NCBI RefSeq assembly: GCF_000185805.1
Contig: NC_014926.1
Span: 1-64,000, forward strand
Origin: Thermovibrio ammonificans HB-1
GTDB taxonomy: Bacteria > Aquificota > Aquificia > Desulfurobacteriales > Desulfurobacteriaceae
Length of the DNA stretch: 64,000 bases
Reading direction: 5' to 3'
Shown here: positions 1 through 64,000 of the stretch, one piece after another
Layout of the letters: each line of letters opens with the position of its first letter
Numbering within the stretch: position 1 is the first letter of the stretch
Program-made: the position numbers and the translations under genes
Notes under the pieces: generated by a model
Database searches by the model: none
What the model saw: the letters and a program-made list of their open reading frames with translations, nothing else
Told to the model about the DNA's origin: nothing

Positions 1-44
1 GATAGAGGTTAAACTCTCAAGGTAGAGATTTCAAGGAGGAGAGG

Positions 45-1523
45 ATGCTTACCCTCAACCAGGTAAAGGAGCTTCACGCCCGGGGCTACAACCTGTTCCC
101 CCTCCATACAGAGCTACTTGCAGACCTCGACACCCCCCTTTCGGCCTTCATAAAGCTGAAGGGGGTTGGCGCCAACATGCTCCTGGAGAGCGTAGAGGGG
201 GGAGAGAAGTGGGGACGCTTCTCGATAATCGGAATAGGCAGGCTCGTAACCGTTAAGAGCAAAGAGCGGTTCGGAGAGGTAAACCGGCTCGGCCGCATAG
301 AGGTAAAAGAGGTAGAGACCGACCCCCTGGAGCTCCTGAGGGAGGTGTTCAAAACGGTAAAGCCCTATAAAGTCGAAGGGCTTCCGGAAATCTGGGGGGG
401 ATTCTTCGGATACCTGGCCTACGACGCCGTTAAGTTCTTCGAGCCCAGGGTAAACGTCAACCCGAACAAGGAAGACTCGTTCCTGTACGACATGGTCTTC
501 TCCATACCGGAAGCTCTCGTGGTTTTCGACAACGTCACCCACAAAATCTCGGTAATCGCCTTCGTCTCAACCGAGAAGGGAGAAGTGGAAAACGAGTACA
601 GGAAGGGAGAGGAGAAGCTCAGAGAGGTTGTGAAGCTCCTTAGGGAGGGAAGAGCCTCCTTCCAGACCGAGCCGGCTCCAACCCAGAGCGGCTGGGTGGT
701 CAACTTCTCAGACGAAGAGTTCATGAAAGCTGTAGAGAGAGCGAAGGAGTACATAAGGGCCGGGGACATAATCCAGGTTGTCCTCTCGAGGCGCTTCGAG
801 AAGCCCTTCTACGCAGACCCCCTAACCCTTTACAGGGCCATCAGACACGTTAACCCCTCACCTTACATGTACTTCCTCGACTACCAAGACTTCCAGGTTG
901 TAGGGGCATCGCCGGAAGTCCTCGTAAGGCTGAAAAACGGCCGGGTAGAGACAAGGCCCATAGCCGGCACAAGGCGAAGGGGGAGAACTAAGGAGGAAGA
1001 CCTGGCCCTCGAGAGGGAGCTTCTCAACGACGAAAAGGAGCGGGCAGAGCACATAATGCTCGTAGACCTTGCAAGGAACGACGTAGGCAGGGTTGCAAAG
1101 GTGGGCTCGGTTAAAGTGACCGACCTTATGGTGATAGAACGCTACTCCCACGTAATGCACATAGTCTCAAACGTGGTGGGAGAGCTGAAAGAGGGGGCAG
1201 ACGCCTTCGACGTTCTAAAGGCCTGTTTCCCGGCCGGCACAGTCTCGGGAGCTCCGAAGGTGAGGGCCATGGAGATAATAGACGAGATGGAGCCCTCCGA
1301 AAGGGGCGTTTACGCAGGAGCCGTTGGCTACTTCTCCTTCGACGGCAACATGGACACGGCAATAGCCATAAGAACGGCGGTGGTACGGAGGAACAAGGTT
1401 TACGTCCAGGCGGGGGCCGGCATAGTTGCAGATTCCGTTCCCCAGCTTGAAGCAAAGGAGACGGTAAACAAGGCCAAGGCCCTGTTCAGGGCCGTAGAGC
1501 TGGCAGAGAGGGGGCTCACCTAA
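45..1523 (+). CDS. trpE: anthranilate synthase component I
   Basis: Makes anthranilate from chorismate with the TrpG glutaminase subunit, the first committed step of tryptophan synthesis in the cytoplasm. The 492-residue length is normal for TrpE. The N-terminal half has the LLES-type segment (LLESVEGG near residue 46) that binds feedback tryptophan in the family. The C-terminal chorismate-binding domain shows PIAGTRRRG, HIMLVDLARNDVGRV and the Gly/Ala-rich PAGTVSGAPKVRAMEI block. The start is ATG 45, 8 bases after a strong AAGGAGGAGAG ribosome site. No trpG is visible in the window. dnaB follows after 30 bp on the same strand and may be co-transcribed. Confidence 0.96.
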   Translation: MLTLNQVKELHARGYNLFPLHTELLADLDTPLSAFIKLKGVGANMLLESVEGGEKWGRFSIIGIGRLVTVKSKERFGEVNRLGRIEVKEVETDPLELLREVFKTVKPYKVEGLPEIWGGFFGYLAYDAVKFFEPRVNVNPNKEDSFLYDMVFSIPEALVVFDNVTHKISVIAFVSTEKGEVENEYRKGEEKLREVVKLLREGRASFQTEPAPTQSGWVVNFSDEEFMKAVERAKEYIRAGDIIQVVLSRRFEKPFYADPLTLYRAIRHVNPSPYMYFLDYQDFQVVGASPEVLVRLKNGRVETRPIAGTRRRGRTKEEDLALERELLNDEKERAEHIMLVDLARNDVGRVAKVGSVKVTDLMVIERYSHVMHIVSNVVGELKEGADAFDVLKACFPAGTVSGAPKVRAMEIIDEMEPSERGVYAGAVGYFSFDGNMDTAIAIRTAVVRRNKVYVQAGAGIVADSVPQLEAKETVNKAKALFRAVELAERGLT

Positions 1524-1553
1524 CTATATTTTAGTCTCCCTTAGGGAGAGGAG

Positions 1554-3008
1554 ATGAGTGAACTTATCGCCTTAGAGAGTGAGTACGCGGTTCTGGGGAC
1601 TATGCTCCTTGACCCCCAGGCCCTCTTTAAGGGGGTTGAGCTTTTAAAACCCGAGGCCTTCAGCACCGAAAGGCACAGAACCCTCTTTCGCTTCTTCAGA
1701 GACTTAGTTGCCGAAGGGTACCCGGAGGAGCTTCTAACCCCCTCGTTCATAAAGAACGAGCTGGCAAAGAAGGGGCTCTTTGAGAAGGTGGGGGGAGAGG
1801 AGCACCTGAACCTGCTCGTAGAGTACGCAGCCCCCTCACTGAACACCTTCGAAGCGGAGTGCCAGAGGGTCAAAGAGAAGGCCCTCCTCAGGCAGATATT
1901 CAACATAGGCAACTTCATCCAGGAGACGATTCAGAAGGCACCCGACCCGGACTACCTGCTGGAGCAGCTGGAGCAGAAGGTATTCTCCCTGTCGGAAGAG
2001 CGGGTCACGAACACCCTCGTTCCCCTAAAGGACGTCCTCTACGAGTTCGTGAAGAAGACCCAGGAGCTCATGACCCGCAGAGAGATGGTCACGGGCCTTC
2101 CCAGCGGGTTCGTAGAGCTGGACAAGATGACGTCGGGCTTTCAGCCCTCAGACCTCATAATCCTTGCCGCAAGGCCGTCGGTAGGTAAAACCGCCTTTGC
2201 CCTCTCCATAGCCTACAACGTTGCCGTCAACGAGGGTAAGAGCGTTGCAATTTTCTCCCTCGAGATGTCTAAAGAGCAGCTTGTCGCAAGGCTCGTGGCC
2301 CAAGACGCAAAGATAAGCCTCGCGAAGATAAGGAGCGGCTTCCTCAACGAGAGGGAGATGGAGAAGATTCACGACTCCGTCAGCCGGATAGAGGAGGCCC
2401 CGATTTACATAGACGACACCTCAAACATATCGGTCCTGGACCTCAGAGCGAAAGCTCAAAGGCTCAAGGCGGAAAAGGGCCTCGACCTCATAATCGTAGA
2501 CTACCTGCAGCTGATGAGGGGCATAAGGAAGACCGAGAGCCGCCAGCAGGAGGTATCGGAGATATCCCGCTCCCTCAAGATACTGGCGAAAGAGCTGGGG
2601 GTTCCCGTTATAGCGCTCTCCCAGCTCTCGAGGCAGGTTGAGCACAGGGCAGACAAAAGGCCTCAGCTCTCGGACCTGAGGGAGAGCGGTAGCATAGAGC
2701 AGGACGCCGACGTTGTGATGTTCATCCACAGGCCCGACCTGGTTAAGAAGAAGCCCGACCCGGAAGAGGAGGGAATAGCGGAGATAATCATCGCCAAGCA
2801 GCGTAACGGCCCGACCGGAACGGTCAGGTTGGCCTTTATTAAGGAGTTTACAAGGTTTGAGAACCTTGAAGAGGCCCAGGTGAGCCCCCAGGAGGAACCG
2901 GGCCAGCAGCAGGGTCTCGAGGTTCAAGAAGAGAGCAGCGTAGAGGAGCCCTTCGGTCCGGGAGACGGCGATAGCTTCGACGACTTCGGCTTCAACTTCG
3001 ACTTCTAA
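1554..3008 (+). CDS. dnaB: replicative DNA helicase DnaB
   Basis: Hexameric 5'-3' helicase that unwinds the replication fork. The helical N-terminal domain spans about residues 1-110. The RecA-like motor has Walker A ARPSVGKT near residues 206-213, Walker B LIIVDYLQLM, and the DnaB motif 4 segment LSDLRESGSIEQDADVV. The 484-residue length is usual, with an acidic, Gln/Glu-rich tail of about 45 residues that ends in repeated Asp-Phe. The start is ATG 1554 after GGGAGAGGAG. The 3' end overlaps the convergent nuclease gene by 4 bp. It is the likely target of the DnaC-like loader carried by the prophage (inference). Confidence 0.97.
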   Translation: MSELIALESEYAVLGTMLLDPQALFKGVELLKPEAFSTERHRTLFRFFRDLVAEGYPEELLTPSFIKNELAKKGLFEKVGGEEHLNLLVEYAAPSLNTFEAECQRVKEKALLRQIFNIGNFIQETIQKAPDPDYLLEQLEQKVFSLSEERVTNTLVPLKDVLYEFVKKTQELMTRREMVTGLPSGFVELDKMTSGFQPSDLIILAARPSVGKTAFALSIAYNVAVNEGKSVAIFSLEMSKEQLVARLVAQDAKISLAKIRSGFLNEREMEKIHDSVSRIEEAPIYIDDTSNISVLDLRAKAQRLKAEKGLDLIIVDYLQLMRGIRKTESRQQEVSEISRSLKILAKELGVPVIALSQLSRQVEHRADKRPQLSDLRESGSIEQDADVVMFIHRPDLVKKKPDPEEEGIAEIIIAKQRNGPTGTVRLAFIKEFTRFENLEEAQVSPQEEPGQQQGLEVQEESSVEEPFGPGDGDSFDDFGFNFDF

Positions 3009-3817
3009 GAGAGGGCCTCGGGGCAGAGGTGCCTAAACTCGCACCAGCGGCAGTTCAGCTCCGAAGGCGACGGGGTGAGCTCTCTGAAGCTCTTACCCAA
3101 AAACTCCTCTTCCACGCTCTCGATTATGGGAACGAGCTTCACCTTGAAGGCCTCTATCTCCCGCCTCGAAAAGACCACCCTCTTAACGGTTCCGTACCTT
3201 ACGTTGTGAAGCTCTAAAGCGAACCGCTGAAACTGGGGGAACTTAACAGCCGCAAGCAGGGCGTACCACCTGAGCTGGGTCTTAACCCGGTTGTCAAAGT
3301 CGTGGCTTCTGCTGGTTTTGTGGTCCACAATGTAGAGGGTCTCCCCCTTAGAGAAGAGGAAGTCGAGCTTCCCCCTCAGGAAAACGCCCCCTGAGTCGTA
3401 GGGAACGCAGCGGAGCTCCCTGTCTACCGCAAGCTCAAGCTCCCAGAACTTGAGCTCTCCCCTGTCTACCCGCCTGAGCTGGCCGTTCACAAACTTGAGT
3501 ATGTTCGGGAAGAACTGACCTATACGGTTTAGGTCTGCAAGGGGCTCCTGCTCCTTGTAGAGTCGGGCGTAGTGGAGGAGAAGCTCCTTGGAAAGGGGTT
3601 TACGCCTCAGGAAAACGGCGTTTAAGGCGTTTTCAAGAACGAAGTGGACGCCGCTTCCGAGAACTAAAAAGTCTGCCCTTTCAAGGGGTTCAAGCTTCTG
3701 GACGTAACGGAAGAAGAACTCATACTGACACCGCTTGGCCTTCTGAACCTTCGAAAACGACCAGGGCCTTAAGTGCTCAATACCTACAGTCAAATCCTGC
3801 TCTATCTGGTAAGCCAT
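3005..3817 (-). CDS. PD-(D/E)XK nuclease, RecB/AddB/Cas4-like with a likely Fe-S cluster
   Basis: Stand-alone RecB-family nuclease domain of 270 residues. Catalytic residues visible are the Asp of GKLDFLF and the D..K of IVDHKTSRSHD, followed by the QLRWYALL helix (motif QxxxY). A single Cys near residue 30 (KRCQYEF) plus C-terminal CRWCEFRHLC gives the four-cysteine arrangement of the AddB/Cas4 iron-sulfur staple. It lies tail to tail with dnaB and just downstream of proS on the same strand (22 bp gap). No helicase partner is adjacent. The role is probably in DNA repair or recombination; Cas4 is less likely because no cas gene is nearby. Confidence 0.8.
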   Translation of the reverse strand: MAYQIEQDLTVGIEHLRPWSFSKVQKAKRCQYEFFFRYVQKLEPLERADFLVLGSGVHFVLENALNAVFLRRKPLSKELLLHYARLYKEQEPLADLNRIGQFFPNILKFVNGQLRRVDRGELKFWELELAVDRELRCVPYDSGGVFLRGKLDFLFSKGETLYIVDHKTSRSHDFDNRVKTQLRWYALLAAVKFPQFQRFALELHNVRYGTVKRVVFSRREIEAFKVKLVPIIESVEEEFLGKSFRELTPSPSELNCRWCEFRHLCPEALS

Positions 3818-3839
3818 AACTCCCTTTAAAAGGAGGGGA

Positions 3840-5546
3840 CTAACCCCTCCCGATAAGCTCTCTCAGTTTTCCGACAACTCCATCAACGGGAAGCTCGAGC
3901 CGCTCCCCGCTCCTTCTAATTTTAAGCTCCACAACCCCCTCAGAGGCCTTCTTCCCTACGATAACCTGGTAGGGAATGCCGATAAGGTCGGCATCCTTAA
4001 ACTTAAAGCCGGGCCGCGCGTTCCTGTCGTCAAGGAGAACGTCAAAGCCGGCCTCCATAAGCTCAGAGTAAACCCTCTCGGCGGCCTCCACTATCTCTTC
4101 CTTCTTTACGTTTACGGGTATCACTATAACCTCAAACGGCGCAATCTCCACAGGCCAGATTATCCCGTTCTCGTCGTGACCCTGCTCAACGGCTGCGGCC
4201 ATAACCCTCGTTACCCCTATGCCGTAACACCCCATAACCATCGGCTTTTCGTTGCCCTGTTCGTCCACAAAGGTGGCCCCCATGGCCTCGCTGTACTTGG
4301 TTCCCAGCTTAAATATGTGGCCCACCTCTATGCCGCGCTTTTCAACGAGCGGAGCGCCGCACTTGGGGCAGGGCTCCCCTCCCCTTACCTCGGTAACGTC
4401 AACGAACTCTGCAACGCTGAAGTCCCTACCCCAGTTAACGTTCTTCAGGTGGTAGTCGGCCCTTCCGGCACCGGCAACGAAGTTAACCATCGGTATAACC
4501 GAGTAGTCGGCGTAAACGGGCAGGGGCAAACCGACCGGCGAAAGGTAGCCCTTGGGCTGACCGGTAAACTCCTCTATCTCCTTGTCGGTTGCAAGGCGAA
4601 CCTCTTTGGCGTTAAAGGCCTTTTTAAGCTTCGCCTCCTCAACCTCCCTGTCGCCCCTCAGGGCAAGGACAACGGGCCTTCCGTCTATAACGTAAACCAA
4701 GAGCTTGAGTATCCGCTTCTGGGGAACGGAGAGGAACCGGGAGACCTCCTCTATCCGCCTGATTCCCGGGGTGTGAACCTCCTCCACGGCCTCAAACTCG
4801 CCTTCCCTGTTCGGGGGAACTTCCGGCCTTACCTGCTGAGCCTTTTCGGTGCTTGCGGCATACCCGCACTCGGGGCAGTAAACGAGCTTACTCTCGCCGG
4901 TATCTGCAATCACCATGAACTCGTGGGAGAAACTGCCCCCTATCTCGCCCGTGTCGGCCTCAACCGCCTTAAACTCAAGGCCGAGGCGCTTAAAGATTCG
5001 GGAGTAGGTTTCGAACATATTCCAGTACTCCCTCTCGGCGTCCTCGTCGGAGGCGTGGAAGGAGTAGGCATCCTTCATTATGAACTCCCGGGAGCGCATA
5101 AGGCCGAAGCGGGGCCTTATCTCGTCGCGGAACTTGCGGCCAATCTGGTAGAGGTTAAGGGGCAGCTCCTTGTAAGACTTCACTTCCTTTCGAACCAGGT
5201 CTGTAATCATCTCCTCTGCGGTGGGGCCCAGGGCGTAGTCCCTTTCGTGGCGGTCTTTGAACTTAATCATCTCCTTACCGTAAACGTCCCACCTGCCGCT
5301 CTCCTGCCACAGCTCGGCCGGGTGCATAATGGGCAGTATAACCTCCTGCGCACCGGCCCTCTCCATCTCCTGGCGTATAACCTGCTCTATCTTCCTGATA
5401 ACTCTTGCACCGAGGGGTAAAATGTCGTAGAGGCCGGAGGCCACTTTCCTTATGAAACCGGCCCTTACAAGGAGCTTGTGGCTCGGTATCTCTGCATCGG
5501 CCGGAGACTCCTTTTTGGTAGGTATAAACGCCCTTGAAAACCTCAT
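3840..5546 (-). CDS. proS: prolyl-tRNA synthetase
   Basis: Class II aminoacyl-tRNA synthetase that charges tRNA-Pro. At 568 residues it is the bacterial type with an editing insertion between motifs 2 and 3 (about residues 230-400, containing YPVPAEYA-like proofreading-domain sequence). It shows the N-terminal FIPTKKESPADAEIPSHKLLVRAGFI, motif 2 IGRKFRDEIRPRFGLMRSREF and motif 3 GCYGIGVTRVMAA. The anticodon-binding domain begins near residue 475 (VIVIPVN). The start is ATG 5546 after GGAGG. It is divergent from the glycosyltransferase gene, with only about 40 bp between them. Confidence 0.97.
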   Translation of the reverse strand: MRFSRAFIPTKKESPADAEIPSHKLLVRAGFIRKVASGLYDILPLGARVIRKIEQVIRQEMERAGAQEVILPIMHPAELWQESGRWDVYGKEMIKFKDRHERDYALGPTAEEMITDLVRKEVKSYKELPLNLYQIGRKFRDEIRPRFGLMRSREFIMKDAYSFHASDEDAEREYWNMFETYSRIFKRLGLEFKAVEADTGEIGGSFSHEFMVIADTGESKLVYCPECGYAASTEKAQQVRPEVPPNREGEFEAVEEVHTPGIRRIEEVSRFLSVPQKRILKLLVYVIDGRPVVLALRGDREVEEAKLKKAFNAKEVRLATDKEIEEFTGQPKGYLSPVGLPLPVYADYSVIPMVNFVAGAGRADYHLKNVNWGRDFSVAEFVDVTEVRGGEPCPKCGAPLVEKRGIEVGHIFKLGTKYSEAMGATFVDEQGNEKPMVMGCYGIGVTRVMAAAVEQGHDENGIIWPVEIAPFEVIVIPVNVKKEEIVEAAERVYSELMEAGFDVLLDDRNARPGFKFKDADLIGIPYQVIVGKKASEGVVELKIRRSGERLELPVDGVVGKLRELIGRG

Positions 5547-5588
5547 CGTTCCTCCAAAATTTGGTATTCCACAGTTAAGGTGGAAGCG

Positions 5589-6659
5589 GTGAAAATTCTA
5601 CACGTAGACACGGAAAAAGGGTTAAGAGGCGGAGAGCAGCAGCTCCTCTACCTGGTAGAGGGACTGAAGAGAAGGGGCGTTAGGCAGGCCGTTGCCTGCC
5701 GGGTGGGAGACAGGCTCTTTAACCGCTGCAGGGAGCTGGGGGTGGAGGTTATCCCCTTGAAGGGGAACCAGACCTCCGACCTCTTCAGGCTCGGAGCGGT
5801 GGCAAAGGGATTTTCGCTGGTCCACGCCCACGCAGCCAAGGCCCACACCCTGGCCGCCCTCTCTAAGAAGTTCCACGGGAAGCCGGTAGTTTACACAAGG
5901 AGGGTAGACTACCCGCCGAAGCTCAACAGGCTCACCCTACTGAAGTACAAGCTCACCGACTCGGTAGTTGCAATCTCGAAGGCGGTTAAGGGGGTACTTG
6001 AAAGCAGCCTCCCCTTTTTAAAGGGGAAGGTGAAGGTAATCTACTCGGCGGTAGATACCTCCCTCGCCGGTGCAGTAGACCCAGATAGGGTTGAGCAGAT
6101 AAGGAGGGAGCTCGGCGGAGAGCCGATAATCGGCTCCTTTGCCGCACTCACACACCAGAAGGATATCCCCAACCTCATAGAGGCGGCAGGGAGGGTTGTG
6201 AAGGAGTACCCCTTTGCCCGCTTCGTGGTTTTCGGCGAGGGGAAGCTGAGGAAGAGGCTCCAAGCCCTGATAGAGGAGAGGGAGCTAACCGGTAACTTTA
6301 CCCTTTACGGGTTTGTAGAGGACGTTCCGAACTACATGAAGGCCCTCGACCTCTTCGTGCTGCCCTCGAGGAACGAGGGGCTCGGCAGCGTAATACTTAC
6401 GGCTATGCTCTTAAAGGTGCCGGTTGTGGCAACGGCCGTAGGCGGAACGGTTGAGGTTATAGAAAACGGTAAAGACGGTGTTTTGGTTCCCCCTGAATCA
6501 CCAAAAGAGCTGGCGGAGGCGGTTTTGAAGCTCCTCTCCTCTCCGAGCCTCCAGAGGGAGCTCACCCAAAACGCCTACTCTAAAGTGGTAGGGCGCTTCT
6601 GTAAGGAGGTAATGGTAGACTCTTACCTGGAGCTTTACGGGGAGGTCTTAGGTGGATAG
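5589..6659 (+). CDS. glycosyltransferase family 4 (GT-B fold)
   Basis: GT-B glycosyltransferase of 356 residues, probably acting on cell-envelope glycans. The N-terminal domain starts with KILHVDTEKGLRGGEQQ, the usual first strand and glycine loop; the C-terminal GT1 domain has the EX7E-type segment (PSRNEGLGSVILTAML) that binds the sugar nucleotide. I choose GTG 5589 because AAGGTGG lies 6 bases upstream; GTG 5580 is an alternative that adds three residues. The 3' end overlaps dnaA by 8 bp, so it may be co-transcribed with the replication genes. The sugar and acceptor cannot be read from the sequence. Confidence 0.9.
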   Translation: MKILHVDTEKGLRGGEQQLLYLVEGLKRRGVRQAVACRVGDRLFNRCRELGVEVIPLKGNQTSDLFRLGAVAKGFSLVHAHAAKAHTLAALSKKFHGKPVVYTRRVDYPPKLNRLTLLKYKLTDSVVAISKAVKGVLESSLPFLKGKVKVIYSAVDTSLAGAVDPDRVEQIRRELGGEPIIGSFAALTHQKDIPNLIEAAGRVVKEYPFARFVVFGEGKLRKRLQALIEERELTGNFTLYGFVEDVPNYMKALDLFVLPSRNEGLGSVILTAMLLKVPVVATAVGGTVEVIENGKDGVLVPPESPKELAEAVLKLLSSPSLQRELTQNAYSKVVGRFCKEVMVDSYLELYGEVLGG

Positions 6660-8067
6660 GGCCTACGAGAGCTTTCTCTCTGAGCTTAAAAAGAGGGTAA
6701 AACCCTCCCTCTTTAAGAGTGCCTTTAAGGATATGAAGCTCGCCGAGCGGTCTGACGAGAGAATCCTCCTTCAGGTGAAGGACTCGGTGCTGAAGGAGGT
6801 AATTGAGAAGAACCTTCGGCCGGTGGTAGAGGAAGCAGCCAAAAAGGTTTTCGGCCCGGTAAAGGTCGAGTTTACCGTTCCTTCAGAACCGGTAAAAACG
6901 CCACAGCCACAGCAGCTCGAACTCGGCCTATTTAAGAAGAGCCAGAAGAAGGAGGAGGAGCTTCAGTCCAACCTCAACCCCAAGTACACCTTCGAGAACT
7001 TCATAGTGGGAACGAGTAACCAGTTTGCCCACGCGGCGGCCCTTGCAGTTGCCGAAAACCCGGGTAAGGCCTACAACCCCCTGTTCATCTACGGAGGCGT
7101 AGGGCTCGGCAAAACCCACCTGATGCAGGCAATAGGCAACTACATCAAGAAGAAAAGTCCCTGGAAAAAGGTCATATACGTAACCACCGAAACCTTTATG
7201 AACCAGCTTATAGAGGCCCTGAAGTCCGACAACATCTCGTCGTTCAGAGAAAAATACAGGAACATAGACGTTCTGCTCATAGACGACATTCAGTTCATAG
7301 GGGGCAAAGAGCGTACCCAGATAGAGTTCTTCCACACTTTCAACGCCCTTTACGACGCCGGCAAACAGGTTGTTCTCACCAGCGACCGGCCGCCGAAAGA
7401 TATCCCCACCCTAACCGAGAGACTCAGGAGCCGCTTTGAGTGGGGACTCATAGCAGACATACAGCCGCCGGACTTTGAAACCAGAGTTGCAATACTCAAG
7501 AGGAAGGCAGAGCTTGAGGGAATAGAGGTCAGCGACAAGGTCATAAAGCTCATAGCCACGATAATAAAGTCCAACATCAGGCAACTTGAAGGGGCCCTTA
7601 TAAAACTGAAGGCAAAGGCAACGCTGGAAGGGAAACCGATAACCGAACGGCTTGTAAGGGAGCTCTTCTCCCAAGAGAGTCCCGAGGAAAGGGCAGAAAA
7701 GAGGCGCAGGGAGATTTCGCTGAAGCTCATAAAGACAACCGTGAGCAGCGAGTTCGGAGTAGACGAAGAGCTCCTCTTGAGCTCGTCCAGGAAGAAACAG
7801 GTTGCCCTGGCAAGGCAGGTGGCGATGTACCTGGCAAAGAGGATAGGGAACTACCCCTACACCCAGATAGCTGCGGCCTTCAACAGGGACGACCACACAA
7901 CGGTTCTCCACGCCGTTAGGAAGGTGGAAGAGCTCCGGAAGAGGGATGAAAAGATTAATCAGCTTTTAGAAAAGCTTGAACTCAAAGTTAGAGAAGAGGT
8001 TGAACGCTCTTCCCAAGTTATCCACAGTGATGTGGATAACTATGTGGATAAGTCTGTGGATAACTGA
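6652..8067 (+). CDS. dnaA: chromosomal replication initiator DnaA
   Basis: AAA+ initiator that binds DnaA boxes and melts oriC. Domain I is about residues 1-80. Domain III has Walker A GGVGLGKT (about 148-155), Walker B VLLIDDIQF and sensor/arginine-finger sequence LRSRFEWGL. Domain IV has the DNA-binding signature NRDDHTTVLHAVRKV. The start is GTG 6652, overlapping the previous gene by 8 bp, with AGGTGG-like sequence upstream. Oddly, the last 17 or so codons (VIHSDVDNYVDKSVDN) are made of DnaA-box DNA: four TTATCCACA boxes lie inside the reading frame at 8018-8063. The protein tail is therefore set by the origin sequence beneath it. Confidence 0.98.
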   Translation: MDRAYESFLSELKKRVKPSLFKSAFKDMKLAERSDERILLQVKDSVLKEVIEKNLRPVVEEAAKKVFGPVKVEFTVPSEPVKTPQPQQLELGLFKKSQKKEEELQSNLNPKYTFENFIVGTSNQFAHAAALAVAENPGKAYNPLFIYGGVGLGKTHLMQAIGNYIKKKSPWKKVIYVTTETFMNQLIEALKSDNISSFREKYRNIDVLLIDDIQFIGGKERTQIEFFHTFNALYDAGKQVVLTSDRPPKDIPTLTERLRSRFEWGLIADIQPPDFETRVAILKRKAELEGIEVSDKVIKLIATIIKSNIRQLEGALIKLKAKATLEGKPITERLVRELFSQESPEERAEKRRREISLKLIKTTVSSEFGVDEELLLSSSRKKQVALARQVAMYLAKRIGNYPYTQIAAAFNRDDHTTVLHAVRKVEELRKRDEKINQLLEKLELKVREEVERSSQVIHSDVDNYVDKSVDN

Positions 8068-8174
8068 AATCTGTGGATAACTTATTAACCGTAAATTTCA
8101 GTTATCCACATAAAAAAGTTATCCACACAGTTATCCACAGAAAAATCGCCGAGTTATCCACATAATGTGGATAA
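8018..8174. other. oriC: oriC: cluster of ten perfect DnaA boxes
   Basis: Ten copies of the 9-mer TTATCCACA or its complement TGTGGATAA occur in 157 bp. On the + strand they start at 8018, 8102, 8119, 8131 and 8154; on the - strand they occupy 8031-8039, 8043-8051, 8055-8063, 8072-8080 and 8166-8174. The four most upstream boxes (8018-8063) lie inside the dnaA reading frame. The left boxes face mainly one way and the right boxes mainly the other, with the switch around 8080-8100. Position between dnaA and dnaN is the classic bacterial origin arrangement. Confidence 0.95.
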
Positions 8175-8218
8175 CTCTGAGGGTCGAAGCCTTTGGGGCG
8201 TAAGGAAGTTTCCGAAAA

Positions 8219-8300
8219 GTGCACAATTTTTGTGCACCTATAATTATTATTACTTAGAGATATATATCTATATATCCCGTAATAGAAGTAAATATATATA
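8219..8300. other. AT-rich unwinding region with a GTGCACAA inverted repeat
   Basis: Directly after the box cluster, GTGCACAA (8219-8226) and TTGTGCAC (8230-8237) form a perfect 8-bp inverted repeat with a TTT spacer. It is followed by about 60 bp that are nearly all A and T (ATTATTATTACTTAGAGATATATATC and similar). This fits the DNA unwinding element of oriC, with the inverted repeat as a possible protein site at its edge. It also contains the likely promoter region of dnaN. The assignment is by position and composition. Confidence 0.7.
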
Positions 8301-8314
8301 GGGAGGTGAGCTTA

Positions 8315-9409
8315 ATGAAAATTAAAGTCAACAAGGCCCTGATTCGGGACGCGGTGAAAGTTGCAGCCTCGGCCGCAGATAAGAGGGGTAACGTTCCGAT
8401 ACTCTCGAACGTTCTGCTGGAGGCCGAGGATAACCTGTTAAGGCTTGTGGCAACGAATTTAGAGATAGGGATATCCACAGTTGTGGATTGTTCGGTGGAG
8501 GAGTGTGGAAAAACCACCGTTAACGCGGGCAAGGCGGCGAAGCTCTTCTCCTCTATAACGGGGGAAGAGGTGAGCCTGTCTGCAGGCGACTCTAAGCTCG
8601 TTGTAGAAACGGCAAACTCCCGGTTTTCACTTGCCACCTTACCCCCCGAGGAGTTCCCCGAGGTTGAGCTTCCCCAAACCTTTCCCGTTACTCTGCCCTC
8701 TCAGGAGATAGACAGGGCCATACGGAAGGTGGCTTACGCCGCAAGCAAGGACGAGGCCCGTTACATCCTCACCGGCGTCCTGTTCCGCTCTGTAAACGGT
8801 GCTCTCCACGCAGTTGCCACCGACGGCCACAGATTGGCCCTCTACGAGATTTCTGCAGCCGCCCAAGGGGTGAACTCGATAATTCCGAAAAAATCGCTCA
8901 GCGAGCTTAAAAAGCTGCTCAGAGAGAGCGAAGAGGTGGGGATTGTGGAAACGGGCAACAAGCTCTACTTCAACACCGGCGACACGGTGATGTGGACCTC
9001 CCTGATAGAAGGGGAGTACCCGGACTACACCGCCGTTATCCCCGAAGGGAACTCCAAAGTTCTTACCGCCGACAGGGAAGAGCTTCTCTCCGCCCTGAAG
9101 GAGGTTGCGGTAATCTTCGACAAAGAAGAGGTAAGGGGAGCGGTTTTCACCCTCTCCGACGGAAAACTTACTATAACCGCCAGGAAGATTGAGGGCGATG
9201 CCGCCGAAGAGGCCGAGGTTACAATTCCCGTAGACTACTCCGGCGGGGAGTTCCAGATAGGTTTCAACATCGTTCACCTTATTGAATCTGTGGGCTCCTT
9301 CGACGGAGAGACCCTAAAGATAGCCATGGAGGAGCCGGTTACTCCCGTCCTTATCACCTCTCCGGAGGAGCCTCAGCTCACCAACGTTATCATGCCGATG
9401 AAGGTGTGA
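8315..9409 (+). CDS. dnaN: DNA polymerase III sliding clamp (beta)
   Basis: Ring-shaped processivity clamp, 364 residues, with three repeated clamp domains. It starts MKIKVNKALIRDAVKVAASAAD and ends with the family-typical LTNVIMPMKV. I choose ATG 8315 because GGGAGGTG lies 6 bases upstream; the in-frame GTG 8306 is part of that ribosome site. A degenerate inverted pair of DnaA-box-like sequences lies inside the gene at 8471-8490. Its stop overlaps the pgsA start by one base (TGATG), pointing to a dnaN-pgsA-plsY transcript. Confidence 0.97.
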   Translation: MKIKVNKALIRDAVKVAASAADKRGNVPILSNVLLEAEDNLLRLVATNLEIGISTVVDCSVEECGKTTVNAGKAAKLFSSITGEEVSLSAGDSKLVVETANSRFSLATLPPEEFPEVELPQTFPVTLPSQEIDRAIRKVAYAASKDEARYILTGVLFRSVNGALHAVATDGHRLALYEISAAAQGVNSIIPKKSLSELKKLLRESEEVGIVETGNKLYFNTGDTVMWTSLIEGEYPDYTAVIPEGNSKVLTADREELLSALKEVAVIFDKEEVRGAVFTLSDGKLTITARKIEGDAAEEAEVTIPVDYSGGEFQIGFNIVHLIESVGSFDGETLKIAMEEPVTPVLITSPEEPQLTNVIMPMKV

Positions 9410-9930
9410 TGGGCAGAGTGAAAACGCTCCCCAACCTGCTTACCGTTTTAAGAGTAGCCCTTTTGCCCTTTATCGTTGTGTCGATTATCCAGGGCCACAA
9501 CCTGCTGGCCCTGGTTCTATTTACCCTTTCGGCTTTAACAGACTTCCTCGACGGTTTCCTGGCGAGGCGCTCAAAATCTGTTACCTACCTGGGTATGCTG
9601 CTCGACCCGGTTGCAGACAAACTGCTCACCTCCTCTACGCTGATTTCGCTGGCTTACGTGAAGCTCTGCGACCCCTACTCGGTTATAGCCATAGTAGGCC
9701 GCGAGGAGGCCGTTACCGGCATGAGGGCCATGGCCGCATCCCGTGGACTGGTTATACCGGCCTCTGCCGGTGGCAAGGTGAAAACCGTCCTTATAATGGC
9801 TTCCATACTCCTGCTCCTTGCAGGGTTCAGGGAAATCGGAGAGCTTCTGCTTATCGTCTCTGCGGCTGTGGCCATACTGACCGGAGTTCTCTACTTCGTA
9901 AACTTCTTCAAAGCTTTGGGGGATAGATGA
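9409..9930 (+). CDS. pgsA: CDP-diacylglycerol--glycerol-3-phosphate 3-phosphatidyltransferase
   Basis: Inner-membrane CDP-alcohol phosphatidyltransferase that makes phosphatidylglycerol phosphate. The family motif DG-x2-AR-x8-G-x3-D-x3-D is visible as DFLDGFLARRSKSVTYLG followed by LDPVADK, near residues 44-69. About four hydrophobic segments surround it. 173 residues is normal. ATG 9409 overlaps the dnaN stop and has AAGGTG upstream; GTG 9406 would add one residue. The 3' end overlaps plsY by 4 bp, so two successive phospholipid-synthesis enzymes are translationally coupled. Confidence 0.93.
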   Translation: MGRVKTLPNLLTVLRVALLPFIVVSIIQGHNLLALVLFTLSALTDFLDGFLARRSKSVTYLGMLLDPVADKLLTSSTLISLAYVKLCDPYSVIAIVGREEAVTGMRAMAASRGLVIPASAGGKVKTVLIMASILLLLAGFREIGELLLIVSAAVAILTGVLYFVNFFKALGDR

Positions 9931-10505
9931 TTTTCGCCGTTATACTGCTTGCGTTTCTGCTCGGTTCCGTGCCCTTCGGTTACGTGATAGGAAAGCTTAA
10001 AGGGGTAGACGTAAGGAAACACGGCAGCGGCAACATAGGGGCCACAAACGTTTCAAGAGTTCTCGGGAAAAAGTGGGGTGCCGTTGTTCTACTACTCGAT
10101 GCCCTAAAAGGTGCCCTGCCGGTGTTGCTCCTTAAGCTCTCGGGAGCTCCCCTTCACTACCAGGTCCTTGCAGGTCTGGCCGCTGTCCTCGGCCACTGCT
10201 TCTCCCCTTTCCTCGGCTTCAGGGGAGGAAAGGGCGTTGCAACGGGGTTGGGAGCCTTCCTCGTAATATCGCCTAAAGTCACCTTCTTTGCCTTTCTTAT
10301 ATTCATCGTGGTCTTCCTGCTGACAAGGTACGTCTCACTCTCCTCAATTACCGCTGCCCTTTCGTATCCGCTGCTTTTTAAGTTCTTTGAAAAACCCGAC
10401 GAGGCCTCCTTCATAGCCGTTGCCGTTACGGCATTTGTGATTGTGGCAAAGCACTACCAGAACATACTGAGACTGCTCAGGGGAGAGGAAAAGAAATTCC
10501 GATAA
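9927..10505 (+). CDS. plsY: glycerol-3-phosphate acyltransferase PlsY
   Basis: Acyl-phosphate:glycerol-3-phosphate acyltransferase, a polytopic membrane enzyme that makes lysophosphatidate with acyl-phosphate from PlsX. The diagnostic PlsY loops are present: GSVPFGYVIGK near the N terminus, HGSGNIGATNVSRVLGKK, and GHCFSPFLGFRGGKGVATGLG. It has five or more hydrophobic segments in 192 residues. The ATGA overlap with pgsA and the short gap to ispA suggest one lipid/isoprenoid operon. Confidence 0.95.
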   Translation: MIFAVILLAFLLGSVPFGYVIGKLKGVDVRKHGSGNIGATNVSRVLGKKWGAVVLLLDALKGALPVLLLKLSGAPLHYQVLAGLAAVLGHCFSPFLGFRGGKGVATGLGAFLVISPKVTFFAFLIFIVVFLLTRYVSLSSITAALSYPLLFKFFEKPDEASFIAVAVTAFVIVAKHYQNILRLLRGEEKKFR

Positions 10506-10514
10506 GGGGGTGTT

Positions 10515-11399
10515 ATGGACCTTAAAGCCTACCTAAAGGAACGAAAGGCCCTTATAGACTCGGTTCTCCTAACCTACCTGCCGCCGGAGCCCGAGTTTGG
10601 TAAGAAGCTCTACGAGGCGGTTAAGTACTCCCTCACCGTGGGAGGTAAGAGACTCAGGCCGATACTCTGCCTTGCCGGCTGCGAAATCGTAGGCGGTAAC
10701 AGAAACGACGCCTTAACCCCGGCCTGTGCTATAGAGATGATTCACACCTACTCCCTTATCCACGACGACCTTCCCGCCATGGACAACGACACCCTCCGCC
10801 GCGGCCACCCAACAACCTGGGTGAAGTTCGGCGAGGCTACCGCCATTTTGGCCGGAGATGCCCTTCTCAACAGGGCCTTTGAGGTTCTTGCAGACTGGGA
10901 GTTCGACTGTAACAGGAAAGTTAAAGTTATCTCCGAAATTGCGAGAGCTTCCGGCATGCTGGGAATGGTTCTCGGTCAACAGTGCGACCTCGATGCCGAG
11001 GGCAGGGGCGACGTTCCCCTTGAAGAGCTCCTATTTATCCACAAACACAAAACCGGCAGGCTCATCACCGCCTCTGTAGTTTCGGGGGGCATAACCGGCG
11101 GAGGTTCACCCGAAGAAATTGACGCGCTTAGGCGTTACGGCGACAGCCTCGGCCTTGCTTTCCAGATAATCGACGACGTTTTAGACGTTGTAGGAGACCA
11201 GGAGAAGCTCGGCAAAAACGTAGGCTCCGACCTTGAGAAAGGAAAAACCACCTTCGTGACAATCTTCGGCGTTGAAAAGGCCAGGAAGATGGCCTACGAA
11301 GAAGTAGAAAGGGCCGTTGAGGCACTGTCCATCTTCCCTGCCGAAAAACGGGAACCCCTTGAAGCCATTGCCCGTTTCGTTGTTGAAAGGGAGTATTAG
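10515..11399 (+). CDS. ispA: polyprenyl diphosphate synthase (farnesyl/geranylgeranyl type)
   Basis: Trans-prenyltransferase that condenses isopentenyl diphosphate with allylic diphosphates. The first Asp-rich motif is DDLPAMDND followed by RRGHPT; the second is DDVLDVVGD. 294 residues fits short-chain synthases. ATG 10515 follows AAGGGGGTGTT. dxs lies just downstream, so isoprenoid precursor and chain synthesis are linked. Chain length (C15 or C20) cannot be fixed by eye; the residues before the first Asp motif (MIHTYSLIHDD) are compatible with either. Confidence 0.9.
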   Translation: MDLKAYLKERKALIDSVLLTYLPPEPEFGKKLYEAVKYSLTVGGKRLRPILCLAGCEIVGGNRNDALTPACAIEMIHTYSLIHDDLPAMDNDTLRRGHPTTWVKFGEATAILAGDALLNRAFEVLADWEFDCNRKVKVISEIARASGMLGMVLGQQCDLDAEGRGDVPLEELLFIHKHKTGRLITASVVSGGITGGGSPEEIDALRRYGDSLGLAFQIIDDVLDVVGDQEKLGKNVGSDLEKGKTTFVTIFGVEKARKMAYEEVERAVEALSIFPAEKREPLEAIARFVVEREY

Positions 11400-11484
11400 G
11401 GACTAAATTGTGAATCATGGGAACTCACAGACGTTCGCCTATAATCAGAATACTGCAACAACTACCCGAGTTTGGAGGCGCTTT

Positions 11485-13338
11485 TTGATACTCGACAAGG
11501 TCAACTCCCCGGACGACCTGAAAAAACTGACAACTCAGGAACTCAAGCAACTGGCATCTGAACTGAGAGACTACATAATCTCCGTTGTTGAGAAAACCGG
11601 AGGGCACCTGGCCTCCTCCTTGGGGGTAGTGGAGCTCACAATAGCCCTCCTTAAGGTCTTTTCCCCTCCCAAAGACGAGATAGTCTGGGACGTTGGCCAC
11701 CAGTCCTACCCTTACAAGATACTCACCGACCGTAAAGAGAAGTTCAAAACCCTAAGGCAGTTCGGCGGAATCTCCGGCTTTCCGTCAATTAAGGAGAGCC
11801 CGTACGACGCTTTCGGCACTGGCCACAGCTCAACCTCCATCTCTGCCGCCCTCGGGATAAAGGTCGGCAAAAGGTTAAAAGGAGAGGAAGGGCACGTAAT
11901 AGCGGTTATCGGCGACGGTGCACTAACCGCCGGTGAAGCCTACGAAGGGCTCAATAACGCCGGTCAGCTCAAGGAAGACCTGATAGTTATCCTCAACGAC
12001 AACGAGATGTCCATATCCAAAAACATCGGTGCGATATCCAACTACCTTACGAAACTGACAACCGGAGAGAGCCTCAGGAGGGCCAAGGAGCGGCTGGAGG
12101 AGGTAACGAAGAAGATATTCGGCGACACCTTCTACAAGGGCCTCAAGAGAGTTGAAGACCTTATAGTCAAGGGGCTCTTTCCTCCGGGGATGCTCTTTGA
12201 AGAGCTTGGCTTCCGCTACGTGGGCCCAATAGACGGCCACGACATAGAGACCCTTGTTACAACCTTAAGAAACGTTTCCAAGATGAGAGGCCCCACCCTC
12301 GTTCACGTTCTCACGAAGAAGGGAAAAGGGCACAAACCGGCAGAGGAGAGGCCCGATAAGTTCCACGGGGTTTCACCTAAGAAACTACTTTCAGAGCCCC
12401 AACCTCCCACCTACACCGAAGTCTTCTCCAAGACCCTTGTAGAGATGGCCGAAAAAGACTCCTCGATAGTTGCCATTACCGCTGCAATGCCTTCGGGCAC
12501 CGGGCTCGACAGGTTTGCTGCCAGATTTCCGGAGCGTTACTTCGACGTAGGTATTGCAGAGCAGCACGCCGTTACCTTCGCCGCCGGCCTTGCCAAGAAG
12601 GGGTTGAGGCCGGTTGTTGCCATCTACTCAACCTTTCTACAGAGAGCCTACGACCAAATAATCCACGACGTTGCCCTTCAAGAGCTTCCCGTAACTTTCG
12701 CCATAGACAGGGCCGGCCTCGTCGGCGAAGACGGAGCCACCCACCACGGAGCCTTCGACCTCTCCTACCTAAGGGTTGTTCCCAACCTTGTGGTTGCAGC
12801 TCCGAAAGACGAAGAGGAGCTCCGTCACCTCCTCTACACTGCCGTTTACTCCGGCCGTCCCTTTGCAGTAAGGTACCCGCGGGGTAGAGGTTACGGCGTT
12901 ACCTTGAGAGAGCCGCTGAAAAAAATCCCAATAGGCTCTTGGGAAGTTCTGAGAGAGGGGGGAGACCTGCTCATCCTTGCCACCGGTTGGACCGTTTACC
13001 AGGCCTTAGAAGCTGCAAGGGAGCTCTCTGCCGAAGGGATAGAGGCTACCGTTGTAAACGCAAGGTTCATAAAACCCTTAGACGAAAAACTCTTGAAGGA
13101 ACTTGCCCTTAAACATAGCACCGTGATAACCGTAGAAGAGAACGCCGTTAAAGGGGGATTCGGCTCTGCCGTTAACGAATTCCTCGCCCTTTGGTACAAC
13201 GGCAGGGTTTTCAACCTTGGCCTGCCCGATAAGTTCATAGAGCACGGCAGCCAGGCTCTGCTTCGGAAGCTCGTAAAAATAGACAAAGATGGAATAAAAG
13301 AGTCCGTCCGGGAAATTCTCGGAATTATTAAGAGATAA
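11485..13338 (+). CDS. dxs: 1-deoxy-D-xylulose-5-phosphate synthase
   Basis: Thiamine-diphosphate enzyme that makes DXP from pyruvate and glyceraldehyde-3-phosphate, entry to the MEP isoprenoid pathway and to thiazole and pyridoxal routes. It shows WDVGHQSYPYKILTDR, the TPP motif GDGALTAGEAYEGLNNAG, and the C-terminal transketolase part with DVGIAEQHAVTFAAGLA. I choose TTG 11485 (MILDKVNSPDDLK) because GGAGG lies 6 bases upstream; the frame is open back to GTG 11410 but those 25 residues look non-coding. The resulting 617 residues matches the family. It is last in the dnaN-to-dxs series; a new promoter follows. Confidence 0.95.
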   Translation: MILDKVNSPDDLKKLTTQELKQLASELRDYIISVVEKTGGHLASSLGVVELTIALLKVFSPPKDEIVWDVGHQSYPYKILTDRKEKFKTLRQFGGISGFPSIKESPYDAFGTGHSSTSISAALGIKVGKRLKGEEGHVIAVIGDGALTAGEAYEGLNNAGQLKEDLIVILNDNEMSISKNIGAISNYLTKLTTGESLRRAKERLEEVTKKIFGDTFYKGLKRVEDLIVKGLFPPGMLFEELGFRYVGPIDGHDIETLVTTLRNVSKMRGPTLVHVLTKKGKGHKPAEERPDKFHGVSPKKLLSEPQPPTYTEVFSKTLVEMAEKDSSIVAITAAMPSGTGLDRFAARFPERYFDVGIAEQHAVTFAAGLAKKGLRPVVAIYSTFLQRAYDQIIHDVALQELPVTFAIDRAGLVGEDGATHHGAFDLSYLRVVPNLVVAAPKDEEELRHLLYTAVYSGRPFAVRYPRGRGYGVTLREPLKKIPIGSWEVLREGGDLLILATGWTVYQALEAARELSAEGIEATVVNARFIKPLDEKLLKELALKHSTVITVEENAVKGGFGSAVNEFLALWYNGRVFNLGLPDKFIEHGSQALLRKLVKIDKDGIKESVREILGIIKR

Positions 13339-13340
13339 AC

Positions 13341-13369
13341 TTGACTAAAGATTAAAATTTTGTTATAAT
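13341..13369 (+). promoter_or_regulatory. sigma70-like promoter for the lipoprotein gene
   Basis: TTGACT (13341-13346), a 17-bp AT-rich spacer, then TATAAT (13364-13369): a near-consensus promoter directly after dxs. It lies about 50 bp before the ATG at 13420, so the lipoprotein is its own transcription unit, closed by a terminator at 14454. Confidence 0.85.
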
Positions 13370-13419
13370 TAGCCCTAACTTAAATTGATGATTCAATATT
13401 AACAAGGGGGTGTGAAACA

Positions 13420-14439
13420 ATGAAGAAAGTAGTGGCATTAGGGGGAATTGTTTTATTGGCATCTTGTGGCGGAGGCAGCGGTACCTCTTCGGTATCTGAA
13501 GAGACGTACAAACTTGCTACTGTTTCCCAGGCACAAGAGGTCGAAACTTCTCCCGTTGTTGCTACAGATGCTGTTACAAGTATTACGGGAATTTCTTCGA
13601 GCAGCTCCAGTACAAAAGGAGGAGGGGTATCTTCTAAAGGTATAGCTCCTACTATTCTTGAAAAAATCGGAAGAGTTGATACCACTCGAGACCTAATATC
13701 TATTCCCTGTGATAACGGGAATTCGCTTGAAGCTTACGTTGTTTACGACACTGTTGACGGGGTTTCTCAACCCCAAAGCTGTAGTGATATCAAAGACATC
13801 ACCATTAATATTTACAACATTAAAGGCGAAGACTGCCAGCTTGGGGATTATGTAATAGACGGAAATCAACGCTTTACTATGAGAGTGACTCTTTCGAACT
13901 TCTCGGATGATACATGCCTTGAAAAGAACGCATCTATGATGGTAGAGGGTTTAGTAAAACATCTGGATGCTAACGGAACTGTTGACGAGGCATACCTCTA
14001 CAATAACCTTAGCTTGGCCTTTTTCAATATTAACTGGGTAAACGATGAGATATCCAATGCGGATTACAAACTTACAGGTGGCCTCTCCTACTTCTTAGGT
14101 GATTATCCTGTAAACACCGACGCTGAGTTGGAATATCAGTTCGCAATAGCAGGTAGAGGGAACGAGACTACAGACACCTTCTCCGGTTACATAAAGCTCG
14201 GTTGCTTAGATGGCTGGTTGAAAGTTCAAACTACGAAGCCTCTTGAATACTCTGGAGATGAGATTCTCGATGGAGAAGTTACTCTTTGGGCTCAGAACGG
14301 AGATATCGTAATTTCCTATAGTCCGAACGGTGTAGATGTAACTCAAACTCTAAATGGGCAGACGGAGACTTACCACTATAACTCTGCAGAGGAGATAAAA
14401 GAGAATCTTAAAGGAATTGTTTGCACGGCAGAGGAGTAA
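13420..14439 (+). CDS. putative lipoprotein with a paralogue inside the prophage
   Basis: I do not recognise the family. It begins MKKVVALGGIVLLASCGGG, a short signal peptide with lipobox LASC, followed by a Gly/Ser-rich linker, so it should be lipid-anchored outside the inner membrane. The mature part is Asp/Asn-rich with a few paired cysteines and no known motif. The C-terminal region (SGYIKLGCLDGWLKVQTT and onward to the end) is closely similar to the protein at 37469-38533 in the prophage. It has a strong promoter, AGGGGGTG ribosome site and terminator, so it is probably well expressed. Confidence 0.85.
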   Translation: MKKVVALGGIVLLASCGGGSGTSSVSEETYKLATVSQAQEVETSPVVATDAVTSITGISSSSSSTKGGGVSSKGIAPTILEKIGRVDTTRDLISIPCDNGNSLEAYVVYDTVDGVSQPQSCSDIKDITINIYNIKGEDCQLGDYVIDGNQRFTMRVTLSNFSDDTCLEKNASMMVEGLVKHLDANGTVDEAYLYNNLSLAFFNINWVNDEISNADYKLTGGLSYFLGDYPVNTDAELEYQFAIAGRGNETTDTFSGYIKLGCLDGWLKVQTTKPLEYSGDEILDGEVTLWAQNGDIVISYSPNGVDVTQTLNGQTETYHYNSAEEIKENLKGIVCTAEE

Positions 14440-14453
14440 CTCAGTCATATCGG

Positions 14454-14486
14454 AGTCCCCGGTGAATTTCGGCCGGGGACTTTTTG
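14454..14486 (+). terminator. Rho-independent terminator
   Basis: AGTCCCCGG (14454-14462) pairs with CCGGGGACT (14473-14481) around a 10-nt loop, followed by TTTTTG. It lies 15 bp after the lipoprotein stop codon. It marks the end of the host transcription unit and the start of the AT-rich island. Confidence 0.9.
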
Positions 14487-14650
14487 TTTCAGCTATTCTC
14501 TAAAAGTTCTTGTAGCTCGGTAGCTTAGTCTCTGTATCCAGATTTAAAGCAGTTTAATAATATTCCCGTTAGCGGAAAGTAAAGTAATTAATGAAACCGA
14601 AAAGAAAACAGGCAAAATGGCAAAAAACTTAGAAGGAGAGGGAAAGAGCT

Positions 14651-15214
14651 GTGCTTTCCAATGAAGAAGCTTATAACCTGATAAAAGAAGAAAAGCTATT
14701 TTTAAATCCGCCAATTATTGACCTCACCCATACTAAATACAATTTTGAAATGAAGAGCATAACACAGAAGAACTTTAAGTTTTTTGTTGATATAGAGGTT
14801 AAAGCGGAAGTCATAAAAATTGAACTATCTGTTGGAAGATACAAAACTTGGAAAACAAGCCACAATCACCGTTCTAAAAGCGTAGGAAATATAGGATTAT
14901 TAAGAGTTGATTTTGGTGGAAAGCATAAAAATCCTTCCCGAGCTAATGAACATGTTCCCAGTTGGATAGCTAGGTTTGCAGGTAAGTATTTTGAAAGGTA
15001 TGAACCTCACGTTCACATTTATGTAGAAACATACAGCATGCAACGGCTTAAATGGGCGGTTCCTTTGGAAGTTTTTGATTTTGATGGGAAAGCTTTTTCT
15101 GTAAAAGCTATCAACTCCATTGATGACCTTGAGCGTGTTACACGTGAGTTTGAAGCTATAATAAACGCCCGAAATAGGATTAGATTTATGAAAAGTCTTT
15201 TTTGGTATGGTTAG
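14651..15214 (+). CDS. hypothetical protein, first gene of an AT-rich two-gene island
   Basis: Unrecognised 187-residue protein, possibly of the DUF6978 type sometimes seen beside DUF1828 proteins (weak recollection). It is rich in Lys, Phe, Asn and aromatic residues with alternating hydrophobic strands and no membrane segment. GTG 14651 follows AAGGAGAGG at a rather long spacing. Base composition is clearly more AT-rich than the flanking host genes, a sign of transfer. The 164 bp before it (14487-14650) hold no gene that I can see. Its partner starts 6 bp downstream. Confidence 0.7.
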   Translation: MLSNEEAYNLIKEEKLFLNPPIIDLTHTKYNFEMKSITQKNFKFFVDIEVKAEVIKIELSVGRYKTWKTSHNHRSKSVGNIGLLRVDFGGKHKNPSRANEHVPSWIARFAGKYFERYEPHVHIYVETYSMQRLKWAVPLEVFDFDGKAFSVKAINSIDDLERVTREFEAIINARNRIRFMKSLFWYG

Positions 15215-15220
15215 TTAATT

Positions 15221-15997
15221 ATGGTTGAAAATGTTAGGAATCTTATTAAGAGCTATTATGAATGGCTCACCAAAAAAGTTGACGTAATAGACCTCGAAGG
15301 GTCCGATTGGATTCTTGTAGGGACACCTTTTGAGAATTTCTTGGGGGATTTAATAGACCTTTACATACGGATAGAAGGCAATGAAATTATCATCTCGGAT
15401 AGGGGAGAAACCCTTTCCAACCTTGAATTTGCTGGTGTAGAAATTAGCCGTTCAAAGAAAAGAAAGGAGATTTTCGAAAGCATTCTTCTGTCGCACGGCG
15501 TTATGAGCGATGGAGAATCTATTTTTGTAAGAGCAACAGAAAGAGATTTTGTAAAAAGAAAACATCAGCTTATTCAAGCTATTCTCCAGATTAATGATAT
15601 GTTTTTCCTGAGCAGGGAACATATAACTTCTATTTTCAAAGAAGATGTTAGAAAGTTTCTCGAGGAGGACCTTAAGATTCCAGTGGCTCAAGATATTATT
15701 CTAAGAGGAAAAAGTGGGCTGGAATTCAATGTAGACTTTTTTATTACAACGAGAGAAGCAGAGAAAATGATTAAAGCCAGCAATAGTGTTAATAAGAGTA
15801 TAGTTGCAACATTTCTGTTTGCGTGGGAAGATGTTAAAGAAATAAGGGCAAAAAAGAAACCTCTTGAGGCTATAATGATTATCAATGACACGAACAGAGA
15901 TGTTTCGGAAGATTACCTTAATGCTCTCAAGCAAAAAGGAGCGAACTATATTCTTTGGTCCAAAAGATATGAAGAAGTAAAAAAGCTCATTGCATAA
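15221..15997 (+). CDS. DUF1828/DUF1829 domain protein
   Basis: 258-residue protein. The first 125 residues resemble the DUF1828 domain: IDLYIRIEGNEIIISDRGETLSNLEF, a strand-rich segment with a DRGE-like turn, then a helical region. The C-terminal part (KSGLEFNVDFFITTREAEKMIKASNS) resembles DUF1829. Function is unknown; the family is common on mobile and accessory DNA. It follows the 187-residue gene by 6 bp and probably shares its transcript. The ribosome site is weak. Codon use is AT-rich. It ends only 87 bp before the 92-bp repeat at the prophage edge. Confidence 0.7.
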   Translation: MVENVRNLIKSYYEWLTKKVDVIDLEGSDWILVGTPFENFLGDLIDLYIRIEGNEIIISDRGETLSNLEFAGVEISRSKKRKEIFESILLSHGVMSDGESIFVRATERDFVKRKHQLIQAILQINDMFFLSREHITSIFKEDVRKFLEEDLKIPVAQDIILRGKSGLEFNVDFFITTREAEKMIKASNSVNKSIVATFLFAWEDVKEIRAKKKPLEAIMIINDTNRDVSEDYLNALKQKGANYILWSKRYEEVKKLIA

Positions 15998-16083
15998 TTT
16001 TAAATATCACACTTTCTTTATTCTCTGTTCTAATAAACTTCCCTACATCCAACGGAAATTAAATCAGTTTTATTGAATGTTTG
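15998..16083. other. non-coding spacer before the prophage left edge
   Basis: No gene seen. Just before the repeat, the - strand reads GGTGTTCCACAAACATTC (16096-16079), similar to the right-end site of the prophage at 50494-50477. This raises the possibility that the right end of another, related element lies here. Confidence 0.5.
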
Positions 16084-16175
16084 TGGAACACCGTTCCAAG
16101 TTTTTTCAACGAGCTGTTAAGACGTTGGGAGAGAAGGGGAAAAATCTACAACGTTATTGTAGGCGTTCCAGAATT
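16084..16175 (+). repeat. 92-bp direct repeat, left copy
   Basis: Identical to 50486-50577. It contains three dyads: TGGAAC/GTTCCA with a 3-bp spacer, CAACG/CGTTG, and CTACAA/TTGTAG with a 5-nt loop. It opens with TGGAACACC and closes with GGCGTTCCA followed by GAATT, so its own ends are roughly inverted. It could be an attachment site, a shared phage-end segment, or a small insertion. Confidence 0.9.
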
Positions 16176-16214
16176 AATAATTTTGAAAAAAAAGTGAAAC
16201 GCTTTTATGGTTAA

Positions 16215-16253
16215 TTGCGGGACTTTGCGGGTCTTTTGGGGACATTGCGGGAC
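16215..16253 (+). repeat. four tandem 10-bp TTGCGGGAC-type repeats
   Basis: TTGCGGGAC (16215), TTGCGGGTC (16225), TTTGGGGAC (16235) and TTGCGGGAC (16245) recur with exact 10-bp spacing, one helical turn. They directly follow TTTTATGGTTAAT (16203-16215). They probably form a protein-binding array at the prophage left end. Confidence 0.7.
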
Positions 16254-16280
16254 AGAAATATTTAGATGTTTATGAAAGTC

Positions 16281-16343
16281 GGTGTTCCACGAAAATTCAA
16301 AATGGTGTTCCACCTTTTTTCAAAATCATGTTTATGGTTAATC
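16281..16343 (+). repeat. left-end transposase-type binding sites
   Basis: GGTGTTCCAC followed by GAAAATTCAAAAT (16281-16303) and GGTGTTCCAC followed by CTTTTTTCAAAAT (16304-16326) are direct repeats 23 bp apart. TTTATGGTTAATC follows at 16331-16343. The same order appears inverted at the right end (50494 to 50452). Mu-family ends carry ~22-bp transposase sites, so these are candidate left-end sites (inference). Confidence 0.65.
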
Positions 16344-18758
16344 AAAGAGCTCCGGTATGTGCTCAACGGCTACGATGTGGCGAATGTTTTCAGCGGTTCT
16401 CGTGATTTCGGTGCAGCGGTAGAGCTTAGGAGTTTCCGAAATTTTTCCGCAGATGTAAGGACAGTTCTCTAATTCGGGAGTAGAGGTCTTAAGGTAGATT
16501 TTGGTTTCTTCTACGTTCTCAATTTCAAAGGTTAGTATCTGGTCATCTTTTGTTCTCACTTTTATGTAGTTGCTTTCGGGAGCAACTGTTCTATCCAAGA
16601 TGAGAATATTTCCTTCTTGCCTTACTATCCTTCCGCTTGTAAGCCACTTCGGAACATCGTGGCTGAATAGGAATATGTCGCCTGGTTCTATGGCGAGAGC
16701 GTCAAGATAGACATCAAACTCTATTGAGCGTTTTACTTTCTGCATCCAGTTGAGCAGAAATTTGTCTGTTATTCCAAAAAAGTCTATGGTCTTCTTTCTC
16801 TCATATTTGTCGCCGGTGCTGACAAGTATGGTTTTCATTTTGTAGCCGTCGGTTTCGTCAAGGAAGCGGGCCTCTATGGTGTTGTATCTGTCGCTTAGGG
16901 ATATGAAATGAACCTTCAGGCTACCCTGGACGATGTTCCCCATAGTGAACATTTGGACCGGGGGCTCGTCCTTGAGGAACTTGACCTTGTATTTACTACC
17001 GTTACGCAGGATAAAGGCCCTAAACTTTGCAAGTAGGTTGTTGATTAAATCCCAACCTCTTTGAAATCCGTCAAGGACAAGGTTGCACCTATACCCCTGC
17101 TCCTGACAGAACTGAGCAAAGGCTATGAAGCTCTCGTCGTCTATGTTCTCATCAGTAATAAAATCGCCAAGTCCGTATCGTGGGTTTGTGAGAATGTCTC
17201 TGATTATCCAGGCAGGATTATCGCTCCATGCAATTTCCCACTGGCCGGTTTCAAAGTTATAGAGCTTAACTTTTTTGCCTTTCATAACTGCTCTAATATT
17301 GGGTAGGTTGCCAGAAATAACCGATGAGGCTGCTATGCTGTAAACGAGAATTGATGAGCCTGAGTAAGAGACCTTGAAGGGGTTTTCAGTTATGTCACTA
17401 AGACCTGAGTCACTTGGAGGAGAAACTCCGGCTCCTTTTCCCAATTCTTCTGTTATGCACTGTATAGAGAGAGTATTACTATCTTTGATGGTAGGGTTAT
17501 CTGCCGAAACCTTTTCAATAATAAGGGTGTAAGGTATTTCTTCTAAGGTTAGGTTATCTTGTGGGTCGTAGAAGTTATAGCCGAAAGGATAGGGAGCTTG
17601 GTTTTCTTTTTGAAATCCTTTGTTAATGTAGATGTCGTAAACGTAAATAAATGGCTCCTTAACTCCGCCGTAGATTGGGATTTCCGGACTTTCACCAAGT
17701 TTTTCATAACCTTTGTACAGAGTGAATTTTAGTTTGCATTCCTCTAAAGTGAGCCCGCCGGAGTCTGTTATTTTGAACAGGCCGTTCGGAAAGTGAAGGT
17801 TAATACTGATTTTCTCTATCATCTTGGAGGGGAGTTTGGTGATGTATACAAATTTTTCGTCACTGGAGACTGTTTTGTTTATTGGCACTGTAATGTAGGT
17901 AGGAGCCTGAAAATACCCGTATCCGATTTCTCCCCACCACCAGTTTTTTCCCGAAGGGGTCTGCGCAAGGTTGCCTGAGAATAGAGTTATCGGCTCAGGG
18001 GAGCTTTTTCCCTTTGTGTATACGCAATGGAAATATTTACCCTCTATGCTTTTATAGAAGACGTCGTTCAGCCAGAGCTCCTCAAGCTCCTCTATTTCTC
18101 CTTCCGAAAGAAGAACAAAATCCCAGAGCCATTGGGCAAAACGACCTACTGGAGTGCCGTTGTTTTCTGTTCTACCTATCTTGAGTTCCCCGTCTTCTAC
18201 TTTCCCTGTAACGCAATCGGTTCCAAATAACCGGTACTGAAGTCTGACACCTCCGACAGCGTGCCTGCCGTAGACAACCGGAACCGGGACTCCCTGAGTC
18301 ATCGCTGTCTGAACTCCGTTCCAGGAATAGGTGGGTGAGGAACCAAACATATCGCCTATGTCACCAAAACTTGGCACCTTTGGCTTTGGGGCAGTCAAGT
18401 AGCTGAAAATTCCGGCCCCGACCATGAAGCCGAGGGAAAAAACAGTTGAGGCTGATAGAGTAAAAGCTCCGAGGGTTATGGAGCCTATGGCGGCCGCGGC
18501 AAGTCCGCCGGTCAGAACACCGACTGCTATTGCTCCAATTGCACCGAGTACTCCTCCACCGCCGCCGGTGGGGAGGGGAACTATCTCAATTTTCCAGCCG
18601 GGCCTTACCTTCAGTTTGTCTGGGGGAACTTTTGAGAGTTTCCCGTCTATCCAGATTTGAATGTTTTGACTCTCAGGCCTTAACCCGTGCTCTCTCAGAA
18701 CGTCTGCAAGGGTTTTTCCTTTTTCGTTGGGAGAAATTACTCTGTCAAGGAGTTTCAT
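16338..18758 (-). CDS. tail tip attachment protein (lambda gpI-gpJ-like)
   Basis: 806-residue tail tip/host-specificity protein. The first ~60 residues look like a beta-grasp domain; a Gly-rich hydrophobic stretch follows (VLGAIGAIAVGVLTGGLAAAA, about 80-125), as in lambda gpI, then the gpJ-type body with PVPVVYGRHAVGG, NPRYGLGDFI and RYNTIEARF. This suggests gpI and gpJ fused in one chain. It is last in the leftward tail-tip operon gpM-gpL-gpK-gpJ and overlaps the NlpC gene by 14 bp. The stop codon lies within the left-end TTTATGGTTAATC element. It decides which host surface is recognised (inference from the family). Confidence 0.88.
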   Translation of the reverse strand: MKLLDRVISPNEKGKTLADVLREHGLRPESQNIQIWIDGKLSKVPPDKLKVRPGWKIEIVPLPTGGGGGVLGAIGAIAVGVLTGGLAAAAIGSITLGAFTLSASTVFSLGFMVGAGIFSYLTAPKPKVPSFGDIGDMFGSSPTYSWNGVQTAMTQGVPVPVVYGRHAVGGVRLQYRLFGTDCVTGKVEDGELKIGRTENNGTPVGRFAQWLWDFVLLSEGEIEELEELWLNDVFYKSIEGKYFHCVYTKGKSSPEPITLFSGNLAQTPSGKNWWWGEIGYGYFQAPTYITVPINKTVSSDEKFVYITKLPSKMIEKISINLHFPNGLFKITDSGGLTLEECKLKFTLYKGYEKLGESPEIPIYGGVKEPFIYVYDIYINKGFQKENQAPYPFGYNFYDPQDNLTLEEIPYTLIIEKVSADNPTIKDSNTLSIQCITEELGKGAGVSPPSDSGLSDITENPFKVSYSGSSILVYSIAASSVISGNLPNIRAVMKGKKVKLYNFETGQWEIAWSDNPAWIIRDILTNPRYGLGDFITDENIDDESFIAFAQFCQEQGYRCNLVLDGFQRGWDLINNLLAKFRAFILRNGSKYKVKFLKDEPPVQMFTMGNIVQGSLKVHFISLSDRYNTIEARFLDETDGYKMKTILVSTGDKYERKKTIDFFGITDKFLLNWMQKVKRSIEFDVYLDALAIEPGDIFLFSHDVPKWLTSGRIVRQEGNILILDRTVAPESNYIKVRTKDDQILTFEIENVEETKIYLKTSTPELENCPYICGKISETPKLYRCTEITRTAENIRHIVAVEHIPELFD

Positions 18759-19104
18759 CTTTCAGTCTCCAGACGCTTTTTGTTAGTTTCTGCCAGTTTT
18801 TGTTGTATCTATCAAGGCGGACTCCGTATTTTTCAAGGGCGTGAAGAATTCTGCTGTTACCCACATAGAGGGCAATGTGGGCTTCTTCAAGGTTTATGAA
18901 TAGAACGTCTCCCGTTTGTGGTTCCTTTACCTTTTTCCAGCTTTCCCACCAGCGGTAGGTTCTGATGTCGGGGAGCTCTATGCCGCGAACTTCACGGTAA
19001 AAGAGGCGGACGAGCCCGTAGCAGTCAACGCCGTTCCAGGAGCTCCCCCACCTTTTGTAGGGAACTCTGAGGGCTTTGAGTATGAACTCATTGACCTTCA
19101 TCAT
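18745..19104 (-). CDS. NlpC/P60 tail assembly peptidase (gpK-like)
   Basis: 119-residue NlpC/P60 domain, probably a cell-wall peptidase in the tail tip. Catalytic Cys is in GVDCYGLVRLFY and His in EEAHIALYVG. Lambda gpK also has a JAMM domain, which is absent here. ATG 19104 is chosen because it overlaps the upstream stop (CTATGA); the open frame runs further back but collides with the gpL-like gene. Confidence 0.85.
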   Translation of the reverse strand: MMKVNEFILKALRVPYKRWGSSWNGVDCYGLVRLFYREVRGIELPDIRTYRWWESWKKVKEPQTGDVLFINLEEAHIALYVGNSRILHALEKYGVRLDRYNKNWQKLTKSVWRLKDETP

Positions 19105-19700
19105 AGGTAAACCCTGTTGGTCTGGATTGTCGGGAAACCGCCAAATCTCCTTTCGTTTCCTTTTTGAATGCAGTCCCAGAAGGTTTTTCCACAGGTTGCA
19201 TCTGTTCCGGTGTAGCCGCACTCAGGGGACTTAAACTCCCACTGGCATTGCTCTATTACTTTCCTTTGAGGAATAAGGACGTCTAAAAGGTTGTAGTGGC
19301 CGAGGTTAAAGGAGATAGTTTTCTCGTCGTAGGAGCAGGAGGTTATTTGAAAGGTATCTGAAATTGCAACTTCGTAGGAGCTCCCGCTAAGGAATACCCA
19401 GAGGAGCTCTACTTCCTGACCTACGAGGCCTTCATAGTCCTCAATGTAGGGGATAAGCTCCTGCGCAACGTTTGAAATCTGGATGGGGAGCTCCGTCAGT
19501 TCACCCTTGTTATTCTCCTTTAGCTCCCCTATGTGGATGGGGAAAGGCTCGTACGTAATTCCTGCTATGGTTATCGGCTTATCGTATTGGCAAATGTGAA
19601 CGGTGTGACCGTCTGGGAGTTTTAGGTTCACACAGAGAATAAAGGGGTTCCCGTAGAGCTTATTCTTTTCCAGGATGGCAGCAGGGGATAGGCTTCTCAT
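19101..19700 (-). CDS. minor tail protein, gpL-like with four cysteines
   Basis: 199-residue tail-tip protein similar to lambda gpL. The C-terminal part has four Cys (EQCQW, PECGY, ATCGK, WDCIQKG), the pattern that in gpL holds an iron-sulfur cluster. The N-terminal part is beta-rich (ILCVNLKLPDGHTVHICQYDKPITIAG). It lies between the gpM- and gpK-like genes with 4-bp overlaps on both sides, exactly the lambda M-L-K order. Confidence 0.82.
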   Translation of the reverse strand: MRSLSPAAILEKNKLYGNPFILCVNLKLPDGHTVHICQYDKPITIAGITYEPFPIHIGELKENNKGELTELPIQISNVAQELIPYIEDYEGLVGQEVELLWVFLSGSSYEVAISDTFQITSCSYDEKTISFNLGHYNLLDVLIPQRKVIEQCQWEFKSPECGYTGTDATCGKTFWDCIQKGNERRFGGFPTIQTNRVYL

Positions 19701-20035
19701 AGCTCTACTCCCCAGGCTTCAACAAGCTCGGCTGATAGGGTGTAGAGATTGGGAGCTGTCTGTTTTACCTGAATGGGTTTAGCGAAGCGGACTGTGTAAG
19801 TTTTTCCTTCGTAAGGAAAGAGGAAAGGTATTGAGCACCGGTGCCGGACATAGAAGCTCTCAAGGGTATTCTTTTCACTCTCCTGAAGGGCCGAGAAGTC
19901 AACTCTAAACTGGTATTTAGGTCTGCTCCAGCGCTGGCGAACCTGCTCAACGCCATTTTCAAAGGTCACAGAAACGATAGGGTCAATGTATTCTTTGGTT
20001 ATCTCTACTTCTGGTGGAATTGGGAGGGTTTCCAT
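19697..20035 (-). CDS. minor tail protein, gpM-like
   Basis: 112-residue beta-rich protein at the position of lambda gpM. It contains KYQFRVDFSALQESEKNTLESFY and IPFLFPYEGKTYTVRFAKP, typical of short tail-tip proteins. It is first in the leftward tail-tip operon. Its Shine-Dalgarno (GGGAG) lies in the 3' arm of a 12-bp hairpin that ends 5 bases before the ATG, so translation may be controlled by that structure. Confidence 0.75.
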   Translation of the reverse strand: METLPIPPEVEITKEYIDPIVSVTFENGVEQVRQRWSRPKYQFRVDFSALQESEKNTLESFYVRHRCSIPFLFPYEGKTYTVRFAKPIQVKQTAPNLYTLSAELVEAWGVEL

Positions 20036-20040
20036 TAGAG

Positions 20041-20103
20041 CTCCCGGCTAAGGTTTTGGTTTAAAGTGGGCTTAGCCGGGAGAAAGGGCTGTTTACTGTG
20101 GCG
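20041..20103 (-). promoter_or_regulatory. late-junction element A: CGCCACAGTAAACAG plus SD-sequestering hairpin
   Basis: Read on the - strand, CGCCACAGTAAACAG (20103-20089) is followed by a 12-bp perfect hairpin: CTCCCGGCTAAG (20082-20071), an 18-nt A/C-rich loop, CTTAGCCGGGAG (20052-20041). The GGGAG in the 3' arm is the ribosome site of the gpM-like gene. Elements of the same plan lie at 26386-26446, 39489-39551 and 47791-47855. Confidence 0.8.
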
Positions 20104-20104
20104 G

Positions 20105-20389
20105 TTAGGCAGGAATTTTCTGGAAGAGAGAAAGGTCAACTCCAGCAGATTTAAAAGAGTTTAAAACATAAGTTTTGAATTCCGGGTAACGGGAAGTAAT
20201 GGCTTCATAAATTTTAGGAAGGTATTTTCTGTCTAATTCTTCTACTATTTTTCCAGGAAGTCCATAGCGGAACATGATTAGGTCATCAAAATCCGTTATG
20301 AGTTGAGCAGGATTTTCAAAGTCAGCTTCTTCCAAAAAGATTTTTACTTCGTTCTCGTATTTCAGAAGACGTTTTTCTAAGCTCCTCAT
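20105..20389 (-). CDS. small hypothetical protein, candidate partner of the nuclease-like domain upstream
   Basis: 94-residue acidic helical protein with no recognised motif (EEADFENPAQLITDFDDLIMFRYG). It starts inside the last 68 bp of the head-morphogenesis gene, so the two are translationally coupled. Because that gene ends in a domain resembling phage BECR-type nucleases, this gene could be its immunity partner; that is inference from position only. It ends directly at junction element A. Confidence 0.7.
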   Translation of the reverse strand: MRSLEKRLLKYENEVKIFLEEADFENPAQLITDFDDLIMFRYGLPGKIVEELDRKYLPKIYEAITSRYPEFKTYVLNSFKSAGVDLSLFQKIPA

Positions 20390-21914
20390 CTATCGGCACC
20401 TCCAGGAGGAGAGCTCCTTTACTTGTAAGGTTGGACTTCCACTCTCCCCAGTTTCTAAATATATCAAGTTCAAATAGAGAAGCAACTTTGCCACTTTCGT
20501 CAAGTATCACAGCAAGACGGTTTTTAGAACTGAAGATGATAAGTCGTGCTATGGAGCTATTGGGAAGCTCTTGCAAGGCCAGTTTTTCCATATGTCCCAA
20601 GGTGTCCAGGAATTGTGCGGCATAGTTTACTTGATAAGGAAAGAGCTTTTTAGATTTTCTCATTGCTTCCTTCCAAGAATTGATGCCCAATTCCTTTAAA
20701 ACTTTTGAAGGTATAGCATGTTTACGTAAGTGTGACCAGTAAACCTTATTACTGGAAAATATTGAGCGGAATGTCTCTACGAGTTCCTTATCGTCTTTAA
20801 CATTAGAGAACAACGTTTGAAAATCTCTGAAAATAATCTTTGCCTGTATCTGTGTTCTCTTAACTTTGTCCATTCCCTTAACCTCATCGGCTCTCACAGG
20901 GAGAAGATAGCACAGGCATTGAGGGTGAGAGGCGAGGGTTTTTATTCGCGGGACTTTGTCTTTTGGGAAAATGCCGGGGCCGAGGCCGTAGTGGTCTTTA
21001 TGGGCAAGGTCGTCGCAGATGTCCCTGATTTTATGGCTCCTTGAGAGGGTCCAGCGGTAGCCTACTACGGCCGGGTTTTTCTCTGTGGACTTTATTACGG
21101 AGAGGTGGTAGGCGTTGCTCATTTCGGTTCTGGCTATGACTTTAAGGCGGTAGAGCTGTTTGTCGTAGAGCCACCATTTGACCGCTTCGTTTATAGCTTC
21201 TTCGCTCCTTTCAACGATTGCCTTTTCAAGGTCTTTTAAAAGTTTTTTGTAGGCTGGTTTTAGGCCGTATTGAATGTTGTCTGTTAGCTTCTCTATGTAT
21301 TTTTCAGCCTGCTTGACTACTTTTCGCCACTCTGTCAGGTCGCCGCCGTTGGCCGCAGACAGGAGAGCTGTCTGCTTTAGCTTTTTAACTATTTTCGGCA
21401 GTTGCTCCTCTGCAAGGGTAATAGTGAACTTGCCTTTCTCTATCTGCTCTATCGTGTACTGGAGCTCGTAGGCAATCTTTTGAGCAGATGCCCTTATCCT
21501 TGCCTGATTGAGGAGGGTTCTCTTTAGCCCTTCCCGGAGCTCCCTTTTCCAGTTCCACACCCTTTCAGATAGGTTGAGGCCGTCCGGGTAGCGAAAGTTG
21601 AGGAGCTCCTCGGCCACTTTTGCGGCAAGGCTGGTTTTGTCTGGGCTTTCTGTGATGGTGGATAGGCTCAGGGCCGGGAGGACGCCGATTTCAGCCGCCG
21701 CTTTCAGGTTTTCAAAAAGTTTGTCAGCTAAGAAGTTAGCGTAATCTTCAAGGTATTTGTCTATCAGCTCGTCAAGGTTGGAAAGGTCTGGAGCAAGTTC
21801 CTTTTGAAATTTTTTAACTATCTCCTCGGCAAGCCTGTCAGCCTCTTTTTCAGTAATCAGGAGTTTTCTGAGGAGCTCCCTTCGTGTGGCTTTTATGAGC
21901 TCTTCGTAATTCAT
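20322..21914 (-). CDS. head morphogenesis protein (Mu gpF/SPP1 gp7-like) with C-terminal BECR-like nuclease domain
   Basis: 530 residues. The first ~340 residues are helical and contain the gpF/gp7 core KVIARTEMSNAYHLSVIKSTEKNP and RWTLSRSHKIRDICDDLAHKD, ending HPQCLCYLLPV. The last ~170 residues are a separate domain with YWSHLRKHAIPSKVLKELGI and RLIIFSSKNRLAVILDESGKV, reminiscent of the phage barnase/EndoU/ColE5-D/RelE (PBECR) nucleases fused to such head proteins. It follows the portal gene with a 4-bp overlap. The nuclease assignment is tentative: I match pattern, not verified catalytic residues. Confidence 0.8.
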   Translation of the reverse strand: MNYEELIKATRRELLRKLLITEKEADRLAEEIVKKFQKELAPDLSNLDELIDKYLEDYANFLADKLFENLKAAAEIGVLPALSLSTITESPDKTSLAAKVAEELLNFRYPDGLNLSERVWNWKRELREGLKRTLLNQARIRASAQKIAYELQYTIEQIEKGKFTITLAEEQLPKIVKKLKQTALLSAANGGDLTEWRKVVKQAEKYIEKLTDNIQYGLKPAYKKLLKDLEKAIVERSEEAINEAVKWWLYDKQLYRLKVIARTEMSNAYHLSVIKSTEKNPAVVGYRWTLSRSHKIRDICDDLAHKDHYGLGPGIFPKDKVPRIKTLASHPQCLCYLLPVRADEVKGMDKVKRTQIQAKIIFRDFQTLFSNVKDDKELVETFRSIFSSNKVYWSHLRKHAIPSKVLKELGINSWKEAMRKSKKLFPYQVNYAAQFLDTLGHMEKLALQELPNSSIARLIIFSSKNRLAVILDESGKVASLFELDIFRNWGEWKSNLTSKGALLLEVPIDEELRKTSSEIRERSKNLFGRS

Positions 21915-23233
21915 AGCTCTTCATTTAACCTATTGGTGAAATCTTGAGCTTCTTTTTCTATCTCCTCGTCCATCTTGGATAAAAGCTTGTCATCTACAAA
22001 TTCTCCTAACATGTCTCTTGTCAGTTTCTTCCTTAGTTCAACTACCCCTGTCGGCGGCAGTATTTGGGCGGTAATGGCGTTCATTGCGGTTTCAAGCTCC
22101 TCTGCAAGGTTCCTGATTGAGAAGTCCCGGGGGTACTGAATGTAGCCCTTGAATTCCGTATCCTGCCAGCGGCAAACAAGCTCTGCAATTTTGTACTCGG
22201 CCTGCTCGCATTGAAGGGCAAAAGAGGTAAGGGTTCTGTTAAACTCAAGCCAATCGTACTCTTTTGCTATTCCGCTCTTTTGAACTCCACCGGTGAATTC
22301 AAGGTTTGCAAGCCTGTAAATCTGCTGCACGAGGCTCTCTATGTACTGCATGTAGGCCTGAACGGGGTCTGGGGGAGGGGCGATAAAATCGGGCTTTCCG
22401 CCCCCTTCGGGGGAGTAAGGAATGGCGTTCTCTGTAGAAATCGTCAGGTCTTTGAGTTTTTCAGCATCTGCTTTGTCCTTAACGGGAATTGTAAAGATAG
22501 AGAATGTCTGGTTTCTAAAGAGCTCCCGGAGCTCCGACAGGGCGTTGTAGAGGTCAAAGTTCAAGTTTGCTATGTCAAGTATCCACGGGGTCGCCGTCAG
22601 GTCATTTGGTAGCAGCGGGTCTGTAGAGTGGAGAGGAACTACGGGGACGACGCCGAGTTTGTGCTCTCCCTGACTTTCAATCTCTTTTAGCTCCGGGTCT
22701 GTATAGATTGCCCACCTTTGGGTGTCAAAGTAGCGGTAAATGATTGTGTTGTCAGGCTGGGTTTCTCTAAAGGTTATAGAGGAGAGCCTGCCGTACTCGT
22801 CAAGGGTATAGCTATACAGCTGTGAGCGGGTTCTGAGGGCAAGGTAGGGCCGAAGGTTTAACTGCTTTTCTTCAAGCTTTGTCGTTGCCTTCCCCGGGGG
22901 TTTGTCAACGATGATGTAGACCACGCCAGTAATCATTGAGAGCTTAAAGGCCCTTCTCATAAAGTCGTCTATGTAGGTTCCCTGCCTGTCAACGTCCTGA
23001 ATGAATTCCTGATATTCCTGAGTTTCTATTGAGCGGATAGGGGACTTTTTAAAGAGGTGTGAGAGGTAGGAGTCAACGACTTTTTTAACGTAATTAGGAT
23101 AGACGGCAAGTTTCTTGCGGCGCTCTAACTTCTCATCACTTTCCCTCGGGTGGGCTATTAGGTAGGTTCCGTCCAAAAAGCCGCCTTTTCCGGTGTAAGC
23201 GTCTATTAGGAACTTCTCTCCCGTTAAGGCCAT
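21911..23233 (-). CDS. portal protein (DUF4055-like)
   Basis: 440-residue portal of the DUF4055 type, which forms the dodecameric DNA gate in the capsid vertex. It contains ERRKKLAVYPNYVKKVVDSYLSHLFKKSP near the N terminus, a MRRAFKLSMITGVVYIIVDKP wing segment and the C-terminal helices EELETAMNAITAQILPPTGV. The start is ATG 23233 after AGGAGATAAAG. It overlaps the head-morphogenesis gene by 4 bp, the usual portal-gpF/gp7 order. Confidence 0.82.
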   Translation of the reverse strand: MALTGEKFLIDAYTGKGGFLDGTYLIAHPRESDEKLERRKKLAVYPNYVKKVVDSYLSHLFKKSPIRSIETQEYQEFIQDVDRQGTYIDDFMRRAFKLSMITGVVYIIVDKPPGKATTKLEEKQLNLRPYLALRTRSQLYSYTLDEYGRLSSITFRETQPDNTIIYRYFDTQRWAIYTDPELKEIESQGEHKLGVVPVVPLHSTDPLLPNDLTATPWILDIANLNFDLYNALSELRELFRNQTFSIFTIPVKDKADAEKLKDLTISTENAIPYSPEGGGKPDFIAPPPDPVQAYMQYIESLVQQIYRLANLEFTGGVQKSGIAKEYDWLEFNRTLTSFALQCEQAEYKIAELVCRWQDTEFKGYIQYPRDFSIRNLAEELETAMNAITAQILPPTGVVELRKKLTRDMLGEFVDDKLLSKMDEEIEKEAQDFTNRLNEEL

Positions 23234-23235
23234 CT

Positions 23236-23637
23236 TTATCTCCTATACAGAACTTCTATTTCAAGTGCCGCTTCATAGAAAGGGTGTGAAACTTCCGGGT
23301 TCAGAATGCTTCCAGTTGTGTTTACGTCAATTACAAGGCCATTAAGGTTCGTCTGGTCAACTGCTTTCTCAATTGCTTCAAGGGTTTCAACGAGCGTGTC
23401 TATTCCTTCTTCCGAGGTATTTGCTCGGAGGCTGACGATAAGGAGGATTTTCCAGGTAATCTGTTTTTTGGTGTTAAGTCTTTTTTGAGTGTCTGATGCT
23501 GGAACTATTGAAATTGCGTGACTTCGCTCTTTAGCTGATAAAACCTGAGCGGGGTTCCTGTAGCCTCTGCCTACGTAAAGGGAGGGGAATTTGCTTTCAA
23601 GAAAGCTCTGGAGCTCCGCCAAAATTTCTTTTCTCAT
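23236..23637 (-). CDS. tail terminator/completion protein
   Basis: 133 residues with alternating strands and helices (RKEILAELQSFLESKFPSLYVG, ITWKILLIVSLRANTSEEGIDTL, YEAALEIEVLYRR), the pattern of small tail-terminator or head-tail joining proteins. It sits between a DUF1320-like connector and the portal gene. Identification rests on size, predicted fold and position. Confidence 0.6.
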   Translation of the reverse strand: MRKEILAELQSFLESKFPSLYVGRGYRNPAQVLSAKERSHAISIVPASDTQKRLNTKKQITWKILLIVSLRANTSEEGIDTLVETLEAIEKAVDQTNLNGLVIDVNTTGSILNPEVSHPFYEAALEIEVLYRR

Positions 23638-23990
23638 TATCCCCTCGTTAGCTTTATCGGCGTTTCGGTTTCGTCTTCTGTCTGAACTCTAAGGCCGTAC
23701 TCAATGAGCCTTTTCTCAAGTTTTTCGTAGAGCTCTTTATAGGCCTTTGCTTTTTGCAGGTACACGTCGTTTTCTCCAGAGGAGAGCTCCAGCGCCGTCA
23801 GGTAGCTTGCAAAGTAAACGGCAAGCTGTTTGAGGATTGGGTAGCCAGAAGGATTAACGACCGTAGGGTCAACGCCTATCTGGCTTAAAAGGGAGTCAAC
23901 GTAAGCGTCTGCTTTTGAGAGGGTTTCGTCTGTAATATTTCCAGTAATTAAGCTATCCTGAAAGTCTGAGAGCTCGCAGTACTTGGCCAT
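23637..23990 (-). CDS. head-tail connector, DUF1320/Mu gp36-like
   Basis: 117-residue mostly helical protein: YCELSDFQDSLIT, ADAYVDSLLSQIGVDP, LAVYFASYLTALE. This matches the DUF1320 family (Mu gp36), which joins the portal to the tail. It overlaps neighbours by one base on each side, in an operon capsid, small gene, gp10-like, connector, terminator, portal. Confidence 0.65.
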   Translation of the reverse strand: MAKYCELSDFQDSLITGNITDETLSKADAYVDSLLSQIGVDPTVVNPSGYPILKQLAVYFASYLTALELSSGENDVYLQKAKAYKELYEKLEKRLIEYGLRVQTEDETETPIKLTRG

Positions 23991-24448
23991 TACTCTCTCC
24001 TTAGAGCTTTTAAGAATGCCTGAACAAACTCTTTCTTAGCCTCCTCAAGGCCCTCTTTAATTGCCGTTCTGAAAAAGGGATAGGGTTTACTACCCGGGTG
24101 GCGAACGAGTTTTGCAAAGACATATCCCTCATCGGTTGCCCAGCGAAGGGACTGCCGCTTTCTGGGCCTTATCAGGTGTGGTCTCGTTCCAAACTCTACA
24201 AAGGGAGCGTAAGAAGCCTCAGCTACTATTTCGGCTTTGCCTTTACTTAGTTGCGTGAAGTCCGGACGGATTGACTGCTGGAGGTGTCCGGTTCTGGGGG
24301 TAAAGGCCTTTCCTTCGTCTATGACTCTGTGAATAGAGCGAAAGAGGCTGAGCGCAAAAGCGCCCAGCCCCTCTGAAAGTGCTCTCTTTCCAGCCGCCGC
24401 GTTAAGGAGCCAGTCAAGGTTCTGGGCTTCTACCTTAACCCTTACCAC
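23990..24448 (-). CDS. HK97 gp10-like tail completion protein
   Basis: About 152 residues. It has the gp10 signature of a Lys/Arg-rich C-terminal half with YAPFVEFGTRPHLIRPRKRQSLRW and a final helix. The frame is open to 24523 but I choose GTG 24448, just past a GGAG ribosome site and overlapping the previous gene by 14 bp; the longer Arg-rich N-terminal extension looks non-coding. Confidence 0.75.
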   Translation of the reverse strand: MVRVKVEAQNLDWLLNAAAGKRALSEGLGAFALSLFRSIHRVIDEGKAFTPRTGHLQQSIRPDFTQLSKGKAEIVAEASYAPFVEFGTRPHLIRPRKRQSLRWATDEGYVFAKLVRHPGSKPYPFFRTAIKEGLEEAKKEFVQAFLKALRRE

Positions 24449-24641
24449 CCTTCTCCTCTGTCTGTGGCTCCTCCGGTTTTTCCTCCTCAAGGACTTTAAC
24501 GCCCTTGAGTTTGCCGCTGTCAATCAGACCTTTCAGCCACTTGGCCTCTTTTCCCTTGAGCTCCAGTATGCCGCTGTATGGAAATTCAACCTTGTTCTTT
24601 CCGTCGTTTACTACCAGTCCCGGCATCCCCTTAAACTTCAT
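24435..24641 (-). CDS. small phage protein after the capsid gene
   Basis: 68 residues: a beta-rich first half (GLVVNDGKNKVEFPYSGILELKG) and a Lys/Glu/Pro-rich tail. It lies 11 bp after the major capsid gene with a GGAGG ribosome site, the place where head decoration or head-tail proteins are often found. I do not recognise the family. Confidence 0.65.
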   Translation of the reverse strand: MKFKGMPGLVVNDGKNKVEFPYSGILELKGKEAKWLKGLIDSGKLKGVKVLEEEKPEEPQTEEKGGKG

Positions 24642-24652
24642 GGTCTCCTCCT

Positions 24653-25774
24653 TTAGTAAGCGAGCCCTTCAAGTAGTCCGTGGGCCTGCTTGGCGTTCCT
24701 GACCTCAAGTGTGTACTCGCCGAGAATTCTGCGGGCTATGAAGTCGGCACCGTTTGGTGTTGCGTCAAAGTCTCTGATGGTAGAGCCTCTGAGTGGGACG
24801 AGGCGCAGGCGGCTCGTGTCAAGGATTGCGATTTTGTCTTTGGGGAAGTTTGTGTCAACTACGATGGTGGTTATCACTCCTGCCGGGAGGTCTGCAACGA
24901 ACCTGGCGACGAAGTTTCCGGCAGTCTGGTCTTCCCTCTGGACGATGATGTTGTTGGCGTTGAAAGCAGAAATTTTCCTTGCCTGAGTGGTGTTACACAC
25001 GAGGACGTTGGGAGAGCCGCCGTCCTGAACGATTTTCTCAATCGTGTCGTTTAGGAGGGTCTGAGTTAGGTCGTTGCCTGCGGCGTTTACGACGTTTCCG
25101 CCGGGTTGTTTGAGGAAGTAGAGGATACCGCCCATCATTCCGGGCTCTACTCCCTCAACTCTCTTTATCCTGCGGCCGTAGATAACGGCGTTGTTCATCC
25201 TGCGGGAGATAACTTGAAGCCCCTGATTTACCCTGTGGTTGATGAGGTTATCTATTCCGTACTGGGCGGTGTTCTGGGCCGTTCTCGTTACTTTGACCGT
25301 GATGTCAAAAATCTGGGTCTGGTTCCACTCGGTTCCGGGGAGAGCTCCGGGGTTGTCGTCCCCGGGAAGGGTCCCCTCGTCCCTCGGACGGGCAATGATT
25401 TTTACTTCCGTGTTGGCGTTGTGAGCTTCTGCCGTGGTTCCGCCGTAGCCCCTTGCGACTGTGAGGGTATTTCCTGAAACGGCCGTAACTTTGACAAGCT
25501 CATCTGAGCCTTCAAACGTAAGGACCATTCCGGGCTGGAACTTGGTTCCGTCTGCAACGCTCATTGAGGTTGAGGAAGCGTCAAGGTCGGCCGTAAGGGT
25601 GTCAACTTCCGGGGAAACTATGTCTTCAAGCCATTCGTGGGTGGGAGATTTGGCGTACTGGGGCGGAGCGGCGTGGGGAATTAAAGAGATAAGAGTAGGT
25701 TGCCTCTGGACAATCATTGAAAGTTCGTCGGTTAAGTCTCTAACGACGTTTTTAAGGTCGTATGAGCCAAGCAT
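24653..25774 (-). CDS. major capsid protein (SU10/DUF5309-like)
   Basis: 373 residues. The N-terminal segment LMIVQRQPTLISLIPHAAPP-like and the body RTAQNTAQYGIDNLINHRVNQGLQVISRRMNNAVIYGR match the SU10/DUF5309 capsid family of HK97 fold. Around residues 58-110 an inserted beta domain (VSPEVDTLTADLDASS to ARGYGGTTAE) interrupts the core. The C-terminal part (DTNFPKDKIAILDTSRLRLVPL) is also family-like. It starts at 25774, touching the scaffold stop; the two are coupled. Confidence 0.82.
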   Translation of the reverse strand: MLGSYDLKNVVRDLTDELSMIVQRQPTLISLIPHAAPPQYAKSPTHEWLEDIVSPEVDTLTADLDASSTSMSVADGTKFQPGMVLTFEGSDELVKVTAVSGNTLTVARGYGGTTAEAHNANTEVKIIARPRDEGTLPGDDNPGALPGTEWNQTQIFDITVKVTRTAQNTAQYGIDNLINHRVNQGLQVISRRMNNAVIYGRRIKRVEGVEPGMMGGILYFLKQPGGNVVNAAGNDLTQTLLNDTIEKIVQDGGSPNVLVCNTTQARKISAFNANNIIVQREDQTAGNFVARFVADLPAGVITTIVVDTNFPKDKIAILDTSRLRLVPLRGSTIRDFDATPNGADFIARRILGEYTLEVRNAKQAHGLLEGLAY

Positions 25775-26379
25775 TATTCACCTCCTTCGCTCTGTTCAAG
25801 TTTGGCAAGCTCTCCTTTTAAAGCCAAGGCTTTTTCAATGTCGCCGGCCTTTTTGGCCTCCTCGTAAGCTTTAAGGAGCTCCTCTTTCTTTGAGGCAGGC
25901 GGAGAAGACTGATTTGTTGCTCCTGAGCCTTCTTTCTCGCTTGCCTTAAAGAGGAAAGGCTTGCTTTCTTTCAGGCTCTCTATGAACTCTGCCGGGTCCT
26001 TACCCTCAATTACGACTTTGCCGTCTTCGGTTAGCTCGGCCTTTCCGGAGACGATTGCAAGGAATACTTCAGGGTCAAGAACTCCTTTCTCGGCGGCAAG
26101 TTTCGTCAGGGTGTTTGTGACGACGAGGTTCTTCAGCTCGGCCTCTTTCTGCTGAAGCGCCTGCTCTCTCTCCTGAAGCTGTGCTTGGAGTTCCTTTAGT
26201 CTCTTTTCGTAGGCCTCAAGCTTCTTCTGAAACTCTCTCTCCTTGGCCTCAAGGATTTTCGTAAAGTCCCCCTCTTTCTTCCTCTGGGCCTCAACAAAAG
26301 CTTTTAGCTCATCTATGGAGCTGAAACCCAGAGTGGTGGGGTCAAATGAAGGTGCCGGAGTAGGCTTATCTTCTGGCAT
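25774..26379 (-). CDS. capsid scaffold protein
   Basis: 201 residues, dominated by a coiled coil between about 40 and 95 (repeated KxLEAxExxL and Gln/Glu heptads), with a Pro-rich N terminus and an acidic Ala/Lys-rich C terminus. That is the usual look of phage scaffolds, and it directly precedes the capsid gene. Its GGGAGG ribosome site is buried in the 3' arm of junction hairpin D, which suggests controlled translation. Confidence 0.78.
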   Translation of the reverse strand: MPEDKPTPAPSFDPTTLGFSSIDELKAFVEAQRKKEGDFTKILEAKEREFQKKLEAYEKRLKELQAQLQEREQALQQKEAELKNLVVTNTLTKLAAEKGVLDPEVFLAIVSGKAELTEDGKVVIEGKDPAEFIESLKESKPFLFKASEKEGSGATNQSSPPASKKEELLKAYEEAKKAGDIEKALALKGELAKLEQSEGGE

Positions 26380-26385
26380 GGTTAA

Positions 26386-26446
26386 CCTCCCGGTAGGTTT
26401 GTTTTAGCTTACAGCCGGGAGGGTTTGAGAGCTGTTCACTGTGGCG
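26386..26446 (-). promoter_or_regulatory. late-junction element D: CGCCACAGTGAACAG plus SD-sequestering hairpin
   Basis: On the - strand, CGCCACAGTGAACAG (26446-26432) precedes an 8-bp perfect stem CCTCCCGG (26422-26415 complement side) with CCGGGAGG (26393-26386 complement side). The loop contains TAAGCTAAAACAAACC. The 3' arm supplies GGGAGG, the ribosome site of the scaffold gene. The upstream HTH gene stops 2 bp before the element. Confidence 0.8.
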
Positions 26447-26447
26447 A

Positions 26448-26747
26448 TTAAGACTGACTGGCAAGTCTGAAGAGCTTGCTCTTTAGCTTTTGAAGAATAG
26501 CCTTCTCCTCAAGGTGGGAGAAATCTTTAAGGTTAAATATCTCAACGAAGTTGTCACTCTCTATGAGATACTCAATTACCGAGCTCTCGTAAATCCTCCA
26601 GCTCCCCTTACTGTTTTTCTTTTTTATTTTGAACCCCCTCAGGTGGCCGGTGGCAAGGAGGAACCGGACCTGTGAGGGAGAGCACCTGAGTATCTTAGCT
26701 ACCTCTTTGACTGTGTATTTCCTCTCTTGTAGCACGTTGAACCCCAT
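26448..26747 (-). CDS. helix-turn-helix DNA-binding protein, candidate late regulator
   Basis: 99 residues. The first half is a MerR/excisionase-like HTH (YTVKEVAKILRCSPSQVRFLLATGHLRGFKI, then SWRIYESSVIEYL). The rest is helical. It sits exactly at the switch from the replication/transposition genes to head genes and is preceded by junction element E and followed by D. By analogy with Mu C, it could be the activator of late operons; this is inference. It could instead be an excisionase-like accessory protein. Confidence 0.75.
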   Translation of the reverse strand: MGFNVLQERKYTVKEVAKILRCSPSQVRFLLATGHLRGFKIKKKNSKGSWRIYESSVIEYLIESDNFVEIFNLKDFSHLEEKAILQKLKSKLFRLASQS

Positions 26748-26772
26748 ATCCCCATTATGCTCCGTGCAATTT

Positions 26773-27417
26773 TCATGTTCTGTTAACTGTGGCGAGCCTC
26801 AAATCTTCTCCTTTAACTGTTTTCACGTCGCAGATTTCAAGGAGCCTTGAAACAACTGGCTCTTCTTTGAGGAAGTGGGCAATGGCCTTGAATGAGGCGT
26901 TGGAGGTTATGAATAGAAGCTTTTCCTCGTTGTAGGCGTGGTAGATGACCTCTATTACCAGTTTCCTCTCCCACTCTCCAAGGTTGGGGTTCAAGTCGTC
27001 AAGGAGGAAGGAGTCGTAATCCCAGAGGGCTTTCTTTGTTTCAAAGACGTCTTTAATGTTCTGGAGGGGAAGGTAGAGCGGACGGTTTACTTTGAGGTTC
27101 TTGAGGAGATAGGCGATTTTGTAGACGCAGGCGTAAGTTTTCCCCACCCCTGCCGAGCCTATCAGGAATAGGCCTTTTGGGGCTGAAAGAGCTACCTGCA
27201 GGGCTTCTGTTTTCTTCTTTTCGCTACCGAGAACCCTGTCTATATATCTTTTAGGGAAGTTTCCCTCAAGGAGAATTTCCTTGATTTGCTCCTTGCGACG
27301 GGGTTTGAGGAACTTGAGTGCTCTCCCCTCTGTAAGTACAAAGTACAGGTTATCCTGCTCTATGATTGAACATTCAGGGTATTGCTTTTTAAGAGCTTCA
27401 AGCGTAGCAACCTGCAC
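26773..27417 (-). CDS. DnaC/IstB-like AAA+ helicase loader
   Basis: 214 residues. Walker A GSAGVGKT is at about 87-94, Walker B SFLLDDLN follows, then sensor 1 FITSN and a likely arginine finger VSRLLE. The first 60 residues are a poorly conserved N-terminal domain, as in DnaC. In this phage a loader would recruit host DnaB to the transposition intermediate (inference). It is the second AAA+ ATPase of the prophage beside the MuB-like one. Its final codons contain junction element E. Confidence 0.82.
   Translation of the reverse strand: MQVATLEALKKQYPECSIIEQDNLYFVLTEGRALKFLKPRRKEQIKEILLEGNFPKRYIDRVLGSEKKKTEALQVALSAPKGLFLIGSAGVGKTYACVYKIAYLLKNLKVNRPLYLPLQNIKDVFETKKALWDYDSFLLDDLNPNLGEWERKLVIEVIYHAYNEEKLLFITSNASFKAIAHFLKEEPVVSRLLEICDVKTVKGEDLRLATVNRT
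26780..26794 (-). promoter_or_regulatory. late-junction element E: CGCCACAGTTAACAG
   Basis: On the - strand CGCCACAGTTAACAG lies within the last codons of the DnaC-like gene and about 33 bp before the HTH gene. Unlike the other junction copies I see no strong hairpin after it. It may drive or control the HTH gene. Confidence 0.65.
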
Positions 27418-27425
27418 GGCTCACC

Positions 27426-27929
27426 TCAAAATCCGGGTTCGTCAATCTTTTGGAGGTAGTGGTCCAAACCCCTTTCGTTCTCTTCTGTAGTCCACTTTTT
27501 CCCGGATGTGTCGCCCTTCCATCTGGGGAGGACGTAGCGGAATTGAACAATCCCTCTGTCGCCGAGTAATTTCTTCTTCCATCCTATTAGCTTTGGGTTG
27601 GCGTCCTTGAAAGCCTCGTACTCATAGCGAAGGGTATCGGTGTCAAGGTTGTTGTTGCGGTAAATCTTGATGAGGTCCTTAAAGTGTCTCGCTATGACCT
27701 TCCACGGGTCGCTAAATCTGAGGAGCTCCGGTGGTTCGTTGTTCCAGAGTTCTCTGTACCAGGCTATTAGCTCCCTAACCTCGGGCTCCCTGCTTTTGCT
27801 TTTCTTCCTCTCAAGGTCTTCTCTAAGGCTTCTCTCTGTATCCTGTATAACCTTAAAAGCCGCCATCACATTACCGGCCGCAATGTGCTCCATCGCAAGC
27901 CGAAGCCTCTTTATTACAGTGTCAGTGCG
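27426..27929 (-). CDS. hypothetical early/replication-region phage protein
   Basis: About 167 residues, charged and mostly helical (MRTDTVIKRLRLAMEHIAAGNVMAAF, then LERKKSKSREPEVRELIAWYRELWNNEPPELLRF). ATG 27929 is chosen because AAGGAGG lies 6 bases upstream; the longer open frame to 27989 would overlap the previous gene heavily. It is immediately upstream of the DnaC-like gene, so it may assist replication. The family is not recognised. Confidence 0.7.
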   Translation of the reverse strand, partial: RTDTVIKRLRLAMEHIAAGNVMAAFKVIQDTERSLREDLERKKSKSREPEVRELIAWYRELWNNEPPELLRFSDPWKVIARHFKDLIKIYRNNNLDTDTLRYEYEAFKDANPKLIGWKKKLLGDRGIVQFRYVLPRWKGDTSGKKWTTEENERGLDHYLQKIDEPGF

Positions 27930-28482
27930 CATTGCTAACCTCCTTGAGGGTTTTGGCTTTCCATCTAACGGCGTAAACAGTTCTTCCAAGGAGCAGGGCG
28001 ATTTCCCTTAGTGTTTTGCCCTCCTTTCGGAGCTCCACGAGTTTCCTGACTTCCTCTTTTGTCCAGGGTTTCCCCTTATTGACTGCGGCCTGGTCGGCCG
28101 ACTGGAGGTATTTCCTTACCCTCCTTCTCGTGTCGGCCCTTCTCCTTTTTGCCTTCGCCTTTTCGTAGCACTTGCGGGAGCAGTATTTGTCTTGACTACC
28201 TCGCCTGCTGTAGAATGTCTTTCCGCAAACTGGGCACCTCTTTTCCCTGCCGTAGAGCTCCCTCCAGCGGTCTGCATAGTCAGGAAGAGCGAATATAGGG
28301 GGCTCCTTGTTTACCCTGACTAAGGTCTTGTACTTAAGCCAGCTGTAAACAGTTGATTCCACTTTGGTTTTTACGGTGCTTCTTCCAAGGAAGCCCCATT
28401 CTTCCATTAGGTGGTCAACCAGTTCGTTTATCTGGAATACCTTTAGCTTGTCCATCGCAATAGCAATGTCAGAGGCCCTCAT
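27922..28482 (-). CDS. zinc-finger and HTH DNA-binding protein
   Basis: 186 residues with three visible parts: a helical N-terminal domain resembling a winged helix (1-75), a four-Cys zinc ribbon near 84-105 (CPVCGKTFYSRRG, YCSRKCYEKAK), and a C-terminal SANT/Myb-like HTH (PWTKEEVRKLVELRKEGKTLREIALLLGRTVYAVRWKAK). It overlaps MuB-like gene by 4 bp and the next gene by 8 bp. A regulatory or DNA-structure role in transposition is likely but unspecified. Confidence 0.75.
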   Translation of the reverse strand: MRASDIAIAMDKLKVFQINELVDHLMEEWGFLGRSTVKTKVESTVYSWLKYKTLVRVNKEPPIFALPDYADRWRELYGREKRCPVCGKTFYSRRGSQDKYCSRKCYEKAKAKRRRADTRRRVRKYLQSADQAAVNKGKPWTKEEVRKLVELRKEGKTLREIALLLGRTVYAVRWKAKTLKEVSNAH

Positions 28483-29198
28483 CTTATCCCTCCGACGGCG
28501 GCTTTAAGGAACTTTTCAAGGCTTTGAGGCGTTATCTCTTTAAGGCCTTTCTTTCTTGCAAGGTGAAGGGCAACGTCAAGCTCGCCTGTAGTTATTCCTT
28601 CGCTTTTTAAAAGAGCGGTAATCTGGTCTGCGGCTTCAGGCTCAAATGAGTGTTTTGAAAGGAGTGAGACAACAGTCTCTTTGGCTATTGGGCTTAGGGC
28701 CTTTCTGATTATTATCCTCTTGACGAGGGAATGGTATTCGTTTGTAAGGAACCGGGAGAGTTTCCTGTCGCCCAGGAAGAGTAGAAGAAGGCCGGCAGGG
28801 TAGTAGACTTCTATCTCCTCTACAATGTCTTTGAGGATTGAGAGGAACCTGGGCTTTTCAAAGAGCCTCTGGGCTTCGTCAATTATCAGGACGTAGGTTT
28901 CGTTCCTGTGGGTTATCCACTCCTTTATTAGGTCAAGGTTTTCAACGAAGCTCCTCTTTGGGCCCACTTTCAGGGAGAGGACTATCTGGGAAACAAACTG
29001 GGTTTCGGTTATCCTCCTTTCCGGGAACTTCATGTACTTCACTTTCGGGTTCTTTGAGGCCACACGGAGGGCGCTCTTTGTCTTTCCTGCCATCCACTCG
29101 CCCCAGAGTGCCCCGTGCAGGGCCTCTTGCCTTTCGTGATAGAACTGCAGTAAATTTTGAACTGCCTTTTCAATCGCAGTTTGAACGTGTATCTTCAT
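28479..29198 (-). CDS. MuB-like transposition target ATPase
   Basis: 239-residue AAA+ ATPase beside the transposase. Walker A is GEWMAGKT (residues 33-40) and Walker B is YVLIIDEAQRLF. The C-terminal region is helical, as in MuB/TniB. In the family it binds target DNA, stimulates strand transfer and gives target immunity. It lies 13 bp after the transposase stop, start ATG 29198 after GGAGGTGAG. The order A then B is as in Mu. Confidence 0.85.
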   Translation of the reverse strand: MKIHVQTAIEKAVQNLLQFYHERQEALHGALWGEWMAGKTKSALRVASKNPKVKYMKFPERRITETQFVSQIVLSLKVGPKRSFVENLDLIKEWITHRNETYVLIIDEAQRLFEKPRFLSILKDIVEEIEVYYPAGLLLLFLGDRKLSRFLTNEYHSLVKRIIIRKALSPIAKETVVSLLSKHSFEPEAADQITALLKSEGITTGELDVALHLARKKGLKEITPQSLEKFLKAAVGGIR

Positions 29199-29211
29199 AA
29201 CTCACCTCCGT

Positions 29212-30618
29212 TTACAGGTCTTCTAAGGTGAGCCAGCCGTCGTTCTGGCTCACCTGCTCTTCTTTGGTGGGCTGAACCGGGATTTCCTCAAGGGAGATTG
29301 AGTCAAGGTCTTCAAGCTCAATAGGCGACTGCTCTCTCTTAATTTCTGAAAGCTCCTGCTGGAGCTTCTTTTCTCTCCTTTTGAGCTTTGCCTTTTGGCG
29401 TTTTTCCTCTTTAACCTCTACGGTTGAAACCTCAATGGGCTTCCCTTCAAGGCGGGCTATTCCCACCAGCTCTCCGGTTGAAGCGTCGTAGACGCTAACC
29501 TCTTGCGCCTGAGATAGAGAAATCTCAACGAGAACTTTCTTCCTCTTTACCCCCAGGGGAGAAACCATTCTGTAAATCCTTCCCTCTATCTGAATAAGGT
29601 TGTCCCTAACGGTTCTCTCCTCTAAGAGGGTAAAGGCGTTTCTGACAAGTAGCTCCGGCAGTTTCTTTGAGTATCCGGTAAAGACCTCGTGGGGAATTAC
29701 AGGTTCACAGAGGTGCTGGAAGTTGTGAAGGGAGCGGTTGTAAGCCTCTACTGCCCCCTCAAGGAGCTCTATAAAGTCTGCCTCTTTATTGAGGGCGGCG
29801 TGTAGGCGGAGCTCCTCCTTTAGCGAGCGAAAAGCCCTCTCTATGACCTTGTGGTTTGGGTTATAGGGGCGGGTATTCTTTAGCTCTATTCCGAGCTTCT
29901 CAAATCCCCTCTTAATGAGGTCGCTTTTAAGTATTTTTTCGTTATCACAGCGAACGGCCTTTGGAACCCCGAACCGGGCAAACAGCTCAGAGAGGTATAG
30001 AGCAACGTCGTAAGAGGAAAAGGCCCTGTTGTACCAGGTTGCTCCCTTTTCCCTGTTCTCAACGACGAGGGGCATGAAGAGAAAGCCGGTATAGGCGTCG
30101 TAGGCAAACAGCATTGAGTACTGAACGCCCCTATAGGTGTAGCCTGTTGCGTCAATTTCAAGGAGCTCCGGCTCCCTGATAACCGCTCCTCTGCTGACCC
30201 TGAACCTGTGGGCCTCTTTGGGGCGGCGGAGCTTCTCAAGCTCTGCCTGGCCCCCAAATTCGGCCTTTATAAAGGCTTTGAGAACCTGTAAAAACCTGTG
30301 GTAGCCAAAGGAGAGGCCTGCCGCCTGAAGGTGAAGCTCCATCTCCTTCCAGATTTTGGAGTAGGGAAGAGGGCGCTTGGTTCCTTTCTCTTCGCTGGTA
30401 AAGAGCAGGAGCTCCACGAGCCTGTCGCGAAGCTCTCTGTTTTCCTGAATGGCCCTAAGGTATTCTGTTAGTTTCCCTCCCCTTTTCTTACCTCTCTTCT
30501 CTGACTGCTTGGAGAGTCTGTAAACTGTTGATAGGGGAAGGTTTAGAATTTTCGCTATCTGCCTGTAGGAGTAGCCCTCTTCCCTCAGGAGCTTCACTTT
30601 TCTGGCCTCTCCTTTCAA
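29212..30618 (-). CDS. DDE transposase (MuA/TniA-like, rve core)
   Basis: 468 residues. An N-terminal HTH (VKLLREEGYSYRQIAKILNLPLSTVYRLSK) is followed by a second helical DNA-binding region and the integrase-like core. The catalytic triad reads D156 (LEIDATGY), D225 (VRCDNEK) and E260 (HKVIERAF), a classic DD(35)E spacing. A beta-barrel-like part and a charged C-terminal tail (about 410-468), the probable MuB contact, complete it. It is shorter than MuA (663), lacking a long N-terminal Ibeta/gamma region. It performs replicative transposition of the phage. Confidence 0.9.
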   Translation of the reverse strand: MKGEARKVKLLREEGYSYRQIAKILNLPLSTVYRLSKQSEKRGKKRGGKLTEYLRAIQENRELRDRLVELLLFTSEEKGTKRPLPYSKIWKEMELHLQAAGLSFGYHRFLQVLKAFIKAEFGGQAELEKLRRPKEAHRFRVSRGAVIREPELLEIDATGYTYRGVQYSMLFAYDAYTGFLFMPLVVENREKGATWYNRAFSSYDVALYLSELFARFGVPKAVRCDNEKILKSDLIKRGFEKLGIELKNTRPYNPNHKVIERAFRSLKEELRLHAALNKEADFIELLEGAVEAYNRSLHNFQHLCEPVIPHEVFTGYSKKLPELLVRNAFTLLEERTVRDNLIQIEGRIYRMVSPLGVKRKKVLVEISLSQAQEVSVYDASTGELVGIARLEGKPIEVSTVEVKEEKRQKAKLKRREKKLQQELSEIKREQSPIELEDLDSISLEEIPVQPTKEEQVSQNDGWLTLEDL

Positions 30619-30621
30619 CTT

Positions 30622-31899
30622 TTACCTCCTGTACTCAACCTCATAGACTGCACGGCCGCGGCGGTAAAAAGGGTCCTTGGTGTAGGAGCCGTCTTTCCAT
30701 TGCTGGAGGAGGGTTTCAAGGAGCTCTATTACGGCCTCTCTGCCGGCAATAGACTCCCAGCGGGCAAGCTGAACGTTAATAGTGTCAAGAACTTCTTTGT
30801 AGATGTCTTCCTTACTCTTGAGCTTGGGTTGTTTTTGTCCATTCTGCTCTTTCCTGATGGCGGCAGAGGCTTCTTGGGCCTTTAAACGCCCTATTGTGGT
30901 TTTTCCGTAAAAGAGCTCCGCTAACTCCATAATTACTTCGTCTTTTCTCTCCCAGTCTTCTGGAAGACCTGCTTTCTCGTAAGCCTCTGCGGGAACCAGC
31001 CCTTCTTCTCTAACGAGCCTTTTGGCTTCTTCAACTTTTTCCTTGAGAGATAGCTCCCCGTCGGCCTCCTCTGCTACTGCGTCAACTGCTAAAAGTTCTT
31101 CTTCCTCCTCCTGAATTAGCCTTTCGGGGTCGTCAAGAGTGGAGCGGACGGTGGGGGTGTCGGTTGGGGAATTTCTTACCTGGGTAACGGATTCCCCAAT
31201 GGTGGATTCAAGTGTTGAATTCTTACCCGGGTAATTTTTCAACAGCCAGGTTCTAACAGTAGCATCTGGAATCCTTTCTCCAAACTCTTCCGAAAGCCTT
31301 TCGGCTATCTGGCGAGAGCTCAATCCCTGCTCTTTAAGCTCCCTCGCCCTCTTTTTCATCTCCTCTTTGCGGTCCCTTATGAGGCCGGCCTGGCTCAGAA
31401 CCTTTCGCACGTAAGAAACTGTCGTTTCAAAGTCTTCGGCGAGCTTTTGCATAACGGTGTTAATCCCCTCGCTGAAGGCGTAGATAATTCCCCTCTTTTT
31501 CTCTGAGCCCGTTAGGTCTTTACCGGCCCTGCCCCTGCCTAAAACGTTGCAGATGGTCGCAACGTAGCGAATTTCGTGGCCCGGTATTCTCCAGATTTCA
31601 GCCGGAACTTTCACGCCGGCCTTAAGGTGGGCAAAATAGCGGTGGTTTCCGTCAACCAAAAGGAGCTTGCCTTCCTTTTTGGTGACTATCAGCGGCGGGA
31701 ACTGGTCGCCCTTGAGGAGGTCTTCCTTATACATCTCAACCCTGTCGGTATCGGTAGAGGAGCGGGGGTAGATTCCCTGGTCAACCACAATTTCTGCTGG
31801 GTCAACGAGGGCTACATCTTCAAACTCACAGCCAAGCTCCTTTAACCTTCTAAAAAGCTTTGGGTTGTAGTTCTTCAGCAATAACTTTTCGTTAACCAT
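30622..31899 (-). CDS. ParB-like (ParB/sulfiredoxin N domain) DNA-binding protein
   Basis: 425 residues. The N-terminal ParB-like domain (about 30-115) shows IYPRSSTDTDRVEMYKEDL, FPPLIVTKKEGKLLLVDGNHRYFAHLKAG, with GNHR at the nuclease/CTPase-box position. Central HTH segments follow (VMQKLAEDFETTVSYVRKVLSQAGL and LSSRQIAERLSEEFG), then a Glu-rich tail. It is first in the leftward transposase operon (4 bp to the transposase), with AGGAGG before ATG 31899. Two palindromes TTACCTGGGTAA and TTACCCGGGTAA lie inside its coding sequence and may be its own binding sites. No ParA is nearby. Confidence 0.8.
   Translation of the reverse strand: MVNEKLLLKNYNPKLFRRLKELGCEFEDVALVDPAEIVVDQGIYPRSSTDTDRVEMYKEDLLKGDQFPPLIVTKKEGKLLLVDGNHRYFAHLKAGVKVPAEIWRIPGHEIRYVATICNVLGRGRAGKDLTGSEKKRGIIYAFSEGINTVMQKLAEDFETTVSYVRKVLSQAGLIRDRKEEMKKRARELKEQGLSSRQIAERLSEEFGERIPDATVRTWLLKNYPGKNSTLESTIGESVTQVRNSPTDTPTVRSTLDDPERLIQEEEEELLAVDAVAEEADGELSLKEKVEEAKRLVREEGLVPAEAYEKAGLPEDWERKDEVIMELAELFYGKTTIGRLKAQEASAAIRKEQNGQKQPKLKSKEDIYKEVLDTINVQLARWESIAGREAVIELLETLLQQWKDGSYTKDPFYRRGRAVYEVEYRR
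31166..31244. promoter_or_regulatory. paired palindromic sites inside the parB-like gene
   Basis: Site 1: GGGGAAT (31166-31172), TTACCTGGGTAA (31176-31187), ATTCCCC (31191-31197). Site 2: TGTTGAA (31213-31219), TTACCCGGGTAA (31223-31234), TTCAACA (31238-31244). Both are symmetric over more than 30 bp. Their centres are 47 bp apart, the same distance as the pair at 50365-50423. Confidence 0.85.
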
Positions 31900-31970
31900 T
31901 GTTAAGCCTCCTGGTGATAAGATTTAAAAAGGCTGGAGCGGGGGAAATAAACCAATGATGGGGGACTGCC

Positions 31971-32369
31971 ATGAATTTTCCACTTGTCCAGCTTTTACCT
32001 GCTAAGGAGCAAGAGCTAAAAGCTTTTAGACTTGCCGTAGAGAAGTTTTGTGAAACGTTCACCAAGCACTTAATGGAAACCCAGAGGTATACAGGTGAAC
32101 TGGAGGTAGTTTCTCTTTTAAGCAATTTGAAGGAAAAGGCTTCTTTTACGGCAGAAGTGGAAAAACTTGAGGGCAAAACGCCTGCTCTCAAACTTAAAAT
32201 CTCGTTTCCCGAGGAGAAGCTGGAGTATGAGACAGAGCCAATAGTGGTTCCGAGTTCCTTTGAGGGGCCCCAGCTTTTGTGGGAGGAGCTTCTTAGGTCA
32301 ATTAGAGGCTTCATTGATTTCCTCCTTGAGAACCTATGGGAGTTTTATCCGGAGAAGTGCCGAGAATAG
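31971..32369 (+). CDS. hypothetical early protein on the opposite strand
   Basis: 132 residues, Glu/Lys-rich with a normal amino-acid mix (ETFTKHLMETQRYTGELEVV). It is the better of two overlapping frames here; the antisense frame is Ser-rich and looks like a shadow. It is divergent from the parB-like gene (71-bp shared upstream region) and its 3' end overlaps the next leftward gene by 59 bp. A GGGGGA ribosome site precedes ATG 31971. The family is unknown. Confidence 0.65.
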   Translation: MNFPLVQLLPAKEQELKAFRLAVEKFCETFTKHLMETQRYTGELEVVSLLSNLKEKASFTAEVEKLEGKTPALKLKISFPEEKLEYETEPIVVPSSFEGPQLLWEELLRSIRGFIDFLLENLWEFYPEKCRE

Positions 32370-32637
32370 CTTCAAGAGCAAAGCCATCCTGAACTAAAGC
32401 TCTCAATAGGTCAGAGGCTGTTAGTAGAAGATGATTGGATACAGAATCAAGGTCCCCTCGCTCCAGCCTTTTGCATTCTTTGTATACATAAAAGATGCTC
32501 TGGAGAAACTCCATAAACCGTTCAGGAGTTATTTCTGGGTTTTCTCTGCAAAAGGCTTCTACCTGAGTGAAGATTTTCTTAGCTAACTCAAGAGACTTTT
32601 CCTGAATTTCAAGAACTCTCTCGTTTTTACTAATCAT
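32311..32637 (-). CDS. hypothetical early phage protein
   Basis: 108 residues, helical and acidic (RVLEIQEKSLELAKKIFTQVEAF). ATG 32637 follows GGGAGGGATT. It ends inside the + strand gene at 31971-32369. No recognised domain. Confidence 0.7.
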   Translation of the reverse strand: MISKNERVLEIQEKSLELAKKIFTQVEAFCRENPEITPERFMEFLQSIFYVYKECKRLERGDLDSVSNHLLLTASDLLRALVQDGFALEAILGTSPDKTPIGSQGGNQ

Positions 32638-32650
32638 CTTAATCCCTCCC

Positions 32651-33028
32651 TTACTTGTTAATCAGGTAGCTCAAGAAAAGGCTTACCGCCTGATTGATTG
32701 CGTTTACTGAACCCTCTTTTAAGAGCTCCTTAAAGTAGTCTCCAAAGCTCTTTCTCTCTCCAAGAGCTTCGGGAATGGCGTTCAGGACGGCAAAACCTTT
32801 AAGGGTTAAGACTGCCCTTCTGAAAACACCGCTGAGGGTAGGGCTTCCGCAACGGATAAAGCCCTCGTCCCTCAGCCAGATAATCAGCTCGTAGTAAATC
32901 TCCCTTTCTTCAGCTCCAGCGTCCGGGTCAAGAGTCTTGGGGTTAAGGTCTATCGGTTTAGGGAAGGCTTCGTACAGGGTCGTCAGTATCCTTAAAATTG
33001 CCTCGTTAACAAACGCCTTGTCTGCCAT
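32651..33028 (-). CDS. hypothetical early phage protein, winged-helix-like
   Basis: 125 residues. The middle part (EIYYELIIWLRDEGFIRCGSPTLSGVFRRAVLTLKGFAVLNAIPEAL) reads like a winged helix followed by a helical segment, and the C terminus is hydrophobic (INQAVSLFLSYLINK). AGGAGG precedes ATG 33028. It may bind DNA; function unknown. Confidence 0.7.
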   Translation of the reverse strand: MADKAFVNEAILRILTTLYEAFPKPIDLNPKTLDPDAGAEEREIYYELIIWLRDEGFIRCGSPTLSGVFRRAVLTLKGFAVLNAIPEALGERKSFGDYFKELLKEGSVNAINQAVSLFLSYLINK

Positions 33029-33037
33029 TTAGGCCTC

Positions 33038-33799
33038 CTAAACCCCTGCCTCTTTAGCCGCTTTCAGAGTGTCAATCAGGTCGCTTGCCTCTTTAGCTGT
33101 TAGCTCCTTTGAGGAGCTCTTTCCGTAGTTCTCTTCCATCAGCTTGTGAAGGAGCTCCCTCACCTCCTCTTTGCTTTTGTCAGGCCAGACCTCTTGAGCC
33201 AGCTTCCAGACAAGGGAGAGCTGTTTTTGAGTTATTCCTCTTTCGCTCCAGCCGTTTACGGCTGCCTCCTTCTGGGGAGCTCCCTTAACGTCTTCTTCGC
33301 TCAGCTCCTCGTAACTACACAGGCCAATTGGAAACGCCTCCCTCAGGGCCCTGTTTATGGCCCTTGTCTCAGCCATCCTTATTAAGTGGGGGCTTACCAT
33401 TCTGTTGGTGTTTTCTACGCTTGCGTCCCCAAAGGCTTCAAACCTCTTGTCGCCTTCAGTAATCACCGTGGCCTTAACGATGCAGAAGCCCTTGCCTTTC
33501 TCCACAAGCTCAACGCTTATTCCGGTTAGCTTCCCAGTTCTGTGGGCGTAGTAAAGGAGTCCTTCTCTGGTCACGTACGGGCGGTCGCCGAGAATTACGA
33601 TGTGGCCCAAATCAGGCCTCAGGCCGTATTCAGCGTAAAGAGCCTGAATTACCTGTGAAAGTTCTTCCTGAGCTTCCTGTGGAATTCCCTTGTATCCTTT
33701 CAGCCACCCCTTAATCTGATTGGGGTCAAGCCACCTCTTAGCAAGCTCCTGAGCTACCTTTATCCTCACCTGCTCAACGGTTGCAGTTTTACCCTCCAT
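33038..33799 (-). CDS. putative recombination/annealing protein of the early region
   Basis: 253 residues. The central segment (REGLLYYAHRTGKLTG, then VNTNRMVSPHLIRMAETRAINRALREAF-like sequence and a Gly/Glu-rich turn) faintly resembles Rad52-like single-strand annealing proteins (the AxTRAxxRAL helix), but I cannot confirm this. The C-terminal third is helical and Lys/Glu-rich, separated by an Ala/Gly linker. ATG 33799 overlaps the HU stop (TGATG) and has GGAGG upstream. Alternative: another kind of DNA-binding accessory protein. Confidence 0.65.
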   Translation of the reverse strand: MEGKTATVEQVRIKVAQELAKRWLDPNQIKGWLKGYKGIPQEAQEELSQVIQALYAEYGLRPDLGHIVILGDRPYVTREGLLYYAHRTGKLTGISVELVEKGKGFCIVKATVITEGDKRFEAFGDASVENTNRMVSPHLIRMAETRAINRALREAFPIGLCSYEELSEEDVKGAPQKEAAVNGWSERGITQKQLSLVWKLAQEVWPDKSKEEVRELLHKLMEENYGKSSSKELTAKEASDLIDTLKAAKEAGV

Positions 33800-34092
33800 C
33801 ACTTAACCTCCACGAACCTGATGTCTTTACTGGGTTTGAATGCAAAGACCTTTCTTGGCGGAACATTGACAACTTCTCCAGTTTTCGGGTTCCTGGCCCT
33901 CCTCGGGGAAGCTTCTTTTAGGTAAAACTTGCCGAACCCCCTTATCTTTACTTCTTCGCCCCCGAAGACTTTGAACACAATCAAATCAAGGAGTTCTTCA
34001 ACAGTTGTTTCAATGAGCTCCTTCCTAACCTGCTTACCCAGTTTCCTTGAAACCCTTTGTCTTAGTTCGTTTACGAGCTCGTATTTTGTCAT
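33799..34092 (-). CDS. HU/IHF-family DNA-bending protein
   Basis: 97 residues with the whole HU pattern: N-terminal helices (TKYELVNELRQRVSRKLGKQV), then GEEVKIRGFGKFYLKEASPRRARNPKTGEVVNVPPRKVFAFKPSK. It binds and bends DNA as a dimer. Mu transposition needs host HU and IHF, so a phage-encoded copy in the early operon may serve the transpososome. ATG 34092 follows GGAGGTGG. Confidence 0.93.
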   Translation of the reverse strand: MTKYELVNELRQRVSRKLGKQVRKELIETTVEELLDLIVFKVFGGEEVKIRGFGKFYLKEASPRRARNPKTGEVVNVPPRKVFAFKPSKDIRFVEVK

Positions 34093-34104
34093 GAGCCACC
34101 TCCG

Positions 34105-34323
34105 TTAATTAAGGTCTAAAGCCTTTACGCTGATGAGATTTTTCTGCCCCTTGTTCAAAAGGGCAAACGCTTCAAGCCACCCCTGAGCTACGGCTTCAGA
34201 CTCAAAGGAAACCGTAAGCGGGGTGTTGTCGCCCCGGTAGTGGAAGACGACAAGACGACCGCTCCTTTCAATGTGTTTTACGTTGTCAAGATTGATGAGC
34301 ACTCCGTTAAGCTCCAGCCACAT
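34105..34323 (-). CDS. small hypothetical early protein
   Basis: 72 residues (MWLELNGVLINLDNVKHIER onward), beta-rich and then helical, resembling small PH-like or YopT-type phage proteins only in size. ATG 34323 is chosen for its AAGGAGG site at 8 bases; the longer frame to 34431 crosses a terminator-like hairpin. The leader reads AAAAACAAACC just before the ribosome site, like the loops of the late-junction hairpins. Confidence 0.75.
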   Translation of the reverse strand: MWLELNGVLINLDNVKHIERSGRLVVFHYRGDNTPLTVSFESEAVAQGWLEAFALLNKGQKNLISVKALDLN

Positions 34324-34344
34324 AACAACCTCCTTGGTTTGTTT

Positions 34345-34374
34345 TTGAAAAAGGGGCAGGCCCGAAGGCCCGCC
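34345..34374 (-). terminator. intrinsic terminator with UUCG loop, within the early leftward unit
   Basis: On the - strand GGCGGGCC, TTCG, GGCCTGCC forms an 8-bp stem with one mismatch, followed by CCTTTTTC. A second perfect hairpin CCATCG-CGG-CGATGG (34373-34387) abuts it upstream. It lies between the 51- and 72-residue genes and would split or attenuate early transcription. Confidence 0.7.
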
Positions 34375-34433
34375 ATCGCCGCGATGGGAAGGAGGGAGAA
34401 ACGGGGGAAACTCAGCGGCTATGCCAAGCACGG

Positions 34434-34589
34434 CTAATCCTCCACCACAGTAGTCTTAATGCCAGTTAACTTTTCAAGAGCTTCAGCAAGGGCTTTTTCA
34501 AGAGTATTCCCCTCTACTTCAATCGTTAGGCCGCTTTTTTCGTCAATTACCACAGTGAACAGTTTCAATTCCTTACCGGGAACATTCAT
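34434..34589 (-). CDS. 51-residue early protein
   Basis: Small gene: MNVPGKELKLFTVVIDEKSG then LTIEVEGNTLEKALAEALEK and a short tail. ATG 34589 overlaps the upstream stop (TAATG) and has GAGGAGG 8 bases before it. The beta-beta-alpha pattern is consistent with a small folded protein. The + strand of this gene contains CCACAGTGAACAG (34550-34562), a sixth copy of the junction motif. Confidence 0.7.
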   Translation of the reverse strand: MNVPGKELKLFTVVIDEKSGLTIEVEGNTLEKALAEALEKLTGIKTTVVED

Positions 34590-34849
34590 TAGTGAACCTC
34601 CTCGGGAACCTCTTTGTAGTTCGGAGGAACTTCACTCTTGAAAAAGACGAGGTTATGCCACAGGACCCGTAGGCCAAAGGAGCTAATTTCTATTCCTAAG
34701 AGCTCCAGAAGTTTTAGGGAGAGAGACAGAAGGATTGCTCCCGACAGCAAAAGGGTAAAGCCGGGGAACAGGACTACCGCTATAAGAATGGAAATCATCA
34801 GGCTCTTCACCCGTTTAAAGGTTCCTTTTGCTGAATTCCTCTTTTCCAT
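34589..34849 (-). CDS. small membrane protein of the early region
   Basis: 86 residues with one or two hydrophobic segments at about 16-50 (SLMISILIAVVLFPGFTLLLSGAILLSLSLKLLELLG) and a charged C-terminal tail. GGGGAGAGAG precedes ATG 34849. Possibly a membrane-acting early or exclusion protein; no family recognised. Confidence 0.7.
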   Translation of the reverse strand: MEKRNSAKGTFKRVKSLMISILIAVVLFPGFTLLLSGAILLSLSLKLLELLGIEISSFGLRVLWHNLVFFKSEVPPNYKEVPEEVH

Positions 34850-34883
34850 CTCTCTCCCCTACTCTCTTGAAGTTGAAAGGGCT

Positions 34884-35069
34884 TTAAAGTGGCTTCTGGT
34901 CTTCAGTCTCTTTCCTGCTGTTCTCCCTTGGCTTCTGGCTACTAACTAAGGCACTGCAGTAGCGCTCAAGGAGCCTTTGGCACTTTTGTTCATCAAACTC
35001 CTCACAGGGCTTATCAAGCTCCCTGAGAGCCTCTTGCAGGTAGTGGTCAAAGGTGCTAAACTTTTTCAT
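34884..35069 (-). CDS. small hypothetical early protein
   Basis: 61 residues (MKKFSTFDHYLQEALREL and onward), helical with three Cys (KPCEEF, QKCQRL, RYCSAL) and a polar tail. ATG 35069 has GGAGG 5 bases upstream; the GTG two codons earlier is part of that site. No known function. Confidence 0.65.
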   Translation of the reverse strand: MKKFSTFDHYLQEALRELDKPCEEFDEQKCQRLLERYCSALVSSQKPRENSRKETEDQKPL

Positions 35070-35132
35070 AACCACCTCCGGTAAGTCGTGGAGTTTATTG
35101 AGCTTGTAAAGTTCGTTAAACCAGCCAGTCTT

Positions 35133-35435
35133 CTAACCTTCCTTGTTCTCTACTTCTGCTCTCTTTTTGCCCTTTTTCTTCTTGGGCTTATCAAGAAGCG
35201 CTACGGAGTTGACGTCAGTAGAGCCGTTGACTTCCTTAACCTTGCTGTCCTCATTGGAAGTATCTACTTCGCTTTCCTTTTCCTCCTTTACTTTGCGTGG
35301 AGCTTTGCGGACTTGCTTAAATTCTTCAAAGAGCTCAGCCGCTGACGCGACTAAAAGGGCAACGAAGTAACCGCAGGCAAAGGCCAAGGCTGACGCAGCA
35401 ATAACGATGAGGGAGAGCTCCACAAGCCTCTCCAT
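35133..35435 (-). CDS. membrane-anchored early protein with charged tail
   Basis: 100 residues. An N-terminal hydrophobic segment (LSLIVIAASALAFACGYFVALLVASAAEL, about 7-35) is followed by a Lys/Glu-rich tail. ATG 35435 overlaps the upstream stop (TAATG), which supports this strand over the overlapping + frame of 85 residues. Role unknown. Confidence 0.65.
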   Translation of the reverse strand: MERLVELSLIVIAASALAFACGYFVALLVASAAELFEEFKQVRKAPRKVKEEKESEVDTSNEDSKVKEVNGSTDVNSVALLDKPKKKKGKKRAEVENKEG

Positions 35436-35932
35436 TACTCGCCCTCCCTGTTTCCTTGAATTGCCTTCTTAACTGCAAAGACCACTTCGGCGCACTTGAT
35501 TAGGAGCTCCTCTGCTTCCTTGTGTAGCTTTTCAAGTTCCTCTTTTGTAAGCTCGTTGTCTTTAATCGCGTCGGCGTGAACCCTTAAAACGTCAGAAAAC
35601 TCTTTTGCAAGGAAAGCAATTTCCTTCTGGAGTTCTGCAGGGGAGCGAACCTCGTTGGTCTTTATGAAAACTCCACCGCACTTGCGGGCAAGCCACTGAA
35701 TAAGAATGTCGTTTCCGTATGCCCTGTTAAGCTCTGGAACCCTCGGCAGCGGCGGGTTATAATCAGGGTCTGAGTGGTATCGCCTTACTGTCTCTGTACC
35801 TATTCCCATCTCATCAGCGATTTCCGAATAAGTCCTTCCACTGACGCCTCTTGCCGTGTTTAAAACCTCCTTAACACTCATTGATTCGTAGGGAAGAACC
35901 CTCTCAACTACCTTGGCTCTTGCTCTGCTCAT
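35435..35932 (-). CDS. CII-like phage regulatory protein
   Basis: 165 residues. An HTH lies at about 30-60 (YSEIADEMGIGTETVRRYHSDPDYNPPLPRVPEL), followed by NDILIQWLARKCGGVFI and a helical oligomerisation tail, like phage CII-type regulators. I choose ATG 35932 with GGGAGGAG upstream; the frame is open to 36106, but those 58 residues include Pro/Cys-rich non-coding-looking sequence. It is divergent from the 82-residue + gene at 36050. Confidence 0.75.
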   Translation of the reverse strand: MSRARAKVVERVLPYESMSVKEVLNTARGVSGRTYSEIADEMGIGTETVRRYHSDPDYNPPLPRVPELNRAYGNDILIQWLARKCGGVFIKTNEVRSPAELQKEIAFLAKEFSDVLRVHADAIKDNELTKEELEKLHKEAEELLIKCAEVVFAVKKAIQGNREGE

Positions 35933-35986
35933 CCTATCTCCTCCCAACTTGGTTTTTTGATTGCTCAAAACAAACCTGCACAAAGA

Positions 35987-36015
35987 TTGAGGGCCTCCCC
36001 ACCCCGTTGTAGAAT
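35987..36015 (+). promoter_or_regulatory. sigma70-like promoter for the 82-residue gene
   Basis: TTGAGG (35987-35992), 17-bp spacer, TAGAAT (36010-36015), 35 bp before ATG 36050. It sits between divergent genes. The + strand just upstream also carries CAAAACAAACC, the A/C-rich string seen in the junction loops. Confidence 0.65.
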
Positions 36016-36049
36016 TGAGGCAGGGAGGAAAACAGCTTGGAGGTGGAAC

Positions 36050-36298
36050 ATGGACAAAAGGGTAAAAGCGATGGAACTTACAGTTGAAACACTGAGGCTT
36101 CTCCAAGAAGGAGGCTTACTTAAAGACCTGGTTGCCGTAGTGAAACCAAAGACTCTTTCATACGAGGAATACCAGAAAAGGTTGAGGAATAACCTGTTTT
36201 CTTTCATTTCTGCTCTCCACCAAACGGTTCTGGAATGCCTGGAAGAATCCGAAGGGGATAGGGCAACTCATTCAGGTCGCGCTTCTCAGGAGGAATAA
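36050..36298 (+). CDS. small hypothetical early protein on the opposite strand
   Basis: 82 residues (MDKRVKAMELTVETLRLLQE onward), helical. ATG 36050 has TTGGAGGTGG upstream and its own promoter. Its 3' part overlaps 95 bp of the leftward 65-residue gene in antisense. The open frame to 35957 is not used. Function unknown. Confidence 0.7.
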   Translation: MDKRVKAMELTVETLRLLQEGGLLKDLVAVVKPKTLSYEEYQKRLRNNLFSFISALHQTVLECLEESEGDRATHSGRASQEE

Positions 36299-36401
36299 CA
36301 GCCATGAGGTAGAGGGCTTCAACAGGTATTGCCACGAGGCCCCTCTTGAGGCACTCCTGCTGGAGCTCCTCAATAGTGAGCTCCGATAACTGCTTTTTCA
36401 T
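36204..36401 (-). CDS. small hypothetical early protein
   Basis: 65 residues (MKKQLSELTIEELQQECLKR onward), the kind of short regulator or adaptor seen after Cro/Ner genes. CCGGAGGTGAG precedes ATG 36401, and it overlaps the Cro/Ner-like stop by 4 bp. Overlaps the 36050 + gene. Confidence 0.65.
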   Translation of the reverse strand: MKKQLSELTIEELQQECLKRGLVAIPVEALYLMAVIPPEKRDLNELPYPLRILPGIPEPFGGEQK

Positions 36402-36637
36402 TTCTCACCTCCGGCTTGGGTATAGGGGAAAAGTTTTTCGCCAACCCTTTCCTCAATGAGGCGGGCTATACGGCGGGAAAAAACGGTTCCGTTAACAACT
36501 CCACGGAGGGTATTGGGGTTGACTTCAAGCTCCTGTGCAAGGGCCTTCAGAGTGGGGTATTTCTGGAGAATTATTCTCTTAATCCTCTTGGCCTTGTTCT
36601 TGCCGAAATATCGCCGTGTGGAGGTTTTTGCTATCAT
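36398..36637 (-). CDS. Cro/Ner-like helix-turn-helix regulator
   Basis: 79 residues with an HTH at about 23-50 (YPTLKALAQELEVNPNTLRGVVNGTVFSRRIARLIEERVG). It is the first leftward gene, opposite the CI-like repressor, the place of Cro in lambda and Ner in Mu, so it should turn down the repressor or early promoter in the lytic cycle. ATG 36637 is 5 bases after GGGGTAGAG; the longer frame to 36718 would start upstream of the promoter. Confidence 0.8.
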   Translation of the reverse strand: MIAKTSTRRYFGKNKAKRIKRIILQKYPTLKALAQELEVNPNTLRGVVNGTVFSRRIARLIEERVGEKLFPYTQAGGEK

Positions 36638-36689
36638 TATCTCTACCCCGTAGCTGGTTTGTAGCGTGTTTCGTAGTGGGCTTATGGAT

Positions 36690-36718
36690 AGTATAGGACA
36701 AAATGAGGTAGCAGTCAA
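36690..36718 (-). promoter_or_regulatory. leftward early promoter
   Basis: On the - strand TTGACT (36718-36713), a 17-bp spacer, TATACT (36695-36690): a near-consensus sigma70-like promoter 53 bp before the Cro/Ner-like ATG. It should drive the whole early/transposition unit. The palindromic operator 36741-36772 lies 22 bp upstream of its -35. Confidence 0.88.
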
Positions 36719-36740
36719 GTGGAGTAGGTGAATTTTGAGG

Positions 36741-36772
36741 TGTTGAAATCTTACCCGGGTAAAAATTCAACA
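36741..36772. promoter_or_regulatory. 32-bp symmetric operator upstream of the repressor
   Basis: TGTTGAA (36741-36747), 3 bp, TTACCCGGGTAA (36751-36762), 3 bp, TTCAACA (36766-36772), a perfect outer and inner dyad. It ends 11 bp before the repressor ATG and would cover its promoter. Same design as 31213-31244 in the parB-like gene. Confidence 0.85.
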
Positions 36773-36783
36773 GTGAGAGCTGA

Positions 36784-37452
36784 ATGAGCGTAAATGAGAG
36801 ATTAAGAAAACTCCGTGAGCATTTAGGGTTAAGTCAAAGCAAGATGGCAAAAGAGTTGGGGGTAAGTTTAAAAACTTATCAAAGATACGAACAGGTAGGA
36901 TACGACATTCCGGAAAGAGCATTGCGTCAAATTGAGGCAACATTCAACGTAAACCCCGAGTGGCTCCGCCAAGGCAAGGGGGAGATGTTCAGGCCCAAAA
37001 CAGAGGCCCAGATAATTGCAACCCCCGAATTTGTTGTAAAGCCTATTCCCCTGATAGCCGAAGGGGAGGCAGGCTTTGGCCAGTTTATCCCGAATTTAGT
37101 GGAACCAGATAAAGTCGTGTGGTTCCCGGTTCCTACAAGCCTTGCAAATCACAGGCTCTTCTTCATTAAGGTAGTTGGTAATTCTATGGAGCCTCGCATC
37201 TTTGAGGGGGACATTGTTTTGGTAGATAAAGATGCCACGGTGGGTAAGGGGGACCTGGTAGCGGCTTTACTAAAAGACGGCACCCTGGTGGTTAAACGCT
37301 ACTGGAAAAACAACGGCGATGGAACGGTAGTTCTTGAGAGCATTAACCCCTCTTATCCCCCAATAGTTGTAAGGCCGAAAGAGTTAAGGGACATAGCCCT
37401 TGTAAGGTTTATAGTTCCAAACGGTGACCTGATAGACTATAACCATAAATAA
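36784..37452 (+). CDS. CI/LexA-like phage repressor (HTH plus S24 peptidase)
   Basis: 222 residues. The HTH is at about 15-40 (LSQSKMAKELGVSLKTYQRYE). The C-terminal S24 domain has catalytic Ser134 (GNSMEP) and Lys171 (LVVKRYW); a likely self-cleavage point is Ala96-Gly97 (EGEAGFG). In this family RecA-stimulated cleavage ends lysogeny after DNA damage. This differs from Mu, whose repressor c is not a peptidase. The start is ATG 36784 directly after the operator, so it probably controls its own promoter. The lipoprotein gene follows after 16 bp. Confidence 0.92.
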   Translation: MSVNERLRKLREHLGLSQSKMAKELGVSLKTYQRYEQVGYDIPERALRQIEATFNVNPEWLRQGKGEMFRPKTEAQIIATPEFVVKPIPLIAEGEAGFGQFIPNLVEPDKVVWFPVPTSLANHRLFFIKVVGNSMEPRIFEGDIVLVDKDATVGKGDLVAALLKDGTLVVKRYWKNNGDGTVVLESINPSYPPIVVRPKELRDIALVRFIVPNGDLIDYNHK

Positions 37453-37468
37453 GTTTTATGGGGATATT

Positions 37469-38533
37469 ATGAAGAAAGCATTAGCGGTAGGGGGAGTTAT
37501 CCTGCTTGCCTCCTGCGGGGGCGGCGGTGGAGGAGGAACCTCGTCAGTTTCTACAACTACTGAAACCTATAAACTTGCGGAAATATCCAGTCCTGAAGAA
37601 GTTGAAGCTACTCCTACAACTACTGCCCGAACTATTAACAGCCTTACCGGAATTTCGTCAGAGGGTATTAATACAAGAGGAGGGAGCTCCCAGCCGACCG
37701 GCTTAATTCCTCAAATCTTAAACAGAATTAAAGACTTAAACCCCAGCACGAGCAGGGGAATAGCATCCATCAGGTGCGATAACGGGAACTGGCTTGGAGC
37801 TTCAGTCCTTTACGAGCTGAAAGAGGGAGTTGTGCAGGAACAAAGTTGTAGTGATATAAAGTACATTCGCATAGCCCTTTACTCTAAGTCAGATATGATA
37901 TGTCGGTTGGGCGACTACATTGTTGGTGGCGATAAGGTTCCTCAGTTCGTTATGAAAATAACCGCGTCAGACCTGAAAGACCCAGATTGTCTTCCCCAGA
38001 GTGCCACAATAGAGGTCAGTGGTACTGTGAAGCACCTTAAAAACGGGACTCCTGACGAAGCTTACCCATACGACGGTTATGTTGACGAGACTTACATCTA
38101 TGACAACCTAAAACTGACGTATACAAATATTACCTGGTCAGGGGAGGAGCTCTCCTCGGCAAACTACGAACTTACCGGCTGGGCAACCTACGTTCTCGGC
38201 GACTTCCCTCTGGCCACGGAAGCCCAGATAGATTATGACTTTGACATAGCAGGAAGCGGTAATGAAACTTCCGACTCCTTCTCAGGCTACGTGAAACTTG
38301 GGTGCCTTGACGGCTGGCTGAAGGTGCAAACCACCAGGCCGCTTAAATACTCCGGAGACGAAGTTACTGATGGGGAAATAACAGTTCAGGCTCAGAATGG
38401 AAGCGTCGTAATCTCTTACAGCTCTAACGGTATGGATATAACACAAACTATTGATAATCAGACTGAAACCTACCACTACGACAACGAAGAACAGGTCAAG
38501 GAAAGCCTTAAAGGAGTAGTCTGCACCGATTGA
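37469..38533 (+). CDS. prophage lipoprotein, paralogue of the host lipoprotein at 13420
   Basis: 354 residues, starting MKKALAVGGVILLASCGGGG, with the same signal peptide and lipobox LASC. The C-terminal region (SGYVKLGCLDGWLKVQTT through TYHYDNEEQVKESLKGV) matches the host protein closely; the middle is more diverged and about 15 residues longer. It lies 16 bp after the repressor with no visible promoter of its own, so it is expected to be made in the lysogen. That suggests a surface-altering or superinfection-exclusion moron (inference). Function of the family is unknown. Confidence 0.85.
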   Translation: MKKALAVGGVILLASCGGGGGGGTSSVSTTTETYKLAEISSPEEVEATPTTTARTINSLTGISSEGINTRGGSSQPTGLIPQILNRIKDLNPSTSRGIASIRCDNGNWLGASVLYELKEGVVQEQSCSDIKYIRIALYSKSDMICRLGDYIVGGDKVPQFVMKITASDLKDPDCLPQSATIEVSGTVKHLKNGTPDEAYPYDGYVDETYIYDNLKLTYTNITWSGEELSSANYELTGWATYVLGDFPLATEAQIDYDFDIAGSGNETSDSFSGYVKLGCLDGWLKVQTTRPLKYSGDEVTDGEITVQAQNGSVVISYSSNGMDITQTIDNQTETYHYDNEEQVKESLKGVVCTD

Positions 38534-38587
38534 TATTTTTTGTTATCATTTGGAAGCGTTGAGTTTCGGACTATGCCAGGTAATGTA

Positions 38588-39484
38588 ATGGAGAAAAAGA
38601 GAATCACCTTTAAGTACAAGGGAGACTTAGAGGATATTTCAGCCCCGGTACTGCTTCAATCTCTCCTGGGGTTTGTTTCCTTAATTGAGCAGGTCAATGA
38701 AGAACTTAGAACTGGTAAAAAGCTCAATATCCGCATATCCTCCACCCGTAGAGGAAGTTTTTTAGTAGACCTCAATCTACTGCTTGATACTCTTGAGAAA
38801 ATTAAGAGTCTTTTTAACAACCTTGATGCTCAAACCCTTGAAAAGATAACCTACACTGTCGGTGCCATACTAATGGTCAAAAAACTCCTTAGGGGTGAAG
38901 AACCTAAGGAGATAAAAGATAAGGGGAGCAAGGTTGTAATTATTAGTGGCGACAATAACCGTATAGAGCTGGATAAAACAACCTACAAGATAATCACTAA
39001 GAGCGAGAGGATAGATAGGGCCATTAAGGATACTTTTGAACCTATAGTAGAGGAAGATAAGGTATCTGGTGTAGAGATAGAGGAAATAATAGGAAACGAG
39101 AGGAAAGAGCTGTTTCAACTATCTAAGTCAGAAATCCCTTACATTATAAAGACAAACCCACTTCTTAAAGAGGAGACAAGGTGCCTCTTTTTTGAAAAAG
39201 AAGAGCTCATAGTACTCAAGGTTGTTTTTGCCCGGGAGCGTAAGTGGGAGTTTATTTACAAGGGAGAAAAAATCTCTGCTTATATTGAGGATGATACTTT
39301 CTATGAAAACTTAAAAAACCGAAAGTACTCTTTCACCGTGGGAACGAGATTAATCTGTGATTTGGAAATTGTTCAAGTTCTTGACAAAGAGTTAAGGGTG
39401 TACATTAACAAAGAATACATTGTTAAGAAAGTCCACGAGGTACTTCCTCCACCTCAACAGCCGCAACTTCCTTTGAATTACTAA
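38588..39484 (+). CDS. hypothetical protein in the repressor operon
   Basis: 298 residues. The first 100 residues (MEKKRITFKYKGDLEDISAPV, then helical LLQSLLGFVSLIEQVNEEL and RISSTRRGSFLVDLNLLLD) look like a small alpha/beta domain also seen, as far as I recall, in accessory proteins of uncertain role. The C-terminal half is beta-rich and charged and ends in a Pro/Gln-rich tail. ATG 38588 with CCAGG upstream is preferred over TTG 38540, which lacks a ribosome site. It lies between the lysogeny genes and the late tail operon, so it is a candidate second moron. Confidence 0.75.
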   Translation: MEKKRITFKYKGDLEDISAPVLLQSLLGFVSLIEQVNEELRTGKKLNIRISSTRRGSFLVDLNLLLDTLEKIKSLFNNLDAQTLEKITYTVGAILMVKKLLRGEEPKEIKDKGSKVVIISGDNNRIELDKTTYKIITKSERIDRAIKDTFEPIVEEDKVSGVEIEEIIGNERKELFQLSKSEIPYIIKTNPLLKEETRCLFFEKEELIVLKVVFARERKWEFIYKGEKISAYIEDDTFYENLKNRKYSFTVGTRLICDLEIVQVLDKELRVYINKEYIVKKVHEVLPPPQQPQLPLNY

Positions 39485-39488
39485 TCCT

Positions 39489-39551
39489 GCCACAGTAAAC
39501 AGTAATATCTCCTGTTCGGCGATAACCTGAAAAACAACAGCCGAGCAGGAG
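39489..39551 (+). promoter_or_regulatory. late-junction element B: GCCACAGTAAACAG plus SD-sequestering hairpin
   Basis: GCCACAGTAAACAG (39489-39502) starts 4 bp after the previous stop. A 12-bp stem follows: CTCCTGTTCGGC (39509-39520), 19-nt loop with TAACCTGAAAAACAAC, GCCGAGCAGGAG (39540-39551), one G-U pair. The 3' arm plus the next G is the AGGAGG ribosome site of the tail tube gene. Confidence 0.85.
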
Positions 39552-39557
39552 GTAAAT

Positions 39558-40466
39558 ATGCCTTTCACCGACAAACAGACGGCCCTTCGCATTGGAACTT
39601 CCTCTTTAGTTCTCGTTGATGCCGAGGACATTTCCTATTCAGTAAAGACGGATAAAGCTGGAAGAAACATCTACAGAAATACAATCTCAAAAATCCAGCC
39701 GGACAGGGTTGTAAGGAGATACATAGAGCTCTCCTTCAAGATGCCCCTGTGCGGCCGCGGCGATAGGGTAGCGACCCATCTGGAGATTCTAAAGGCCTGC
39801 GAGTGCAAGGTAAACTTCTCAGACGGCAAAACTGTAATAACCCCAACTACGGGGAGCTCCGACACCGTTCAGTTTGAGCTGTATAGAGCAGGGAAAAAGT
39901 TTGTAGGCTCTGCGGGTAAAGGCTCAGCAAAGATAGAAATAAAAAGCGGGAACATTCCTTACCTTAACTACACCTTCACGGCCCTTATTCAGGACATTCA
40001 GGATGCCGACCTTCCAGACGAAGCTCCCGAAGCGATTGCCACGCCCCTTGTAAACGAGAACGTGAAAATCCTTGTAGGGGAAACTGCTTACCCGGTTACC
40101 TGCGAGAGTTTTGAGCTTGACTTTGGACTTGACGTTAAGCCGAGGGCGGCAATTACGGCTCCCGGTGGAATAGCCGGGATTGTGGTTCAGGAAAGGGTAG
40201 TTCAGGGCAAGTTCAACCCTGACGCTGAAAAGAGGGCAACCTTTGACGTCTGGGGCGTTTACCTTGGCAACGGGACCGACCCGATAGTCGTTGACGCTTC
40301 AGGACCAACCATGACAGTTGTTGAGCCGGGAAGCCGCTACAAGATAACCCTTCCCCGCGTCACCTACACCAACGTCTCAGATGCAGTTCAAGACGGCATT
40401 GTAGTTGATGAGATTCAGTTTGAAGCAACCGGCGTAGATGACGAATTCACAATTGAAATCTGGTAA
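39558..40466 (+). CDS. tail tube (major tail) protein
   Basis: 302 residues, strongly beta-rich with few charged helices: SSLVLVDAEDISYSVKTDK near the N terminus, SFKMPLCGRGDRVATHLEIL, and a C-terminal Ig-like or repeat of the tube fold (RYKITLPRVTYTNVSDAVQDG and DEIQFEAT). This fits long-tailed phage tube proteins. It is the first gene of the rightward late operon and has its ribosome site in junction hairpin B, fitting a highly expressed, controlled structural gene. Confidence 0.75.
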   Translation: MPFTDKQTALRIGTSSLVLVDAEDISYSVKTDKAGRNIYRNTISKIQPDRVVRRYIELSFKMPLCGRGDRVATHLEILKACECKVNFSDGKTVITPTTGSSDTVQFELYRAGKKFVGSAGKGSAKIEIKSGNIPYLNYTFTALIQDIQDADLPDEAPEAIATPLVNENVKILVGETAYPVTCESFELDFGLDVKPRAAITAPGGIAGIVVQERVVQGKFNPDAEKRATFDVWGVYLGNGTDPIVVDASGPTMTVVEPGSRYKITLPRVTYTNVSDAVQDGIVVDEIQFEATGVDDEFTIEIW

Positions 40467-40475
40467 GAGGTTGAG

Positions 40476-40979
40476 ATGACGAGAATTAGCCCTGAAATTA
40501 GCCCTGAAATGGTAAGGGAAAAAGTAAAGGAGCTCCTTCCCGAAAGGTACCGGCACCTGCTACCGGTAATAATGGGGATAGTGGAGACTGAGAGTTCCTT
40601 CAACCCCTACGCCGCCCGCTACGAATCCCACTTCCGCTATCTCGTCTCCCCAGAGCGCTACTACCGCTACTACTCCTCAAGCCCGGAAATAGAAGTAATC
40701 CTTCAGAAAACATCTCTTGGTCTCATGCAAGTTATGGGGGCCAACTACCGCACGATGGGCTACAAGGGCCCGCTCACGGCTCTTTTTGACGACTGGGAAA
40801 AACAGCTCTACTACGGCGTTAAGTTCTTCCTCAGGCTCTACGAAAAGTACGGGAACGTCCCCGACGCAGTGGCGGCCTACAACGCCGGAAGCCCGAGGAG
40901 AAAATCTGACGGCACATATGTAAACCAAAGCTATGTAAACAAGGTTCTTAAAAGAGCAGACAAGTGGAGGAGTAAGTAA
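40476..40979 (+). CDS. lytic transglycosylase (SLT family), endolysin or tail-associated
   Basis: 167 residues. Catalytic Glu lies in MGIVETESSFNPYAARYE; the SLT core continues with TSLGLMQVMGANYRTMGYKG and AVAAYNAGSPRR. It cleaves the glycan strands of murein. There is no signal peptide, and the holin gene starts at its stop, so a lysis role is likely. Confidence 0.88.
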   Translation: MTRISPEISPEMVREKVKELLPERYRHLLPVIMGIVETESSFNPYAARYESHFRYLVSPERYYRYYSSSPEIEVILQKTSLGLMQVMGANYRTMGYKGPLTALFDDWEKQLYYGVKFFLRLYEKYGNVPDAVAAYNAGSPRRKSDGTYVNQSYVNKVLKRADKWRSK

Positions 40980-41419
40980 TGGCTCCCGTCGTGGCGGCGC
41001 TAATTCCGGGAATAGTTGAAGCCTTGAAAGGACTTCTCAAAAAGAAAGCTCCTGACGTTGCTCAGAAAGTTGAGGAGCTCCTTTCCGACCCTCAGACGAG
41101 GATTGAGCTTGAGAAACTGGCCATCCGGAAGATGGAGCTCCAGATGGAACCGGAAAAGTGGGAGCTTGCCGACAGGGCCTCGGCAAGGGAAATGGCCAGG
41201 TACGACATGACCAGCGACAGTTTCCTCTCAAAGAACGTTCGCCCGATGGTTCTTATTTACCTGACTGTAATGTTCACAATAGCTTTCTTTCTATCTGCAA
41301 AGAACGAGTTTGCCGCCCAGATGGTTAACACCTTTCAGAGCCTCCTGCTCTGGGTTTACGGTTTCTACTTCGGTGGCAGGAGCCTTGAGAAGATTGTCAA
41401 AATCGTGAGGAGCAAATGA
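40979..41419 (+). CDS. holin (3TM family)
   Basis: 146 residues. A helical N-terminal half (VVAALIPGIVEALKGLLKKK, then Lys/Glu-rich) is followed by two clear membrane segments in the C-terminal half (MVLIYLTVMFTIAFFLS and FQSLLLWVYGFYFGG). This is the pattern of the 3TM holin superfamily. It overlaps the transglycosylase stop (TAATGG) and is 4 bp overlapped by the next gene, forming a lysis cassette. Confidence 0.82.
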   Translation: MAPVVAALIPGIVEALKGLLKKKAPDVAQKVEELLSDPQTRIELEKLAIRKMELQMEPEKWELADRASAREMARYDMTSDSFLSKNVRPMVLIYLTVMFTIAFFLSAKNEFAAQMVNTFQSLLLWVYGFYFGGRSLEKIVKIVRSK

Positions 41420-41697
41420 ACGCAAAGGCAAAGGGGACGAGGTTTGAGCGTCAGGTAAAGAAGGTCTTTGAGGAAGCAGGCTTTGAGGTAGTCAGGTCTG
41501 CGGCAAGCCTTGGAAAAGCAGACCTCTTTGTAGAGGGCCTTGGGAGCGTTCAGTGCAAAGTCAGGAAGAAACTCTCTATCTATGGTCTCTTTGAGGGAGC
41601 AGACATCTTAGCTGTCAAGGCAGACAAGAAGGAGCCTCTAATTGTTGTTCCCCTAAAAACCTTCATCAAGCTGATTGGAGGAAACTGTGACTCTTGA
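41416..41697 (+). CDS. Hjc-like PD-(D/E)XK nuclease
   Basis: 93 residues resembling archaeal-type Holliday junction resolvases: KGTRFERQVKKVFEEAGFEVVRSA (the N-terminal Glu of the fold), KADLFVEGLGSVQCKVRKK (D...Q.K catalytic core). It would cut branched DNA, useful for packaging or resolving replicative transposition intermediates. It lies between holin and the Mu gp25-like gene with a 4-bp overlap. Confidence 0.8.
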   Translation: MNAKAKGTRFERQVKKVFEEAGFEVVRSAASLGKADLFVEGLGSVQCKVRKKLSIYGLFEGADILAVKADKKEPLIVVPLKTFIKLIGGNCDS

Positions 41698-42106
41698 TGC
41701 AGATTTTCTGAAAGTTCTTCAGATAGCGGCCCAGATGGGAGCAACGATAATCACGGCAATCTGGGCTTTCAAGCGCTGGGTTTCAAATCCTCTACACGAC
41801 GAGATACTGGAGCTCCGCCAGACTATAAAGTCAGAAAACAGGGAGCTCCAGAGGTGGTTTGAGAGGGAGCTCCGCTACATCAAGGAGGAGCACGAGCAGT
41901 TCAAAAACGAGCTGGGTCAACTGAAGGTAGAGGTGAAGAGCGTTCAAAAGGAATACACCCCAAAGGAGCTCCACTGGAAGGACGTTTCAGGATGGAGGGG
42001 AGAAGTAAGGGAGCTCCACCTCAAAATAGACGGCTACCAGAGGTGGCTTACAGAGCAACTTTTCAAGCTTGCTGGAGGTGATAGATGCACAGCCAGAAAA
42101 GACTGA
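41687..42106 (+). CDS. membrane-anchored coiled-coil protein (Mu gp25/DUF2730-like position)
   Basis: About 139 residues. One membrane segment near 10-30 (LKVLQIAAQMGATIITAIWAF) is followed by a long charged coiled coil (LRQTIKSENRELQRWFERELRYIKEE). I choose GTG 41687, 5 bases after GGAGG; an upstream TTG lies in that site. It sits just before the terminase genes as gp25 does in Mu; a spanin role is an alternative. Confidence 0.68.
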   Translation: MTLDADFLKVLQIAAQMGATIITAIWAFKRWVSNPLHDEILELRQTIKSENRELQRWFERELRYIKEEHEQFKNELGQLKVEVKSVQKEYTPKELHWKDVSGWRGEVRELHLKIDGYQRWLTEQLFKLAGGDRCTARKD

Positions 42107-42375
42107 GAGGGCTAATTCTCTCCTTCCTTCACGACGTATACCCTGAAGCGGCGGACGAGACGGCAGTAATAGAGGTCTTTTACGAATACTGGAGAGATAA
42201 AGAGATAAGGCAGAGCCTTGAATACTTGGCTGACAAGGGGTACGTAGAAAAAAGGGAGCTCCCCCACCCCCTTAAACGCCGCCGAAAAATAAAGGTCTTC
42301 AAGCTCCTGCCCAGAGGTAAGGACCTTCTTGAAGGGACTCTAAGCGACGACGGTATCCTGCTGGAGGACGAGTAA
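42085..42375 (+). CDS. winged-helix protein (Mu gp26 position)
   Basis: 96 residues with a winged helix (DETAVIEVFYEYWRDKEIRQSLEYLADKGYVEKRELPHP) and an acidic tail. It overlaps its neighbours on both sides and lies directly before the DUF3486 small terminase, the position of Mu gp26. It probably binds DNA during packaging or regulation. Confidence 0.7.
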   Translation: MHSQKRLRGLILSFLHDVYPEAADETAVIEVFYEYWRDKEIRQSLEYLADKGYVEKRELPHPLKRRRKIKVFKLLPRGKDLLEGTLSDDGILLEDE

Positions 42376-42869
42376 TGCCAAGGCGGAGCAAAGCTACCCT
42401 TAACGACCTTATAAATAGAATTGTTTACCTCTACGAGAAGGAAAAGCTGAGCTTCAAGCAGATAGAGAGCGTTTTAAGGAGCGAGGGCTACGACATTTCA
42501 AAGTCTTCAATCCATAGAGCTTACAGAACCTACGCCGAGGCCGCTGAGGATTACAAAAAAATCTACGAGGAGACGAAGGCCCTCATAGAGACCCTCAAAG
42601 AGAACCCGGCAACCGACGTTATAGAGAGCATATCGGTTATCCTTGCCAACCGCCTCTTTAAGTTCGTTAAAGACATTAAATCAATGGACTTTGACGACCC
42701 CCACGAGCTGATTTCCTCGGTTCAGAAGTTAGCAAAGACCATCTCCGAGCTCCAGAAGGCAAGAGAGGAGAGAGAAAAGGCGGCAATGGCAATCCTTAAA
42801 AAGGGAGCCGAGGAAGGCAAAGTCGCCCCGGAAATCCTGAAGAAAATACAGGAACTCTACGGAGCTTAA
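42375..42869 (+). CDS. terminase small subunit (DUF3486, Mu gp27-like)
   Basis: 164 residues. It starts MPRRSKATLNDLINRIVYLY and has an HTH LSFKQIESVLRSEGYDISKSSIHRAY, followed by a long helical region. This is the DUF3486 pattern of Mu gp27. It recognises packaging DNA and delivers it to the large subunit, whose gene starts 2 bp after its stop. Confidence 0.85.
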   Translation: MPRRSKATLNDLINRIVYLYEKEKLSFKQIESVLRSEGYDISKSSIHRAYRTYAEAAEDYKKIYEETKALIETLKENPATDVIESISVILANRLFKFVKDIKSMDFDDPHELISSVQKLAKTISELQKAREEREKAAMAILKKGAEEGKVAPEILKKIQELYGA

Positions 42870-42870
42870 A

Positions 42871-44130
42871 GTGGCAATACTCCTTCCTTACCAGATAGAG
42901 ATAGTTAAAGGCATAGACTCCCACAAGTTCAGCGTAATCAAGATGGCTCGCCAGACAGGAAAGTCCTTTGTGGTCTCCTACTGGGCAACGAGGAGGGCAA
43001 CCACAAAGCCCAACCACGCGATAGTCGTAGTCTCTCCCACCGAGAGGCAGAGCAAGCTCTTTGTTGACAAGGTGAAGCTCCACATAAAGGCAATGAGGTT
43101 AACCGGCGTTAAGTTCTTTGAAGACACCGAGCTTAAAAAGCTTGAGGTCAACTTCCCCAACGGTAGCCAGATAATAGCCCTTCCTGCAAACCCTGACGGC
43201 ATTAGAGGTTTCTCCGGCGACGTCATAATGGACGAGGTGGCCTTCTTCAAGAACTGGCAGGAAGTTTACAGGGCGGTATTTCCGATTATCACGAGGAAGA
43301 AAGATTACAAGCTTGTTGCCATCTCAACGCCCTTCGGGAAGAACGACCTTTTTTACTACCTCTGGAGCATTAGCGAGAACAATCCTAAGTGGTTCCGCTA
43401 CTCCCTGAACATATTTGAGGCAGTTGCCAAGGGCCTTAAAGTTGACGTAGAGGAGCTCCGTGCCGGTATAAAGAATGAGGACGCATGGAGAACCGAGTAC
43501 TTAGTTGAGTTCATAGACGAGGCAGACGCCGTTCTCCCTTACGAGCTGATTCAAAAGTGCGAAATGCCGAAAGAGGAGCTCCTCGTTGAGGACATTAAGG
43601 AGCTAAAGGGAGAGCTCTACTGCGGCGTTGACGTTGGAAGGAGGAAAGACCTTACTGTGATTACTCTCCTTGAAAAGCTCGGAGACGTCCTCTACGTCCG
43701 CAGGATTGAGGAGCTCTCAAAAAAGCCCTTCAGGGAACAGCTTGAATTAATCAGCCACTACGCTCACTATGCCCGCCGTTTAGCGATAGACGAAACGGGT
43801 CTTGGAATGCAACTTGCCGAGGAGCTGAAAGAGCGCTTTGGCTCCAAAGTCATTCCCGTTTACTTTTCTGCGAAAAACAAAGAGGAGCTTGCAGAAAAGC
43901 TCCGTGCCAAGTTTCAGGATAGGCTCATAAGAGTTCCGGCAGACCCTGACCTAAGAGAGGACCTACACTCTGTCAGGAAGACCGTTACGAACGCAGGCAA
44001 CGTTAGATACGAGGGCTCTACGCAGGAGAGCCACGCCGACAGGTTCTGGAGTCTGGCTCTGGCCGTTCACGCCGCCACTCAAAAGAGAGGCGGATTTTTC
44101 TTTAAACCCTTAAAACTCAAGTTCATTTAG
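42871..44130 (+). CDS. terminase large subunit (Mu gp28-like)
   Basis: 419-residue DNA-packaging motor. Walker A variant MARQTGKS is at about 25-32, Walker B VIMDEVAF at 118-125, motif III AISTPFGKND. The nuclease domain shows CGVDVGRRKD, AIDETGLG and ESHADRFWS acidic residues. The start is GTG 42871 with GGAG upstream. In Mu the portal follows gp28; here the tail chaperone follows and the portal is 20 kb away on the other arm. Confidence 0.92.
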   Translation: MAILLPYQIEIVKGIDSHKFSVIKMARQTGKSFVVSYWATRRATTKPNHAIVVVSPTERQSKLFVDKVKLHIKAMRLTGVKFFEDTELKKLEVNFPNGSQIIALPANPDGIRGFSGDVIMDEVAFFKNWQEVYRAVFPIITRKKDYKLVAISTPFGKNDLFYYLWSISENNPKWFRYSLNIFEAVAKGLKVDVEELRAGIKNEDAWRTEYLVEFIDEADAVLPYELIQKCEMPKEELLVEDIKELKGELYCGVDVGRRKDLTVITLLEKLGDVLYVRRIEELSKKPFREQLELISHYAHYARRLAIDETGLGMQLAEELKERFGSKVIPVYFSAKNKEELAEKLRAKFQDRLIRVPADPDLREDLHSVRKTVTNAGNVRYEGSTQESHADRFWSLALAVHAATQKRGGFFFKPLKLKFI

Positions 44131-44140
44131 GAGGTTAACC

Positions 44141-44449
44141 GTGGAAAAAGAGATTACTCTCCCGGTCTCTAAGCAAAAAGTGAAAGTAAAAGCCCTTACC
44201 GGGGCACAGGTGGCTCAGCTACCCTTTGACCTTGAGCTTGAGGTTAATAAAGCGGCCAAAGAGGGAAGGTTCCTTCACCCTGAACATCAGGCTCAAATCG
44301 CCAAGGTACTTGGGTTTAACCCTGAGGAACTCCACTACCTTGACATGAGGGCAGTCGTTGACGCTGTTATTGGCCTTACCCTCGTTCCGGATTTTTTAGA
44401 GAGGAGCTCCGAGCCGCCAGCTTCGTCGCAGTCTTCTCAGAGGAGCTAA
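44141..44449 (+). CDS. tail assembly chaperone, short (gpG-like) form
   Basis: 102 residues, small and helical (MEKEITLPVSKQKVKVKALTGAQ, FDLELEVNKAAKEGRFLHPE), directly upstream of the tape measure, the place of lambda G. After residue 84 a TTTTTTA slippery site (44392-44398) allows a -1 shift into a second frame that continues to 44766. The in-frame tail after the slip site (ERSSEPPASSQSSQRS) is low-complexity, as in other short forms. Confidence 0.82.
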   Translation: MEKEITLPVSKQKVKVKALTGAQVAQLPFDLELEVNKAAKEGRFLHPEHQAQIAKVLGFNPEELHYLDMRAVVDAVIGLTLVPDFLERSSEPPASSQSSQRS

Positions 44450-44766
44450 GGGATGAGTTCAACTGTGAAAAGTGCACGGAGAACCTCAAAAGAGTTAGAA
44501 ACTGCCCGAATAAGGCGGGCAGTAAGTTCTCTAAAACTATCGGAAGCCCTAAAAACGGAGTCGTCGTTAACAGGTGTCCCTTTGCCTACTTCCTTAATCC
44601 TGAAATCAGAAGGGCTTTTAGGCTCTACAACCACTATAAAGACGGCCACCTGCTTTACGGTGAGAAACTGTCAGATTGGAGCTTCAGGGACATCAGGATA
44701 GTTGAACTAATTAAGTCTTTTATAGCTGAGGCAGAGGCCGAGAGATGGAACCTAAGCTCAGAATAG
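44392..44766 (+). CDS. -1 frameshift extension of the tail chaperone (gpGT-like)
   Basis: Open frame with no good start codon, entered by a -1 slip at T TTT TTA (44392-44398). The predicted fusion (44141-44398 joined to 44398-44766) has 208 residues. The shifted part reads FFREELRAASFVAVF, then a Cys-rich zinc-like segment (FNCEKC, NCPNK, RCPFAYFL) and helical RIVELIKSFIAEAEAERWNLSSE. It overlaps the tape-measure start by 22 bp. This is the lambda G/GT arrangement; the heptamer is a textbook X-XXY-YYZ. Shown by reading frame only. Confidence 0.85.
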   Translation, partial: FFREELRAASFVAVFSEELRDEFNCEKCTENLKRVRNCPNKAGSKFSKTIGSPKNGVVVNRCPFAYFLNPEIRRAFRLYNHYKDGHLLYGEKLSDWSFRDIRIVELIKSFIAEAEAERWNLSSE

Positions 44767-47700
44767 AAATTGAGGCAGTAGATAAGGCCAGTGCGACGCT
44801 TGAAAAGGCTGCGAAGGAGCTTCAAGGGCTCTCAAAGAACCTTAAGCAGTTTTCTTCTTCCGCAACCTCTGTTGGTCTGGTTTCAAATAGTTTTCAAAAG
44901 CTGGGGAAAGAGGTTGACAGAGTTGAGAAAGAGACTACTCAAGCCTCTGGCAGGTTTCGCTCTTTATCTCTTTCGGCTAAAGAGGCTGCAAGTAAGAGTG
45001 CTGCCGCCTTTTCCGTGTTAGAAAAGCGCGTAAAGGCCCTGCAGAGCGCGGTATTCAATCTCAAAACAATAGCCGCCACGGCATTAAGTGGATTTACTTT
45101 CAGCGAAATTGTCAAGGGCGGAATAGAGTTCAATTCCCAGCTTCAAACCGCCAAGCTGGGACTGGCGGCCCTCATAACCTCTGCTTACGAGCTCAGAGAC
45201 GCTCAGGGGCAGGTTCTTTCTGGCATGGAGGCCTTTAAGGCCGCTCAGGCCGAGGCTGAGGAGCTCTACAGGAAAATTCTCTATAGAGCAATGCAGACGG
45301 CTTCAACCTCTCAGGAGCTCCTTCAGACCTTTCAGGCCATCCTTCCTTTTGCCGCCCAAATGGGCATGTCCCTTGAGCAGGTCTTAAACCTTTCCGAGGC
45401 TCTCGTTAACGCCGCAAAGGCTATAGGACTCGGTTACGGACAGGCGGCACAGGAAGGTAGAGACCTCCTCATGGGGTACGTTGACCAGAACGACCAGCTT
45501 TTGAGGGCTTTAGGGCTTAATAGGGAGCTCCTTCAAACTTGGAAGGAGCAGGGAACCTTTTACGAAAATGTAATGGGGAAATTCCGTGCTTTCGTTCAGG
45601 CCTCACAAGAGTTTGCAGATACCTGGGAGGGCGTGACCTCCTCAGTTTCAGACCTCATCTCAATGCTTGAGGGAAGCGTCTTTAAAGATACCTTCCACGT
45701 TATGAATGAAGCGCTTAAAGACGCAAGGGATTACCTCCAAGGCCTTCTGAAAGATGAGGAGAAACTGAAGTCTGTTTCAAAAGAGGTTGCCCTTAAGTTC
45801 ATACATGCCACAGAGAGCGTAATAGTTGCGGCAGACAGCCTCTATAGTTTCGGCAAAAGCATTTACGACTTTGTTAACTCTCACAAAGAGATTACGGAGT
45901 TTGGCGTTCTTGGCTACCTTCTGCTGGGTAAAAGGGGAGCTCTCCTTGGAACCGTTATAGGCGGCATAGCTGAAATAGCAGAAAAATCAAAGAGAGCCTT
46001 TCCTACAACCAGTCAGATGTTTGAAAAACAGCCTAACATACGTTCGGTTCTGGGGATATCAGGCCAACCCCCACAGCTTCCTTCCGCTCAAACCTTCAAG
46101 GCCTTTGAAGAATACAAAAGGAACCACCCGAAGAAACTCACCGACACTCCCGTGCCCTTGCCTGTTAAAACCGAAAGCACTACTGAGCTCGGAGACGCAA
46201 TTCTTAAGAAGCTACGCGAGCTGGAGCAGAGAGTAATTAGCGGGGACTTTTGGAGTAAAGGTTCTTCAAAGGAAGAGATTTCCTACTCCCCTAAAGGAGC
46301 TCCTAAAGCCGGTAAAAGTGGCCAGAAGGAACAGGGAGAGCTCCTTTCAACCTTTGAGGTTACTCAGAGTCTATTAAGCTCTCAGGCCTTTTCTCTTTTC
46401 AGCTCAAAGACGCTTGAAGAAACGCTACTTGAAAGCGTTCTAAACAAGAAGGAGCTCTTTAACTACGACTTTGGCCTTTCAAAGAGCTTTGAGAATTCTC
46501 TCTCCTTGATGCCCGATTACAGCCTTGAAAGCCTGTCTTTAGAAAGACAAACAGAAATAGAAAAAGCCTCTCAGAAGTTGCGTGAGCAGTACTTAGAGTT
46601 TGCAAAGGAGCGTAAACCTCAGGAGTGGAAGAAGCTTAAACTTTCTGAGCTCCGGGAGTGGTACGAGGAACAGAAGCGAATACTTGGAGAGAGCGAGGAG
46701 CTTCAGGAGGTCTATGAGCACAAGCGACTTGAAATAGAAAAGACGGCACACGAGCAGGAGAAAAAGCTTTACATAGAGAAGCTACGCCAAACGAGCAGCT
46801 GGAAAGCCGGGGTATTTCAGTCCCTTGATGAGTTGTCGAAGAAATGGGGAGATACAAATCAGCTCATTTACGATGCAACGACCCAAACCTTTCAGGCTTT
46901 AGAAAACAGCCTTGAAACTATCTTCTTTGACGCTATGAGGGGAAAACTTAAATCCCTTGGTGATTACGTTAACTCCTTCTTAGCTTCTGTAGAAAGTGCT
47001 ATTGCAGGCATAGCCGCTCATGGGGTAGCTTCAAGCATCGTGAAATTTGGAAAGTCCATCCTTGGCTTTACCGCCGCAGAGGGGGGCATAATTCAGGGCC
47101 ACTTCATACCCCTCAAGGCCTTCGCAAACGGCGGAGTAGTAGATAGACCAACCCTCGGACTTGTGGGAGAGGGCAAATATCCTGAAGCTATCGTCCCCCT
47201 ACTGGACAAAAAGTCTATACGGGTTGTTGTTGAAAGAGATAAAGCCTACGTGCCTCTTCCGTCAGGGCTCAGCATTCCTGCAAGTATAATCAGTACCGAG
47301 CAAAATTCAAGCTTAGGCCAATTACCGTTCATATCTTTACCTGCACAGGCTATTCAAATTCTAAAAGAGATTCAAAGTAGAAACTCTGAAAGAACGGCTT
47401 ATGTTATCGCTTCTAATTCAGAAGTCTTTGATAGAACGCTTTACTACAAGTCGGAGAAAAATAGCAGTTTGTTGCTCAAATCGCTAACGGCACAGTTAGT
47501 TTCAAACATCAAAGCCTTCGCAAACGGCGGAGTAGTAGATAGACCAACCCTCGGACTTGTGGGAGAAGGGAAATACCCTGAAGCCGTTGTTCCGCTCCCG
47601 GATGGCCGGTCAATACCAGTGAAGTTTGAAGGGAAAGGAGGGAACGGACAGGTAAACATAGAAATCGTTCTCGTTGACGACCGCTCTAAGGTTCCAGCTC

Positions 47701-47786
47701 CTCAAATAGGCAAAAAGCAAGTTATCCTCTGGGTTGCTGAAGATTACATGCAGAATGGAATACTCAGAAAAGTTATAAAAGCCTAA
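44745..47786 (+). CDS. tail tape measure protein
   Basis: 1013 residues, the longest phage gene, and sets tail length. Long coiled-coil N-terminal part (IEAVDKASATLEKAAKELQG), a hydrophobic central region (GVLGYLLLGKRGALLGTVIGGIAEI) and a C-terminal region with two copies of KAFANGGVVDRPTLGLVGEG, an element common near the ends of tape measures. The two copies come from an exact 53-bp DNA repeat. Follows the chaperone frames as in lambda (G, T, H). Confidence 0.9.
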   Translation: MEPKLRIEIEAVDKASATLEKAAKELQGLSKNLKQFSSSATSVGLVSNSFQKLGKEVDRVEKETTQASGRFRSLSLSAKEAASKSAAAFSVLEKRVKALQSAVFNLKTIAATALSGFTFSEIVKGGIEFNSQLQTAKLGLAALITSAYELRDAQGQVLSGMEAFKAAQAEAEELYRKILYRAMQTASTSQELLQTFQAILPFAAQMGMSLEQVLNLSEALVNAAKAIGLGYGQAAQEGRDLLMGYVDQNDQLLRALGLNRELLQTWKEQGTFYENVMGKFRAFVQASQEFADTWEGVTSSVSDLISMLEGSVFKDTFHVMNEALKDARDYLQGLLKDEEKLKSVSKEVALKFIHATESVIVAADSLYSFGKSIYDFVNSHKEITEFGVLGYLLLGKRGALLGTVIGGIAEIAEKSKRAFPTTSQMFEKQPNIRSVLGISGQPPQLPSAQTFKAFEEYKRNHPKKLTDTPVPLPVKTESTTELGDAILKKLRELEQRVISGDFWSKGSSKEEISYSPKGAPKAGKSGQKEQGELLSTFEVTQSLLSSQAFSLFSSKTLEETLLESVLNKKELFNYDFGLSKSFENSLSLMPDYSLESLSLERQTEIEKASQKLREQYLEFAKERKPQEWKKLKLSELREWYEEQKRILGESEELQEVYEHKRLEIEKTAHEQEKKLYIEKLRQTSSWKAGVFQSLDELSKKWGDTNQLIYDATTQTFQALENSLETIFFDAMRGKLKSLGDYVNSFLASVESAIAGIAAHGVASSIVKFGKSILGFTAAEGGIIQGHFIPLKAFANGGVVDRPTLGLVGEGKYPEAIVPLLDKKSIRVVVERDKAYVPLPSGLSIPASIISTEQNSSLGQLPFISLPAQAIQILKEIQSRNSERTAYVIASNSEVFDRTLYYKSEKNSSLLLKSLTAQLVSNIKAFANGGVVDRPTLGLVGEGKYPEAVVPLPDGRSIPVKFEGKGGNGQVNIEIVLVDDRSKVPAPQIGKKQVILWVAEDYMQNGILRKVIKA
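47118..47170 (+). repeat. 53-bp direct repeat inside the tape measure gene, copy 1
   Basis: Identical to 47514-47566, 396 bp (132 codons) apart, in frame. Both encode FANGGVVDRPTLGLVGE. Recombination between them would remove 132 residues and keep the frame; the sequence identity at third positions suggests a recent duplication. Confidence 0.9.
47514..47566 (+). repeat. 53-bp direct repeat inside the tape measure gene, copy 2
   Basis: Second copy of the repeat at 47118-47170, same frame. Confidence 0.9.
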
Positions 47787-47790
47787 TTCT

Positions 47791-47855
47791 CGCCACAGTA
47801 AACAGCCTTAACCGACGGCCTGCCGTAACCTAAAACAAACACCACGGAGGCCGGC
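47791..47855 (+). promoter_or_regulatory. late-junction element C: CGCCACAGTAAACAG plus SD-sequestering hairpin
   Basis: CGCCACAGTAAACAG (47791-47805) starts 4 bp after the tape-measure stop. A stem of about 12 bp with a bulge follows: CGACGGCCTGCCGT (47813-47826) with ACGGAGGCCGGCG (47844-47856); the loop contains TAACCTAAAACAAAC. The 3' arm holds CGGAGG, the ribosome site for GTG 47856. Confidence 0.82.
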
Positions 47856-48239
47856 GTGTCAGAACAGAGTTACCCCATAGATAAATTGAACATAAACACA
47901 GCCTTAACTGAGTATCCACCAATTCTGAAATCTGCTCTTGAAGCCCTTAGAACGAATTTTATGGGCCAGACTTTCCCTCCCAATCCCCGGCCCGGTCAAT
48001 TCTGCTACCGCATAGACGAAGATAAGTTCTACTTCTGGAACGGCATCACCTGGGTAGACTTCCAAAACTTCATAGCCGACCTTGTCAACCTTACGGCCGT
48101 AAAAGACATCTCAGATGAAGTAGCAAACGCTCTAATCATCAACATATCAACCCTTTTCTCGGCAATCCTTGACCTACAAAGCCAGCTCAGCGGACTGCGC
48201 CGCCGAGTTGAAATCCTTGAAAGCAAATTAGGAGGTTAA
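47856..48239 (+). CDS. tail fibre-region protein with C-terminal coiled coil
   Basis: 127 residues. A globular first half contains PRPGQFCYRIDEDKFYFWNGITWVDFQ, like baseplate or fibre adaptor modules; the second half ends in a coiled coil (LFSAILDLQSQLSGLRRRVEILESK). GTG 47856 is used because the ribosome site is in hairpin C. It is the first gene of the last rightward operon. Confidence 0.7.
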   Translation: MSEQSYPIDKLNINTALTEYPPILKSALEALRTNFMGQTFPPNPRPGQFCYRIDEDKFYFWNGITWVDFQNFIADLVNLTAVKDISDEVANALIINISTLFSAILDLQSQLSGLRRRVEILESKLGG

Positions 48240-48240
48240 T

Positions 48241-49149
48241 ATGGCAACCCTTGAAGAAGTCCTTGCAGCATTAAACGCAGCTGGAATGGATGCAAGAGAG
48301 GTCCTTTCTAAACTTCCAGAAATAGCCACCACAAACGGTGATGTTCCCTTTACCTTCAGCGACGGAACCCAAATTGCCCTCCCCGGCCTCCCGAAACTAA
48401 AAGCCGAAGTTGACGGGTTTATAAACGACGCAGAGGCAACGATTAAGGAGTGGTGGAACAGAACCCTCTACGTCCACCCAGACGGAGACGACAACGCGCC
48501 GGGGACGGAAGATGCGCCATTCGCAAGTCCGGCTAAAGCTCTCTCTGCTATACCTAATGGAGGCTGTGGAAGAATCTTCGTAATGGGAGACTTCACGATT
48601 GATGATGTCTCTCTTTTGTCTGCAAAGAGAGATAACATAACAGTTGTTTTTGATAGATACCCGGGATTAGACGCTAACCCAAAAATAACGCTAAATAACG
48701 TTCGCAACTTTCTGTACGGTAGCGGAAACAAACTTTGGTTCAGGTGGGTTGATACAGAAATCAATGCGTCTGGATTTACAGCCCCAATTGGTTCGCTCTT
48801 TCAATGGGCTACGCACATTTTCGCAGGAGAAGCAGGAAATTCAATGCTAAATACACTTGGTTTTTGGGGTTGTAACATCAACATAAACGTTGATAGTGAT
48901 TACTACGTTTACCTTGGTAGCTCCGAGTTTGTAATGCGTTTTTATCAAACGCAAATAAACTACAACAATTCAACAGGCAATAACCTATTTAAGCTATGTG
49001 ATGCAAGGAATACGAACATACTTCGATTTACAGATACTGTAATTACTTGCAACGGAACACAAATAACCGATTTGGCAGGTCTGATAGCAAATCTTGTTCG
49101 CGATGCAAACGGAATACCAAGAAATATTACTTCAAACTTAATTCTTTAA
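48241..49149 (+). CDS. tail fibre protein with beta-helix region
   Basis: 302 residues. N-terminal helical adaptor (1-85), then TLYVHPDGDDNAPGTEDAPFASPAKALSAI, a segment typical of pectate-lyase-like beta-helix proteins, and repeated short strands to the end. It probably forms trimeric receptor-binding fibres. Start ATG 48241, AGGAGG upstream. The second half is more AT-rich than neighbours, as often in exchangeable receptor-binding parts. Confidence 0.72.
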   Translation: MATLEEVLAALNAAGMDAREVLSKLPEIATTNGDVPFTFSDGTQIALPGLPKLKAEVDGFINDAEATIKEWWNRTLYVHPDGDDNAPGTEDAPFASPAKALSAIPNGGCGRIFVMGDFTIDDVSLLSAKRDNITVVFDRYPGLDANPKITLNNVRNFLYGSGNKLWFRWVDTEINASGFTAPIGSLFQWATHIFAGEAGNSMLNTLGFWGCNININVDSDYYVYLGSSEFVMRFYQTQINYNNSTGNNLFKLCDARNTNILRFTDTVITCNGTQITDLAGLIANLVRDANGIPRNITSNLIL

Positions 49150-49161
49150 CGGAGGTAACTA

Positions 49162-49695
49162 ATGCTTAAGCTAATCAAAATTGGAAATCTTATATACCAA
49201 AATATTGAACCAAAAACCGTTGATGAAAACGGAAATGAAATCTGGAACATTCCTCAGGATGAAACAGAGCTAAAATCCTGTTTCAAAGATACTCTTGACT
49301 GGTTCACTACAAGATACATCAATCAGAAGCTTCAAGAAATTCAGGAAGATTTGCCTGACCTTGTATCAGAAAAATCTTGGCTTGAAGGGGTATTCGCCGC
49401 CAGAGGTATTTCACCGGAAGATGTCAGGAACGCAACGGTTGCCGTCGTAATAGGACAAAAGACAGTAGACGAAGCCATCTCTGAGCTTTCCATTCCTGAA
49501 GACCTTATCCCGGACTTTAAGCGCGCTGTAGAGATAGCAAAGATAATCGCGTGGAAGGAGGCAATCTGGAAAGCTGAAGCCACGCTTGAAGAACAAGTTG
49601 ACTCAATGACCCTTGAGGAGCTCCTCCAGCTTGACGTGAAGAAACTCTGCCAAGATGCCTATGCCCAAATCCCGTTAGAGGTCAGCGGTGACTAA
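49162..49695 (+). CDS. hypothetical protein after the fibre, possible fibre chaperone
   Basis: 177 residues, soluble, helical and acidic (TELKSCFKDTLDWFTTRYINQ, ATLEEQVDSMTLEELLQLDV). GGAGG precedes ATG 49162. Position after the fibre gene is usual for fibre-assembly proteins, but I see no family signature. Confidence 0.65.
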   Translation: MLKLIKIGNLIYQNIEPKTVDENGNEIWNIPQDETELKSCFKDTLDWFTTRYINQKLQEIQEDLPDLVSEKSWLEGVFAARGISPEDVRNATVAVVIGQKTVDEAISELSIPEDLIPDFKRAVEIAKIIAWKEAIWKAEATLEEQVDSMTLEELLQLDVKKLCQDAYAQIPLEVSGD

Positions 49696-50215
49696 GGCTT
49701 ACGTCCTCGCCTCTAAGGGCATCAGTCTCACGAGCCGCCTTATCAGGTGGTGGCAGTGGGGCTTTGAATTTACTCACGTAGGGTATGTGCTGGACCTATC
49801 TGACCCTACCGACCCTACCGTCGTTGAGGCGTGGTGGAGCGGGGTTAGAGAGGGTAGGTTCTCAGGGGCTCACACCCCTGGAACAGAGTTTGCCGTTTAC
49901 TCCGTGAAGGTATCAGAGGCTCAAAAGGAACTTATTGAAATTTTCCTCCACGACCAGGTAGGAAAGCCCTACGACTGGCTGGGCATTCTCGGCTTTCCTC
50001 TGCGCAACTGGAAACTGGAAAAGAGGAATAGATGGTTTTGCTCGGAACTCGTTTTCACGGCCTTCAAGAGAGCAGGGATAGAGCTCCTCAAAAATACACA
50101 CCCAAGCGAAGTTAGCCCAAGGCTCTTTCTTAAGAGCCCGCTACTGACCTTTGAATATTCAACAAATTTGGGGGATGAACGTGAGAGGATTGGCTGTCAT
50201 TGTACTTCTACTTAG
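49688..50215 (+). CDS. YiiX-like permuted NlpC/P60 (papain-fold) protein
   Basis: 175 residues. His in FTHVGYVLDL precedes the Cys in RWFCSELVFTAFKRAG, the reversed His-then-Cys order of the YiiX/permuted NlpC family. It could cleave an amide bond in cell wall or lipid at entry or exit. GTG 49688 overlaps the previous gene by 8 bp. Confidence 0.78.
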   Translation: MTKAYVLASKGISLTSRLIRWWQWGFEFTHVGYVLDLSDPTDPTVVEAWWSGVREGRFSGAHTPGTEFAVYSVKVSEAQKELIEIFLHDQVGKPYDWLGILGFPLRNWKLEKRNRWFCSELVFTAFKRAGIELLKNTHPSEVSPRLFLKSPLLTFEYSTNLGDERERIGCHCTST

Positions 50216-50339
50216 TGTTTTCTCAACAGCTACTGCAGACTGTGTCAAAATAATTCAGCCTTTGATGCTTAAAAATATCAACGGCACTCTTGTGCCAACT
50301 TTAATAATAAAAGTTGAAAAATGTTCTAAGAAGCGTTAA
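50181..50339 (+). CDS. small secreted protein at the prophage right end
   Basis: 52 residues from GTG 50181 (GGGGGA 5 bases upstream; ATG 50175 is an alternative). A signal peptide (LAVIVLLLSVFSTATA) is followed by a short mature part with two Cys (DCVKII, KCSKKR). It overlaps the end of the YiiX-like gene by 35 bp, as nested spanin or moron genes do. No known family. Confidence 0.6.
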   Translation: MRGLAVIVLLLSVFSTATADCVKIIQPLMLKNINGTLVPTLIIKVEKCSKKR

Positions 50340-50364
50340 GACTTAACTTAAAGTGTTCAATTCC

Positions 50365-50423
50365 TTACCCGGGTAAAAATCTGAATATTTCTAACAGAGA
50401 TGGTGCATTCTTTACTCGGGTAA
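50365..50423. promoter_or_regulatory. paired palindromic sites at the prophage right end
   Basis: TTACCCGGGTAA (50365-50376) and TTACTCGGGTAA (50412-50423), centres 47 bp apart, followed by GAATTTCCCC. Read in the direction of the parB-like gene, the pair at 31244-31166 has the same order, spacing (35 bp between cores) and a matching GAAATTCCCC flank. Confidence 0.85.
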
Positions 50424-50451
50424 GAATTTCCCCACTTGTATTGACTAAGAA

Positions 50452-50494
50452 GATTAACCATAAAACCCAAAGTTTTGAATTTTGATGGAACACC
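50452..50494 (-). repeat. right-end transposase-type binding site
   Basis: On the - strand GGTGTTCCA (50494-50486), TCAAAATTCAAAACT, then TTTTATGGTTAATC (50465-50452). This matches the left end 16304-16343 in inverted orientation, as expected for transposon ends. Confidence 0.65.
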
Positions 50495-50577
50495 GTTCCA
50501 AGTTTTTTCAACGAGCTGTTAAGACGTTGGGAGAGAAGGGGAAAAATCTACAACGTTATTGTAGGCGTTCCAGAATT
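50486..50577 (+). repeat. 92-bp direct repeat, right copy
   Basis: Identical to 16084-16175. Its first 9 bp are also the right-end GGTGTTCCA site. 62 bp after it the tRNA-Asn gene ends. Confidence 0.9.
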
Positions 50578-50612
50578 TTTTAAAAATTATACAGAATTTT
50601 TTAAAAATTATA
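50571..50612 (+). repeat. 21-bp tandem duplication
   Basis: CAGAATTTTTTAAAAATTAT plus A occurs twice in tandem (50571-50591 and 50592-50612), overlapping the last 7 bp of the right 92-bp repeat. It may be a scar of insertion or slippage. Confidence 0.85.
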
Positions 50613-50638
50613 AGCGGGTAGCTCAGTATAAATAAAAA

Positions 50639-50714
50639 TGGCTCCCCGGGCCGGGCTCGAACCAGCGACCTGGTGGTTAACAGCCACCCGCTCTACCAGC
50701 TGAGCTACCGGGGA
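50639..50714 (-). tRNA. tRNA-Asn (GTT)
   Basis: Cloverleaf on the - strand: acceptor TCCCCGG with CCGGGGA, discriminator G and an encoded CCA (50641-50639). The D arm has GCTCAGCTGGTAGAGC; the anticodon loop CTGTTAA carries GTT (50679-50681 complement); the T loop is TTCGAGC. The gene lies 62 bp outside the right 92-bp repeat and just after the RND operon, with its own promoter. Confidence 0.95.
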
Positions 50715-50729
50715 GCTTTGCTGCCTAAT

Positions 50730-50757
50730 AATATAGACCACCTTCCTTAGGTGTCAA
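50730..50757 (-). promoter_or_regulatory. promoter of tRNA-Asn
   Basis: On the - strand TTGACA (50757-50752), 16-bp spacer, TATATT (50735-50730), about 16 bp before the mature tRNA 5' end. The -35 overlaps the last codons of the RND gene. Confidence 0.8.
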
Positions 50758-53700
50758 CCCTTTTCCCGGTTAAAAAACTTTTAATGTCCTCTATAAGTGA
50801 GACGAGAACCGGAACGAAGAATAGGGTAAGGAAGGTTCCGAGTATCAGGCCTCCTATTGCTACAACTGCAAGGGGAGCAAGCCTTTCAAGCCCAAGCGCC
50901 CAGCCCAGGGCTATGGGGAGCATTCCAACAGAGGTTGCAAATGCAGTCATTAGAACCGGACGCGTTCTGACCCGTATGGAGTTTATTATCGCTGCTTGAA
51001 GGGGCTCACCCCTCTCCCGGGCCCATTTTATGAAGTCTATTAGGAGTATGGAGTTTTTGACGATTATGCCCGCAAGGAGAATCATTCCCATAAACGACGG
51101 CATGCACTGGGGTTTGTGGGCTATAAGCATTGAAAAGGCGGCTCCTATGAGTGCCAGCGGGATTGCAGCAAGGATAGATATCGGGTAGGCAAACGACTCG
51201 AAGGCGGGAACAAGCGAGAAGTAGAGGATGATTATTCCTATAACGAGGGCTTTCATTAGCCTTTTGAAGCTTTCGTTCATCTGTTTTATCTCGCCTTCGT
51301 GGGAGATGCCGTAACCTGTGGGGAGCTTCAGCTCCTTTTCGAGTTTGTTTACCTGGGACTGAAGAAAAGTTGTTGGAGCGGTGGCCCTGTAGCCGTACAC
51401 GTCTATGGTGTTGAGAAGGTTCTGGTGGGTTATTTTGCTCTGGGTTTTAACCGTTTCCACTTTTACAAATGTTGAGAGGGGAACAACTCCGAGTTTCGTT
51501 TGGACGGGTAGGGAGTTGAGCTTATCGGCAAAGTCTCTTTTGTTCTGCGGGAGGATGAGCTTCACGCTCAGCCCGTTCTCTAAGGGCACGACAAACGTTG
51601 ATGCCGGAACCCCCTTAACAAAAGCGGCTATGTACTTAACGAGCTCCAGCGGGGTTAGGCCGTAAGCTGCAAGTTGACTACCGTCTACCTTAAGCCGTAG
51701 CTCCTCTTTATCGTAGTACCAGCTCCTTGCGGTAGAGGTAAGCCCCCTCACCTCTTGCATTAAACCTTCAAGCCTTTGGGCAAGTGAATTGAGGACTTTC
51801 GGGTCGTCGCCGTAAATCATTTCGTCTATCGTTGCCTTTATGGACGAAAGGGGCGTTGCTCCGAAGTCCATAACCGTTACATACCTGAGCCCCGGAACGG
51901 CGGAGAACTTCTTCCTAAGTTCTTCCTCTATCTGCCAGATTGTCTCTTTTCTGTGGAACCTGTCTATGAACTGGATTTTCATCTCTATCTGTTGGGGGGT
52001 TTTGCCGCTTCCGAACGAGAGAACTCCCGGCTCGGAGCCTACGGTAGAGGAGACTCTTATCACGCCGGGCATTTGGTATAGGAGCTTTTCCATTTTCGTA
52101 AGTATCTCCTCACTCTTTTCGAGGGAGGTGTTAGGGTCGGCTTCCGCCCTTACTATTACTATGCCGGTATCCATCGGCGGCATCAGGTCTCTGCCGATTA
52201 CCGGCATTACCGATTTCATCGTTATTCCGAACAGGAAGAACCCCAGAACTACCGCCAGAGCTTTCAGCCACGTTCTCTTCAGAAAAGGCTCTGTAAGGGA
52301 GGCGTAAAACTCCCTCAGCCTGTATACTGCACCTTTTACGAAGTAGTCGTATATTCGCCTTTCGAGCCAGTTTTTATCGGGGGTTTTCTTGAGTATGTGA
52401 GGGGCGGCTATGGGAATCAGCGTTACCGCAACAACGTAGGAGACCACAAGGGCTATTATTAGGGTGAGCGACAGGGGCCTCATTATTTTCTGAACGTAGC
52501 CGCCTACGAACGCTATGGGCAGCAGCATTAAAACCGTTGTGTAGGTTCCGCTTAAGACCGCAAGCATCACCTCTTTGGTTCCTTCGGCTGCCGCCCTCTC
52601 TATCGGTTTTTTTAGCTCAAAGTAGTGGCGCTCTATGTTTTCGAGAACCACAACTGCGTCGTCTGTAAGCATTCCGAGGGCCAGGATAACAGCCGTTAAG
52701 GTAACTATGTTGAAGTTGAAGCCGAAGGCCCACATAAGGCCCACCGTAATTAGGTAGGTTACCGGAATTGAGAGGAACGAGACGATGAGCATCCTTACGT
52801 TTGCGAGGAAGAGGAAGATTACCAGCAGGGTCATTACTATCGCGTCCCGTAGGGACTCCAGCATGTTTTTGTTGGATAGCTCTATCAGCCACTTTTGGGT
52901 GTCTGCGATTTCAAAGTTCAGCTGCGGGAACTCTTTTTTCAGCTTCGGCAGGTAGTTCATTACCGACTCTATGGCGGGAAGCTCGTACCCTTTTTCGGAG
53001 CGCAGAATGGATATACCGATTGCCCTGTGGCCGTTACCGTGGTAGGCCGAGAAGTTGTCGGCATGGCCCCACTTCACCTTTGCAACGTCTTTAAGCCTTA
53101 CTCCCGGCTTTACAACTATCTGGCGTAGCTCCTCTATCCTCTCGGCCTTTCCCTTTAGCTTCAGGACGAGGGTTCCCTCTCTGTTTATTATGAAGCCGGC
53201 GGAGGCGTTCTCGTTGTTCTCTTTTATGGCCTTTAAAAGCTGGTTCAGGCTCACTTTGAGCTGGGCCATTTTCAGGTAGTCGGGCTCTACCTCAACTTCC
53301 CTTTTGAACCCTCCGAATACCTCAACGTCTGCTACGTTGGGCAGGTTAAGGAGCCTGTTCTTTATCTGGTTCTCCGCTATCTCCCTGACCTGGGCCATTG
53401 TGAGGTGAGAGCCTTTTTTGGGGTAAACGGCGAGAACCATCACCGGGTTTGTGGCGTCGGTCACTTTGAGCACTTGGGGAGGTAGAATCCCCTTCGGCAG
53501 GTAGGGGAGGACTCTTGAGAGCTGGTTTGTTACGTCGGTTGCCGCGGCGTCTATGCTCTTAGAGTACTTGAACTCTGCGGTAACTACCGAAACGCCGTCT
53601 TTTGAGGTAGACCTTACCAGCCTTACCTGGTCTATGGTTTTCAGCCTTCTCTCTATGGGTGTTGTCACTTCCGAGGCTACGTCTTCTGCGGAAGCTCCCG

Positions 53701-53857
53701 GGTATAAGGTTACGACTGCAACGGTCGGCCTGTTTGCGTCGGGGAAGAACTTCCTGGGAATGTTTTTAAAACCTAAAACCCCTATGGCGCACAGGAAAAG
53801 TAGCAGTGCGAGAACGCCGTGGGGTTTTTTTAGATACCACTCAACGAACCTACCCAT
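50747..53857 (-). CDS. RND efflux transporter, inner-membrane pump (HAE/AcrB-like)
   Basis: 1036 residues with the RND plan: 12 membrane segments in two halves, each with a large periplasmic loop. The proton-relay acidic pair is in TM4 (ALGMLTDDAVVVLENIERH). The N terminus has the usual PNRPTVAVVTLYPGASAEDV-like segment and the second half has GILLIDFIKWARERGEPLQAA-like motif. The two Asp in TM4 suggest a drug/hydrophobe exporter rather than a metal-type CusA. It is last in the tolC-adaptor-pump operon, overlapping the adaptor by 8 bp. Confidence 0.93.
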   Translation of the reverse strand: MGRFVEWYLKKPHGVLALLLFLCAIGVLGFKNIPRKFFPDANRPTVAVVTLYPGASAEDVASEVTTPIERRLKTIDQVRLVRSTSKDGVSVVTAEFKYSKSIDAAATDVTNQLSRVLPYLPKGILPPQVLKVTDATNPVMVLAVYPKKGSHLTMAQVREIAENQIKNRLLNLPNVADVEVFGGFKREVEVEPDYLKMAQLKVSLNQLLKAIKENNENASAGFIINREGTLVLKLKGKAERIEELRQIVVKPGVRLKDVAKVKWGHADNFSAYHGNGHRAIGISILRSEKGYELPAIESVMNYLPKLKKEFPQLNFEIADTQKWLIELSNKNMLESLRDAIVMTLLVIFLFLANVRMLIVSFLSIPVTYLITVGLMWAFGFNFNIVTLTAVILALGMLTDDAVVVLENIERHYFELKKPIERAAAEGTKEVMLAVLSGTYTTVLMLLPIAFVGGYVQKIMRPLSLTLIIALVVSYVVAVTLIPIAAPHILKKTPDKNWLERRIYDYFVKGAVYRLREFYASLTEPFLKRTWLKALAVVLGFFLFGITMKSVMPVIGRDLMPPMDTGIVIVRAEADPNTSLEKSEEILTKMEKLLYQMPGVIRVSSTVGSEPGVLSFGSGKTPQQIEMKIQFIDRFHRKETIWQIEEELRKKFSAVPGLRYVTVMDFGATPLSSIKATIDEMIYGDDPKVLNSLAQRLEGLMQEVRGLTSTARSWYYDKEELRLKVDGSQLAAYGLTPLELVKYIAAFVKGVPASTFVVPLENGLSVKLILPQNKRDFADKLNSLPVQTKLGVVPLSTFVKVETVKTQSKITHQNLLNTIDVYGYRATAPTTFLQSQVNKLEKELKLPTGYGISHEGEIKQMNESFKRLMKALVIGIIILYFSLVPAFESFAYPISILAAIPLALIGAAFSMLIAHKPQCMPSFMGMILLAGIIVKNSILLIDFIKWARERGEPLQAAIINSIRVRTRPVLMTAFATSVGMLPIALGWALGLERLAPLAVVAIGGLILGTFLTLFFVPVLVSLIEDIKSFLTGKRVDT

Positions 53858-55034
53858 TGAACGCCTCCGCAGGGTATCCTCTTCCCAGCCTGTAGAGCTT
53901 CAGCAGCTTACTCTCCCTGCCCACCGCAACTTTCTGGCCCTCTCTGAGTTTCCCCAGGACAACGGCTTTGCCGTTTTCCAGCTGAACCACTTTAACCTTA
54001 ACGGGCTCCACCTTGTCACCTGTGAAAACGAGGACAACCGTTTCCCCCTTTAAGTGGAGCAGAGCCCACACCGGAACGATGAACCCTTCGGAGGGCCTCA
54101 AGGGGAGTTTCACCTTAACGAGCTGGTTGGGCTTTAGCCGGGAATTTTCTTTAAGCGCTACCTCTACGGTGTAGAGTCCGCTTTTGGGCTCTGCCGCCGG
54201 GTAGAGCTTCGCAACCGTGCCAAGCGGCTTTCCGTTAACCTCAACGGTTCCTCCCTTAACTACAAACCTTGCCTCTTCTGGCGGCAGGTTAACGAGCACC
54301 TTCAGGCCGCTTTCGGGGTAGAAAACCTCCATAATCGGCCTTCCGGGAACCGCAACGGAGCCTGGCCACAGGTAGACTTTCTCAACTACTCCGTCTTTAA
54401 CGGCCCTCACCTTGGTGTAGTTCAGGGAGCTCCTGATGGAGAGGGCCTCCCTTCTCAGAGCCTTTACAGAGAGCTTCAGCTCCTTAATCTTCGACTCTGC
54501 CTCCTTCACCTGGGCTTTGGCCCTCGAATAGGCGTTTTCTGCTTTTTCTACCGCCTCTTTCGGAACCGCCCCCCTCTTGTAGAGGAATAGCTCCCTTCTG
54601 TATTCCGCCTCTGCGTTCTTTAGGGCGGTTCTTGCAGCTGCCAGTTGAGCCTCCAGGCCTTTCAGCAGCGACTCCTTCGCCTGTGCCTGCCTTTCTACCG
54701 AGAGGAGTTTATTTGTAAGCTCCGAAGAGTCCAGCAGAACGAGCAGCTCCCCTTTTTTGAAGCTCTCTCCTTCCCTTTTTGTCACCTTGAGAACGGTTCC
54801 TGCCACCTTGGTGGAAATCTGGGCAAACTCCCGGGGAACCACCTTCCCTATGAACTCAACTTCGGGGCAGAGCTTCCCCTTTTCCACAACCGCGTACTCG
54901 GCGGGCACGGGATAGCTCTTGGGCGGTTGATAGCTCAGGAGCTCCCTTTTCCTCTTCTCTATCAGGATTTTCCCGGCTATTAAACCTAACGCCACCAGAA
55001 TCAGTAAAACGGCAAGGGCCCTCTTACCGCTCAT
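53850..55034 (-). CDS. RND efflux periplasmic adaptor (HlyD/AcrA family)
   Basis: 394 residues. An N-terminal hydrophobic anchor (LAVLLILVALGLIAGKIL) is followed by a lipoyl-like half (GTVLKVTKREGESFKKGELLVLLD), a coiled-coil hairpin (about 110-200), the second lipoyl half (SSLNYTKVRAVKDGVVEKVYLWPGSVA) and beta-barrel/membrane-proximal domains. It bridges the pump and the TolC-like channel. It overlaps both neighbours. Confidence 0.92.
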   Translation of the reverse strand: MSGKRALAVLLILVALGLIAGKILIEKRKRELLSYQPPKSYPVPAEYAVVEKGKLCPEVEFIGKVVPREFAQISTKVAGTVLKVTKREGESFKKGELLVLLDSSELTNKLLSVERQAQAKESLLKGLEAQLAAARTALKNAEAEYRRELFLYKRGAVPKEAVEKAENAYSRAKAQVKEAESKIKELKLSVKALRREALSIRSSLNYTKVRAVKDGVVEKVYLWPGSVAVPGRPIMEVFYPESGLKVLVNLPPEEARFVVKGGTVEVNGKPLGTVAKLYPAAEPKSGLYTVEVALKENSRLKPNQLVKVKLPLRPSEGFIVPVWALLHLKGETVVLVFTGDKVEPVKVKVVQLENGKAVVLGKLREGQKVAVGRESKLLKLYRLGRGYPAEAFNG

Positions 55035-56301
55035 CGTTTACCTCCAGAATCGCTTCTATCCGCCTTTTTGCTATGAGCCACCTGTAGTAGAGGGACTTTA
55101 GCTGAGCCTCGGTTAAAAACCGCTCCGACTTGGCAAGGAGCAAGTGGTCCATATCCCCCTTGCCGCTTTTGTACTTTAACTGCTCTATCCGCTCCACTTC
55201 TTTCGCCAGCGTGAGCTTCTTCCTGTCTGCCTCTATCTGGGATTGGAGCTTTTTAAGCTCCGAAACTGCGTCTGCTATTTCCCTTTTAAGGTCGCGCTCT
55301 GCCGCCTTCAGCCTGTAGAGCTTTTGTAAAACTTCTCTGCCGTTTTGTAGAAGCTCGAGCCCCTTTCTACCTGCGGTAAAAACGGGGAAGCTCACAACCA
55401 CCGAGGCCTCTCCGTAACCTTCGTTCTCCCCCGAGTCCAGCCCGTAGTTCCTCAGGTACTTGGCCTCTAACGATAGCTTCACTCCGAACTTGGCTTCAAC
55501 AACTCCCCTTTCGGCCCTTGCCGCCGAAACCTCCCTTCTCAGAGACTCTATCCGGCTGTTCCTTCTAACGGCTTCTCTATAGAGCTTTTCAATACTCGGC
55601 CTTTCGGGCCGGTAGGTAAACTTCACCTCTTCTACCCCTTTAACTTTTCTTCCGACAAGGGCCGAGAGGGCCTCAATCAGTGCTTCCTTTCTGGCCCTTA
55701 CAGACTCAAGCTCTCCCTCCACCTCCTTCAGCCTGTACTCAACTTTTAGAAGGTCCACCTTTGCAAACTTTCCGACTTTAACTCCCGCCTCTGTGTCCTC
55801 CCTGAGCTTTAGAAGGCTTCTCCTGTAGTCTTCAAGGGCCGCCTCTTGGGCTTTAAGGGCAAGCACAGAGAGGTAAACCGAGTCAACGTTAAACTTCAGT
55901 TGCCACTTGGTTGCCCTCTTCAAAGACTTCAGGGCGAGTTTTCTCGCCTTTAAAACCTTCACCCGGGCCGGTATTGAGCCTCCCGTGTATAGGGGAACCC
56001 TCAGGGAGAGCCCGTAGAAGGCCTTTCTGCTGTCGAAGGGGGGTTGATTGAGGGGAGTCGGAAGGTGGGAGAGGGGAACCAGCATGTAGTTCCTGTTGTA
56101 GGTTGAGTAGCCTCCGTTTAACTCAACTGTTCCCCACCTCTGCCTTTCAACCGTTTTTTGTTGGAGTTTAAGGCTCTCCTGCGTTTGCTCGAGCTCTTTT
56201 ACGAGGGGGTGTTCAAGCTCTGCAAGCCTTTCGGCCTCCTTCAGGGTTATGCCGAAGGCCGCAGGTGTTAAAAGGAAAAAAAGGAGGAGCGTTTTTAGCA
56301 T
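55024..56301 (-). CDS. TolC-family outer-membrane channel
   Basis: 425 residues. A signal peptide (LLLFFLLTPAAFG) is followed by two repeats of long helices and short strands, with the TolC-type heptad helices (EQTQESLKLQQKTVERQR and similar). It forms a trimeric exit duct for the RND pump. First gene of the leftward operon; 92 bp separate it from the divergent TauE/SafE gene, and the shared spacer probably holds both promoters. Confidence 0.9.
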   Translation of the reverse strand: MLKTLLLFFLLTPAAFGITLKEAERLAELEHPLVKELEQTQESLKLQQKTVERQRWGTVELNGGYSTYNRNYMLVPLSHLPTPLNQPPFDSRKAFYGLSLRVPLYTGGSIPARVKVLKARKLALKSLKRATKWQLKFNVDSVYLSVLALKAQEAALEDYRRSLLKLREDTEAGVKVGKFAKVDLLKVEYRLKEVEGELESVRARKEALIEALSALVGRKVKGVEEVKFTYRPERPSIEKLYREAVRRNSRIESLRREVSAARAERGVVEAKFGVKLSLEAKYLRNYGLDSGENEGYGEASVVVSFPVFTAGRKGLELLQNGREVLQKLYRLKAAERDLKREIADAVSELKKLQSQIEADRKKLTLAKEVERIEQLKYKSGKGDMDHLLLAKSERFLTEAQLKSLYYRWLIAKRRIEAILEVNDER

Positions 56302-56426
56302 TGCCTCTCCGAAACTATTCGGTTTTTATTATACTTAACTAAATTCTAATATCTGGATAAATCTCTCATTTAAGTTTAAAATAACCACCACAGTTGCACA
56401 TTGAGAAATGTCAACGGCCGGGGGTT

Positions 56427-57161
56427 GTGTTGAACCTGCTTGAGGTATCGGGAGTCTCTTTCTTTCTCACCTTTGTCTTTGCCCTCGGCGGGCTCGGCTC
56501 TGCCGCCGCCCTGATACCAACCCTCGTTTTCCTCGGGGTCCCCTTCCCGGTTGCAAGGCCCGCAGGCCTTTTCGCAAACTTCATCTCTACCTTTTCTGCA
56601 ACGGTTCACAACCTCAGGGCGGGGCTCGTAGATTTCTCCCTTGCGATTCCCATACTCCTGCCGGCAGTTCTTCTCTCTCCGGTTGGGGCTTACGCCTCTA
56701 CCGTTTTACCCGAGAGGGTGGTGGGTGCGGTTTTCACCCTGTTTCTCTTCTTTGCCGGTTTAATGGTTTACGTTCCAAAGAGAGAGCTGTTTGATGCAAC
56801 CGGTTACAGGTGGTATCCGCCCCTTGTTGGGGCCCTTGCCGGCTTTATATCGGGGCTCCTCGGGATAGGCGGAGGAGCTCTCATCTCTCCTATGCTCGTG
56901 ATTGCGGGCTATAGCCCTAAGAAGGTTGCTCCGGTTACAGCTTTTGCCGTTGTTTTCTCTTCGGTTTCGGCCTTTTTGGCCTACTTGAAGCTCGGCAGCG
57001 TCGACTGGAAGGTTACGCTTGCCGTTGCCCTGCCGGCCCTTTTTGCCGGTTACCTGGGAGCTTTCGTTACCCACCGCTTCCTTACCGCCGCTCAGGTTAA
57101 AAGGATTTTAGGTATTATTTTCTTTATCCTCGGTATTAAGTTTGCTACAAAGTTCCTTTAA
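56427..57161 (+). CDS. TauE/SafE-family sulfite or sulfonate exporter
   Basis: About 244 residues, seven to eight membrane segments in two halves, with the family repeats ARPAGLFANFISTF and SGLLGIGGGALISPMLV. It moves sulfite, sulfonates or related anions. GTG 56427 is one of several possible starts (TTG 56430 or TTG 56394 also in frame); the region before it does not look like protein. A rhodanese gene follows after 11 bp, fitting sulfur handling. Confidence 0.88.
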   Translation: MLNLLEVSGVSFFLTFVFALGGLGSAAALIPTLVFLGVPFPVARPAGLFANFISTFSATVHNLRAGLVDFSLAIPILLPAVLLSPVGAYASTVLPERVVGAVFTLFLFFAGLMVYVPKRELFDATGYRWYPPLVGALAGFISGLLGIGGGALISPMLVIAGYSPKKVAPVTAFAVVFSSVSAFLAYLKLGSVDWKVTLAVALPALFAGYLGAFVTHRFLTAAQVKRILGIIFFILGIKFATKFL

Positions 57162-57172
57162 AGGAGGTGAGT

Positions 57173-57553
57173 ATGGCCCTTGCAGATGTTCTGAGGCAGA
57201 TGGACATCAACTGGCTCAGCGAGAGTAACCACAAAATCTCCCTCGAGGCCTTCCTCGAGAAGTGGAAGAGCGGAGAGGCCATTTTGCTCGACGTTAGAAC
57301 GGAAGAAGAGGCTCAGCTCGTTAGCCTCGGCAGCTTCGGCATAAATATCCCCCTCAACCAGCTTCCCGACCGTAAATCAGAGATTCCTACCGATAAGCTG
57401 GTCTGTACAGTCTGTCCTGGTAAAATAAGGGCAGCTATAGCTTACGCTTTTCTTGTAGGGGAAGGGTTTAAGAACGTAAAAGTGCTTGCCGCTTCTCCTT
57501 CCGATATCGTAGACGCTCTTAAACCCGGCTTTGTAAAGAAATTGAGGGGGTAG
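57173..57553 (+). CDS. rhodanese-like domain protein
   Basis: 126 residues. Rhodanese fold with ILLDVRTEEEAQLVSLG and IPLNQLPDR; the active-site loop is CPGKIRAAIAY with a nucleophile Cys (VCTVCPG). It probably carries persulfide sulfur in the cytoplasm. ATG 57173 follows AAGGAGGTG; GTG 57167 is part of that site. It sits between the TauE-like exporter and an ArsR regulator. Confidence 0.88.
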   Translation: MALADVLRQMDINWLSESNHKISLEAFLEKWKSGEAILLDVRTEEEAQLVSLGSFGINIPLNQLPDRKSEIPTDKLVCTVCPGKIRAAIAYAFLVGEGFKNVKVLAASPSDIVDALKPGFVKKLRG

Positions 57554-57554
57554 G

Positions 57555-57932
57555 GTGAAGTTTGAAAGATTCTCCGAGGCTGTAAAGATACTCGGCGATA
57601 GAACCCGTTTAAGGCTCATTCGCCTTCTCATGGAAAGGCCCGTTTTCGTGTGTGAGGCCTCTGCGGTTTTGGGCCTTTCCACGCCTACCGTTTCTGTTCA
57701 CTTCTCTAAGTTGAAGCAGTTCGGCTTTGTTAAGGATAGAAAAGAGGGGCAAAAGGTGATGTACTCGCTGGCTGAGCCTCCCGACCCGTGTTTGAAGCTC
57801 GTTTTGGAGGGAGTGCTTCAGTACCTTAGAACTTCCGATGAGTTCGACGAGGATATAGAGAGGCTCAAGTCGGTGGACATCTCTAAGGTTTGCCCCTACG
57901 AAGGGGGGAACAGTGAAGAGGAAAACGCCTGA
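57555..57932 (+). CDS. ArsR-family transcriptional regulator
   Basis: 125 residues with a winged HTH (TRLRLIRLLMERPVFVCEASAVLGLSTPTVSVHFSKLKQFGFVKDRKEG). A Cys in VFVCEA at the classic metal-sensor position, plus C-terminal Cys (DPCLK, VCPYEG), suggest a metal, thiol or sulfur sensor. It starts with GTG 57555, 1 bp after the rhodanese stop, so it probably regulates this operon. It overlaps the carbonic anhydrase start by 20 bp. Confidence 0.9.
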   Translation: MKFERFSEAVKILGDRTRLRLIRLLMERPVFVCEASAVLGLSTPTVSVHFSKLKQFGFVKDRKEGQKVMYSLAEPPDPCLKLVLEGVLQYLRTSDEFDEDIERLKSVDISKVCPYEGGNSEEENA

Positions 57933-58581
57933 AGAGGTAGTCAGGGAGATTTTCTTCGACAACGAAAAGTTCGCCCGGGCAAAGGGGAGGGAGTTCTTTG
58001 AGGCCCACATTGAGGCTCAGAGCCCGGTTATAACCCTTGTGACCTGTTCCGATTCGAGGGTCCACCCGACGGTTTTCTCCGAGAAGCTCATCGACAGAGT
58101 TTTCGTAATCAGGAACATCGGCAACCAGATAGAGAGCTCTGCAGGTTCGGTGGATTACGGCGTAATCCACCTTCAAACGCCCGTTCTGCTGATTCTCGGC
58201 CACGTTAACTGCGGTGCTGTTAAGGCTTTCCTCAAGGGCTACGCCGATGAATCTCCCTTTATAAGGAACGAGCTCAACCACCTCTGTATTCCCGTTTCTC
58301 CCTTTAAGGGAGAGGGTAACTTTGAAGTTGCCTGGAGGGAAGCCGTTGAGTCGAACGTTCACTGGCAGGTAAGGGTGGCCCTTGAGAGGTACGGACTCCT
58401 GATAAGGCGGAACAGGCTTGCCGTTATAGGCGCCATTTACGACTTTGCAAACTACTACGGTAGGGGTTTTGGCCGTATAGTGGTTGTTAACGTTAACGGT
58501 ATAAGGGAAAGGGAAGCTCTGTTGAAGCACCGGGCCCTCTCTTTACTGCCCGAAGAACTCCGTAGAGAGGTGGTAGTTTAA
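57913..58581 (+). CDS. beta-class carbonic anhydrase
   Basis: 222 residues. Zinc ligands and catalytic pair are visible: C45 with D47 and R49 (TCSDSRVHP), H97 and C100 (GHVNCGAV). It interconverts CO2 and bicarbonate, a plausible supply for CO2 fixation. GTG 57913 lies inside the ArsR gene. It is the last gene of the rightward TauE-rhodanese-ArsR unit. Confidence 0.94.
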   Translation: MKRKTPEEVVREIFFDNEKFARAKGREFFEAHIEAQSPVITLVTCSDSRVHPTVFSEKLIDRVFVIRNIGNQIESSAGSVDYGVIHLQTPVLLILGHVNCGAVKAFLKGYADESPFIRNELNHLCIPVSPFKGEGNFEVAWREAVESNVHWQVRVALERYGLLIRRNRLAVIGAIYDFANYYGRGFGRIVVVNVNGIREREALLKHRALSLLPEELRREVVV

Positions 58582-58584
58582 GGC

Positions 58585-59622
58585 TTACCTGTAAGAGTGG
58601 GCGATTTTCTCCCACTCTTCGAGCTTTGAAGGGTTGTTTTCCAACTCCAAAAGCTCCTTTATTGTTAGCGGGACTACTCCGAACAGCTTTACCTTTTCCT
58701 TCTTTTTCTGTGGTAACTCCTTTGAAGTAACCAGTATGGGAACGGTGAACCTGCCTCCTATGCGCCTTGCAAGGCTTCCCACGCGGAAGGCGTGGTCTTC
58801 CAGGTTGAGGTTTGTTAGCTTTCCCGACTTACAGGAAAAGTAGTAGAGGGTGTTATTCCTAACGGCGGTAATGTCTATCTCGTTTTTTAACTCCCTCTTT
58901 TCTCCGATGCCGTAGTTTATCTCTATCTCCGAGAGAACCTCGTGGAACAGGCCGCTTTGCTCAAGGACTGCGTAGGTTAGGAACTCTAAAATCCAGCCTT
59001 TCTTCTTTACTATTTTCATCTCTTCTTTGGATAGTTTTTTGAACAGGGACGCCTCAATCCTGTGGATTTCGGAATTTTTCCTTAAGTCGTTTAGCCTGCC
59101 GGCAAGGGCTGTGTTTTTGTAAAAACTGTAGGCGGCTTGATACCTCTCTCCCAACATCTCTTTGAAGGGTCTCACGCTTTCTATATTTAGGCCGGCAACG
59201 TTAAAGAAGTCTTCGGTTTTAAGGACTTTTTCTTTTATTTGGTAGAGTTTTTCACCGCCGAACAGGGCAACTGTTCCGTCGGGCATGTAGTATAGGCTTT
59301 TACCTCCCCGTTCCGTTAGCCATCTGTGGATAACTTCAACGGTGTATTTTGTTGCTACATTCGCGAGGAATTCAACCTTTTCCGGGTTAACTTGTAGTGA
59401 GTTTAGGGTTTCTGTAATGTTTTCGTGGTCGTAGGTTTTTATCTCTATCGTTGAGCAGTTTATTCCGTATCGTTCGAAAACGAGCTTCTGCCCTTGCGCT
59501 CGCTCTTTTGACACCTCCCATTCTGTGTAAAAGACTCTCACCTTTTTCGGCTTCCTGTAAAGGGTAAAAATCAGGTTGGGAACTACGTCGCGGGCCGAGA
59601 GCAGCCAGATTTCGGTATCCAC
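58585..59622 (-). CDS. Card1/Can2-like CARF-DUF1887 nuclease
   Basis: 345 residues. The N-terminal ~130 residues form a Rossmann-like CARF candidate (IWLLSARDVVPNLIFTLYRKPKKVRVFYTEW, then EFLANVATKYTVEVIHRW). The C-terminal part has a PD-(D/E)XK core: Glu and Asp in KNEIDITAVRNNTLYYFSCKSGKL (E..D...S-C-K). This is the DUF1887 layout of Card1/Can2, cyclic-oligoadenylate-activated nucleases of type III CRISPR systems. No cas gene or array lies within the window. Stand-alone copies exist; activity here is inference. Confidence 0.7.
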   Translation of the reverse strand: MDTEIWLLSARDVVPNLIFTLYRKPKKVRVFYTEWEVSKERAQGQKLVFERYGINCSTIEIKTYDHENITETLNSLQVNPEKVEFLANVATKYTVEVIHRWLTERGGKSLYYMPDGTVALFGGEKLYQIKEKVLKTEDFFNVAGLNIESVRPFKEMLGERYQAAYSFYKNTALAGRLNDLRKNSEIHRIEASLFKKLSKEEMKIVKKKGWILEFLTYAVLEQSGLFHEVLSEIEINYGIGEKRELKNEIDITAVRNNTLYYFSCKSGKLTNLNLEDHAFRVGSLARRIGGRFTVPILVTSKELPQKKKEKVKLFGVVPLTIKELLELENNPSKLEEWEKIAHSYR

Positions 59623-59650
59623 CCCTTCCCTCGGATGTTGTTTACGTTAC

Positions 59651-59670
59651 GGGGGAGCGGAAGCTCCCCC
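59651..59670 (-). terminator. strong hairpin between mtnP and the DUF1887 gene
   Basis: GGGGGAGC, GGAA loop, GCTCCCCC: perfect 8-bp stem 16 bp after the mtnP stop. No T-run follows on the - strand, so it may end transcription weakly or act as a 3' stabiliser. Confidence 0.6.
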
Positions 59671-59685
59671 GATTACATTATTAAA

Positions 59686-60540
59686 TTAAATCCTGTCTTT
59701 CAACAGCAGCCAGAGCCTCTTTTTAACCTCTTCGCTTATGTACTCCGGCTTTGTCTGAATTGCCCCAACAAGGGCGGTCTTTGCAGGTGAGTTCTCAATA
59801 TCTTCCGGCCTTATGGTTTCTATAACGCGCTTGAGCATTCTCTTTGCGTTCTCAACGTTCCTTGCCATGGTTGCCAGCACTTTCTTTACGTTAACCTCTT
59901 CCCCTTCTTTCCACACATCGTAGTCGGTTGCAAGGGCCACTGCAGAGTAGGGAATTTCTGCTTCCCTTGCCAGCTTGGCTTCGGGAATGTTTGTCATTCC
60001 TATAACGTCAACTCCCCAGCTTCTGTAAATCTTAGATTCGGCTTTTGTAGAGAACTGGGGCCCCTCTATGCAGATGTAGGTTCCCTCCTTGTGGACCGGG
60101 ATTCCCTCTTCCACACACGCCTTGTAAACGATTTCGTTGAGAAGCGGGCAGGTAGGTGTGTCGAAGGGAATGTGGGCAACTATACCGTTCCCGAAGAAGG
60201 TAGAAGGTCTGTTCTTTGTTCTGTCGAAGTACTGGGTGACTATCACGAAATCGCCGGGCTTTATCTCCTCTTTCATGGAGCCCACTGCGCTAACGGAGAT
60301 GATGCAGTCTACGCCGAGCATCTTAAAACCGTAAATATTTGCCCTGTAGGGAACCTCCGATGGCAGGTAAACGTGGCCTCTGCCGTGGCGGGGCAGGAAG
60401 TAAACCTCTTTATCCCCCAACTTTCCGTATATGTAGGCATCGGAGGGCTCTCCGAAAGGAGTTTCAAGCCTTACCTCCTTTACATCAGAAAGCCCCTCTA
60501 TGTCGTAAAGGCCGCTTCCGCCTATTACTCCTATTTTCAT
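59686..60540 (-). CDS. mtnP: S-methyl-5'-thioadenosine phosphorylase
   Basis: 284 residues of the purine/MTA phosphorylase family: IGVIGGSGLYDIEGL at the N terminus, PRHGRGHVYLPSEVPYRANI, and the substrate region EGPQFSTKAESKIYRSWGVDVIGMTNIPEAKLAREAEI. It splits methylthioadenosine to adenine and methylthioribose-1-phosphate for methionine salvage. It follows the 98-residue gene by 1 bp. The long form with a C-terminal helix is normal for bacterial and archaeal enzymes. Confidence 0.95.
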   Translation of the reverse strand: MKIGVIGGSGLYDIEGLSDVKEVRLETPFGEPSDAYIYGKLGDKEVYFLPRHGRGHVYLPSEVPYRANIYGFKMLGVDCIISVSAVGSMKEEIKPGDFVIVTQYFDRTKNRPSTFFGNGIVAHIPFDTPTCPLLNEIVYKACVEEGIPVHKEGTYICIEGPQFSTKAESKIYRSWGVDVIGMTNIPEAKLAREAEIPYSAVALATDYDVWKEGEEVNVKKVLATMARNVENAKRMLKRVIETIRPEDIENSPAKTALVGAIQTKPEYISEEVKKRLWLLLKDRI

Positions 60541-60541
60541 C

Positions 60542-60838
60542 CTATTCCCCCTTTTCGAGCTTTAAGTTTCCCTTGAGCTTTATGATTGTTCCCATTCCCC
60601 ACACGTTTATCACCTTATCGCCGTCTCTGTCGGTTCCCTCTAAGATTTTAATCTGGATGTTCTTAACGCCGTCTGCTTTAAGCTGCTGGGCTTGCTGCTC
60701 AAGCATAGATACAACCCTCATAACCGGGTCTATCGGGAGCTCACCGTTAAACCACTGGCTCTGCTTTTGCTGGGCAAAGGCATAGGCGATGTTCACTATC
60801 TCGTGTGGCTCTTGTACTTCTCCGAAAGAGAGGAGCAT
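60542..60838 (-). CDS. conserved hypothetical protein upstream of mtnP
   Basis: 98 residues. N-terminal helical part (VQEPHEIVNIAYAFAQQKQSQWF) and a strand-rich C terminus (IQIKILEGTDRDGDKVINVW). It has GGAGGTAGAG upstream and lies next to mtnP with no gap. I do not recognise it; co-transcription with mtnP is likely. Confidence 0.75.
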   Translation of the reverse strand: MLLSFGEVQEPHEIVNIAYAFAQQKQSQWFNGELPIDPVMRVVSMLEQQAQQLKADGVKNIQIKILEGTDRDGDKVINVWGMGTIIKLKGNLKLEKGE

Positions 60839-60881
60839 CTCTACCTCCTTAAAAGATTTTGATTATTTGATTTTAACAGTA

Positions 60882-61640
60882 TTAAACCCTTACCCACACT
60901 CCTCTCTCCTTCAAGTAGGCTTTGAGTTCTGGGATTGAAATTTCCTTAAAGTGGAAAACAGAAGCCGCTAAAACCGCGTCTGCTTTCCCCTCTACGAGCC
61001 CCTCGTAGAAGTGCTCCTTCTTTCCGGCACCTCCCGAGGCTATTACGGGAACGCTAACGGCCTCGGAAATTGCTCTGGTTAACTCAATGTCGTACCCGGC
61101 TTTTGTCCCGTCTCGGTCCATTGAGGTTAACAGGATTTCACCGGCTCCTCTGTCAACCACCTCTTTTGCCCACTTAACTGCGTCTATTCCGGTTGGAGTT
61201 CTACCGCCGTGAATGAAAACTTCCCACTTTCCCGGGGCAACTCTCTTTGCATCTATTGCAACCACTATGCACTGAGAGCCGAAAAGCTTTGCCCCTTCCG
61301 TTATAAGTTGCGGATTCTTTACAGCGGCGGTATTAATCGAAACTTTATCTGCTCCGGCGTTCAAAAGGTTTCTTATATCTTCAACCGTTCTGACCCCTCC
61401 CCCAACTGTAAGGGGCATGAATACCTGTTCTGCGGTTCTTTTCACAACGTCGAGCATTATTGCCCTTTTTTCGTAGCTGGCGGTTATATCCAAAAATACG
61501 AGCTCGTCGGCCCCTTGTTCGTCGTAAACCTTTGCGTTTTCAACGGGGTCTCCTGCATCTATCAGGTTAACGAAGTTAACGCCTTTAACTACCCTTCCGT
61601 CTTTAACGTCGAGACAGGGAATAATCCTCTTTGCAAGCAT
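60882..61640 (-). CDS. hisF: imidazole glycerol phosphate synthase cyclase subunit
   Basis: 252-residue TIM barrel with catalytic Asp11 ([14 protein letters not shown]) and Asp near 130 (VVAIDAKRV), and the phosphate loops [11 protein letters not shown] and [10 protein letters not shown]. With HisH it forms imidazole glycerol phosphate and AICAR. No hisH lies in the window, so the his genes are scattered. ATG 61640 after GGGAGAGAAC. Confidence 0.97.
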
Positions 61641-61684
61641 TGTTCTCTCCCGAAGGGATGGTTGAGAGAATTATAAGGGGGGAA

Positions 61685-61706
61685 AGGCGGAGATAAGCCT
61701 CCGCCT
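61685..61706 (-). terminator. terminator after thiC
   Basis: AGGCGGAG pairs with CTCCGCCT around 6 nt, beginning 3 bp after the thiC stop, followed on the - strand by TTCCCCCCTT. It separates thi4-thiC from hisF. Confidence 0.75.
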
Positions 61707-61708
61707 CT

Positions 61709-63019
61709 TTACTTCTCCTTCTTGGGGTTCAGATACTCCTCAACCCTTTTAATTGAGCAGAGCTTGCCGCACATTGTACAGGTTTTCTCGTCTTCCTGAG
61801 GAGCCCTCTCTTCCCTGTACTTCCTTGCGATTTCGGGGTCTATGGCGAGCTCAAACTGCCTCTCCCAGTCAAGGGCTTCCCTCGCCTTTGCCATTTCGAT
61901 GTCCCACTCTACTGCACCGGGAACGCCCTTAACTATGTCGGCGGCGTGGCCTGCAATCCTTGCGGCTATTACTCCCACTTTAACGTCGTTAACGTCGGGA
62001 AGGGCAAGGTGCTCAGCAGGGGTAAGGTAGCAGAGGAAGTCGGCTCCGGCTTTGGCCGCAATTGCCCCGCCTATTGCTCCGGTAATGTGGTCGTAGCCGG
62101 GGGCAATGTCTGTAACTATCGGTCCTAAAACGTAAAAGGGTGCGCCGTGGCAGAGCCTCTTTTGAAGGAGTATGTTTGCCTCTACTTGGTCGAGCGGAAC
62201 GTGACCCGGACCTTCCACCATAGCTTGAACGTCGGCCTCTCTGGCCCTGTCAACAAGCTCCCCAAGGGTAATCAGTTCTTCAATCTGACACCTGTCGGTT
62301 GCGTCGGCTATGCAGCCCGGCCTCATTCCGTCACCAAGCGAAAGGGTAACGTCGTACTTTTTGGCAATCTCAAGAAGGCGGTCGTAGTGCTCGTAGAGCG
62401 GGTTCTCCTTTTCGTTATAAACCATCCACTCGGCCATTAGGGCTCCGCCCCTTGAGACTATGTTCATAATCCTGCCCTCTTTCCTTAGCCTTTCGAGGGC
62501 ACTTAAGGTTACTCCGCAGTGGACGGTTATGAAGTCTACTCCGTCTTTACAGTGGCGCTCTATAACGTCGAAAAGCTCATCAACGGTCATTTTTCCTATA
62601 AAGCCGTGTTTCTCGGCTGCCTCTTTGGCCGCTTGATAGATGGGAACGGTTCCCACCATTACCGGAGAGTTGTTTACTATGGCTTTTCTCGTTTCGTCTA
62701 TGAACTTTCCGGTTGAGAGGTCCATTACGGCGTCTGCGCCGTACTTAACGGCAACCCTCAGCTTTTCAAGCTCAAGCTCGATGTTTTCGATGTCTCCGCT
62801 GGTTCCGATGTTTGCGTTAACCTTGGTTTTAAGTCCCTTTCCTATAGCTCTCGGAGTGAAGTCTTCCCTTGCTCTGTGGTAGATGTTTGCCGGAATTACT
62901 ATCGTTCCCTCTATTAGCCCTTGGACTATGTAGTCAACGTCCCTTTTTTCGTAGCGGGCACAGTATTCAACTTCCTTCGGGATTTCTCCCCTTTTAACGA
63001 GCTCAACTAAAGTGGCCAT
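61709..63019 (-). CDS. thiC: phosphomethylpyrimidine synthase
   Basis: 436-residue radical-SAM enzyme that converts AIR to HMP-P for thiamine. The C-terminal cluster motif CTMCGKLCSI is present (CX2CX4C). Conserved ThiC segments: NANIGTSGD, DLSTGKFIDETRKAIVNNSPVMVGTVPIYQA, HCGVTLSALERL, EGPGHVPLDQVE. It follows thi4 with a 1-base overlap in a riboswitch-controlled operon, so both halves of thiamine are made from one transcript. Confidence 0.97.
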   Translation of the reverse strand: MATLVELVKRGEIPKEVEYCARYEKRDVDYIVQGLIEGTIVIPANIYHRAREDFTPRAIGKGLKTKVNANIGTSGDIENIELELEKLRVAVKYGADAVMDLSTGKFIDETRKAIVNNSPVMVGTVPIYQAAKEAAEKHGFIGKMTVDELFDVIERHCKDGVDFITVHCGVTLSALERLRKEGRIMNIVSRGGALMAEWMVYNEKENPLYEHYDRLLEIAKKYDVTLSLGDGMRPGCIADATDRCQIEELITLGELVDRAREADVQAMVEGPGHVPLDQVEANILLQKRLCHGAPFYVLGPIVTDIAPGYDHITGAIGGAIAAKAGADFLCYLTPAEHLALPDVNDVKVGVIAARIAGHAADIVKGVPGAVEWDIEMAKAREALDWERQFELAIDPEIARKYREERAPQEDEKTCTMCGKLCSIKRVEEYLNPKKEK

Positions 63020-63825
63020 TACGCCTCCTTATTCTGGTTTAGCTTGGCGGCAATCTCTTCGGCAACTTTTTTGCCGCTCATGAGCATTCCGCCGAAAACG
63101 GGTCCCATCCTGTGGCTTCCGCAGGTTGCGTTTGCCGCCATTCCGCTAACGTAGATTCCCGGGAATACCTCCTTGGAGTTTTTGACTGTATCCTCTTCAC
63201 CCACAGATGCCCAAAGGGGTTTCTCTCCTACAACGCAGCCGGTTTCTGTGTTCAGTTTTATTCCGGCTTTTCTCTGTAGGGTTGAAACTACGCTTGCGTC
63301 GTGGCCTGTGGCGTCTACAACGTACTTTGCAGTTATCACGAGGGGGTCTACCATCAGGTGGTTGAGTTCAACTGTGGTCCAGTTTATTACGAGGCCGCAT
63401 ACTCTGTACTGGCCGTTTACCTGTTTTAGAACCACATCTTCTGCAGTTACGCCGTTGAAAACGGTAGCTCCGGCCTTTACGGCCTTGGAGGCTATGGTTG
63501 TTGTGGCCTCTACCGCATCTGCAAGGTAGTATCCCGGTTTGAACTCCCTGTAGTTAACGCCGAACTCGTCGAGAATTTCCCTTCCCATCTCTTGAACCAC
63601 TATTTCGTTAAAGAACATTGCGCCTGCCCACATTCCGCCGCCTATGGAGAGCCTTCTTTCAAAGATGGCAACTCTGTAGCCCTTTTTAGCAAGGTAGTAT
63701 CCGGCGACGAGTCCGGACGGCCCACCTCCGACTATTGCAACGTCGGTCTCAAGGTGGGATTTCAGCTTCTCCATAAACGCCGTTATGATGGCTTCGGAGA
63801 TTACAACTTCACTCAGGTTCTGCAC
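63019..63825 (-). CDS. thi4: Thi4-type thiazole synthase, probably sulfide-dependent
   Basis: 268 residues. FAD/NAD-binding N-terminus VAIVGGGPSGLVAGYYLAKKG and IFERRLSIGGGMWAGAMFFN; C-terminal ATCGSHRMGPVFGGMLMSG. At the site where yeast THI4 has the sacrificial Cys205 (motif QCCMDP), the sequence reads ELNHLMVDPLV: His, no Cys. Archaeal Thi4 proteins with His there use free sulfide catalytically, which suits a sulfur-reducing anaerobe. GTG 63825 after AGGAGG. TPP riboswitch upstream. Confidence 0.93.
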   Translation of the reverse strand: MQNLSEVVISEAIITAFMEKLKSHLETDVAIVGGGPSGLVAGYYLAKKGYRVAIFERRLSIGGGMWAGAMFFNEIVVQEMGREILDEFGVNYREFKPGYYLADAVEATTTIASKAVKAGATVFNGVTAEDVVLKQVNGQYRVCGLVINWTTVELNHLMVDPLVITAKYVVDATGHDASVVSTLQRKAGIKLNTETGCVVGEKPLWASVGEEDTVKNSKEVFPGIYVSGMAANATCGSHRMGPVFGGMLMSGKKVAEEIAAKLNQNKEA

Positions 63826-63892
63826 GGTTTGCCTCCTGTTAGAGTGTTTTACCGTGGGGGAGGCTGTAAGGAGGGGAAGAGTAGAGACTCTT

Positions 63893-63984
63893 GCCGCTCC
63901 CTACGCCGGTATTACCCGGTTCAGGTTCCAGGGGTTCCCGCCCGACCTGGGCGAGTCTCAGGAGCCCAGCTCCACCCCCGCGGC
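63893..63984 (-). ncRNA. TPP (THI element) riboswitch
   Basis: On the - strand: P1 GCCGC (63984-63980) with GCGGC (63897-63893), GGGGTG, the conserved CTGAGA, then ACCTGAACCGGGTAATACCGG and GTAGGGA. All consensus blocks of the thiamine pyrophosphate aptamer are present. An AAGAG-TCTCTA-CTCTT hairpin follows and may act in the switch. It controls thi4-thiC. Confidence 0.95.
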
Positions 63985-64000
63985 TTGATTAATTCTATAT

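Follow-up and report, generated by a model that had tools for sequence, protein, structure and literature searches.

Composite palindromes in a ParB-like early gene, beside the repressor gene and near the right end of a Mu-like prophage from Aquificota as candidate parS-like sites

The window, i.e., the whole 64-kb stretch of DNA that was analysed, contains a Mu-like (transposable) prophage in an Aquificota genome (Table 1). The hallmarks of transposable phages are present, namely a DDE transposase, a MuB-like ATPase, a CI/Ner switch and terminal repeats. A search for related loci with the transposase as query gave no matches. A 92-bp direct repeat at 16084 and 50486 was considered as attL/attR and rejected, as it is an end sequence of these phages and occurs in G008, G015, G019 and G009.

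Upstream of the transposase lies a gene for a ParB-like early protein, with a ParB N-terminal domain and a helix-turn-helix (HTH) (PHROG 1033, E 2.4e-8); a profile match to Spo0J/Noc structures (E ~3e-8) spans domain and HTH. The nucleotide-motif region reads DGNHRYFA (GxHR), in contrast to the GxRR of CTPase ParB proteins, and the ENxxR position is CNVLGRG in this protein and ENLKHG in relatives. We found no ParA partner among the early proteins scanned, the nearby AAA proteins being MuB-like and DnaC-like, and we therefore use the term "parS-like" rather than speaking of a partition system. A tblastn search of phages with the protein gave no matches, and its AlphaFold model (pLDDT 42.6) was too poor for use.

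Table 1. Features of the prophage discussed in the text (window positions)
Feature	Position	Strand	Remarks
Mu-like prophage	16176..50593 (ends approximate)	.	left AATAATTTTGAAAAAAAAGTG, right ...AAAAATTATACA; possible 5-bp GAATT duplication
Left-end transposase-type repeats	16281..16326	-	two tandem 23-mers GGTGTTCCACNNNNNTTCAAAAT
MuB-like AAA ATPase	28479..29198	-	
DDE transposase, MuA-like	29212..30618	-	PHROG 310
ParB-like early protein	30622..31899	-	ParB/Noc-like domain and two HTHs, PHROG 1033; proposed binder; sites encode linker behind HTH2
Composite palindrome beta in ParB-like gene	31164..31199	.	TTGGGGAAT-TTC-TTACCTGGGTAA-CGG-ATTCCCCAA; core 31176-31187 (1 mismatch)
Composite palindrome alpha in ParB-like gene	31213..31244	.	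TGTTGAA-TTC-TTACCCGGGTAA-TTT-TTCAACA; core 31223-31234 (exact)
Ner-like HTH protein, first gene of early operon	36398..36718	-	
Early promoter	36690..36718	-	TTGACT-N17-TATACT
Composite palindrome between early promoter and cI	36741..36772	.	TGTTGAA-ATC-TTACCCGGGTAA-AAA-TTCAACA; core 36751-36762 (exact)
CI-type repressor, XRE HTH and S24	36784..37452	+	
Right-end alpha site	50351..50390	.	core 50365-50376 (exact); arms AAGTGTTCA/TGAATATTT
Right-end beta site	50400..50436	.	core 50412-50423 (1 mismatch); right arm TTTCCCC kept, left arm degenerate
Right-end terminal region, transposase-type repeats	50472..50593	+	TTTTGAATTTTGATGGAACACC ... GGCGTTCCAGAATTTTTTAAAAATTATACA

The first-pass annotation of this DNA had reported five TTACCCGGGTAA palindromes in the prophage. 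All five lie where it placed them, but only three match exactly; the other two, TTACCTGGGTAA in the ParB-like gene and TTACTCGGGTAA near the right end, have one mismatch each. Recomputation confirmed the 47-bp spacing within both site pairs, their inverse order and their common GAA(A/T)TTCCCC flank. The second pair, which had been assigned to the right end, is indeed on the right side of the prophage, but 175-222 bp inside the end itself. From the dinucleotides of the 34.4-kb prophage, 0.0015 exact copies of the core are expected. Only 4 exist in the 1.76-Mb genome, of which 3 are in the prophage, and the sole exact host copy, at 1199650, lacks arms; we therefore rejected a host regulator as the binder. 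The palindromes are real and phage-specific.

The prophage copies are in fact longer dyads, with the layout arm(7)-W3-core(12)-W3-arm(7). Matching outer arms TGTTGAA/TTCAACA had been noticed at two sites, which are 36751 and 31223, and the arms are stronger than was claimed; moreover, other sites have arms of their own, which at 31176 and 50365 are 9 bp long and in the latter case include two G-T pairs. Within the window, an arm match of 6/7 together with a core match of 5/6 is reached only by the centres 31182, 31229 and 36757, and each of 12 Markov sequences gave 0-2 matches at this threshold. Within one phage the arms vary from site to site, but at every site they are complementary to each other; how such dyads are read or maintained is a real puzzle.

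One conceivable answer is that self-complementarity is itself selected, with hairpins or cruciforms forming in RNA or single-stranded DNA and the unpaired spacers acting as internal loops. Arms match at 6.14 of 7 positions within a site, as against 3.7 of 7 in crosses within a phage, although the former value is inflated because many sites came from palindrome scanning. Spacers, in turn, match less within sites (1.32/4) than in crosses (1.9-2.1), as internal loops might. However, the spacers consist almost only of A/T, as expected for contacts to duplex DNA, wobble-type mismatches have by inspection no sense-strand preference, and the near-identical GGGGAAT-type sites in the divergent phages G000 and G058 point to reading of the sequence. 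We rejected an RNA hairpin on account of the wobble mismatches, and consider the explanation as a whole very improbable.

A comparison of ten related ParB-like genes changes the reading of the sites. In nine of them, the best dyad within the gene is found immediately after HTH2 (residues 187-227), and six of the ten dyads beat all 60 codon shuffles. Taken singly, the dyads of G004 (4/60 shuffles), G058 (8/60) and G066 (25/60, not behind the HTH) are weak. One of the ten genes belongs to a conjugative element with T4SS genes and a tyrosine integrase; it has a 16/17 dyad at the same codon, although the element has no Mu-like early region and no Mu transposase among the genes examined. The first-pass annotation had named the absence of the sites, or of their 47-bp spacing, from close relatives as evidence against its proposal, and half of this was found. 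Within the family, only this prophage has the 47-bp pair, and we rejected the fixed spacing as a conserved trait. However, homologous dyads, different in sequence and 49-77 bp apart, occur in the relatives within parB, next to cI or close to the ends. Similar dyads lie beside cI in six phages, and G037 has lost the N-terminal part of ParB and kept its sites.

The core sequences vary with the type of ParB HTH1. The core TTAC, found in G000, G058, G112 and G100, goes with an HTH1 that has a SVxYVxKVLSxAG-like helix, while the other HTH1 type goes with other cores (GGACA, TTGACA, TTGCAA and TTTGAAA). In G004, Ner and the CII-like protein are 68% and 74% identical to those of this prophage; its ParB is of the other type, and a single core, different from that of this prophage, is common to its parB and cI-side sites. 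The repressor helices do not match the cores in this way: G112 (ATISIAKWE) has TTAC, and G024 (SFRAIQEYE) lacks it despite its closeness to G058 (SLRAVQNWE). As judged from these sequences, the core agrees more closely with the recognition helix of ParB than with that of CI.

Three binders had been proposed for the sites, i.e., the ParB-like protein, the repressor and the transposase. The ParB-like protein is the one that we favour, because the position of the in-parB site is conserved across the ParB family, including in the conjugative element. Since, in addition, the repeat at the prophage ends is another one, of transposase type, and the core follows the ParB helix, the five palindromes are probably parS-like sites bound by the ParB-like early protein that the phage itself encodes.

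The repressor is possible as a binder for this phage. The sites would then be CI operators, one at cI for autoregulation and auxiliary ones in parB and at the right end for looping or as stoperators. The centre of the 36751 site is 27 bp from the cI start codon and the site overlaps the likely cI promoter; moreover, we saw no other CI operator in this phage, so CI could own this site. G010, whose recognition helix is similar (TLRAIQRYE), has TTACCCAGGTAA at cI. The cI-side site is 39 bp upstream of the early -35 box, and a promoter like TTGACT-N17-TATACT is also found upstream of cI in 7 relatives. However, in three of the relatives (G004, G024 and G112) the spacer of the early promoter contains a palindrome of its own, as expected of a CI operator, while G026a and G048 have dyads in parB and near the ends but none at cI. 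Given also the poor correspondence of repressor helix and core, and a site in a conjugative element without a Mu-like early region, we regard operators of CI as an unlikely explanation.

The transposase is disfavoured. In phage Mu, the operator/IAS enhancer is bound by both the repressor and MuA; such an enhancer binds the N-terminal domain of the transposase and is needed for end synapsis. The present sites might by analogy form a transposition enhancer, in which the right-end pair would act as accessory end sites. They are situated 564-611 bp ahead of the transposase gene, and their arms are similar to the inner unit of the end repeats (TGTNNCA; in G048 TGTCC and GTCAAAA, in G026a GTGTTGCA); in G026a and G037, dyads are near both ends. 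Against this, the end repeats here have another motif and the left end of the phage has no palindrome, G004 and G010 combine another transposase type with the same dyad layout, and the conjugative element, with no Mu transposase among the genes examined, keeps the site. An enhancer of this kind therefore seems improbable. The palindromes were also rejected as transposase ends themselves, as both prophage ends carry GTGGAACACC-type repeats. The prophage resembles Mu in having sites at lysogeny and transposition loci within the regulatory DNA of a transposable phage; it differs in the motif of its end repeats, its CI/S24-type repressor, and the location of sites in parB and near the right end.

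If the sites are parS-like, a ParB-like dimer would read the core through its canonical ParB HTH, while the arms might be contacted by the second HTH or by some other part of the protein. Several observations count against this assignment. A protein with a single specificity does not explain arms that vary from site to site and are self-complementary at each, G037 has kept its sites despite the loss in ParB, and the dyads of three of the ten genes are weak when taken singly. The sites would probably serve to autoregulate the protein and to silence cI and the early operon. With the early operon switched on, protein bound next to cI would lower repressor expression, and protein bound within parB would exert negative feedback on the ParB-transposase-MuB portion of the operon, either as a roadblock or by KorB/Noc-like clamp loading at the site followed by spreading. 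The right-end pair may act as an additional loading site through which the end comes close to the early region. A sliding clamp is no more than a guess, because GxHR differs from the GxRR motif of CTPase ParB proteins. As site and reading HTH lie within ~150 bp, mosaic exchange would move them together, a simple route for the joint exchange of DNA-binding specificity and target.

Chromosomal ParB-parS systems offer a precedent, in that Bacillus subtilis ParB (Spo0J) has parS-359 inside its own gene (PMC4442127). Both cases involve a ParB-family DNA-binding protein and a palindromic site within parB. Unlike the B. subtilis site, that of the prophage is a composite and longer dyad, has a phage-specific sequence and adjoins the HTH codons; more copies occur at cI and near the phage end, no ParA was seen adjoining, and GxHR stands in place of GxRR. 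KorB of RK2 is a ParB-family CTP clamp and a long-range silencer of transcription (PMC11790492). The likeness lies in a ParB-like regulator with dyad operators near to and far from promoters, the mechanism being transferred here by analogy only. The prophage differs in its layout, which is that of a transposable phage.

Similar arrangements are found in known transposable phages that are unrelated to this one. Perfect palindromes of 23-28 bp lie beside HTH codons in B3, Fc22, KP12, PhiKM and Mae-JY22 (DUF3102 protein) and in RcapMu (ParB), in each case in a gene upstream of transposase A. In the B3-like phages the palindromes are 26-28 bp long, and differences between phages are symmetric. In the RcapMu genome, the two best palindromes differ from each other; one is located next to the HTH within parB, the other separates c from ner, and this also argues against CI as the reader of in-parB sites. 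By contrast, the corresponding genes of Ps60, PM105 and Bise have no palindrome, which counts against the parS-like reading. B3-like and RcapMu-like phages have the order repressor, Ner, ..., HTH or ParB protein, transposase A and B in common with our prophage, as well as the location of the palindrome. The B3 group has a DUF3102 protein and one contiguous palindrome of 26-28 bp, whereas the Aquificota phages have a two-HTH ParB and several composite dyads. We found no description of such sites in the gene just ahead of the transposase, and for B3-like and RcapMu-like phages the records consulted assign no role to the gene that precedes transposase A.

These observations allow a broader proposal, which we put forward tentatively, as it is rather doubtful. 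Transposable phages may carry a self-addressing cassette, in which a regulator upstream of the transposase and its own site in the HTH-adjacent codons form one block. ParB-type and DUF3102-type proteins may have evolved this cassette separately. By analogy, the site may nucleate a complex of the ParB/KorB kind, by which cI and the early operon would be silenced and the phage ends might be paired. Finally, arms in the Aquificota phages may diversify from site to site while each dyad is kept self-complementary, which no known ParB explains. In-gene sites of this kind would link ParB biology to the control of lysis/lysogeny and transposition in Mu-like phages. Because the gene upstream of transposase A appears to encode its own predicted binding site, its function is testable in laboratory phages such as B3. 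In DMS3, the genes run in the order c, A, B, and no more than two small genes lie in between.

The prophage of the window (G000; labels such as G004 denote loci or genomes of relatives) encodes a DDE transposase, a MuB-like ATPase, a Ner-like protein, a CI/S24 repressor, a CII-like protein and head and tail proteins, with the genes in two divergent operons. The first-pass annotation had claimed five identical palindromes, four of them forming pairs spaced by 47 bp. All five were found at the positions claimed, and the spacing holds for both pairs; three of the sites are exact copies, while two carry one base change. The 1.76-Mb genome contains four exact copies, of which three are in the prophage. 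The palindromes are distinct from the TTTTGAAAAAAAAGTGGAACACC-type repeats at the prophage ends.

Coordinates of features in the window
Feature	Position	Strand	Remark
Prophage	16,176 to about 50,593		right end at about 50593
92-bp direct repeat, left copy	16084-16175		
92-bp direct repeat, right copy	50486-50577		
parB-like gene	30622..31899	-	ParB/Noc-like domain, two HTHs
cI	36784-37452	+	CI/S24-type repressor
Palindrome cores	31176-31187, 31223-31234		in parB-like gene
Palindrome core	36751-36762		at cI
Palindrome cores	50365-50376, 50412-50423		near right end
Lipoprotein gene	37469-38533		in prophage, after cI
Lipoprotein paralogue	13420-14439		outside left end
tRNA-Asn region	50639-50714		

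The prophage sites are parts of longer dyads of about 32-36 bp, consisting of an outer arm, 3 or 4 A/T-rich bases, the 12-bp core, a spacer and the other arm. Because the five sites were picked by their core alone, they are an unbiased set for arm self-complementarity: three sites show full arms, a fourth wobbly ones (two G-T pairs) and the fifth degenerate ones. In the exact host copy the core stands without arms. Many other dyads came from a scan for self-complementarity, which biases the left/right arm test upward.

A transposase search of the class yielded seven more Mu-like prophages with clear homologues. In G004, which resembles G000 closely in its Ner (68%) and CII-like (74%) proteins, the cI dyad reads GCAAAAATTGGACACTGTGTCCGAATTTTGC, and the homologous place in parB contains a related core; both are unlike G000, so the change affects the two places jointly. 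At cI of G058 six dyads stand in tandem, with one more in parB. The cI dyad of G112 is GTGTCCGA-(TTTACCTGGTAAA core)-TCGGACAC and its parB dyad is of the TTAC kind, while in G024 TATTCC arms are common to the cI and parB sites. In G026a, G037 and G048 the dyads lie in parB and towards the ends, and none was found at cI in G026a or G048.

When the class was searched with a ParB-like alignment, loci in G100, G112 and G066 joined the set, as did a second one in G026. The latter is a conjugative element, with genes named by inspection as VirB4/TraC-like, integrase and DnaB, and at codon 219 its parB-like gene contains the almost perfect dyad TTTGCCGATTTTTGACACATGTCAAAAATCGGCAAA. The best dyad of the gene is just behind the second HTH in nine of ten ParB-like genes. 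In six of the ten its score was unmatched by any of 60 codon shuffles; by this test the dyads of G004, G058 and G066 are individually weak. The core varies with the type of the ParB HTH1 and not with the CI helix, and it is mainly for this reason that we infer from sequence that the ParB-like protein is the binder. A site inside parB has an analogue in parS-359 of B. subtilis (PMC4442127).

A TTGAC(A/T)-N17-TATA(C/A)T-like early promoter lies upstream of cI in all eight phages examined, and in G000, G004, G024 and G112 the stretch from this promoter to the cI start contains dyads; a protein bound to them would impede cI transcription. Presumably a dimer binds the sites, and the bound protein may control cI and the parB-A-B genes of the early operon, for which KorB silencing is an analogue (PMC11790492). 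A single phage has several arm types (TGTTGAA and GGGGAAT in G000; five or six in G058). At its own site each type is self-complementary, and it recurs between loci of the same phage; the spacers are A/T only and non-complementary. Neither a dimer of single specificity nor a plain hairpin accounts for this combination.

Transposable phages outside Aquificota have similar palindromes. B3 has the gene order of G000, with a DUF3102 HTH protein in place of the ParB-like gene; directly behind the HTH is the perfect palindrome CAAAACGGACAAC/GTTGTCCGTTTTG, far ahead of every other palindrome in the 38-kb genome. At these codons Fc22/U3, KP12, PhiKM and Mae-JY22 likewise carry perfect palindromes, whose base changes are symmetric, and codon shuffles of the six B3-type genes equalled the observed score once in 360 (in U3). 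Mae-JY22 has two further copies, 45 bp apart, in an unrelated nuclease-like gene, coding for the same KRAAPPVL peptide. JBD25 and JD18 carry a palindrome at a different codon of the DUF3102 gene; that of phiSHP3 is weak (7/60 shuffles), and none was found in this gene of Bise, Ps60 or PM105. RcapMu has a true ParB-like gene two genes upstream of A, with CGGTGGGAAAACTTTTCCCACCG adjoining the HTH; its c/ner palindrome differs from CGGTGGGAAAACTTTTCCCACCG. A literature search that covered a minority of subscription journals found no description of these palindromes. Ps60 (MH719194) has GGTCAAATGTGGCGTT/GACGGCACATTTGACC within the repressor gene, at about 11221.

Several further observations concern prophage structure. 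A dispersed 17-mer, TTAGGACAGGTTGGACA, occurs in 3-8 copies per locus in G058, G024, G112 and G100, and its orientation flips between the two prophage halves. The G037 prophage (C7: 15577-15900 and 37980-38498) has lost the repressor and the N-terminal part of ParB, and its left end repeats the right end in inverted orientation as far as the palindrome pair, as if by recombination at the parB and right-end sites. The 92-bp direct repeat of G000 is perfect and occurs nowhere else in the genome; its left copy has the look of a right end from an older prophage, and that end would have been the insertion point of the present one. The left end of G058 has a remnant similar to this copy. The lipoprotein paralogue outside the left end would fit a leftover of an older prophage related to this one. 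A tRNA-Asn gene lies about 45 bp from the right end of G000, and in at least nine of these Mu-like prophages tRNA genes lie about 10-110 bp from the ends (Asn in G000, G019, G009 and G015; Arg in G008; Ser in G048 and G058; Leu in G026a and G037; also Trp in G024), which suggests Tn7-like target choice by a Mu-like transposition system.
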